From contig JADYZQ010000299.1 in assembly GCA_020853015.1 (NCBI GenBank), forward strand, positions 1-32,194: 32,194 bases of DNA, in the 5' to 3' direction. Under the pieces are notes generated by a model, which saw only the letters and a list, made by a program, of their open reading frames with translations, was not told where the DNA came from and ran no database searches. Shown piece after piece: positions 1-32,194 of this stretch. How positions within the stretch are numbered: position 1 is the first letter of the stretch; the number at the start of each line of letters is the position of its first letter. A program made the translations under genes and the position numbers. The DNA is from Deltaproteobacteria bacterium. GTDB lineage: Bacteria; UBA10199; DSSB01.

Positions 1-5
1 CTCCC

Positions 6-1487
<1,482 letters not shown>

Positions 1488-1541
1488 CCGCCCGGGAGGG
1501 AGCCATTGACAAATGTCATGAATTCCCTGTGGATTAAATTC

Positions 1542-1569
1542 TTGCCCGGCGAGCACGCCTTCTATACTC
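1542..1569 (+). promoter_or_regulatory. Sigma-70-like promoter of the lipoprotein gene
   Basis: TTGCCC at 1542-1547 and TATACT at 1564-1569 are separated by 16 bp and lie about 50 bp upstream of the lipoprotein start. The -10 box matches the consensus at 5 of 6 positions and the -35 box at 4 of 6. TTGACA at 1506-1511 is a better -35 box, but nothing like a -10 box sits at the right distance from it. Confidence 0.5.
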
Positions 1570-1610
1570 TATTGTAAATTCCATCGCTCACAACCATCTC
1601 CTCTTCCCAA

Positions 1611-1617
1611 AGGGAGG
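1611..1617 (+). promoter_or_regulatory. Ribosome binding site deciding the lipoprotein start
   Basis: AGGGAGG ends four bases before the ATG at 1622. This favours 1622 over the in-frame ATG at 1631, although both keep the lipobox. Confidence 0.65.
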
Positions 1618-1621
1618 CTTT

Positions 1622-2971
1622 ATGACAAGAATGCTCACGCGATTTTTCGTCATCCCCTACCTCATTGGTTTTCTTGTCGCCTGCGGAGGCGGCGGGGGAA
1701 ATGGAAATGGCGGAGATCTTAACTCCGTGGTGGGCAATCAAAACGAGGCCATGAGCGACGCGGCCGCCAAGGCGCTCGAGCTTTTGACGAGTTTCGACTC
1801 TTTCCATCAGAATCAGGAAGCCATCGCGACCTACGATGAGAACACCGGGCAAGCCTGGTTGGATTTTTACAATGATGAATTCATTCCGGGCATCGAGGAA
1901 TTAGAGGTCCAACTCGACATCATTTCCGAGGAAGAGGCCAACCTAGCCGCCTTGGTCGATCAACAAAAGGCCCTGCTCGCCGATCCCACCGAAAAGTTCA
2001 TCGAGCCCGTCACCCTCATTTATATCAGCGGCGTAGTCACTTTTGTCGGCGTGGTTTCCACCTGGGTTGCTTTCAAAAATTCCGTGGTACCTCAGGTCAA
2101 ACGGGTGGAGGACAAAATTAAGCAAGGCAGGGATCAAGGAAAAACCCAGGCCCAAGCCATGGCCGAGGCCTCTTCGACATACAAAGACGCCCAAAATAAG
2201 GTTTTTCTCGAAACGCAAAAAACTATCGCGGTCAACAGCCTTTTCAACACCCTTTCCAACGGTCTCGAATCATGCGGCAAGATCGTCGTCGACTTGATCA
2301 ACATCGCAGGCGACAACATCGACAAAGCCAAGGTCAAGCTTTTCGGTAAGAAGAAGGGGAGTTCCGGCGGGAATCTTAAATTAGGGACCGTCGAGGAGGG
2401 TCTATTTTTTATCGGATCCGCCGACAACGGACTGTTCGAAAACGTCCCGCTCGGCGACTATGACCTTTATGTATTTAAAGACGGTTACGTTCGTGGAAAC
2501 GCGCTCAATGTTTCTTGCAGCACATGCAACGCGACGACCAACGCCACTGTAACCATGGCGACTATTGACGAATTTTTTCAAGATACCGGTGGCGATGACG
2601 GAAGTTTCGAGATTGTCTCGTTCGTCAATTCGGACGGCAGCCAGGGAACCGATCTTTCCCAAGCCCAATTGAAAATTTCCGGCAGCGCAGCCAACCCGAC
2701 CTTCACGTGGCCGTTCTCGAATGCGATCGCCTTCTTCGTGGCCGACCCGCAGGCCACCTTGGTTTACGGCATTGAGTCTTTAGAAGACCAAAATCAAGAT
2801 CCCATCTTTTTCAATTCGCCCGTGACCTACGGCAACTACGGCGTCCCCAATACCGGTCCCTTGGATAACGCGCTCAATCCTTCCCCGGCTTTGCAGGTGG
2901 GAACGACCTATACGGCACAAGTGGGAAGAGACGATGCCACGTCGGCGTCTTTGATTTTTATTCCGCGGTAA
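1622..2971 (+). CDS. Putative lipoprotein of unknown function
   Basis: Not recognised as a named family. The N-terminus is a short basic segment, a hydrophobic run and a lipobox LVAC with the lipidated cysteine at residue 21, followed by a glycine-rich tether. This predicts export and anchoring in the outer or inner membrane. Residues of roughly 40-125 look helical. A hydrophobic stretch at about 130-151 could be a membrane or buried helix. Residues of about 165-245 are helical and lysine-rich. Residues of about 255-315 resemble a carboxypeptidase-regulatory or PEGA-like beta sandwich (VPLGDYDLYVFKDGY) with a CSTC pair. A second beta domain ends the protein. Its base composition is visibly lower in GC than glpK and priA on either side, suggesting later acquisition. 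It ends convergently with rpe. Function unknown. Confidence 0.85.
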   Translation: MTRMLTRFFVIPYLIGFLVACGGGGGNGNGGDLNSVVGNQNEAMSDAAAKALELLTSFDSFHQNQEAIATYDENTGQAWLDFYNDEFIPGIEELEVQLDIISEEEANLAALVDQQKALLADPTEKFIEPVTLIYISGVVTFVGVVSTWVAFKNSVVPQVKRVEDKIKQGRDQGKTQAQAMAEASSTYKDAQNKVFLETQKTIAVNSLFNTLSNGLESCGKIVVDLINIAGDNIDKAKVKLFGKKKGSSGGNLKLGTVEEGLFFIGSADNGLFENVPLGDYDLYVFKDGYVRGNALNVSCSTCNATTNATVTMATIDEFFQDTGGDDGSFEIVSFVNSDGSQGTDLSQAQLKISGSAANPTFTWPFSNAIAFFVADPQATLVYGIESLEDQNQDPIFFNSPVTYGNYGVPNTGPLDNALNPSPALQVGTTYTAQVGRDDATSASLIFIPR

Positions 2972-3007
2972 GGGGAAGACCTGGGGAGAACGGCAGCCGA
3001 GTGCTGT

Positions 3008-3667
3008 CTATCCTTTGAGGGCGCGCCGCATTTGGGCGATGGTGTCGGCGTAATTGTTCGATTGGAAGATCGCCGACCCCGCGACGAAGATGTCGACGCC
3101 GGCCGCCGACACCTCGGCGATATTCTCGACCTTGACGCCTCCATCGATCTCGATCTCGAAATTCAGCTTATGTTCGCGCCGCATCTGGTCGAGCTCCGCC
3201 ACCTTCTTGAAGGCCGCGGGGATGAACTTCTGCCCGCCGAAGCCCGGATTGACCGTCATCACCAGGATGAAATCCACCTCGTCCAGGATGTAGCCCATCG
3301 CGGCGACCGGCGTGTGCGGGTTGAGGGCGATCCCCGCCTTGGCGCCGAGCGAGCGGATCAGCTGGATCGAGCGGTGCAGGTGGCGCGAGGCCTCGACATG
3401 GACGCTGACGTAGTTGGCCCCCGCCTTGACGAATTCCGCCACATATTGATCCGGATGATCGATCATGAGGTGCGCGTCGATGGGAAGCCTCGTGATCTTG
3501 CGCACCGCCTCAAGGACCAGCGGACCGACGGTGATGTTGGGCACGAAGTGTCCGTCCATCACGTCGAAGTGGATGATGTCGGCGCCCGCGGCCTCGACGG
3601 CCCGGACCTCGTCTCCCAGGCGGGAGAAGTCGGCGCTCAAGATGGATGGGGCGATCAGTTTCGGCAT
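3008..3667 (-). CDS. rpe: Ribulose-phosphate 3-epimerase
   Basis: Interconverts D-ribulose 5-phosphate and D-xylulose 5-phosphate in the pentose phosphate pathway. The 219 residues form a complete TIM barrel of usual length. It begins with the family signature APSILSADF. Metal ligands are visible as H33 and D35 (HFDVMDGHFVPN), H66 (DAHLMI) and D175 (DGGV). The phosphate-binding region VNPGFGGQ lies at about 139-146, and the late GSAIF motif is also present. It is the last gene of the minus-strand run priA-def-fmt-rpe, 8 bp beyond fmt, so it is probably cotranscribed. It converges on the lipoprotein gene. The gap of 36 bp between them has a weak hairpin (2992-2997 with 3003-3008) but no T-run, so I do not call a terminator. 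Confidence 0.97.
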   Translation of the reverse strand: MPKLIAPSILSADFSRLGDEVRAVEAAGADIIHFDVMDGHFVPNITVGPLVLEAVRKITRLPIDAHLMIDHPDQYVAEFVKAGANYVSVHVEASRHLHRSIQLIRSLGAKAGIALNPHTPVAAMGYILDEVDFILVMTVNPGFGGQKFIPAAFKKVAELDQMRREHKLNFEIEIDGGVKVENIAEVSAAGVDIFVAGSAIFQSNNYADTIAQMRRALKG

Positions 3668-3675
3668 AGGCCTTC

Positions 3676-4608
3676 CTATTCGAATCTCAGCGGGGTCTTG
3701 CCCTGCAAGCCTCGCATAAAATCCCCCGCCGACAAAACGCTTTTTCCCTCGGGCTTAAGCCGCAATACCTCGAGGCTGCCCGCGCCGCAATCCACCCACA
3801 GTTCCCCCCGGGATCCCCGGCGCAGCGAGCCCGGCGGGCCCGCGGCGGCCCCGGGCGCGGGCCCCAGCTCGGTGAAGATCACCCGCTTGCCCTCGAGGAA
3901 GCCGTAGACCCCGGGCCAAGGGCTCAAGCCCCGGTAGCGGTTGAAAATCTCCGTCGCGGGCCGACTCCAGTCGATGCGGCCCTCTTCTTTCTTGAGCAAG
4001 GGCGCGTAGCTCGCCTCGGCCTCGCCCTGCGGGGTCGGGTGGATCGTACCCCGCTCCAAGGCCTCGACCGTCCGGACCAGCTGCTCGGCGCCCAGGACGG
4101 CGAGGCGCTCCGACAGACTGCCCGCGGTGTCGTCGGGACGGATCGGCTCGCTCCACTGCATCAATATAGGACCGGTGTCGAGGCCCGCCTCCATCACGAT
4201 GGTCGTCACGCCGCTCTCCGTATCGCCGTTCATCAAGGCGTAGGCGACGCAGGCGGCGCCTCGGTATTTTGGCAGCAAAGAAAAATGAAGATTGACGCAG
4301 CAGATCTCGGGGATCTTCAGGACCTCGGGCGGGAGGATCTTGCCGTAGGCGACGACCGCGATCAGCTCGGGCCTAAGCTCCCGCAGCGCCGCGGCGAACT
4401 CGGGGCTGCGGATCTTCTCGGGCTGCAGCACGGCAAGCCCCAGCGCCTGGGCGGCGACCTTGACCGCGGGCGCGGCCAGGACCTGGCCGCGGCCCTTGGG
4501 CCGGTCCGGCTGCGTCACGACCGCGGCGATCTCGTGCCCCGCGGCGTGCAGTGCCTTCAGCGAGGGGACGGCGATCTCGGGGGAACCCATGAAGACGATG
4601 CGGGCCAT
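3676..4608 (-). CDS. fmt: Methionyl-tRNA formyltransferase
   Basis: Transfers a formyl group from 10-formyl-tetrahydrofolate to the amino group of Met-tRNA(fMet) for translation initiation. The 310 residues match the family. The N-terminal Rossmann-like domain opens MARIVFMGSPEIAVPSL. The catalytic trio appears as N106 and H108 (VNLHFSLLPKYRGAA) and D144 (GLDTGPI). The TQPDRPKGRG loop at 32-41 is typical. The active-site strand has LHF and KYRG where many homologues have VHA and RWRG, a modest variation. The C-terminal OB-fold domain, from about residue 205, binds tRNA. It sits between def, the enzyme that later removes the formyl group, and rpe. The gap to def is 54 bp and the gap to rpe is 8 bp, consistent with one transcript. 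Confidence 0.96.
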   Translation of the reverse strand: MARIVFMGSPEIAVPSLKALHAAGHEIAAVVTQPDRPKGRGQVLAAPAVKVAAQALGLAVLQPEKIRSPEFAAALRELRPELIAVVAYGKILPPEVLKIPEICCVNLHFSLLPKYRGAACVAYALMNGDTESGVTTIVMEAGLDTGPILMQWSEPIRPDDTAGSLSERLAVLGAEQLVRTVEALERGTIHPTPQGEAEASYAPLLKKEEGRIDWSRPATEIFNRYRGLSPWPGVYGFLEGKRVIFTELGPAPGAAAGPPGSLRRGSRGELWVDCGAGSLEVLRLKPEGKSVLSAGDFMRGLQGKTPLRFE

Positions 4609-4662
4609 CCGTCAGCGAGGCGTACTCGCGCAGCGCGAAGCGCGTTAAACCGCGCACCGTCG

Positions 4663-5187
4663 CTACCGCACCACGACCTGCCCTTTTTTGACTTTGTCCT
4701 TGTAGAGGTCTTGTTTCAGGCGGCTCAGCTTGTCGAGGATGAGGATCCCGTCCATGTGGTCGACCTCGTGTTGCAGGGCCACGGCCAGCAGGTCCTCGCC
4801 GGTCAGCTCGTAGGGTTTGCCTTCCCTATCGAGGCCCTTCACGACCACGCGCTGCGCGCGCTTCACCGGGACCGTCAGGTCGGGGCAGCTCAGGCAGCCC
4901 TCTTCCCAGACGACCTCGCCTTCCTTGGAGACAAACTCGGGGTTGATGAGAACCTTCGGGTCGCGCTTGATCAGCTCGCCCTCGGGGATGCCGACGTCCA
5001 GGACCATGAAGCGCTGCAGGACCCCGACCTGCACCGCCGCCAAGCCCACGCCGGGCGCGGCGTACATCGTCGCGAACATGTCGTCGAGGAGCCTTTGGAA
5101 GGCGACGCTGTTAATCTCTTCCGGTTTCACGGGAGCCGAGCGCTCGCGCAGGCGCTTGTCGGGGTATTTCAGGATGTCCAACATCAT
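4663..5187 (-). CDS. def: Peptide deformylase
   Basis: Metalloenzyme that removes the N-formyl group from nascent proteins at the ribosome. The 174 residues contain all three family motifs: GVGLAAVQVG at about 46-55 (usual GxGLAAxQ), EEGCLSCPD with metal ligand C98, and QHEVDHMDG with ligands H140 and H144 and catalytic E141. The second cysteine after CLS, where valine is common, is a small variation. Two adjacent ATG codons (5187 and 5184) could start the protein; a weak GGCTGGA precedes them. It lies 12 bp after the priA stop and precedes fmt, a conserved bacterial pairing of formylation and deformylation genes. Confidence 0.96.
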   Translation of the reverse strand: MMLDILKYPDKRLRERSAPVKPEEINSVAFQRLLDDMFATMYAAPGVGLAAVQVGVLQRFMVLDVGIPEGELIKRDPKVLINPEFVSKEGEVVWEEGCLSCPDLTVPVKRAQRVVVKGLDREGKPYELTGEDLLAVALQHEVDHMDGILILDKLSRLKQDLYKDKVKKGQVVVR

Positions 5188-5199
5188 GATTCCAGCCTA

Positions 5200-7218
5200 C
5201 TAAAATACGCCGATCGGGTCCACATCGACATGGAGGGCGACGCCCGGCGGCAGCTGTTCTTCGAAATAGGGCAGCTTTTCCTCAAGCAGCCGCCGCATCG
5301 CCTCGAATTTCGGCGTGCGCAGCATCACCTGCCAGCGGTAGCGCCCGCGCAGCTTGGCCAGCGCCGCCGGCGCGGGGCCCAGGATGCGCAGCTCGGGGTG
5401 GCGGCCGAACAGCACCGCCAGGTCCTCGGCCAGCTTTACGCAGGCGCGCTCCACCCGGTCGGCCTGGCTGCCGCTCAGCTTCAGCAGGACGACGCGCTGG
5501 AAGGGCGGATAGCCGACTTCCTCGCGCTGCGCCCGCTCCCGGGCGAAGAATCCTTCGAGGTCGTGGCCCAGGGCGGAGACGATGGCGTAGTGCTCGGGAC
5601 GAAAGGTCTGCAAAAAGACCTCGCCGGGGAGATCGTGGCGCCCCGCCCGCCCCGCGACCTGGGTCACCAGCTGGAAAAGGCGCTCCGCCGCGCGGAAATC
5701 CGGCTGGTTGAGGGTGCTGTCCGCGAGCAGGATGCCCACCAAGGTAAGGCGCTTGAAGTCGTGGCCCTTCGCGACCAGCTGGGTGCCCACCAAGACGTCC
5801 AGCTCGCCCGCGGCGAAGCGGCTTAAAATTTCCTCGGTGCGCTGCCGCCCGCTCGCCACGTCGCGGTCGAGGCGGGCCAGCCGCAGCTCGGGGTAGCGCT
5901 TCTGCAGGGCCTCCTCCAGGCGCTCGGTCCCGGTGCCCATCGCACGCAGTTCCTCGGAGCCGCACTTTGCGCAGGTCTGCGCGGGCGGGGTCTGAAACTC
6001 GCAGTAGTGGCAGACCATCGCAGCCGGCCGCTTGTGGTAGGTGAGCGAGATCTCGCAGTTGGGACAGCGCGGCGCCTCACCGCAGCCGCAGCACAAAAGA
6101 AAGGGCGCGAAGCCGCGCCGGTTGAGAAAGAGCAGGGCCTGCTCGCCGCGCCGCAGGGTCTCGTCCAGTTGGGCCGCGAGCGGCGCGGTCAGCAGGGTCT
6201 CGGGGTCGGCGGGGTGGGTCTTGAGGTCGACCAAATGGATGCGGGGCAGATGTCCCGCGGTCGCACGGTCGGGGAGCTTGAGCAGGCGGTACTTGCCGCG
6301 GCCCGCGTTCTCGAGCGTCTCCACCGAGGGCGTCGCCGAGCCGAGCACGACGGGGATCCCCTCTTCCTTGGCCCGCACCACCGCCAGGTCGCGGGCGTGG
6401 TAGCGGAAGCGCTCCTCCTGCTTGTAGCTCGCGTCGTGCTCTTCATCGACGACCAGGATCCCCAGGTCGGGAAAGGGCAGACAGAGCGCCGAGCGCGTCC
6501 CCACCACCACCCGCAGCCTACCCTCGTTCACCCCCCACCACACTTGCAGGCGCTGGGCCTCGGTCATCCCCGAGTGATAGGCCGCGACCCCCTCGCCGAA
6601 GCGCGCGGCGAAGCGGCCCAGGGTCTGCGGGGTGAGGGCGATCTCGGGCACCAGGATCAGCGCAGAGCGGCCGCGGCGGAGGATCTCCTCGCAGAGCCGC
6701 AAATAAACCTCGGTTTTGCCGCTCCCGGTGATGCCGTGCAGGAGGTAGGCGTGAAAACCCTCGCTCCGCTCCAGGACCTCCGCGATCGCGACCTGCTGGG
6801 CCTCGGTCAGCGCCGGCGGTTCCCCGCCCGCAAAGCCGGCCACCGGCGGGCGCTGCCGGGCCCGCTCGCCCTTGGCGGCGCCCTCCTTGAAGAGGGCCGG
6901 CGGCAGAAAGGTGCGCAGGACCTCGCCGGGCGGCGTCAGGTAGTGGCCCACCGCCCAGCGGAAGACGCGCAGCAGGGGCGGGCGCAGGGCGAAGTCCTCC
7001 GGCAGGACCGACAAGATCTCCTTCAACTCCGCGACGCCCTCGGGCGCCGGCACGCCGAGCTCGGCGACGAGCCCCACCACCTTGCGGCGCCCCATCGGCG
7101 CGAGCACCAGGGCCCCGGGGGCGGGCGGCGCCATCCCCGGAGGCAGCGCATAGGTGAAGACCCGGCGCCGCGGCAGGGGCAGCCAGACCGAGAGGAGTTG
7201 GGCTTCCGATTTCTTCAT
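5200..7218 (-). CDS. priA: Primosomal protein N' (replication restart helicase PriA)
   Basis: Superfamily 2 3'-to-5' DNA helicase that recognises stalled forks and reloads the replisome. The 672 residues are somewhat shorter than E. coli PriA (732), mostly through a compact N-terminal region. The N-terminal DNA-binding domain covers about 1-105. Walker A is GITGSGKT at 162-169 and Walker B is DEEH at 258-261; GSATPS follows near 293. The zinc-binding insertion carries paired cysteines at about 376-379, 385/388, 403/406 and 416/419. Helicase motifs VGTQLVAKGHDF and QVAGRAGR follow. It heads the minus-strand run with def, fmt and rpe. Its start codon faces the MBOAT gene, so the two are divergently transcribed from about 35 bp and any promoters must overlap coding sequence. 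Confidence 0.96.
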   Translation of the reverse strand: MKKSEAQLLSVWLPLPRRRVFTYALPPGMAPPAPGALVLAPMGRRKVVGLVAELGVPAPEGVAELKEILSVLPEDFALRPPLLRVFRWAVGHYLTPPGEVLRTFLPPALFKEGAAKGERARQRPPVAGFAGGEPPALTEAQQVAIAEVLERSEGFHAYLLHGITGSGKTEVYLRLCEEILRRGRSALILVPEIALTPQTLGRFAARFGEGVAAYHSGMTEAQRLQVWWGVNEGRLRVVVGTRSALCLPFPDLGILVVDEEHDASYKQEERFRYHARDLAVVRAKEEGIPVVLGSATPSVETLENAGRGKYRLLKLPDRATAGHLPRIHLVDLKTHPADPETLLTAPLAAQLDETLRRGEQALLFLNRRGFAPFLLCCGCGEAPRCPNCEISLTYHKRPAAMVCHYCEFQTPPAQTCAKCGSEELRAMGTGTERLEEALQKRYPELRLARLDRDVASGRQRTEEILSRFAAGELDVLVGTQLVAKGHDFKRLTLVGILLADSTLNQPDFRAAERLFQLVTQVAGRAGRHDLPGEVFLQTFRPEHYAIVSALGHDLEGFFARERAQREEVGYPPFQRVVLLKLSGSQADRVERACVKLAEDLAVLFGRHPELRILGPAPAALAKLRGRYRWQVMLRTPKFEAMRRLLEEKLPYFEEQLPPGVALHVDVDPIGVF

Positions 7219-7240
7219 GGCTTTTCGAAAAATTTCGCTT

Positions 7241-7245
7241 AAGGG
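7241..7245 (+). promoter_or_regulatory. Ribosome binding site deciding the MBOAT start
   Basis: AAGGG lies seven bases before the ATG at 7253. Upstream in-frame starts at 7154 and 7217 overlap the priA start region and lack such a site. Confidence 0.55.
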
Positions 7246-7252
7246 TCGGACG

Positions 7253-8491
7253 ATGCCGCCGCCTTGGTTCGCCTCTCCCTGGTTTCAGGCCCTCGGCCAG
7301 GCCTTTCCGCGCCTGGTCGCGGGAATCGCGCTGGCCGCGGCGCTGGTTTGGCTCTTTCCCGCGCGGCGCCGCGAGCTGCTGCTGGCCTTAAGCCTGGGCT
7401 TTTTCGGCCTCTTCCTCGGCGCGCCCCTCGTCCTCGGGCAGCTGGCCTTCGCCGGAATCTGGTACGGCCTGCTCCGTTGGGCCGACAAGGCTTGCGGAGG
7501 GCGCGGAAAAAAAGCCGTCGCCCTGGGCGTCATCGCGGCCTTCGCCGCCGGCTACTTCGCCCTCATGAACGCCGGGCGCTTCGGCCTCGCCGCGCCGAGC
7601 GTCCAGACCTTAGGAATCGCCTATCTCTTCTGGCGCGTCCTCCATGTCAACGTCGATTGGCTGCGCGGCACCCTTCGCCTGAGCTCCCTGACGGATTTCC
7701 TGCTCTACCTCTTCTACTTCCCGACGATGAAGGGCGGGCCGATCCAGCGCTACCAAGATTTTTTCGCCACGGAGTTTTTTCAAGATATCGACTGGCGGCC
7801 CCGCTTCAACCTCGGGATGTCGCTGCGAATCGTCGGCGGCCTGGCCAAGCTGTGGGCCTGCTACTTCTGGATCCGCCTCGACTACGACGCGCTCTGGCCG
7901 CAGACCGCCGCCCTCCCCTACGCCGCGCTCCTCCAGATCCTCTACGCGCGGGCGATCAGCTTCTACCTCATCGCCTCCGGGGCGAACGACCTCACGATCA
8001 CGCTCTCGGAGGTCCTGCGCATCCGGCTGCCCGAGAACTACGACTACCCCTATTTCCAAAGAAACCTCGCGCATTTTTGGCGCAATTGGCATAGGACGCT
8101 CACCGCCTGCCTGCGCGACTACGTCTACGAACCCTTGGGCGGAAAGCGCAAGCGCCAATACCGCAACTACGTCCTCACCTTCCTGGTCTGCGCCTTCTGG
8201 CACGTCACCTCGCCGGCCTTCCTGATCTGGGGGCTCTGGCACGGCCTGGGCCTCTGCGTCCTTCGGCTCTGGCAGGATTTTTGGAAACTGCGGGTCCCGG
8301 CCTTGGGTCCCGGCGGAGCCTGGTTGCGGCGGATCCAGGCCTGGATGCAGGCGCGGCCGGTCTTGGCGAAGACCTTCTCCGGCCTGCTCACCTTCCACTT
8401 CGTCGCCTTGAGTTGGCTGCCCTTTTGGGGGGGCCACCCGCAGGGGACCCGCGCCATCTTCCGCCTTTTAGGACTGCCTTGGTTTTGGTGA
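7253..8491 (+). CDS. MBOAT-family membrane O-acyltransferase
   Basis: A polytopic inner-membrane protein of 412 residues, similar in plan to AlgI, DltB and PatA, which move acyl groups across or within the membrane onto extracellular polymers. Several hydrophobic segments span the protein. The diagnostic MBOAT core is present: HFWRNWHRTLTACLRDYVYEPLGG, followed by FWH with H317 and GLWHG with H330, the histidine pair of the family active-site channel. The usual partner, a periplasmic SGNH/AlgJ-like transferase, is not next to it; the following genes are the large unknown Family 1. Start chosen at 7253 from the Shine-Dalgarno at 7241-7245. The acyl acceptor cannot be told. It is transcribed toward Family 1 but separated from it by 212 bp. 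Confidence 0.9.
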   Translation: MPPPWFASPWFQALGQAFPRLVAGIALAAALVWLFPARRRELLLALSLGFFGLFLGAPLVLGQLAFAGIWYGLLRWADKACGGRGKKAVALGVIAAFAAGYFALMNAGRFGLAAPSVQTLGIAYLFWRVLHVNVDWLRGTLRLSSLTDFLLYLFYFPTMKGGPIQRYQDFFATEFFQDIDWRPRFNLGMSLRIVGGLAKLWACYFWIRLDYDALWPQTAALPYAALLQILYARAISFYLIASGANDLTITLSEVLRIRLPENYDYPYFQRNLAHFWRNWHRTLTACLRDYVYEPLGGKRKRQYRNYVLTFLVCAFWHVTSPAFLIWGLWHGLGLCVLRLWQDFWKLRVPALGPGGAWLRRIQAWMQARPVLAKTFSGLLTFHFVALSWLPFWGGHPQGTRAIFRLLGLPWFW

Positions 8492-8703
8492 AATTTCCCC
8501 CTCTACCGTGGGGCCCGGTGACGGGGATCCTCGGCCGCGGCGAGGCTTTGGAGCGGCGGAAGACCCGCTATCTTTGCAGCTTTTTGTTTTCACTCCGTAT
8601 TTTCCTAAGAACCTCAGGAGAGGGCGCCGCACAACTTTTTTAGGCCGCGACCGAAAAGACCCTGCTTTCGTGAAATTCCATTCGCTCCTTTCTTGGAGGC
8701 AGC
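8492..8703 (+). other. Intergenic region before Family 1
   Basis: A 212-bp gap with no convincing gene. It contains an AT-richer middle with a weak promoter-like pair (TTGCAG at 8574-8579, TATTTT at 8598-8603, 18-bp spacing). A GC stem-loop CCTCG/CGAGG lies at about 8529-8545, without a T-run. It also contains an 18-bp stretch (8526-8543) identical to the DAILGRG-coding sequence of the first Family 1 gene, perhaps a remnant of another copy. Confidence 0.4.
8695..8699 (+). promoter_or_regulatory. Ribosome binding site for a TTG start
   Basis: GGAGG lies four bases before the TTG at 8704. No in-frame ATG or GTG occurs nearby, so the TTG start rests on this site and on the reading frame. Confidence 0.5.
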
Positions 8704-11478
8704 TTGACCTATGGCTCGGGGGGGCCAGGCAATTTAATCTTTCCGACTTTCTTGGGAACTCGCCGAGTCTCGGCGCCGGAGACTTTTTCGGCCGAGACGC
8801 TCTTGGCCGATCTCGCCCGCGCCTGCGGCGGACGCGCGGCGCTCGCGCGCCGCGGCGGCGATGGCTTCTTGGCGGAGTGGGACGCGCTGGCGCGGGAGCA
8901 GGAGGCGCCGAGTTTTTTGGAAGGCCTGCTGGGCTTGGCGGAGCGGCAGGAGCGGGCCGGGCATCTCGAGCTGGCGGGCGAAATCTATGCGGCTGTCGTA
9001 GGGGCGAACCTGGGGCCCCGGTCGCGCCGCGAGGATGAAGCGAGTGAAGGGAGCGCCCTCCCCCATCGTGCAGGAGGGCGAACTCCAGGTTCGCCCCTAC
9101 AACAACGCGCACAACGCCGTCTCGACGCGATCCTCGGCCGCGGCGACAACCTCGCCCGCGCCGAATTCCTCGGCCGCCGCCTCGCCGCCGAGGCCTGCGA
9201 CCCGGCCGTCCTGACCGCGATGGGACTGGCGGGCCTCGCCTTCCGCACCGCGCGGCTCGCGACCCTCTCCCGGCTCGCGATCTCTCCCGCCGAAACCCTT
9301 TGGACGCGCGGCCTCGGCGCGCGCCTGCTCTCCGGCGGCGCCGGCTTCCTGCTCGAGGCCCCGACCTTCACCCTCGCCCATCGCGGGGCGGACGCCCTGC
9401 TCGGCCGCGAGGTCGACCTAAGCCGCGAGGCCCTATTTCGTGATTTTGCGAGCGGCGCCCTGACCTTGCTCAGCCTGCGCCTCGCAGGCGGCCTGAGCCA
9501 GGCGGCCCTCGGGCGCTGGGCCGCCGGCGGCGGCCTTGGGGCCCAGGCCGCGCGGACGGTCCTCCCGCAGGCGGCGATGTTTGGCGGCCTGCTGCTCAGC
9601 CATCGCCTCGAGACGCAACTAGGGCTGCGCGAGGCGCGCGGCGACGCGACCGCCGCCACCGACGCCCTGGCCGCGCTGCTCAGCTTCCAAGTCGGCGGAC
9701 GCCTCGCCCATCACGCCTTCGGCGAGACCGCGGCGGCGCGGGAGCGCGCCTTGGAAGGCCAGGTCCGCATCCTCGACGCGCTCAACTTCCGAAACCCGAC
9801 CCGAGTGGAACGCGGCTCGCTCCGGCGCGGCCTCGCCTGGGGCCCGGCGTTCGCAGCCCTGGGCGTGGGACTTCATACCTTTTTAGTCCCCGGCCGAGCC
9901 TGGGCCCAGGACCACGGCATGAACATCTTGGACCCGCTCAGCATCGAGGTGATCACCGCGCTGGTGACCCTGGCGGGAGGGGGCGCCGCCTACGGCCTCA
10001 AGCGCCTTTACGACCACTATCGCGGCGTACCCCAAGAATCCCCCGACTTTTTCAATCGCCATCGCGCCCGCATCCTCTCCGGGTTGGGCGGACCGCCGCC
10101 CGCCGACGCCCCTCTGGCGGGCGAGGCGCAACTCGTGACGGAACGATTGCGCTTCAGCCACGAGGACAACCTCTACCGGACGGTCGGCCCCGAAGAGTTA
10201 CTTGCGGCGCTTTCGGGAGCCGCTCCCAGGGATGGAGGACCGATGCGCAGCAACGCGCGCTTCGCCGTGCGCCGCAAGGGTCCGCGGGTCTTCGACATCG
10301 GCGTCGACTTGGCGAACGGCTTCTTCACCCGCATCCTCGAGTTGACGCACGCCCTCCCGCAGACCCCACTCCCGGAGCGGGCAAACGAGGACGAGACCCT
10401 CTTCCGCATCGGCCAGCACCTCGACCTGCAGCAATTCGCCGACGCCCTGCAAAAGCCGGTCTTGGCCTTGCCTATTCTGCCCGGCTCCGAATATCGCCTT
10501 GGCGTCCCGCTCTACCATTCCTCCTCCGGCTACGTCCTGCCGACCTATACCCGCGGCGTTCGCGGCATCACCGCCGAGCAGCTGCGCGCCCTCGGCACCT
10601 TGGGCGGAATCCTGAGTCCCGCGCCGGTCGAGGGGGACTCCGCCAGGCCCTTCCTCATCGAGAACGACGGGAGCGGCTACCTGGCGATGGATTGGCAGGT
10701 CGCCCGCGTCGAGACGGTGCCCAGGGCCCTGCAGGACTTGGCGCGCCGCGAGGGCATCCGCGTCAACGGCCAGCCCCTGGCCGGCGGCCGGCCGAGCCGG
10801 CCCCTGAGCAACGGGAACCGCATCCAAATGGGCGGAACGGAGCTGCTCTGGATCGCCCCCCGGCCCGGTTTCCGGCTGGCCCTGATCCGCGCGGAGGCCC
10901 CTCGGGTGGCCCCCATGGACGACGGAGCGCTCCTTGAGCGCAGCCTGAGTCGAATTCCGGGGAATATCGCCGACCTTTTATCGAACGTGGAGATCCGGAT
11001 CCCGCGCCAGTCCATCCCCACCGAGCTGCTCGAGCGCTACCGCGCGATCTACCCGTCCCCCCTCTTGCGCCTCCCCGACCTCGTCTACGAGGCGAACGAC
11101 AGAACCCGGGTGCTGCTCAGCCCGCGTCTGAAGGGAGGCGACCCGATTCCGGTCGGAACGAACCCCGGCCCCGGCGGCATCTACCTGCACGGCGCCTGGA
11201 ATCCGCAGGCCCGCCGCTATGAGATCGCCGGTCAAGACGTGGAATTCTTTCTGCTTCAGGACGGAGATACCTATCTCTTTCAGGCGGCGCCCCGCGCCGA
11301 CAACGGGGCGCCCGTGCGCCTGCTGCGGACTGAGGGCGGCACGGCCCCGCGCGAGCTCACGCTCGCACCCAAAAATAGGGTCGAGTTGCAGGACGGCGAC
11401 GTGATCGAATTCGGCCCTCTAGGCGGGCGCACCCGCCTGCACTGGTTCCGCAACCTCGACGCCCCGGGGAGGACTTAG
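8704..11478 (+). CDS. Family 1 large protein, copy 1 (unknown function)
   Basis: I do not recognise a named family. This 924-residue protein shares its N-terminal 340 residues with the next two genes: a helical region ending in EIYAAV (about 95-103), a variable linker, DAILGRG near 141, and a block with AMGLAGLAFRTARLATLSRL and LPQAAMFGG. The linker is coded by a palindromic element (8995-9103) and is about 40 residues, against about 22 in copy 2. Residues 377-397 and 414-435 are hydrophobic and could form a membrane hairpin. The C-terminal half is beta-rich, with FHA-like pieces: IRVNGQPLAGG near 685 and VELQDGDVIEFGPLGG near 895. A canonical SRxH core is not visible, so FHA is only a possibility. 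There is no signal peptide. Copy 2 starts 2 bp after its stop, so the two are cotranscribed. Confidence 0.82.
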   Translation: MTYGSGGPGNLIFPTFLGTRRVSAPETFSAETLLADLARACGGRAALARRGGDGFLAEWDALAREQEAPSFLEGLLGLAERQERAGHLELAGEIYAAVVGANLGPRSRREDEASEGSALPHRAGGRTPGSPLQQRAQRRLDAILGRGDNLARAEFLGRRLAAEACDPAVLTAMGLAGLAFRTARLATLSRLAISPAETLWTRGLGARLLSGGAGFLLEAPTFTLAHRGADALLGREVDLSREALFRDFASGALTLLSLRLAGGLSQAALGRWAAGGGLGAQAARTVLPQAAMFGGLLLSHRLETQLGLREARGDATAATDALAALLSFQVGGRLAHHAFGETAAARERALEGQVRILDALNFRNPTRVERGSLRRGLAWGPAFAALGVGLHTFLVPGRAWAQDHGMNILDPLSIEVITALVTLAGGGAAYGLKRLYDHYRGVPQESPDFFNRHRARILSGLGGPPPADAPLAGEAQLVTERLRFSHEDNLYRTVGPEELLAALSGAAPRDGGPMRSNARFAVRRKGPRVFDIGVDLANGFFTRILELTHALPQTPLPERANEDETLFRIGQHLDLQQFADALQKPVLALPILPGSEYRLGVPLYHSSSGYVLPTYTRGVRGITAEQLRALGTLGGILSPAPVEGDSARPFLIENDGSGYLAMDWQVARVETVPRALQDLARREGIRVNGQPLAGGRPSRPLSNGNRIQMGGTELLWIAPRPGFRLALIRAEAPRVAPMDDGALLERSLSRIPGNIADLLSNVEIRIPRQSIPTELLERYRAIYPSPLLRLPDLVYEANDRTRVLLSPRLKGGDPIPVGTNPGPGGIYLHGAWNPQARRYEIAGQDVEFFLLQDGDTYLFQAAPRADNGAPVRLLRTEGGTAPRELTLAPKNRVELQDGDVIEFGPLGGRTRLHWFRNLDAPGRT
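8995..9103. repeat. Palindromic element inside copy 1 coding sequence
   Basis: The left arm GTAGGGGCGAACCTGG (8998-9013) is the exact reverse complement of the right arm at 9085-9100. Allowing one mismatch, the arms extend to 19 bp (8995-9013 and 9085-9103). The 71-bp interior holds smaller nested stems, for example CGCCCTCC (9054-9061) with GGAGGGCG (9073-9080), and GGGCGAAC (9076-9083) with GTTCGCCC (9089-9096). The element is translated without a stop and makes up the linker between two conserved blocks. It looks like a REP- or MITE-like unit tolerated in frame. Confidence 0.8.
11466..11473 (+). promoter_or_regulatory. Ribosome binding site for a GTG start
   Basis: GGGGAGGA, seven bases before the GTG at 11481, lies within the end of copy 1. 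It supports the GTG start and translational coupling. Confidence 0.7.
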
Positions 11479-11480
11479 CC

Positions 11481-14400
11481 GTGGAACGCCTGCAACCCAA
11501 CGGCGCCTGGGCCGGAATCCTGGACTCCTCGGCAAGGCGGGAACTGGAATCCCTGACGCGGGAGACCGACGATTGTCTCTACCTCGAGGGGCTACTCACC
11601 TTGGCGCAGCGGGAGGAGCGCGCGGGAAGGGTCGATGTCGCGGCCGAGTTGTATGCCGCCGTTGCGCAAGAGACGGGCGCCGCTGGGGCCCTTCGCGAAC
11701 GGCCTCTACAGGACCGCGCGCGAGGCGCCCTTGACGCGATCCTGGGCCGCGGCGCCGCCGCCCCCCGCGCCGAATTCCTCCTGCGCGGCCTCGCCCAGCA
11801 GGCCAGCGACCCCGCCGCGATCTTCGCCATGGGGGTCGCGGGCAGCGTCTTTCGCATGACGCGTCTGGCGGCCTTGAGCCGCTTGGCGTCGACGCCGGAC
11901 ACGAATTTTTTGACGCGCGGTCTCGGGGCCCGGCTCTCCGCGGGCGCCCTGGGCTTCCTGGCCGAGGCCCCGGCCTTCACTGCTGCCTCGCGGCTCGGCC
12001 ACGCGGCCTTGGGCCGCGAGCAGGACTGGAGCCCGGGGGCGATCGGCCGGGAATTCGCCGGCGGCGCCTTGACCCTCTTGGGCCTCAAGGCCTTCGGGGG
12101 CTTCAGCGGCCTAGCGCTGCGGCGCTACGCGCAAGACCCCGGCCTCTCCGCGGGGCTGCTGCGCACGCTCCTGCCCCAGGCCGCGATGCTGGCCGGCATC
12201 CTCGCGAGCCATCGCCTCGAGGCCCGGCTGGGCCTGCGGGAACACCACGACGGCGCGACCGAATTCACCGACGCCTTCGCGACGCTCTTGCAATTCCACG
12301 CCGGCGGCCGCCTGGCCCACCAGGCCTTCGGCGAGGCCCAGGCCCGCGGCGACCGCCTGATCGATGCGCGCGGCGAGGCGCTGCTCTCCGTCCCTCGCCT
12401 CGAGGCTTTGGCGCCGCGCCTCCCCCGCCTCGTCACGGCCGGGGGGCCGGGGGACCTCCCCAACACCGTCTTCGCCATGGCCGCAGGTCCGGGCGGCGCC
12501 CGCGGCCGGCGCGCCGCGACCGCGCAGCTCCCGCTCCCCTACGAGACGGGCCTGAGCGCCCCGCGCGGGCGGGCGCTTCCACCGGGGCTGCCCTTGGAGT
12601 TTCGCCTCGCCGAAGGGGCAAGGGGCGCCGACGCGGCCCTCCTCCGCTCCTCGCTGGCCTATCTGACCCGGCAGGGACATCCCCTCAGCCGCGCCGAGCA
12701 AATCGTCTGGATCCGCGAGCACCGACTCGCCGGCGGCATCCCGCTCTTGGGCGAATGGTTCCGCCAAAACGGTTCCGAGTCGGCCGCCGCGCTGGCCGCG
12801 TTGCGCGCCTTCGGCGCGAGCCACCGCGCCGAGGTGATCGCCGAACTGCGGACGGCCTTAAGCCACCCTCATTTGCTCGTCGTGGCCCCGGCCCTCGAGG
12901 GCCTGGTCGCGCTCCGGGCAGTCGAGACCCTGCCGGAGCTGCGCGCCTTGAGCGCCGCCTACCCGGCGCCGGTCGCGATGCTCGCCGAAACCGCGCGTGT
13001 GGAATTGGGCGACGCCGAGATGGTTCCCGTCCTACGACCCCGCGCCTTCACCTGGCAGCCCTCCGCCTTGGACCGCATCTCGGCCCTCGAGGCCCTGGGC
13101 CGACTCGGCCAAGTGGAAGAGGCCCTCCCCGAGCTGCGGGGTTTCTTCCGTTACAGCCGGACCGTTTATTTCCGAGCCGGCCTGGCCCTGACCCGCCTGC
13201 GCAGCGAGGCGGCCATCCCCAACCCCGCCGCGATGCGCGAGGCCGCCTCCCTCGCGGAGCGGGCCGATTGGGCGGAGGCCTACGCCGCCAGCGGGCGTCC
13301 TGGACGTGCCGTCGCGCTGTGGCGCTCCTTGCTCGTCTCGAACGACCGCGCCGTCCAAGAGCGGGCCATCTCCCGCCTCGGCCCCGGCGAGGCCGCCGCG
13401 TTGCTCCCCGAGCTGGAGCGCCTGCGGACCGAATCGCCTCACTCGGAGATCCGGCGGGGGGCGGCGGAGCTGTGGATCGCCTCGGCCCGGGCGCGGGGGG
13501 ATCGCGAGGCCCTCGAAACCTTCTTTTTGACAACCGAACCCGCCTCGATCCAGGCCACCGAGCGCCTGCAGGTCGAGGCGGCTCGCGCCCGGTTAGAGTT
13601 GGGCGCGAGTCTGGAGGCGAGCGAGCGGCTGGAGGCCTATTTGGAGAGCCGCTTCCCCGCCGTCCGGCTGCGCACCGCCGAGGCCCTCTTGGCAGGCGGG
13701 GAACACGAAGGCGCCCGTCGCGCCCTCGAGGCCCTGTGGGAAGACGGAAGTTTCGAGATCCGGCACCGTGCCTTCGCCGTCTGGTCGCGCAGCCGCGCGC
13801 CGCGCCCGGCCGCGAACTCCGGTCCAAGCGGCGGCTTGATCGCCCTGCTCGCAGCGGGCTCGGGCTTGGGCCTGCTCTTCCATCCCTCCCTGGCCGAGGC
13901 CTCGGTCGGGATGGGCTCGGGCGGTGGCGCCGACCTCCCGTGGCTGCTCGCCGGAATGGGCAGCCTGCTCGCGGGCGGCGTCGCGATGGTGGTGCAAGCC
14001 AATCCAGGCGAGGGCGCGCGGCGCGGCTCCGACCGACCGCCCCACGCCGGTCTGCTGGGCTGGTTCGAAAATCCGAATTTTTCCGAAGAGCGCTACTTCC
14101 TCGCCCCGCCGCCCGAGGCCGTGCCGGAGAACCAGCGCTTCCTAACGCCGCCCGCCGAGGGCCAAGTCCTGGCGCTGGGCCGCGCCAGTCGGGCGGCGGA
14201 AAATCTTTTTCCCGATCACCTGCGCCACATCTCGCGGCGCCACCTGGACCTGCGGGTCGTCGCGGGGAAGGTGGAGGTGCGGGCCCACGACGGCTCGCGG
14301 GGCCTGCGCATCAACGGCCGCAACCTGGCGCCCTTCCAATGGTACGAGCTGCGCGACCGGGACACGGTCGAATTCGTGGCCGAGGCCGGGCGCGACGTCT

Positions 14401-15908
14401 TCGGGACCGAGCCCAGCGCGGAGGAGCCGGGGGAATTCGTCACGGTCACCCGCCGCCTCGGCCGTAACCCCGTCGAGGAGCGGGACGCGCCCGCGATCTT
14501 CGTCTTCCGCCTGCCGCGGCCCCCCCAGACTCCGGTCCCGCCGCGGCCGCGGCGCAACCTGCTGGAGCAGGTCCAAGGCCTCTTCGGCTCGCGCCCCGCG
14601 ACGCCCGAACCCGCCGAGGAACCGCGGCGCGACAGCACGCCCGTCGCCGCCTTCCGCGACCCGGAAGAGATCTTTTCCGAAATTCAGCGCTTCTCCAATA
14701 CCCTCAGCACGCCCATGCCCCTCTTGGAGATGAGCTTAAGCCAGCCCGATTGGCTGGACCCGCACGAGCAGCGCGGCGCCGCGGCGCGGACGGACACCTT
14801 GCGGTCCCTCCTGCGAATCCACCGTCAGATCTGCGGCAAGGAGGAGCATTGGGTGCCCGTCGCGACGCCGGCCGCGGGCCTGACGCGCCCCTCCTTCCAG
14901 TCGCTGCGCATGCCGCGCTGGGACGGCGTCCTGCGCCAGCGCCTCGAGACTTATCGCCAAGGCCTGGAGCGGCTGCGGCAGGAGCGGGGGGATTTTCCGT
15001 TCTACACCGTCGCCCTCCAAGAACTGAACGCGATCGGCGACCGGCTCAACCGGCTCTTCGAGATCGTCCAGCTCTTCCGCCGCCACTTCACGGCGCCGGA
15101 GGATCTGGCGCAATTCGACGCCATCGAGGCCGCCTACCGGGGACTGAGGTCGGAGGTGGCGGGCGACGGTCAGCGCGTGCGCACCACCACGCGCGGCATC
15201 GACGTCACCGTCCGGCGACGGCAGCGCCAAGGCTGGGCGGAAGAGTTCGCGGGCTTCGCCAGCGGCTCGCGGGCGATGGTGAACATGCGGATCCTGATGG
15301 GCGACATCCGCGAGGTCCAAGGACTGCCCGTCGCCGGCTCGCTGTACAGCGCCCTGGCCAGCGGCACCGTCTACGACAACAAGGAGGAGCGCCTCGTCCG
15401 CAACGTCCGCGTCCTCTTCGAGGCCGGCAACGGCCAGATCGTCGCCTTCGACGACGGAAGTCCCGCCGTCCGCAACGTGACGCAGCGACACCGCGATCAG
15501 GGCCGCCGAATCGAAGAGGCCATGCTTTCCGTCGACGCCCGCGCCACCGGCCGCATTACCTCGGTGGCGGTCTTGGGCGAGGCCCGCGACTCCGTCGTCC
15601 AGGCCCTGGAGGGCCTGCGCGGGCTCCGCGTCCTCCCGCCGCAAATCGTCTACGGCTTCACGGGGTTCGCCGGAGAGGCGGAGGTGCGGGCCTACCGCGT
15701 CGACTTGGTCCCCGACGTCGACGCCGCGCCGGAGCAATGGTACCGGGTCGCCGGCCTGGTGCGGAACCTCCGCGAGGGCTACAGCCTGCTCACCCTCGAG
15801 GCCAACACCCCCGAGCTGGGGATGCCCGGCCTGCAACTCTGGGTCCCCAACATGGAGGTCCTCGACCTGGCCGTCGGCGACCCCGTCACCGCCCTCCCCG
15901 AATCTTGA
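11481..15908 (+). CDS. Family 1 large protein, copy 2, with HEAT-like repeats and an FHA domain
   Basis: A 1475-residue protein of unknown role. The N-terminal ~300 residues match copies 1 and 3 (AELYAAV, ALDAILGRG, AMGVAGSVFRMTRLAALSRL). Residues of about 395-775 form leucine- and alanine-rich helical pairs resembling HEAT or TPR-like repeats. Residues of about 784-803 and 817-838 are hydrophobic and may form a membrane hairpin. Residues of about 893-975 form a good FHA domain, a phosphothreonine-peptide reader: LGR, then HISRRHLDL, then GLRINGRNL and LRDRDTVEF in the expected order. A proline-rich linker and a ~400-residue C-terminal region follow, with a coiled-coil-like stretch (about 1145-1235) and a basic segment VTVRRRQRQGW. 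FHA suggests phosphorylation-dependent assembly, but no kinase gene is in the window. It starts with GTG. Confidence 0.85.
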   Translation: MERLQPNGAWAGILDSSARRELESLTRETDDCLYLEGLLTLAQREERAGRVDVAAELYAAVAQETGAAGALRERPLQDRARGALDAILGRGAAAPRAEFLLRGLAQQASDPAAIFAMGVAGSVFRMTRLAALSRLASTPDTNFLTRGLGARLSAGALGFLAEAPAFTAASRLGHAALGREQDWSPGAIGREFAGGALTLLGLKAFGGFSGLALRRYAQDPGLSAGLLRTLLPQAAMLAGILASHRLEARLGLREHHDGATEFTDAFATLLQFHAGGRLAHQAFGEAQARGDRLIDARGEALLSVPRLEALAPRLPRLVTAGGPGDLPNTVFAMAAGPGGARGRRAATAQLPLPYETGLSAPRGRALPPGLPLEFRLAEGARGADAALLRSSLAYLTRQGHPLSRAEQIVWIREHRLAGGIPLLGEWFRQNGSESAAALAALRAFGASHRAEVIAELRTALSHPHLLVVAPALEGLVALRAVETLPELRALSAAYPAPVAMLAETARVELGDAEMVPVLRPRAFTWQPSALDRISALEALGRLGQVEEALPELRGFFRYSRTVYFRAGLALTRLRSEAAIPNPAAMREAASLAERADWAEAYAASGRPGRAVALWRSLLVSNDRAVQERAISRLGPGEAAALLPELERLRTESPHSEIRRGAAELWIASARARGDREALETFFLTTEPASIQATERLQVEAARARLELGASLEASERLEAYLESRFPAVRLRTAEALLAGGEHEGARRALEALWEDGSFEIRHRAFAVWSRSRAPRPAANSGPSGGLIALLAAGSGLGLLFHPSLAEASVGMGSGGGADLPWLLAGMGSLLAGGVAMVVQANPGEGARRGSDRPPHAGLLGWFENPNFSEERYFLAPPPEAVPENQRFLTPPAEGQVLALGRASRAAENLFPDHLRHISRRHLDLRVVAGKVEVRAHDGSRGLRINGRNLAPFQWYELRDRDTVEFVAEAGRDVFGTEPSAEEPGEFVTVTRRLGRNPVEERDAPAIFVFRLPRPPQTPVPPRPRRNLLEQVQGLFGSRPATPEPAEEPRRDSTPVAAFRDPEEIFSEIQRFSNTLSTPMPLLEMSLSQPDWLDPHEQRGAAARTDTLRSLLRIHRQICGKEEHWVPVATPAAGLTRPSFQSLRMPRWDGVLRQRLETYRQGLERLRQERGDFPFYTVALQELNAIGDRLNRLFEIVQLFRRHFTAPEDLAQFDAIEAAYRGLRSEVAGDGQRVRTTTRGIDVTVRRRQRQGWAEEFAGFASGSRAMVNMRILMGDIREVQGLPVAGSLYSALASGTVYDNKEERLVRNVRVLFEAGNGQIVAFDDGSPAVRNVTQRHRDQGRRIEEAMLSVDARATGRITSVAVLGEARDSVVQALEGLRGLRVLPPQIVYGFTGFAGEAEVRAYRVDLVPDVDAAPEQWYRVAGLVRNLREGYSLLTLEANTPELGMPGLQLWVPNMEVLDLAVGDPVTALPES
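11682..11711. repeat. Decayed palindromic element in the copy 2 linker
   Basis: This 30-base stretch differs at only 4 positions from the perfect palindrome at 16755-16782 plus its next two bases. It is read in the same frame, giving GALRERPLQ here and GALREGPLQ there. It lies at the same linker as the element of copy 1, between AELYAAV and DAILGRG. The inverted symmetry is partly lost, as expected for an old insertion. Confidence 0.65.
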
Positions 15909-16016
15909 TGGATATCGCAACCTTCCTGGGTTAATGCCGATCCAGCGGCCATCGCGACATCGCTCGCACCGTGACGTTCCCGAGGGCGGAATTTCGGGGT
16001 ACGAATCGGGTGCCAC
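15909..16016 (+). other. Short gap between Family 1 copies 2 and 3
   Basis: The 108 bases contain no gene, clear promoter or terminator. The Shine-Dalgarno for the ATG at 16017 is poor (only CGGGTG upstream), so the start of copy 3 is less certain than the other starts. Confidence 0.4.
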
Positions 16017-18320
16017 ATGAACTGGGGAGACACGGCCGGGATCCGCATCGGATCGAGGCCTCGCCGGGACAAGCAGACTTATGCTTTCGACGACCCGCAA
16101 GGCGGCTGGGCGCGGCTGCGCGACTTGCCTTGGAGTCCCGCGCAGGCCCGCGAGCTGGAGGCGCTGGGGCGGGAGACCGATCCGGAAATCTTTTATCGCG
16201 ACTTGATGAATTTCGGGCGACGCCTGGAGGCGGCGCAGCCGGAGCTGGCGGCGGAATTATATTCGGCGGTCTTGCAAGAGACACCCGCTGTGGGGGCCGT
16301 TCCCCCTTTAACGGGGGACAAGCGCGAACGGACCCTCGCACAAGAGGGCCTCGATGCGATCCTCGGCCGCGGCGCCCTCGGCCCCCGCGCCGAAGTCCTG
16401 CTGCGGCGCCTGACGCGGGAGGCCCTCGAGCCCAGCACCCTCTTCGCCATGGGCGCGGCCGGGGCGGTCTATCGCATGACGCGCCTCACGACGCTGCGCG
16501 GCCTGCTGCAATTGCCGCCCGGTCTCCTGACGCGCGGCCCCGGCCTTAAGGGCGCGGCGGCGCTGGCGGGTTTCGCCCTGGAGGCGCCGGCCTTCGCGCT
16601 CGGCGCCAAGCTGGGCGGGGCGGCCTTGGGGCGGGGGCAGGATTGGCGCGGCGAGACCTTCGGCCGGGAGGTCGCGTCGAGTTATCTGGTCTTGGGGGGA
16701 TTAAAGTTGGCGGGATGGGGAGGCAGCGCCGCGAACCGTAGGTTTGTCGCCCCCGTAGGGGCCCTTCGCGAAGGGCCCCTACAGATGTTGTTCCAGCAGG
16801 GCGCCCTCTTGACCGGCATCCAACTCGGTCATGCCTTGGAAGAACGCCTCGGCCTGCGGCCGCGCCTCGACGGGGCGACGACGCTCGTCGATTCCCTCGC
16901 CCTCCTCTTGCAATTCCATGTCGCCGGCGCCCTCAGTCGTCCCCTCTTCGGAAAGTCCTTCGACGCCTGGCAACGGGGCCTCGACCTGCAGGCCGAGCTC
17001 TCCGGCCCTCCCGTCAAGTCCGCCTTAAGCCCGCGCCTCGCCTGGGCCCTGCCGCTCGAGCCCCAAGTACGCGCCCGCGAGTTGAACATCCTCATGGAGG
17101 GCGAGCAGGGCGGCCGGCCCTCGCCGCCCATCGTCCGCGGCCGCCGCGGCAGCGACCCGCCCCCCGACGAGGGCGTGATCGGTCGGGACGCGCAGCGCTG
17201 GGGCGCCGCGCAAGGGCGCGACGCGCAATCCATTCGCCTGGTCGCCCTCTTGGCCGCCCGGCTGCGCGTCGAGCTGTGGAACGCCCTCAACCTGCGCATC
17301 GAGGGTCAGGTCGCCGCGGCCATCGCGCGGCGGCGGGAGCTCTTGGTCCGCCTCCTGCCGGTCGACGGCTCTCTGGAAAACTACGCCCTGGAATTGCACC
17401 CGAGAAGCCGGCTGGGCCCGCAGAGCGATCCCAACGAGGTGCGCTTCCGGTTGAATACCGCCGACGGCTCGCTGCGACTCCAGGACTACCTGCCCAACGC
17501 GGTCTGGGAGCTGCGCCGCCAGCAGGCTGGCCTCCCGCCGGTCGCCGGCTTCCTCCCCTTTTACCGATCAATCCAAGGCTTCGCGAGCGAGGGCCTAAGG
17601 GCCGAGCCCCTGCTCGACACCCTGCCCCCCGCCGCCAAGGAATACGTCTTGCTGGAGCCGACCCGCGAGCTGCGGCCACCCGGTCCCCTCCCCGCCGAGC
17701 CTGCCCCCGTCAACCAAGCGCCGGCCGAGCCCAACAAGTCGACGATCACCGGTCCCACCCTCCTGGTCGCCTATTTTCCCCGGATCATGGCGGGGGCCCG
17801 AGAGAGCGTCGACCGCTACTTGGACGAGATGATGATCCGGGGGGAAAAGGAGCGCAAACGCCTCCACGGCCTCACCCAGCACATCCTACTCACCCTCCAC
17901 CAGAGGGAGGTCGAAGACCCGGAGATCGGGAGCGTCAGCAACCTGCAGATTTGGATTCGCCCCTCCCCCCAAGGACAGGGGAGGCGGAGCGTCGAGGTCC
18001 TAAGCCCGATGGAGGCCCTATTGAAAAACCAAGAACAGCCCTATGGGCCGGAGGACATTTTATTGATTCTGAGCCGAAATCCGGGCTATTTGGGCACAGA
18101 AGTACCCACCCTGGAACATCAATACCTCCGCCACAACCGAAAGAACCCCCGCATCCCCGCCGGCGAGGATCTGGAGTTTCAGCGCGACCTTGGCCTGGGC
18201 GACCAGCTGCGCTTTCGGATGACGGTCCACGACCTGAGCCTGAGGCCCCCCGACCTCGCCAGCTGGCAGCGCTGGATGGAAGCGCACGTCCGCGGGGCCA
18301 AACCCCCCGACCTGCCTTAG
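16017..18320 (+). CDS. Family 1 large protein, copy 3 (unknown function)
   Basis: This is the shortest copy at 767 residues. It shares the N-terminal block with copies 1 and 2: RETDPEIF, AELYSAV, LDAILGRG, AMGAAGAVYRMTRLTTLRGL, and a region near 260-315 with LLQFHVAGALSRPLFG. It lacks the putative membrane hairpin and the clear FHA domain of copy 2. Residues of about 355-430 are charged and arginine-rich. The rest mixes helical and beta segments, with an apparent C-terminal beta domain (IPAGEDLEFQRDLGLGDQLRFRM). Two palindromic elements lie in its coding sequence: one at the linker shared with its paralogues, and a perfect 28-bp palindrome at 16755-16782 coding for VGALREGPLQ. The start at 16017 is the first usable ATG that covers the region aligned with copy 2. 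Function unknown. Confidence 0.8.
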   Translation: MNWGDTAGIRIGSRPRRDKQTYAFDDPQGGWARLRDLPWSPAQARELEALGRETDPEIFYRDLMNFGRRLEAAQPELAAELYSAVLQETPAVGAVPPLTGDKRERTLAQEGLDAILGRGALGPRAEVLLRRLTREALEPSTLFAMGAAGAVYRMTRLTTLRGLLQLPPGLLTRGPGLKGAAALAGFALEAPAFALGAKLGGAALGRGQDWRGETFGREVASSYLVLGGLKLAGWGGSAANRRFVAPVGALREGPLQMLFQQGALLTGIQLGHALEERLGLRPRLDGATTLVDSLALLLQFHVAGALSRPLFGKSFDAWQRGLDLQAELSGPPVKSALSPRLAWALPLEPQVRARELNILMEGEQGGRPSPPIVRGRRGSDPPPDEGVIGRDAQRWGAAQGRDAQSIRLVALLAARLRVELWNALNLRIEGQVAAAIARRRELLVRLLPVDGSLENYALELHPRSRLGPQSDPNEVRFRLNTADGSLRLQDYLPNAVWELRRQQAGLPPVAGFLPFYRSIQGFASEGLRAEPLLDTLPPAAKEYVLLEPTRELRPPGPLPAEPAPVNQAPAEPNKSTITGPTLLVAYFPRIMAGARESVDRYLDEMMIRGEKERKRLHGLTQHILLTLHQREVEDPEIGSVSNLQIWIRPSPQGQGRRSVEVLSPMEALLKNQEQPYGPEDILLILSRNPGYLGTEVPTLEHQYLRHNRKNPRIPAGEDLEFQRDLGLGDQLRFRMTVHDLSLRPPDLASWQRWMEAHVRGAKPPDLP
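16292..16335. repeat. Nested palindromic element in the copy 3 linker
   Basis: The outer arms GGGGGCCGTTC (16292-16302) and GAACGGACCC (16326-16335) pair with one mismatch. Inside them, TCCCCC (16301-16306) pairs with GGGGGA (16313-16318) around TTTAAC. The element occupies the same linker as those in copies 1 and 2 and is translated in frame. The inner hairpin looks like a second repeat type lodged within the first. Confidence 0.5.
16755..16782. repeat. Perfect 28-bp palindrome in copy 3 coding sequence
   Basis: The 14-bp arm GTAGGGGCCCTTCG (16755-16768) is followed immediately by its exact reverse complement (16769-16782). It codes for part of a loop that differs in sequence from the matching region of copies 1 and 2. 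Its first seven bases, GTAGGGG, match the arm ends of the element at 8995-9103. Perfect symmetry in a coding region suggests a recent insertion or active maintenance. Confidence 0.85.
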
Positions 18321-18557
18321 TTAGTGGATCGGCGGTTTCCAATTGCCGCGGTGCGTGAAGGTAAAACCTTAGAATCCCTAGAGAATTTGGTTGTCTTCCG
18401 GGGCAACTTCCCCTAGGAAGCCCCGATAAATTAGGTAGGGAACCTGCCGGGGCACAGCGGTTAAAAGAGGGTAGCCGCCTAAAAATCATGAAATCATGAC
18501 GCATTTCGCATGGGGCACGCCATCGCGAAGGGCCATTGGGTCGAGAGGGGTCTCGGC
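18321..18557 (+). other. Structured intergenic leader before Family 2
   Basis: A 237-bp gap, less GC-rich than its neighbours. It can fold into three consecutive hairpins. The first is CTTCCGGGG (18395-18403) with CCCC and GGAAG (18410-18413, 18416-18420). The second is GCCCCG (18420-18425) with CGGGGC (18448-18453), enclosing AGGT/ACCT. The third is GCGG (18457-18460) with CCGC (18475-18478). A tandem octamer AAATCATG lies at 18483-18498. No T-run follows any hairpin, so I do not call a terminator. It probably carries the Family 2 promoter and an RNA leader, but it matches no riboswitch I know. Confidence 0.4.
18543..18550 (+). promoter_or_regulatory. Ribosome binding site deciding the Family 2 copy A start
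   Basis: GAGAGGGG lies seven bases before the ATG at 18558. This favours 18558 over the ATG at 18510. Copy C also begins MTP followed by the CxxCHG motif, in agreement. Confidence 0.65.
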
Positions 18558-21182
18558 ATGACGCCCCCTTGCGCCAACTGTCACGGGGCCCGCGGCACCG
18601 CCTCGCTCGACGAGACCCTGCCCGAGCCCCCCCCCTGTCCCACCGAGGGACGCTGGCCGGACTGGATCTCTGCGGTGGATCCCGAGCTCCCCCAACAAGA
18701 GTGGTGGGTGCGAAGCAATTTCGAGGCGGCGCGCGAGACGCCGCGGCCGCTGCGCCTCGACGTGGGGCGCGCCGAGTTCGCGGCGGAGATCCGGCTTCGC
18801 CCCGGCCTTCGGGAATTCGCGGGCTTTCCTTGGAGCGATTCGCCCTACCAGGCCCTAGGCGTGGAGATCTCCCCCGGGGCCGCCCTCACTTCCCGCCTCG
18901 AGGTCCGCGACAACGCCCTTCAGCTCGGCCTGAGAAATCTCCTCGCCATCGACGGCGTTTATCTGGACGGCCCCCTCGGCCTCAATTTCTGGCCCGAACG
19001 GGTCAGCGTCGGCGATTACGGCGAGCTGCACGCCATCGCCCGCACCGGTGCCGGCGCCTTGTTCTTACTCGACCCCTTCATGGTCCCGCGCCCGCCGCTG
19101 GGCCGCGACCTCCCCGCAGGGGATCAGTGGGAGGCCGTGGCCGAATGTCTGGCGCGAGCCCCCGACGCAGGCGCGGCGGATTGCTACCCAGCCGCGACCT
19201 ATCCCAACCACCGCGACAATCTGCGGATCGACTACTTGTTGACGCGATTTATTCCGGCGGAGCTCCTGGAGCCGAACGGACGCCTGCCGGCGCATTTCAA
19301 TTTGGAGACTCTGATCGCGCGCCTCCTCGACTGGCGCCGCGCCCGTTCCACCGGCGCCGTGCCCGCCGCGCCGGACCCGCGCGGGCCGCTCAGCCGGGCG
19401 CGGGCGATCCTGCAACCCCTCCAGGAATGGCTGGAACCGGGCAGCCGCATCGATTTAAACATCGCCCAGCTCAACGACCTCTTTCTCCCCGGCATCCTCG
19501 ACCTCGGCCCCTCGCGCGGCAGCTTCGAGGTCATCTATCGCGGGGGCCAAGCGGTGACAGCGGAGTCCCGCGACCTCGAGATCAACCTGGACCCCATCGA
19601 CTTCCCGGCGCGGCCGGGCCCGACGCGCCCGCCGATCCGCCTCGAGACGGCGACGCTGGTCGCGGCCGCCGCGAGCGCGGAGCTGGACGGGGTCGAGACG
19701 CCGCCGGGGCTGCGGGTCGAGTTTGACGCCGCGACCGGCCGCCTCTGGATGGAAGGCAATCTCGCGCTGAGCGCGCAGGCCGCCTTGCCCGCCTTGGGCG
19801 CGGTGGAGCTCGACGGCCAGCTGTTGTTTCGCAGCACCTGGCAGTTGACCGAGACCGGCTTGGAGCCCCTGCCCGAATCGACCTCTTTAGAATTTCGAAA
19901 CGGCGAGCTGTGGGAGGCGGGCGGACGGCGTCCCCTCCTGACCGAATTCTCCCTGACGCTGAGCGACCGTCCGGAGTCCCCGCCGGGCTTGGAGGCCTTC
20001 CTGCGGGGCCCCTCGGCCGAACCCCGGGCGCGCCTCTCGCTCTCCGGCTGGGCGAGCCGCACCCGCCGCGTGGAGCTCGGCGCCGCCGTCCCGCTCCCGC
20101 TGCGTCCCGAGGCGGCGCGCTACGACTTCGAGGGCCTGTTGGAAAATCTCTCGGCCGAGATCCTGTTTCAACTCAACGGCTCGCACTCTTATGCGGCCGA
20201 GGTCGCCCTGCGCAGCGCCGAGTCGGAACGCGGCCGCAGCCTCAGCCTCGATTTCGACCTGAGGGAGGGCGAAAACGGCGCGCCCGCCCGCCGCCCCCTG
20301 GTGCGCGAGGGGCATCTGGAGCTGCGCTCAGAGCGCGAGTACGAGGGCCACGACCATTACTTCGCCGAGTTCCGCGCGGCGGCGATCGACCGCGGCCCGG
20401 TGGTCCTGCGCGGCGTCGAAGGGGAGCTGGCCGTCGACCGCTTGGAATTTCAGGACGGCGTCAGCCAGATCCGCGTCCCCCGGCTGCGCCTCGGCCTCAA
20501 CCCGCACGGCGCCCCCGGCGGTCTCCTGCGCGGCCCCGTCACCCTGCTTTTGGAGCCCGGCGCGGAGGGCGCCTTGAACATCCTGTGGCACGGCCCGGAG
20601 CGCCGCCTGGACGTCACCGGCCTCGACCTGCGCTTCCGGGCGGCGGGGCTGCGCGTCCTGCCGCGCGGCCTGCTCGACCTGCTGAACCCCTCCGTCGCGG
20701 GCATCGGGCTGGACGGGCACTTCGAGGGCGGCTTCACCGCCGAGTTTCCGGAGGATCGCCACCGCTGGCGCGCCCGCGGCGACCTGCGGCTGCGCGGCGA
20801 CCGCGACGGCGACATCTACCTGATGGACGCCGCGGGCCGGCGGGTCGGCCTCCCGCTGGTGCGCGACACCCGTTGGCGCTGGCGCCGGGTCGACCGCATC
20901 GATTGGCGGCGCCGCTACGCCCTGGGGGATTTTCACTTGGACACCCTGCTCAACTTCGCCGAGCTCTTGCCGCGGGGGACGGCCCGCCCCGAGACCGGGG
21001 CCGAGGCCTACGGGGCCCGCGGCCAGCGCCTGTTTTCCTATGAGGTCAACGGGGTGATGCCCTACGACAACCAGCCCTGGGACCTCGAGGGCTTCCGCAA
21101 CCGCATCGTCGACTACTTGCTCGCCCTCTGCCGGCAGAACGCGGAGTGCCGCGCCGGCATGGCAGGAGGACGCCGCCCATGA
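18558..21182 (+). CDS. Family 2 beta-rich protein, copy A (unknown function)
   Basis: An 874-residue protein of no named family. It opens MTPPCANCHG, a CxxCHG motif at residues 5-10, without a signal peptide. After a short tryptophan-containing helix (EWWVRSNFEAAR) the protein becomes long runs of alternating hydrophobic and polar residues, typical of beta-strands. It shares with copy C the motif DLFLPGxLDLGPSR (near 305-320), RLRGDRDGDIYL (near 745), RDTRWRW, YALGDFHL, and the C-terminal MPYDNQPW (834) followed by GFRNRIVDYL and a CRQ-x3-C cysteine pair. The repetitive strand pattern recalls AsmA/TamB-like beta-groove proteins, which is inference only. Its stop overlaps the start of copy B by four bases (ATGA). 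Confidence 0.82.
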   Translation: MTPPCANCHGARGTASLDETLPEPPPCPTEGRWPDWISAVDPELPQQEWWVRSNFEAARETPRPLRLDVGRAEFAAEIRLRPGLREFAGFPWSDSPYQALGVEISPGAALTSRLEVRDNALQLGLRNLLAIDGVYLDGPLGLNFWPERVSVGDYGELHAIARTGAGALFLLDPFMVPRPPLGRDLPAGDQWEAVAECLARAPDAGAADCYPAATYPNHRDNLRIDYLLTRFIPAELLEPNGRLPAHFNLETLIARLLDWRRARSTGAVPAAPDPRGPLSRARAILQPLQEWLEPGSRIDLNIAQLNDLFLPGILDLGPSRGSFEVIYRGGQAVTAESRDLEINLDPIDFPARPGPTRPPIRLETATLVAAAASAELDGVETPPGLRVEFDAATGRLWMEGNLALSAQAALPALGAVELDGQLLFRSTWQLTETGLEPLPESTSLEFRNGELWEAGGRRPLLTEFSLTLSDRPESPPGLEAFLRGPSAEPRARLSLSGWASRTRRVELGAAVPLPLRPEAARYDFEGLLENLSAEILFQLNGSHSYAAEVALRSAESERGRSLSLDFDLREGENGAPARRPLVREGHLELRSEREYEGHDHYFAEFRAAAIDRGPVVLRGVEGELAVDRLEFQDGVSQIRVPRLRLGLNPHGAPGGLLRGPVTLLLEPGAEGALNILWHGPERRLDVTGLDLRFRAAGLRVLPRGLLDLLNPSVAGIGLDGHFEGGFTAEFPEDRHRWRARGDLRLRGDRDGDIYLMDAAGRRVGLPLVRDTRWRWRRVDRIDWRRRYALGDFHLDTLLNFAELLPRGTARPETGAEAYGARGQRLFSYEVNGVMPYDNQPWDLEGFRNRIVDYLLALCRQNAECRAGMAGGRRP
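21164..21170 (+). promoter_or_regulatory. Ribosome binding site deciding the copy B start
   Basis: AGGAGGA, eight bases before the ATG at 21179, fixes the start and gives an ATGA overlap with copy A. The longer reading from 21146 would begin before this site. Confidence 0.75.
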
Positions 21183-24070
21183 CCCCGCCGATCACGATCG
21201 ATCTTTCGCCCGGCCGCCTCGAATGCGGCGGCTGCGACGAGGCCTGGACCCCGCCGCGCGCCGAAGTCCGGACCGAACCTCCGACCTGCCGCTCCGCGCC
21301 GGTCGCGGCACCGCCGCTCATCCTGTTGACGCCGCCGAGCTTCCGGCTCCCGCCGCTCTTCTCGCGGCCCGTCTCGGAGATCCTGCGCCCCAATCCCTTC
21401 CGGCTCGACACCTCCCTGCTGCGGGCGGGAGAAGCGCGCGAGGCGACGCCCCCGCGGCGGCTGAGCCTGGTGGACTTCCTCCCCGCGATCGCCTCCCTGG
21501 CCGACCACATCCAGGCCTTGGATCTGGACTTCTTCAACGTCTCGGTGAACGGGGGCAGCAATCTCGAGCGCTATTCCGAATACACCCCGCGCGGGGAGCG
21601 CCCCGCCGCGCCCAACCTGGTGGTGCGCAGCAACACGCGGGCGCGGATCCACGGCGAGGTGCGGCCGATCCGCGGCACCGACGAGAGCCTCATCACCCGG
21701 ATGTCGATCGACTTCGAGCCCAACGTCTGGAACGTCGTCGCCTTAAACAACCTCGAGATCGACGGCTTCTCGATCGTCGACCCGCCGACCATCCGCTACG
21801 ACCGGCGTTTCTTGAGCCGCAGCTCGGTCGACGAGATCGTCGACCGCGGCGACTTCAGCTACGAGAACCCCTTGGGCGGCAGCGGCCCGCTGACCACGCC
21901 CTTTGAAAGCGAGGCGGCCCCGCCGCCGCACCGCGATTGGATGTTCCGCTTCTCGCCGGTGCAGAGCACGGCCTTGGCCGCGCTCCAGGAGGGCGTCGCC
22001 AACGGCGACACCCTGCTGCGCTTCGGTTACGGGGCGCTGATGCTCTGGGCCTTCTTCCCGACGCTCGGGCTGACGGATGAGAGCCATTTCAGCCGGCTCG
22101 GCATCCGCTACAACACCTTCCCGCGCCGCTTGGGCGACGTCGTGCGCATCTTCAGCCCCCTCTTCGACCCCGAGCGGAATTTTGCCCTGCGGGAGGCCGC
22201 TCCCTTCATCAATCCCAACACCGAGATGATCGTCATACAGGAGGAGCTGGATTGGATGAACGCGGAGCGCGCCCGGCAGACGCCGCCGCTCCCGCCGCTG
22301 CGCGGCCTGCGCCAGGCCATCCCCCGCGACCGGGCCGAGGTGGTCCGCTTCAACGAGCACCGCCGTGGGCTTAACGCGACCCGCGTCGCGGCCGGGCTCG
22401 CCGAGCTGCCGATGATCAGCGCCAGCCGCGGGCCGGTCTTGGATTGGTTCTCGACCGCCTTGGCACGGGACCCCGCGCGGCTGGCCGCGATCCCGGACGG
22501 CGAGCTGCCCCACGTCGACTTTCGCGGGCGGCTGCGCGCCGGCACGATCCCGCTGCCGATCGGGGAGCTGAACCTCGCTGCGGGGACGGAATTGCGTGGC
22601 CGCTATTTTCTAGAACGGGTCGCCCACCCCGGGCCCGGCGAATCGACGGTGCGCCTCGCCCTGGACCTGACGATCGAGCCCCTCGAGCTGGGCCGCATGG
22701 CCTTCCGCGAGCGCGGGATCGCGCTGGGCGCCGACTCGCTGCACGCCAATCGGGGGGTGATCGAGCTGCGCTTCCCGGTCATGGTGGACGCCGCCTCCCC
22801 GGCGCCGCCCTTCGGCATGAACATCCGCTTCGAGGGCCTGCGCGCGCAGCAGCTGGACCTCGACGCCGAGGAGGCCGGCCTGCACGCGGTGCTGCCTTCC
22901 GCACGGATCGCCGACCTCTCCTTCACCCGAGCGCCCGGCGGCCGCGACTGGAGCCTGGAGCTGCATTCGCTGAGCGGCGACGACATCCGCGTCGAGCACC
23001 CCGCCCTCAACCTCACGCTCGGCCACCTGGACATCCCCGAGCTGACCGTGCGCCGCGGCTATTCGGCCACCGGCGAGCCGGGCCCCCTCGTGATCCGCGG
23101 CCCGGGCTTAAGCATCGAGGGCATCCACACCGACGGACGCATCCCGATCCGCGACGGCTCTTTTCACCTGAGCGACGGCGAGATGTCGATGAACCAGGGC
23201 GCCATCACCTTTGAAGGGAACGTCGACCTGCGCGCCTCCCTGCCCAACGGCTTCAGCGAGGGACCGACCGTGTTCGGCAACTTCACGATCTCGCCCGACA
23301 TCCGCGATCTCCACGTCGACGGCCGCGCCCACTTCGAGTTTTTCCGCAACGGCTGGTCGCTGCGCCGCGCCGAGGGGGCGGCGCCGTTGAACATCGGCTT
23401 CCGCATCGCCGAGTCCTGGCTCACGCACTGCCCCGGCAGCCTGCCGGGCTTCCTCGAGTCCTTGCCCGCCGCCTCCGTCATCCAGACGCGGGTGCAGCTC
23501 GCCGAGGCCCAGGTGTCGGTCGAGGACCTCCAATCGGTGGAATACCGCCAGTTGGAGAGCGAGGCAGGGCCCCGCGGCCAGGTCCGCGAGCTGCATTCCG
23601 GCCCCATCACGGTCCACCACGTCCGCGGCGGGGGCAGCATCTGGGTGGGGCTGCCGATCTGGGGCTTCGTCCGCGGCCTCTTCCCCGACCTGGGGGGACG
23701 CGCGACGCGTCGCGAGCGGCGCCCCGACATGGGCCCGCTGGTCGCCCACCTGCCCGAGACGGTGCGCGCCCTGCTGGGCGACGGGGACTTCTTCCGCATC
23801 GGCGGGGTCGCCATCAGCCGCGAGGACTCCGGCGATTGGCGCACCCAGTTCGACGACCTGATCTTGAACATCCACGAGACCGACGGCCGCGGCCAATTCG
23901 GCGGCATCCGCGTGCCGCGCTTCGTGATGGAGGGCCGCGCGGGCGCCGACGGACGGCGCCGCACCACCTTCGAACTGGACCCGAACTACTGGGCCAACAT
24001 CTATCTCAACGACCCGGACCGCGGCGGCTCCTTCCGCTTCGTGCGCTGGCCGGTGCGGACGGGACGCTGA
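21179..24070 (+). CDS. Family 2 beta-rich protein, copy B (unknown function)
   Basis: A 963-residue protein. The N-terminal cysteine pair is C16-x-x-C19 followed by aspartate, so the histidine of copies A and C is missing. After a proline-rich segment it has the family's strand-rich N-terminal module (SNTRARIHGEV, LNNLEIDGF). Residues of about 260-300 include a hydrophobic patch (ALMLWAFFPTLGL). From about 440 on come repeated amphipathic strands with glycine and aspartate turns, such as IRFEGLRAQQLDLDAEEAGL and GAITFEGNVDLRA, the pattern most like AsmA or TamB-type proteins. The C-terminus differs from A and C: it lacks MPYDNQPW and ends on strands (FRFVRWPV). It is coupled to copy A by a 4-base overlap and precedes copy C by 20 bp. 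Confidence 0.82.
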   Translation: MTPPITIDLSPGRLECGGCDEAWTPPRAEVRTEPPTCRSAPVAAPPLILLTPPSFRLPPLFSRPVSEILRPNPFRLDTSLLRAGEAREATPPRRLSLVDFLPAIASLADHIQALDLDFFNVSVNGGSNLERYSEYTPRGERPAAPNLVVRSNTRARIHGEVRPIRGTDESLITRMSIDFEPNVWNVVALNNLEIDGFSIVDPPTIRYDRRFLSRSSVDEIVDRGDFSYENPLGGSGPLTTPFESEAAPPPHRDWMFRFSPVQSTALAALQEGVANGDTLLRFGYGALMLWAFFPTLGLTDESHFSRLGIRYNTFPRRLGDVVRIFSPLFDPERNFALREAAPFINPNTEMIVIQEELDWMNAERARQTPPLPPLRGLRQAIPRDRAEVVRFNEHRRGLNATRVAAGLAELPMISASRGPVLDWFSTALARDPARLAAIPDGELPHVDFRGRLRAGTIPLPIGELNLAAGTELRGRYFLERVAHPGPGESTVRLALDLTIEPLELGRMAFRERGIALGADSLHANRGVIELRFPVMVDAASPAPPFGMNIRFEGLRAQQLDLDAEEAGLHAVLPSARIADLSFTRAPGGRDWSLELHSLSGDDIRVEHPALNLTLGHLDIPELTVRRGYSATGEPGPLVIRGPGLSIEGIHTDGRIPIRDGSFHLSDGEMSMNQGAITFEGNVDLRASLPNGFSEGPTVFGNFTISPDIRDLHVDGRAHFEFFRNGWSLRRAEGAAPLNIGFRIAESWLTHCPGSLPGFLESLPAASVIQTRVQLAEAQVSVEDLQSVEYRQLESEAGPRGQVRELHSGPITVHHVRGGGSIWVGLPIWGFVRGLFPDLGGRATRRERRPDMGPLVAHLPETVRALLGDGDFFRIGGVAISREDSGDWRTQFDDLILNIHETDGRGQFGGIRVPRFVMEGRAGADGRRRTTFELDPNYWANIYLNDPDRGGSFRFVRWPVRTGR

Positions 24071-24078
24071 GAAATCGC

Positions 24079-24083
24079 GAGGA
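24079..24083 (+). promoter_or_regulatory. Ribosome binding site of Family 2 copy C
   Basis: GAGGA lies seven bases before the ATG at 24091. A second GAGGA directly abuts the ATG and is too close to act. Confidence 0.55.
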
Positions 24084-24090
24084 CTGAGGA

Positions 24091-26958
24091 ATGACCCCCT
24101 GCAATAATTGCCACGGCGGCGAGGGCACGCGACCCAGCCGAAACGAATTGGAATGGCTGACGCGCGAGCCGGCGCTGGGACCCGAGGGCGGCCGCAACGG
24201 CTCCGATGCGACCGCGACGGTCCCGCCCGACATCGACTGCCCCGCCCGCCCGCACTGGCCCGAGCGCCTCGCCCGCGACCGCGATCTACTGCCCGCCTTC
24301 TCTTGGTGGGTGCGGGAAAATTACCGCGAGACCTTGAGGGCCGCCCGACCGGGTGTGCGGCCTTATTTCGTCGACGTCCGGGACGCCTCCCTGGGGCTGA
24401 GCCTAGGCCTGCGCAACTTCACCTACAACGGTTCGCGGCGGGAGGATTTCCATTCCTGGAGCACTTACACCACCGACGTCCACGCGGCGCCGGGCGGGCG
24501 CCTGGAGCTTCGCCTCGAGGCGGAGGGTAACGAGCTCCCCTTGGAGCGCGGCCTGCTGGCACTGCACGGCGTCTCGGTCGACGGGCCGTATTTCGTCAAC
24601 CTCTCCGGGATCTCGCGCCAGGCCATCTTCGAATCCGACGGCGACCTCTGTCTCCTGCCCCAATCCCTGCTCGCCGACCCGCGGCACGGACTGCTGGCGT
24701 CGCCCCACCCGCACTACACCGGGGGTATCGCCCTTTATCCCGAAATTTTCAATCTGGGCGGCGGCGCCGGCGTCTCGGCCAATCTCTGCCTGCCCCTGCC
24801 GACGGAATTCCGCTCGCCGGCGATCTCCGAGGCCCCTCCGCCCCGGACCTACGAGCTCAACGACCTGCTGGGCCGGATCCAAAATTATCGCGAGAATCAT
24901 CCGCCGCGGCCGCCGGGCTCGGAGTCGTGGCTGCAGCGCCTCTTCCTCGGCAGCGGGCGAAGGCTGCAAAGCCTCTTCGAATTGGTCCAGACGGGGAGCG
25001 AGTTGAACTTGGAACTCAGCGACCTCCAAGATCTCTTCCTCCCCGGGATGCTGGACCTGGGCCCTTCGCGACTGGGGCTGCGCGCCGTCGTGACGCCGGA
25101 GCGCGAGGTCGAGGCGACGCTGACTCCCCTGTCCCTCGTCTTCCAGGCGATGGGCTACGGGCGAGATCCGGACACGGAAGAGCCGCGCCTGCTTTTGGAT
25201 TCCGCGCGCCTGACGGGACCCGCGGAGGGTCCCGCCCTGCGCCTCCGCCTCGACCCCGTCGCCCGCGAGCTGCGCTCCTTGGAGGCGCAGGTCTCGCTGG
25301 AGGCCGTCGTTTCCTTGCTGCGGCCGGCTTGGCGCGGCCTGGGCTTAAGCGGCAACCTCCGCTTGGCGCTCCACGACGCGGGCCGCTGGGCCTTCGGGTT
25401 GAGCGATCTTTCGGTCACGGTGCCGGAGCTCCGCCTCTCCCTCGGCGACGCCGAGGCCGGCGCGGAGCCCGCCGTCCTGAGCGGCGCCCTGCGCGGCGGC
25501 GAGACGCCCCGCGCCTTGCTGGGCGTGACGATCCCGCCGGGACTGCGCGGCGCATTCGATCCCGCCGCCGGCGAGCTGCACCTCGAGGGCAACCTGGTGT
25601 TGAGCGCCGAGCTCCGCGGCCCGCGGGGAAATTTCGAGTTGCGCGCGCCGCTGGCCTTCTTCACCACGCTTCGACTCGGCGCCGGGGGGCCCGCGCCGAT
25701 CCCCGGCAGCACGGCGCTTTCCATCGAAGGCCTGGAGCTGATCGACGCCTCGAGCCGCCGCGAGCTCTTCCGCGACGGGGAGCTGTTTTTCAGCGACGAC
25801 CCCGACCAAGACATTTTCCGCGAAGGCCGCGTCCTCGAGGGCTTCTCGCTTAACGACGCGACGCTCGCGCGGCATCGCAGCCTCCCCGCGACGGTCGAAT
25901 TGCGCGGCGTCTGGGAAAACCACCACCGGGTCGACCTCCGCGGCCACCTCCCGCTGCCGCTGCGCGACGCCGAGCCCCGCGCCTACGATTTCTCCGCCCT
26001 CCTCGAGGACGCCGCCGAGCTGCACCTGGACCTCTTCGACCTTAACCCGGCTCCCGCGCCGGGCGGGGCCCGCGCGCCGGCCTTCAACCTGATCGGCGGC
26101 GTCCTGCGCGCCCAACGCTTCGCCGAGGCGGACGGTCGAACGCTGTGGGACTTTCGGCTCGAAGGCGAGGCGTTTAGCCTCGGGCGCCGGGGCGGCTTGG
26201 TCTACTTGCGGCAGCCGCGGCTGGAGGCCGAGCTGGACCGTCTCGAGCTCCAGGCCGGCAACCTCCTGGTCCGCATCCCGCTTCTGGACCTTCGGGCGAA
26301 CGAGCGCGGCAGCCCCGCCGGCCGGCTGCGGGGACCGATCCACGTCCACCTGAACGGCACGGAGCGCGGCGGCCTCGAAGTGGAACTGGACTCGGAGCGC
26401 CGCCCCACGGCGCTCCGCAACCTCGACCTGGCCTTCAACCTGCAAGGCCTCGACGTCCTGCCCCCGCGGCTACGGCGCAACCTGCCGGGCGGCGCCCGTT
26501 TCGTCGGCCTGGACGGCCACCTCGAAGGAAATTTCCGCATGAATTATCCCGAGGACCCGCGGCACTGGAACGGCCGCGGCGCGCTGCGGCTGCGCGGCGA
26601 CCGGGACGGGGACGTCTACTTGCTGGATTCCAGGCTGCGCCGCGTCGGGCCGCCGCTGATCCGGGACACCCGCTGGCGCTGGGACCGCGTCGACGGCGTC
26701 GACCGGCGACGCGGCTATGCCCTGGGGGATTTCCACTTGGAGCTGCTGCTCAACCCGATGCCGCTTCTGGGATCGGTCGAAGCTGCCTCGCGCGGCTTGG
26801 AGGTCGCCTTCGGCGGCGACGGGCGGCGGCTGCGTCCCGGCGAGATCTGGGCCGAGATGCCCTACGACAACCAGCCCTGGACGCCCCGGGGCTTTCGCAA
26901 CCGCATCGTCGACTACCTCGAGGCCCTCTGTCGCCAAAGCCCGGGCTGCCGGCCTTAG
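24091..26958 (+). CDS. Family 2 beta-rich protein, copy C (unknown function)
   Basis: A 955-residue protein, closest to copy A. It starts MTPCNNCHGGEGT, with the CxxCHG motif at residues 4-9 and no signal peptide. The tryptophan-rich helix (WWVRENYRETL), DLFLPGMLDLGPSR near 312-327, RLRGDRDGDVYL near 832, RDTRWRW, YALGDFHL and the C-terminal MPYDNQPW (924), GFRNRIVDYL and CRQ-x3-C all match copy A. The bulk is a long series of amphipathic strands (LRLRLDPVARELRSLEAQVSL-like stretches). It is the last gene of the tandem run; the VWA gene starts 85 bp later. The conserved N- and C-terminal motifs suggest contact surfaces common to A and C, with B the divergent partner. The role is unknown. Confidence 0.82.
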   Translation: MTPCNNCHGGEGTRPSRNELEWLTREPALGPEGGRNGSDATATVPPDIDCPARPHWPERLARDRDLLPAFSWWVRENYRETLRAARPGVRPYFVDVRDASLGLSLGLRNFTYNGSRREDFHSWSTYTTDVHAAPGGRLELRLEAEGNELPLERGLLALHGVSVDGPYFVNLSGISRQAIFESDGDLCLLPQSLLADPRHGLLASPHPHYTGGIALYPEIFNLGGGAGVSANLCLPLPTEFRSPAISEAPPPRTYELNDLLGRIQNYRENHPPRPPGSESWLQRLFLGSGRRLQSLFELVQTGSELNLELSDLQDLFLPGMLDLGPSRLGLRAVVTPEREVEATLTPLSLVFQAMGYGRDPDTEEPRLLLDSARLTGPAEGPALRLRLDPVARELRSLEAQVSLEAVVSLLRPAWRGLGLSGNLRLALHDAGRWAFGLSDLSVTVPELRLSLGDAEAGAEPAVLSGALRGGETPRALLGVTIPPGLRGAFDPAAGELHLEGNLVLSAELRGPRGNFELRAPLAFFTTLRLGAGGPAPIPGSTALSIEGLELIDASSRRELFRDGELFFSDDPDQDIFREGRVLEGFSLNDATLARHRSLPATVELRGVWENHHRVDLRGHLPLPLRDAEPRAYDFSALLEDAAELHLDLFDLNPAPAPGGARAPAFNLIGGVLRAQRFAEADGRTLWDFRLEGEAFSLGRRGGLVYLRQPRLEAELDRLELQAGNLLVRIPLLDLRANERGSPAGRLRGPIHVHLNGTERGGLEVELDSERRPTALRNLDLAFNLQGLDVLPPRLRRNLPGGARFVGLDGHLEGNFRMNYPEDPRHWNGRGALRLRGDRDGDVYLLDSRLRRVGPPLIRDTRWRWDRVDGVDRRRGYALGDFHLELLLNPMPLLGSVEAASRGLEVAFGGDGRRLRPGEIWAEMPYDNQPWTPRGFRNRIVDYLEALCRQSPGCRP

Positions 26959-27029
26959 TCTTCGCCCACAAAGCGCTGGCCTTCGCCTTAAATCCTCGCT
27001 AGATTCCCCGGTCACGAGACATCCCGAAA

Positions 27030-27037
27030 GGGGGGGG
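27030..27037 (+). promoter_or_regulatory. Ribosome binding site deciding the VWA gene start
   Basis: A run of eight G preceded by AAA ends six bases before the ATG at 27044, which begins a good signal peptide. Longer readings from 26717 would overlap copy C. No clear promoter is visible in the 85-bp gap; TAGATT at 27000-27005 is at most a weak -10 box. Confidence 0.6.
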
Positions 27038-27043
27038 ATTCCT

Positions 27044-28843
27044 ATGAAAAAATCCGTCATTTCCTTCTTGTCGATTTTAAGCCTGGCCCTGATGGCCGCA
27101 ACGGCCTCCGCCGCCTCCCGCATCGAGTACATCCTCGACGTCAGCGGCTCGATGAACGCCCTCTCCGGCGGCGAGAAGCGCATCGACGCCGCGAAGAAAT
27201 CCCTGACCGCGATGGTCCAGGGCATCCCCGACGGCACCATCGTCGCGCTGCGCCTCTACTCGCACCGCGTCCCCCCCGCGGACAAGGCCAAGAGCTGCCA
27301 GGACACCGAGCTGGTGATCCCCTTCGGCCCCATCAACAAGCCGCAATTCTTGGGCGTGGTCAACGCGGCGTCCCCGCTGGGCCAGACGCCCATCGCCTAT
27401 TCCCTCGAGCAGGCCGCCAACGACTTCGTGATGGGGGCCGACGAGGCCCAGACCATCATCCTGGTCAGCGACGGCGAGGAGAGCTGCGGCGGCGACCCGG
27501 TCGCGGTGGCGAAGGCCCTGATCGCGAAGGGCTTCAAGCTCAAGATCAACGTGATCGGCTTCGACGTCGACGCCAACGCCAAAAACCAGCTGGCCGCCAT
27601 CGCCGGCGCCACCGGCGGGCAGTATTTCGACGCCAAGGACTCCGCCAGCCTGACCGGCACCCTGCAGAAATTGACGCAGGAGTCGCTGGTCATCCAGAAG
27701 GCGGGCTCTTCGGTCTACGGCGAGGAGATCCGCGGCGGCGACAACTACGAGACGTCCGTCCCCATCCCGGTCGGCAAGCTCCTCCGCTTAAACCACCACC
27801 AAAAGCAGAACCAATACGACTATTTCTCCGTCGACGCGAAGCCGGGGCAGAAGATCGTCGTCTCGCTGGAGACCGGCGAGAAGGGCGTGCGCATCAATCC
27901 CGACAACACCTATGAAGAAAACCTGAATCCCTACGCCGGCGTCAGCCTGCAGAGCCCGCAAAAGACGCAGATCGCCCACCAAGAGATCATCGGCGGGAAG
28001 AACGACGCCAAGCAGATTATCTTTCCGGTGCCCACCGACGGCGGCGGCAAGTATTACGTCCTGGTCGGCTCGGCTTACGACAACCAGCACAAGGACCACC
28101 GCTTCAAGGTCGAGATCTCCGAGCTCTTCGACGCGGGCAGCAAGCAGGATGCGGGCGACACACGCGACACCGCCTTGGTGATCCAGCCGGGCACCCACAA
28201 GGGCTACGTCAATCCGAACGACGAGATCGACACCTACCGAGTCCAACTCCCCGCCGGCACCGTGACGATCCGCGTCCGGCCGGTCAGCGAAAAGGTCCAC
28301 TTAGGCCTCGAGCTCTTCGACGCGGAGGGCGTCCGCGTCGGCGGTGAAAACGCCCCCAATGCCGGGGCGGTCGCGAAGATGGAGAACCTCCCGCTCGCCA
28401 AGGCGGGCGAATACGTCCTCAAGGTCAAGGGCGGCTACAATCCTTCCGAGACGGAATACACTTTGGAAATCATTCCGGGCGGGGGCGCCGCTTCCGCCGC
28501 GGACGCGGGCGCCCCGCCGGCCGCACCCGCGGCCCCCACGACGCCGACAGCCCCGGCGGCCCCGACCGGCGGCGAGACCGTCTACAATCCTTTGTCCAAG
28601 CCCGTCCCCATGCCGCGGGCCGGCACCGGGGCGCTCACCCCCGACTACCAGGGCATCGCCCAGCTTTGGAAGCAGATGGACTGGAAGCAGAAGGCGAAGG
28701 TCGTCGGCTTCTGGACGCTGCTGCCGGCCTTCTTCGGCTGGCTGGTCGGCTGGATTTGGGGCTACTTCAAGGGCCGCGCCAGCGGAAAGCGCTGGGCGGC
28801 GCGGCAGGCCGCGAAGCAGAATACCGCCCCGCCGGCAGGCTGA
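27044..28843 (+). CDS. Secreted, membrane-anchored VWA-domain protein
   Basis: A 599-residue exported protein. It has a Sec signal peptide (MKKS, a hydrophobic core, and a likely cut after ASA at 23). A von Willebrand factor A domain follows at about 25-215 with a full metal-ion-dependent adhesion site: D32-x-S34-x-S36, T115 and D143. Residues of about 225-365 and 370-480 look like two beta-sandwich domains; the second resembles pre-peptidase C-terminal domains (DTYRVQLPAGTVTIRVRP). A proline- and alanine-rich linker follows. Near the C-terminus comes a hydrophobic helix (FWTLLPAFFGWLVGWIWGYF) and a basic tail, so the bulk should face the periplasm. VWA domains bind proteins through a divalent metal. 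Its position after Family 2 makes a shared function possible but unproven. Confidence 0.9.
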   Translation: MKKSVISFLSILSLALMAATASAASRIEYILDVSGSMNALSGGEKRIDAAKKSLTAMVQGIPDGTIVALRLYSHRVPPADKAKSCQDTELVIPFGPINKPQFLGVVNAASPLGQTPIAYSLEQAANDFVMGADEAQTIILVSDGEESCGGDPVAVAKALIAKGFKLKINVIGFDVDANAKNQLAAIAGATGGQYFDAKDSASLTGTLQKLTQESLVIQKAGSSVYGEEIRGGDNYETSVPIPVGKLLRLNHHQKQNQYDYFSVDAKPGQKIVVSLETGEKGVRINPDNTYEENLNPYAGVSLQSPQKTQIAHQEIIGGKNDAKQIIFPVPTDGGGKYYVLVGSAYDNQHKDHRFKVEISELFDAGSKQDAGDTRDTALVIQPGTHKGYVNPNDEIDTYRVQLPAGTVTIRVRPVSEKVHLGLELFDAEGVRVGGENAPNAGAVAKMENLPLAKAGEYVLKVKGGYNPSETEYTLEIIPGGGAASAADAGAPPAAPAAPTTPTAPAAPTGGETVYNPLSKPVPMPRAGTGALTPDYQGIAQLWKQMDWKQKAKVVGFWTLLPAFFGWLVGWIWGYFKGRASGKRWAARQAAKQNTAPPAG

Positions 28844-28881
28844 CCGCGCAAGGCTTTCGCCGGCCTCTGATGGATGCGTCG

Positions 28882-28909
28882 TTGACTCAGGTTTGACGTA
28901 AGTGATACT
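28882..28909 (+). promoter_or_regulatory. Putative promoter of the toxin-antitoxin operon
   Basis: TTGACT (28882-28887) and GATACT (28904-28909) are 16 bp apart. The -10 box lies in the left arm of the operator palindrome, so a bound repressor would block polymerase. The -35 box matches the consensus at 5 of 6 positions and the -10 box at 4 of 6. Confidence 0.45.
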
Positions 28910-28921
28910 TTTGTATCACTT
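28900..28921. promoter_or_regulatory. Operator palindrome of the toxin-antitoxin operon
   Basis: AAGTGATAC (28900-28908) and GTATCACTT (28913-28921) are a perfect 9-bp inverted repeat around TTTT, ending one base before the antitoxin ATG. Position and symmetry fit autoregulation by a Phd/YefM-type antitoxin dimer. Confidence 0.75.
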
Positions 28922-29179
28922 ATGAAAACCGAGCTCGTCACCAATCTCAAGCGGCAAGCCACCCAAATCATCGCCAGCCTCGAGCGCAGTTCGAGCCCTA
29001 TCCTCATCACCGAGCACGGCCGGGGCGCCGCTTACCTCTTGAGCGTCCACGCCTTCCATAAACTGCAAAAAAGAATGAAAATCTTGGAGGGCATTGCCAG
29101 GGGGGAAAAGGCCATCCGAGAAGGGCGGGTGCTAAGCCAAGCGCAGGCCAAGCGGAAAATGAAACGATGGCTCAAGTAG
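28922..29179 (+). CDS. Phd/YefM-type antitoxin
   Basis: An 85-residue protein with the typical Phd/YefM plan. The N-terminal DNA-binding part includes VTNLKRQATQIIASL and the strand PILITEHGRGAAYLLSVHAF. A helical, basic C-terminus (about 45-85) would wrap and neutralise the toxin. It should bind the palindrome immediately upstream and repress its own operon, alone and with the toxin. The toxin ATG lies 13 bases before this gene's stop, the usual translational coupling. No strong Shine-Dalgarno is visible because the operator fills that place, so translation may be leaderless-like or weak. GC is lower than in Family 2, consistent with a mobile module. Confidence 0.88.
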   Translation: MKTELVTNLKRQATQIIASLERSSSPILITEHGRGAAYLLSVHAFHKLQKRMKILEGIARGEKAIREGRVLSQAQAKRKMKRWLK

Positions 29180-29460
29180 TTTGGACCGAACCGGCCCTCA
29201 ACGATCTAGAAGTCATTGCCGATTATATCGCCCTGGACAAACCTAAGGCCGCACGGCGCTTTGTCCATCGCGTGTTTCAAAAGATCGAGTTATTGGGACG
29301 GTTTCCCCTGTTAGGAACAAAGCCCGTGGAAATAAGAGATTTCCCCTATCGACAGCTCGTCGTGGCGCCATGTCGCATCTTTTATCGAGTCGCAGGGAAG
29401 AGGATCTACATAGTTTCCGTCCTTCGCGGAGAGAAGGGATCCCCAAAAGGGATTCGATAG
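29167..29460 (+). CDS. ParE/RelE-superfamily toxin
   Basis: A 97-residue protein with the ParE-like toxin signature: WTEPALNDLEVIADYIA at the N-terminus, a second helix (AARRFVHRVFQKIELLGRFPLLG), then the strands RQLVVAPCRIFYRV and RIYIVSVLRGEK. The conserved arginine and the YR-x-x-V pattern of the family are present. Such toxins either poison DNA gyrase (ParE) or cleave mRNA at the ribosome (RelE). The sequence is closer to ParE, but the target is not proven. It overlaps the antitoxin by 13 bases and ends 7 bp from a convergent gene. Confidence 0.9.
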   Translation: MAQVVWTEPALNDLEVIADYIALDKPKAARRFVHRVFQKIELLGRFPLLGTKPVEIRDFPYRQLVVAPCRIFYRVAGKRIYIVSVLRGEKGSPKGIR

Positions 29461-29466
29461 CCTTTT
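29445..29466. terminator. Possible weak bidirectional terminator
   Basis: AAAAGG (29445-29450) pairs with CCTTTT (29461-29466) around a 10-base loop at the point where the toxin gene and the next gene converge. The stem is short and A/T-rich, so efficiency is doubtful. Confidence 0.3.
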
Positions 29467-29467
29467 C

Positions 29468-31573
29468 TTAGTCGAGTTCAATCATGCGCTCGGGATGAAT
29501 GACGCGGACGAAATACTCGCCGATCCAAATCCCGGTGCCGGTTTCGATCCACTGCTTCGCGGAAAGTGGCAGGACACCTCCGGGGGCATGCTGGGTCACT
29601 CCCTCGCTCGCCTCGAGCACCCGCAACAGGCCGTTTTGGTAAATAAGCCGCAGCCTAGGGCCGGCCCCGGCTACGTCGGTGCTGAGCAGTAGCTCCATGC
29701 CCAAATTCGCGGCCACGGTGAAATTTTTGGGAAGACGCCCGCCGCCGCCGACTTGGATGATGAGATGGTCTTGTTCCCTCAGCCCGATCTCGCCCGGATT
29801 GGGTTCGGCAAGCAGCGATATGGACACCCTATTGGGATGACTCGTCTCTTGGGGAGGCACCCGCGCCACCTCCGTAGGATAATTTGTCGGTACAGGGTTG
29901 GGGGTGGAAATCGGCGCGGGATGGGTTCGGAGTTCAAGCGCGGGCGGGGAATTTGGTTCCACGGCGCTCTCTTGGCCCCGCGCATCCTCAAAGATGCGAG
30001 TCGGCTCGGGATCGATAGAAGGTCTTCGGGGAGGAATGGCCGCCGACGAAGTCGGAAAATCCGGCTGCGGAACGCCCTGGAATAAACCCGTGGCCGATGG
30101 TAACCACCTCTGAATTCGCGGCGCCGCCCACCATGTCCCCGCGACTTGGTTCATCCGCGTTCGAATGTCCTCGCGGTGCCGGGCCAATATCCTCAAGGCG
30201 CGACGGGCGTGCTGGATGCGCTCCTGGACTTCCGCCGGCTCGCGACCGGTCAGGGTATGGGCGAACTCCATCAGCCGGCGCGCGTGCCACTCGGGAAACT
30301 TCTCCGGGGCGGCCGCCGCCATCTCTTCGAGGTTGACCAATGCGGAATATTCCGGAGTCGAGAATAAGAAGAGCTCGATTTTTGCCGAGATAGAGCTCTC
30401 CGCGAAGCGCTCCAGCCAATGCGGATGGTTCTGCAGGTAATTCTCGATGCGAAACAGGATCAAACCCTTGACCCAGCGGCTATACTGAAAAAAATAATCG
30501 AGAAAGCCCTCCGTATCGACGAGGCGCCAAAGCAGGCGGAGGTGGTGAAAATCCCTCGCTTCTTGGATCTCCGTGCCGGCCCTGCTCAGGGTGCCGAGAG
30601 TGGAAAACAAGTGCGTCCACAGGAACCACCTCACCGATGGAATCCCCTCGCGGGCCACGTGCAGGACCTGGTCCATGATTCCATGAACGACCGCCTGTTG
30701 CGACTCGGTGCCCTGCTCGCCATAACGCGGGTGAAAATTTCTCCAGCTCGCGGGAAACTCCCCCTGCAGCAGGGGAAATTCCAGTAGAGCCTCCAAGGCC
30801 TCACGATGACCCTTCGCGGCCGCGGCTCCCAGCGCGCCAAGATCCAGGACCGCCAGCGCATCGTGGACATATTTATTCCGATGCCACCATTCCTCCCGGT
30901 TGGGAGGAAAAATCCCGACCGAGTCGGCTTGGGTTCGAGAGAGATGTTGCAGCAAAGTGGGGCTTTCGGGATCCGAGGGATTCCATTTCGCCTCCGCCAG
31001 GGCTCGAATGCGCGGCGACTTAGGTTCCAAAAGCAGGAGCAGGTATAATTGCCTGAGGCCGTGAGCTTGGTTGATAACCACGTCGGCGGTCAGGAGGCGT
31101 TGGATGCCCTCGCTGCGTTCGCCGGGAAAAATTTCGCGAAGCAGCTCGGCCAGTCGGCGGCAAATCGCGGAATCCGGAGACCCCTGTCCCGCGGCTACGC
31201 GCTCGAGGTAATGCCCCAACTCATAAAGCTCCGGATGAACGTTGAGCAATCGGGAATCGGACTCGGGTACTCGCGAGAACAAGGCGGAGAAACCCATGAG
31301 AAGAAAAGGCGCGGGGCGCGCCTGTCGCCAACGCGCGAGCAGGCCCGAGAAAAATCGTCGCCACGTCCTTTCGGGAGGGGCCGTCTCGGCAAGGGCGCCG
31401 AAGCGACGCGCGCGATCCTCCGCGGCGCGGATCTCCGACATGGCCGAAACGGACTTGGTCGATGGGTGCCAGGCCGTCGCCCGCCCCTCGCGACCCCGCC
31501 CGAAGGGGGCCTCCCGCCCCGCCTCGAAATGGGATCCGGAAAACGCTGAGCTTCTTTTGATGCCGCCAGACAT
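29468..31573 (-). CDS. Large helical protein with a possible FHA-like C-terminus (unknown)
   Basis: I do not recognise this 701-residue protein. The first ~60 residues are basic and low in complexity. Residues of about 75-480 are mainly helical with many leucine and arginine residues (for example GLRQLYLLLLLEPKSPRIRAL). A proline-, serine- and threonine-rich linker spans about 500-595. The last ~105 residues are beta-rich and end GNLL-like, with W-x-E-TGTGIWIGEYFVRVIHPE, which resembles the end of an FHA or PilZ-like domain. The key SRxH core is not visible, so this is only a suggestion. The linker plus C-terminal beta domain recalls Family 1. It converges on the toxin gene. GC is lower than in Families 1 and 2. 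Confidence 0.75.
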   Translation of the reverse strand: MSGGIKRSSAFSGSHFEAGREAPFGRGREGRATAWHPSTKSVSAMSEIRAAEDRARRFGALAETAPPERTWRRFFSGLLARWRQARPAPFLLMGFSALFSRVPESDSRLLNVHPELYELGHYLERVAAGQGSPDSAICRRLAELLREIFPGERSEGIQRLLTADVVINQAHGLRQLYLLLLLEPKSPRIRALAEAKWNPSDPESPTLLQHLSRTQADSVGIFPPNREEWWHRNKYVHDALAVLDLGALGAAAAKGHREALEALLEFPLLQGEFPASWRNFHPRYGEQGTESQQAVVHGIMDQVLHVAREGIPSVRWFLWTHLFSTLGTLSRAGTEIQEARDFHHLRLLWRLVDTEGFLDYFFQYSRWVKGLILFRIENYLQNHPHWLERFAESSISAKIELFLFSTPEYSALVNLEEMAAAAPEKFPEWHARRLMEFAHTLTGREPAEVQERIQHARRALRILARHREDIRTRMNQVAGTWWAAPRIQRWLPSATGLFQGVPQPDFPTSSAAIPPRRPSIDPEPTRIFEDARGQESAVEPNSPPALELRTHPAPISTPNPVPTNYPTEVARVPPQETSHPNRVSISLLAEPNPGEIGLREQDHLIIQVGGGGRLPKNFTVAANLGMELLLSTDVAGAGPRLRLIYQNGLLRVLEASEGVTQHAPGGVLPLSAKQWIETGTGIWIGEYFVRVIHPERMIELD

Positions 31574-31809
31574 AGGGACTCCATAAAGAATGAAATCCCA
31601 AAACGATCTCCAGCTTTTTAAGCAATGACCGTACCAGAGTTTAGGTAGGAGGGGTTACTTAACTCGTTGAAATTATTAAAATTTTATAATACGTGCCGAG
31701 GAGAATGCGCCGTTCTCCGAGACCTTTAGTGAGATGTGTTGGAAAGCCAACCTGATCATACGTTTTTTTTTGCAAGGTCACGACGGAATATGGCCCTCGG
31801 GAAGACCAT
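31574..31809. other. AT-rich intergenic region
   Basis: No convincing gene. It contains a perfect TATAAT on the + strand (31685-31690), a hairpin GGAGAA/TTCTCC (stem ends near 31700 and 31718), a small hairpin GTTGG/CCAAC (31738-31742, 31747-31751) and a run of nine T (31763-31771). Together these could mark a small + strand transcript, but no good -35 box is spaced correctly. The promoter of the minus-strand gene must also lie here; I cannot pick it out. Confidence 0.35.
31579..31582 (-). promoter_or_regulatory. Ribosome binding site of the 701-residue gene
   Basis: On the minus strand, GGAG lies five bases before the ATG at 31573. This supports that start over the internal ATG about 45 codons later. 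Confidence 0.5.
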
Positions 31810-31841
31810 AAAAAAAGGCGGCCGGTGGGGCCGCCTTTTTT
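31810..31841 (-). terminator. Rho-independent terminator of the PuuD-like gene
   Basis: GGCGGCC (31817-31823) pairs with GGCCGCC (31829-31835) around a 5-base loop. On the minus strand the stem is followed by seven T (A-run 31810-31816). It lies just past the stop at 31860. The T-run on the other side (31836-31841) would allow it to work in both directions. Confidence 0.85.
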
Positions 31842-31859
31842 GTCCTAACTTAAGGAAAT

Positions 31860-32194
31860 CTAGAAGCCCTGCACCTTCGGCGCCTTCTTCAACAGGTGGC
31901 TGGTGCCGAACCAGCCCAGGGCGATGGCCGCCAGCACCGACCACCACCAGCTCGCCGCCCAGCTGTTGTGGGAGTTGAGCATCGTCCAGACCAGCGGGAC
32001 CGACATGTAGGTATTTTGCCGGGAGCGCAGGCCTGCCAGGGCCACCGCCGCCGGATCGGGGGCCTGACCGTCGCGGACCGCGGTGATGATCTTCTTTTGA
32101 TTGGGCCAGATGCGGAACCACACGTTGTAGGCCATGATCGTGCCGAACAGGGCGCCGACGTGGATGTTGTAGCCGCGGAAGCTCCAGCCCGCCC
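31860..32194 (-). CDS. Urate hydroxylase PuuD-like membrane protein (3' part only)
   Basis: The reading frame is open to the window edge, so the true start lies outside; the ATG at 32135 is internal. The visible 110 residues carry two membrane segments, VGALFGTIMAYNVWF and WWWSVLAAIALGWFG. Between them is the stretch WPNQKKII, then a charged loop (DPAAVALAGLRSRQNTY), then a hydrophobic run with SHN. This order resembles the integral-membrane domain of the PuuD-type urate hydroxylase family and related uncharacterised proteins. PuuD proteins normally carry a C-terminal cytochrome c domain; here the protein stops right after the last helix. It may therefore be a different member of the family without the oxidase role. 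Confidence in the family is moderate and in the function low. Confidence 0.6.
   Translation of the reverse strand, partial: AGWSFRGYNIHVGALFGTIMAYNVWFRIWPNQKKIITAVRDGQAPDPAAVALAGLRSRQNTYMSVPLVWTMLNSHNSWAASWWWSVLAAIALGWFGTSHLLKKAPKVQGF

Follow-up and report, generated by a model that had tools for sequence, protein, structure and literature searches.

A helical N-terminal module fused to many unrelated proteins and a pair of large, predicted beta-rich protein families meet at one locus of an uncultured Deltaproteobacteria bacterium

The window analyzed here, a stretch of 32,194 nucleotides, is contig C299 of a 2.73-Mb MAG of 349 contigs that is 81% complete (G000). The same genes are present in the "Deltaproteobacteria bacterium" MAGs of two relatives, JAJFLL01 and JAIOPF01 (Lac Pavin). 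Seven large open reading frames (ORFs), all co-oriented, lie where the initial annotation had placed them, namely three F1 genes, two copies of F2 on either side of G2, and a gene for a VWA protein (Table 1). The junctions of 2 bp, -4 bp (an overlap) and 20 bp were also given correctly, and the remaining ones in the block measure 108 bp and approximately 190 to 240 bp. For the first F2 copy, a start at 18558 (874 aa) is better than one at 18510 (890 aa). The VWA domain scored above the Pfam gathering threshold (PF00092, E 7.5e-9). We searched the window for RNA and tRNA genes and found none. On the 3' side of the VWA gene, two small adjoining ORFs (28921-29461) resemble, on reading, a Phd/RelE-type toxin-antitoxin pair. 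A large ORF on the minus strand (29468-31573) has a C terminus that looks FHA-like; it had no Pfam match and no homolog among the subset of loci compared.

Table 1. Features of the locus, in window positions; segments within proteins are given in residues.
Feature	Position	Strand	Description
MBOAT acyltransferase-like neighbor	7253..8491	+	not at the syntenic G004 locus
F1a	8704..11478	+	924 aa; shared N-terminal module at residues ~57-346; FHA-like segment at ~676-710
F1b	11481..15908	+	1475 aa; shared module at residues ~20-288
F1b shared module as modelled	11484..12419	+	ten helices; the start resembles TPR and is followed by five long helices
F1b C-terminal part			HEAT-like repeats at ~431-493; weak FHA/YscD-like segment at ~894-952
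F1c	16017..18320	+	767 aa; shared module at residues ~45-319; C terminus without known domain
F2, first copy	18558..21182	+	874 aa; start MTPPCANCHG; 4-bp overlap with G2
G2	21179..24070	+	963 aa; starts MTPP; partner of F2, separate family; giant amphipathic beta-protein
F2, second copy	24091..26958	+	955 aa; start MTPCNNCHG; the model is antiparallel beta almost throughout
VWA protein	27044..28843	+	599 aa; signal-like N terminus, PPC-like stretch, C-terminal hydrophobic segment

The locus had been described as two triplicated gene families. For the first, this holds for the N-terminal domain of approximately 280 to 285 residues, which is common to all three genes (57% and 42% identity of the other two to the first), but not for the C-terminal parts, which align poorly and carry different domains. 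The FHA-like and HEAT-like segments proposed earlier were indeed found in these C termini, the FHA match of F1a scoring 21.1 bits against a gathering threshold of 20.7, with the second half of the profile alone aligned. The second family does not have three members. Its outer two genes are homologous over their full length (42% identity), but the middle gene is not detectably related to them: G2 showed no BLASTP similarity to either F2 (E 0.25-0.5), and a profile-profile comparison was not convincing either (HHalign probability 8.5%). A three-member family was thus ruled out, and G2 was treated as a separate family.

The F1b module was modelled with AF2 at a pLDDT of 91.6 as an all-alpha domain. 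Foldseek comparison of the model with the PDB returned no hit at E<0.001, nor any below E 0.5. The module belongs to no Pfam or NCBIfam family, and a PDB profile search gave no useful match. Three of 64 module members matched TPR_14 (best E 0.022), and no tandem TPR scored above the Pfam threshold. No signal peptide was seen in the F1 sequences inspected. A membrane domain was not supported either, hydropathy above 1.6 occurring within the domain in just 10 of 61 proteins.

Describing F1 as a tandem triplication overlooks approximately 70 copies genome-wide, all but three of which lie away from the window locus. A one-sequence query matched 65 times in the genome of origin and a profile of 64 members 71 times; because such counts include fragments at contig ends, the numbers of F1 proteins are somewhat lower than those of matches. 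The 61 F1 proteins called in this genome amount to 55,027 aa, approximately 6% of the assembly. With the profile, four relatives of the same genus or family yielded 87, 67, 94 and 41 matches, and a broad profile gave nine in a sister-family genome (G007; E<=1e-4). Elsewhere in the phylum (46 genomes of a single class, which would fit UBA10199 of GTDB), two matches were found in G012 and one in G019. None was found in two incomplete genomes of the same family (G005 and G006), in the remaining genomes of the phylum or in approximately 340 relatives outside it, and a weak match in G015 was not reproduced with the broader profile. Overall, F1 was found in 8 of 385 relatives, and within the set of genomes searched it is confined to one phylum. 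We also considered whether viruses or plasmids had spread it, and no relative was present among viral contigs or plasmids. A further family occurs beside F1 genes (L111:3-2443, L144:3-3267 and L146:3-971); at its start it is similar to the final part of the divergent F1 domains found in G012, and it probably represents more distant F1 copies.

We then compared the two halves of the F1 proteins. In the genome of origin, 54 near-full N-domains form one BLASTP component, and 57 C termini make up 43 groups, of which 37 have a single member. Pfam identified a multidomain acetyl-CoA carboxylase, a ketoacyl synthase, a methyltransferase with an aminotransferase, a PLP-dependent enzyme, an amidase, a metallo-beta-lactamase fold, a Ser/Thr kinase and PAS histidine kinases, together with sigma-70 regions joined to an amine-oxidase-like part, a DEAD helicase with sigma region 4, and HTH, FHA and TPR domains. 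About 40 of 58 C termini had no Pfam match, so that the label of enzymes and regulators covers a minority of F1 proteins. The active sites of the partners inspected appear mostly intact, given the presence of the biotin AMKM, the kinase HRDLKPDN/DFG, the ketoacyl synthase Cys-His-His, the amidase motifs and the PLP lysine. A fused kinase of the sister-family genome lacks a standard HRD, and some partners therefore need not be active; in the amidase protein (L106) the module was matched in its first part only, which makes this fusion less certain. The sister family also carries the module on PutA, on a histidine-kinase ATPase and on an STPK+FGE protein. Two loci illustrate these arrangements: at L112:3-6431 (G000:C129) an F1 module is followed by an acetyl-CoA carboxylase of the eukaryotic multidomain type, and at L123:8416-13554 (G007:C15) a module precedes a PutA-like proline dehydrogenase/aldehyde dehydrogenase.

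We next compared the F1 proteins with those of G004, a genome of a second genus. A counterpart among 46 sampled G004 F1 proteins was found for 31 of the 57 C termini. Twelve pairs with similar C termini included three strongly supported ortholog cherries in the N-domain tree, indicating that at least some fusions predate the genus split. In 10 of the 12 pairs the N-domains were nearer to paralogs in their own genome than to their C-terminal orthologs, which had suggested concerted evolution of the N-domains. This was not supported, given the three ortholog cherries, the lack of grouping by genome and the longer G004 branches.

One module is thus joined to many unrelated C termini, and several of these joins predate the separation of the two genera. 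From this architecture we infer a recruitment function. The module, which is conserved, soluble and all-alpha, would serve for docking or targeting and gather dozens of cytoplasmic activities at a single partner or site, and the C terminus of each protein would contribute its own independent activity as an enzyme, a regulator or a scaffold. Neither a binding partner of the module nor its place in the cell was found. It could instead be a mere oligomerization or regulatory domain of TPR-like type that multiplied through duplication and fusion, each protein acting by itself and sharing neither a partner nor a destination with the others. The TPR-like start of the domain fits such an origin, as do the many copies that lie in tandem clusters and could have arisen by duplication; no constant neighbor gene was found around the other F1 genes. 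Nevertheless, the fused enzymes, unrelated as they are, remain largely intact, several fusions are of early origin, and the entire 285-aa module is retained with its long-helix bundle, suggesting a specific shared role; we regard oligomerization or regulation as unlikely, though a serious contender.

F2 adjoins G2 in at least seven genomes, with gaps from -4 to approximately 220 bp and a frequent 4-bp overlap. Such loci occur in G000 (two), G001, G003, G004 (two), G006, G007 (two) and G010 (two pairs in tandem). The last is an F2-G2-F2-G2 array (L185:2284-13498, G010:C46); its genome belongs to another family of the class, and F1 was not found there. Beta-amphipathicity, measured as the 170-degree moment, reached z 3.5-5.5 for F2 and G2 and was not seen in the other window proteins tested. 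The AF2 model of F2 is nearly all beta (confidence 71.5, the first 70 residues being of low confidence) and had no PDB match in Foldseek; Pfam and PDB profile searches with F2 gave nothing. G2 had a single weak hit in the PDB profile search (4qrk, E 0.025) and no Pfam match. A literature search of incomplete coverage retrieved no description of the F1 module or of the F2 and G2 families. The suggestion that the families were undescribed therefore stood, the F1 domain lacking a Pfam, NCBIfam, PDB or fold match and F2 a Pfam or PDB match.

F2 and G2 are encoded as a closely linked pair and probably form, as its two subunits, a single extended beta-sheet assembly, which would have a hydrophobic face and perhaps a groove handling lipids or beta-proteins, AsmA-type in action. 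As the F2 model is of moderate confidence and had no PDB match, the groove function is a guess. A different reading of this pair, which competes with the F2-G2 half of our proposal only, starts from its N termini. Both proteins start with MTPP (window 18558 and 21179), and F2 keeps C-x-N-C-H followed by C-[SP]-A-x-x-x-W-P as far as a different order, its variants carrying the CxxCH heme motif as MTPPCANCHG, CNNCHG, CSNCHG or PCVNCHPS. F2 and G2 might then be exported by a route marked by MTPP, F2 with a c-type heme, to form an extracytoplasmic redox or envelope complex. The long conservation of the motif argues for this, as do MTPP starts on outer-membrane beta-barrel-like proteins without signal peptides. 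However, the F2 ORFs have no upstream signal sequence for periplasmic export, the ligand of CxxCH may be zinc, and MTPP also begins cytoplasmic-looking proteins such as a kinase, which leaves the heme-bearing complex improbable.

The F1 proteins could also be delivered effectors, with an N-terminal export domain and polymorphic C termini acting on other cells. A conserved N terminus with very diverse C termini does recall polymorphic effector systems (PMC3482391), but acetyl-CoA carboxylase, a sigma factor and PutA would be odd effectors, signal peptides were not seen and no gene family recurs next to F1. Delivery to other cells is highly improbable on these grounds.

We also examined whether F1 and F2-G2 belong together. 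The order F1b-F1c-F2-G2 is kept in the second genus (G004:C12), beside the same PriA-Def-Fmt-Rpe-GlpK genes, and the contig ends of G001 agree with it. The F1b C terminus is 42% identical to its G004 ortholog over 1125 aa, and F1c is 32% identical to its own over 392 aa. Across genomes the families are mostly apart, and this locus, shared by two genera, is the one place where they adjoin: F2-G2 lies without F1 between an STPK gene and a RecO-like region, named by eye, in G000:C344, G001:C25 and G004:C59, and it is present in G006 and G010, where F1 was not found. Co-location in two genera makes local cooperation possible, yet for neither family is this the usual case. A VWA ortholog follows F2 in just one other genome among the loci read, G002 from the same genus, and MBOAT is in none; both are missing from the syntenic G004 locus. 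The VWA protein is thus an accessory and MBOAT a neighbor, neither being a conserved member. The initial annotation had assigned FHA, HEAT, VWA and MBOAT parts to one assembly and had itself held that independent occurrence of the families would speak against it; this is what we found, and its proposal is largely refuted. A machine of F1, F2 and VWA was likewise rejected as a rule. A single envelope-spanning assembly of the seven genes retains a very slim chance, through their co-orientation, short junctions and conserved order and a correlation of F1 with G2 over the phylum (6 genomes with both, and 2, 2 and 36 in the other classes; p 8e-5, uncorrected for shared ancestry), set against families that mostly occur apart and a VWA and MBOAT that are not conserved. 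We favor instead the meeting at this locus of two separate lineage-specific systems, an F1 recruitment module and the F2-G2 pair, and give this reading about an even chance.

The MTPP start recurs beyond F2 and G2. Among 967 starts preceded by a Shine-Dalgarno sequence in the fetched loci, a sample enriched for these loci, MTPP occurred 14 times, orthologs or likely spurious ORFs included, and the next tripeptide 5 times. Whole-genome counts of GAGG-N3..9-ATGACNCCNCC were 19 in G000, 20 in G001, 8 in G002 and 9 in G004, against 0-2 elsewhere, and a control MTAA pattern gave 0-4 (MTPP in G000 versus outgroups of unmatched base composition, p 5e-4). The carriers, named by eye, are mostly unrelated and include EF-hand-like, kinase and beta-barrel-like proteins and FHA-like giants. 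In the genomes where F1 has expanded, MTPP starts are enriched, which is a lead toward a tag and no proof of one. One may go further and imagine a hitherto undescribed tagging scheme for a large share of the proteins of this lineage, in which the 285-residue helical module directs approximately 40 to 90 enzymes and regulators of each genome toward a single site inside the cell and MTPP marks a second set, F2-G2 included, for another; we consider this rather doubtful.

In one small genome, a domain of unmatched fold sits on dozens of unrelated enzymes and regulators that seem mostly intact. Such an arrangement would point to an undescribed way of organizing the bacterial cytoplasm or of jointly controlling many activities. 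F2-G2 and the MTPP start are two more undescribed features of the same uncultured lineage.

Cellulosome dockerins place one type of docking module on a wide range of enzymes. Like these and other scaffold-docking modules, F1 is shared by diverse enzymes; it differs in size, in fold and in its apparently cytoplasmic setting, and no cohesin-like partner was found. In type IX secretion of Bacteroidota, a single sorting domain is likewise carried by many otherwise unrelated proteins of a genome (PMC12618676, PMC5445135), but there it is C-terminal and accompanied by a Sec signal, whereas the F1 module is N-terminal and all-alpha, with no signal peptide seen. The effector-associated domains of bacterial conflict systems are adaptors on diverse partners in multi-paralog sets, as F1 would be (PMC7159879); F1 differs in that its partners include metabolic enzymes. 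F2 and G2 resemble AsmA-like beta-groove proteins (TamB, YhdP and YdbH) in being very long, amphipathic and beta-rich (PMC8593681, PMC11014939). The window and its relatives gave no AsmA, TamB or YhdP Pfam hit, F2 had no Foldseek match, and the F2 N terminus has no hydrophobic segment in place of the inner-membrane helix of AsmA-like proteins, so that the likeness is one of build only and extends to neither sequence nor membrane anchor. The F1 module and the F2-G2 pair are real, and both are undescribed.

Follow-up and report, generated by a model that had tools for sequence, protein, structure and literature searches.

A GTAG-type palindromic repeat read in frame at two loops of a bacterial paralogue family

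Coding palindromes and the element of copy 3

Coding palindromes are best known from Rickettsia, whose palindromic elements lie both between genes and in frame within ORFs, including those of housekeeping tRNA-related enzymes. Protein-coding DNA with dyad symmetry is also found in the PARCELs, tandem 25-residue repeats that are dispersed in genomes and diversify proteins, and the MITEs and BIMEs are short non-autonomous inverted-repeat elements. The GTAG REPs are interspersed, mostly intergenic palindromes of 20-40 bp that start with an unpaired GTAG end, have short loops and sometimes occur in pairs (Di Nocera et al. 2013, PMC3733652). That paper reports intragenic REPs in repair and tRNA-synthetase genes, places different REPs at about the same recB site in two Xanthomonas species, and equates some Rickettsia elements with REPs.

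In the 32,194-nucleotide stretch of DNA analysed here (the window), positions 16755-16782 form a perfect 28-bp palindrome with a half-arm of 14, GTAGGGGCCCTTCG followed by CGAAGGGCCCCTAC, to which no strand is assigned. It lies in an ORF of 767 aa without a Pfam match (16017-18320, + strand; copy 3), where it reads in frame GTA GGG GCC CTT CGC GAA GGG CCC CTA C and encodes VGALREGPL at codons 247-255. An earlier note on this DNA had judged such symmetry very unlikely by chance, and first-order Markov simulations of the window, 200 in number, indeed gave no half-arm above 11; the protein is also seen to differ around the palindrome from copies 1 and 2, as that note had remarked. Copy 1 (8704-11478, + strand; 924 aa) has an FHA match at the cut-off and copy 2 (11481-15908, + strand; 1475 aa) a HEAT_2 match. 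The N-terminal helical domain of copy 3, of about 330 aa, is common to a large paralogue family. An AlphaFold model of this domain, built from three sequences (mean pLDDT 71), had no significant Foldseek match in the PDB. In it, with moderate confidence, the palindrome starts in a loop between helices 212-244 and 254-277, which we call site 2; a further element, at site 1, falls in the loop that joins helix 75-88 to helix 102-116.

We compared the own genome (G000) with a sister species (G001), a third congener (G002) and two members of the same family (G003, G004), each a single representative in draft assembly, with within-species polymorphism outside the scope of the comparison. The host protein family has at least 17 scored members in each of these five genomes, and a first look gave 36-96 candidates per genome; its C-terminal parts are variable (HEAT, FHA), and the N-terminal domain is without a Pfam match. 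Elsewhere in the window, two long ORFs without a Pfam match (18510-21182 and 24091-26958) carry common repeated DNA, are 73-75% identical near their 3' ends, and each start with a CxxCH motif (CANCH and CNNCH).

Constant arms and variable cores of the repeat

The palindrome of copy 3 is a member of a repeat family, as the earlier note had supposed. The 14-mer GTAGGGGCCCTTCG occurs 12 times in the own genome, and the paired form GTAGGGGC-N0-20-GCCCCTAC at 31 places genome-wide, with the backward-read control at zero in both cases. By exact arms, to which all these genome-wide counts are limited, there are 49 copies in the sister species (control 0), one in the third congener and none in G003 and G004; degenerate copies were counted on contigs that carry the element or the gene family, so that their numbers favour the paralogue family.

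The layout is one of constant arms, GTAGGGGC and GCCCCTAC, around a variable core. The commonest core defines type A, GTAGGGGCCGTTCGCGAACGGCCCCTAC; type B is GTAGGGGCGAACCTTGTGTTCGCCCCTAC; and in type C a 21-bp hairpin is nested within type A. Different cores are found in other families of the class, for example GTAGGGGCGGTTCGCGAACCGCCCCTAC in G045 and GTAGGGGCACGTTGCAACGTGCCCCTAC in G043. The type-B arms match those of a long element at site 1 of copy 1 (8998-9100, + strand; GTAGGGGCGAACCTGG ... CCAGGTTCGCCCCTAC), which the earlier note had described as a 109-bp element akin to the palindrome. The kinship is borne out by identical outer arms, which lie at 8998-9005 and 9093-9100; read in frame, the long element gives VGANLGP...GSPLQ, and its RNA fold has -69.5 kcal/mol (z -5.4).

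Units are 28-29 bp in size, and 15 of 22 type-A copies in the own genome and 22 of 30 in the sister species lie outside the paralogue family. Copies outside it are mainly intergenic, judged by coding potential, and have weakly conserved outer flanks, roughly GG-N5-CGCAA past the CTAC end. In unit size, in number per genome and in their mainly intergenic placement they are like GTAG REPs. Identical 28-mers also occur sporadically in Nitrospinota, Acidobacteria, Abyssobacteria, Chloroflexi and other MAGs, in a scan of named genomes that left the own genome out. A literature search with the arm sequence gave only unrelated matches among the matches listed.

Fixed loops and turnover at them

In 84 extracted paralogues we found 47 type-A matches (at most 8 mismatches), which fall at two homologous loops only (alignment columns 190/205/206 and 412), typically 456 bp (152 codons) apart, and encode the pattern VGA-xREx-PL. 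The position is filled in many paralogues besides copy 3 and never in another frame: all 47 matches lie in frame 0. This single frame is not forced by the sequence, because frame 1 is also without stops. At site 1, copy 3 holds a degenerate type C (16290-16338, + strand; GTGGGGGCCGTTCCCCCTTTAACGGGGGACAAGCGCGAACGGACCCTCG, read VGAVPPLTGDKRE), and copy 2 a type A with four mismatches to the consensus (11682-11709, + strand; GCTGGGGCCCTTCGCGAACGGCCTCTAC, read AGALRERPL). The in-frame paralogue elements are single short units without tandem arrays. They are comparable to PARCELs as dispersed, protein-diversifying coding DNA with dyad symmetry, but differ from them in being single loop units of 9 residues (or 16 to about 35 residues).

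The orthologue of copy 3 in the sister species (L025/L174; 94% protein identity) has the palindrome at the same codon with one of 28 bases changed: the variable pair is C-G in the own genome, which makes the palindrome perfect, and G opposite G in the sister. Because the orthologues hold the element at the same codon, we place it before the split of the two species. The earlier note had called it probably a recent insertion; the palindrome does belong to an interspersed repeat, but is older than that split. In loops of several genes, moreover, the element takes the place of loop sequence instead of adding to it, which plain insertion does not predict. Recent insertion in copy 3 is not supported as the note states it, and only partly right. 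The note had added that conservation across distant relatives would speak for function rather than insertion. Such conservation was not seen: the paralogues first fetched from G002, G003 and G004 had no element within 10 mismatches, and a larger set from the same genomes had none within 8; homologues in the third congener and in another genus lack the element.

Between paralogues, the elements are 86% identical and the adjacent 28-nt flanks 53-73%, which argues that the elements either postdate the paralogues or have undergone homogenisation. Third codon positions agree at 82-87% in the element versus 43-54% in the flanks. GTA is used in 23 of 40 elements and CTA in 33 of 40, while both are rare elsewhere in the family, GTA at 5% of Val codons and CTA at 3% of Leu codons. 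Since third positions and rare codons are both kept, selection on the protein is not sufficient to account for the conservation.

The repeat also enters unrelated genes, which we take, from a reading of their sequences, to be LeuS, PheT and PlsB. In-frame elements read as VGA...PL occur in LeuS and PheT of the sister species (the latter of type C) and in a PlsB-like acyltransferase of the own genome; a HEAT-repeat protein has an in-frame element in both species, and PheT of the own genome a decayed one. Such in-frame residence within coding genes is shared with the Rickettsia palindromic elements, to which we liken the present repeat in its behaviour; it differs from them in its other phylum, its much shorter unit and its strong concentration in one paralogue family.

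One LeuS loop is filled in 4 of 30 genomes, G001, G004, G012 and G045 (loci L231, L233, L235 and L265), which span three families, by palindromes with each genome's own core. In G031 (L264) and G041 (L272) the same loop holds other G- and C-rich hairpin-like repeats. Among the four filled loops, three have 27-30 aa and the one with the long element of G004 has 41; unfilled loops have 28 aa in most genomes (range 23-29). As these lengths are nearly equal, the short element either replaces the loop or inserts with later trimming. The arrivals at one loop in different families appear independent, which argues that tolerance of the loop, rather than a shared ancestor, decides at this place.

The occupants of fixed positions turn over. 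At site 1 of copy 3, type C in the own genome corresponds to type A in the sister species, and three further orthologous pairs differ likewise (L113+9941/L162+11749, A/C; L113+6202/L162+8054, C/D; L114-438/L163-2, A/D). Between genes, a locus with matching flanks has type A in the sister species (L154) and type C in the own genome (L224); at another (L125/L144), where the own genome has a solo 29-bp type B, the sister has a type A enclosed by a longer type-B pair; and at the orthologous intergenic locus L098:2490/L147:9711 the asymmetric type-B core is inverted between the species. The sole palindrome of the third congener sits at the orthologous place of a sister-species copy, with another core. 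In one paralogue of the own genome (L112_-8103; L112, G000:C184, + strand at about 1728), the upstream flank of site 1 leads into one palindrome and then directly into the downstream flank of site 2, an in-frame loss of about 152 codons between the sites; its sister-species counterpart (L180_+2068) keeps both. Such a deletion is as expected from recombination between the two palindromes.

Proposed origin and spread of the coding copies

We consider it likely that the element is a non-autonomous interspersed palindrome of the GTAG kind, tolerated in frame as loop and spread among paralogues at two loops. Our best reading of these data likens it to a REP- or MITE-like palindromic repeat that may serve as tolerated loop-coding sequence in the manner of the Rickettsia elements. 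Under this model, a usually intergenic palindromic repeat, arriving as a mobile or copy-prone unit, would be filtered by frame and loop tolerance, surviving within genes at loop positions where it is read as GTA-GGG-GCN...CCC-CTA-C. At a time before the own and sister species separated, two loops of the paralogue family of copies 1-3, then expanding, would have held such elements; later they would have spread among the paralogues, their cores being swapped, nested or deleted at fixed positions. We infer that duplication, together with recombination or gene conversion, carried the elements from paralogue to paralogue, rather than a new transposition for every copy. The peptide that they encode would be neutral filler, with selection acting on the reading frame and on the length of the loop. 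Several points tell against this explanation: neither a clean empty site of the same length nor a target-site duplication or a linked transposase was found, the reuse of the exact codon in divergent paralogues is hard to reconcile with free transposition, and ordinary gene conversion would call for more homology in the flanks.

It is less probable, though worth weighing, that the element is a bona fide GTAG REP moved by a RAYT transposase, with each coding copy a separate transposition. GTAG stands at its ends, as in the REPs of PMC3733652. The sister species has three RAYT-like genes (PF01797; NF047646 below its cut-off), and the genome-specific LeuS elements point to independent arrivals. 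However, in this element and in most copies the GTAG tag is paired with CTAC, all 28 bp of the element being symmetric, and no RAYT gene is seen flanked by the repeat: around the Y1 genes of G001, G002, G004 and G007 the flanks retrieved hold no palindrome pair, and those of G001 lie in no visible REPtron. No Y1 gene was found in the own genome (81% complete), and the palindrome-rich genomes G012 (100% complete), G017 (98%), G037, G039 and G045, like the own genome, gave no RAYT-like match; conversely, many RAYT-bearing genomes are without palindromes. Free transposition would also hardly be expected to hit an identical codon position in dozens of paralogues. Having tested the unpaired tag and the RAYT association and found neither, we do not file the element as a GTAG REP; PMC3733652, as far as consulted, moreover describes no large paralogue family in which interchangeable types fill two fixed sites. 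With MITEs and BIMEs the repeat shares the short non-autonomous inverted-repeat form, and its long type-B elements resemble paired REPs. A search for transposons by PF01797 linked no transposase or parent transposon to the palindrome, and no target-site duplication was identified, there being no clean empty site of the same length for comparison, as filled and unfilled loops are nearly equal in length.

Rather speculatively, the two palindromes might be standing recombination cassettes, whose constant arms and swappable cores would allow exchange of loop peptides and the shuffling or deletion of the 152-codon segment, such that a selfish repeat would have turned into a device for loop diversification. 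Segment-wise identities between paralogues yield discordant pairs, but these do not tie recombination to the palindromes, because palindrome-free genomes show them too. Were this proposal true, loops like that of LeuS would be recurrent docking places for such elements across families.

We regard it as improbable that one ancestral insertion at each site of a founder gene was passed on to all descendants and has only decayed in G002 and G004. Such a history would accord with the site-1 loop being 48 aa long both with and without the element. It is at odds with the divergence of the elements, about 14% between paralogues against 27-47% for the flanks, with the intermixing of element-bearing and element-free members in the paralogue tree, and with the different types held by orthologues.

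More doubtful still is a functional RNA or DNA hairpin in the gene, for example a translation-pausing or protein-binding one, kept by selection. The copy-3 hairpin is strong when folded as RNA (-24.6 kcal/mol, z -4.1), and the positions are fixed across paralogues. On the other side, the copy-2 element has no folding advantage over shuffles left (z -0.9), positions 10 and 19, which form the variable base pair, are unpaired in 15 of 40 coding copies, orthologous sites hold elements differing in sequence and length, and the G002, G003 and G004 paralogues lack it. It is very improbable that the DNA is palindromic by accident and that a peptide motif VGAxREyPL is conserved by protein-level selection. 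The one reading frame and the similar loop peptides across paralogues and in LeuS would fit such a motif, yet the same DNA is intergenic at most places, which contradicts it, the rare codons and third positions are conserved, and where types B, C and D fill these sites the encoded peptide is a different one. That the palindrome is a chance product or an assembly artefact has a negligible probability despite the draft state of the genome (349 contigs), for no simulated window reached a half-arm of 14 and the independent sister-species assembly has the same element with the same flanks.

The preferred reading, a loop-tolerated palindromic repeat spread among paralogues, would extend the reading of palindromes as protein beyond Rickettsia, to nucleotide-exact fixed positions in dozens of paralogues and to a loop of one essential enzyme, LeuS, filled independently in several families. 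These copies form a natural, countable data set on how selfish repeats enter proteins, on whether any filter besides frame and loop length is at work, and on whether repeats promote recombination between paralogues. As a minor observation, two pairs of orthologous copies (L117/L138 and L126/L159) have two-base length differences directly beside the GTAG/CTAC end, which suggests small indels at the edge of the hairpin.
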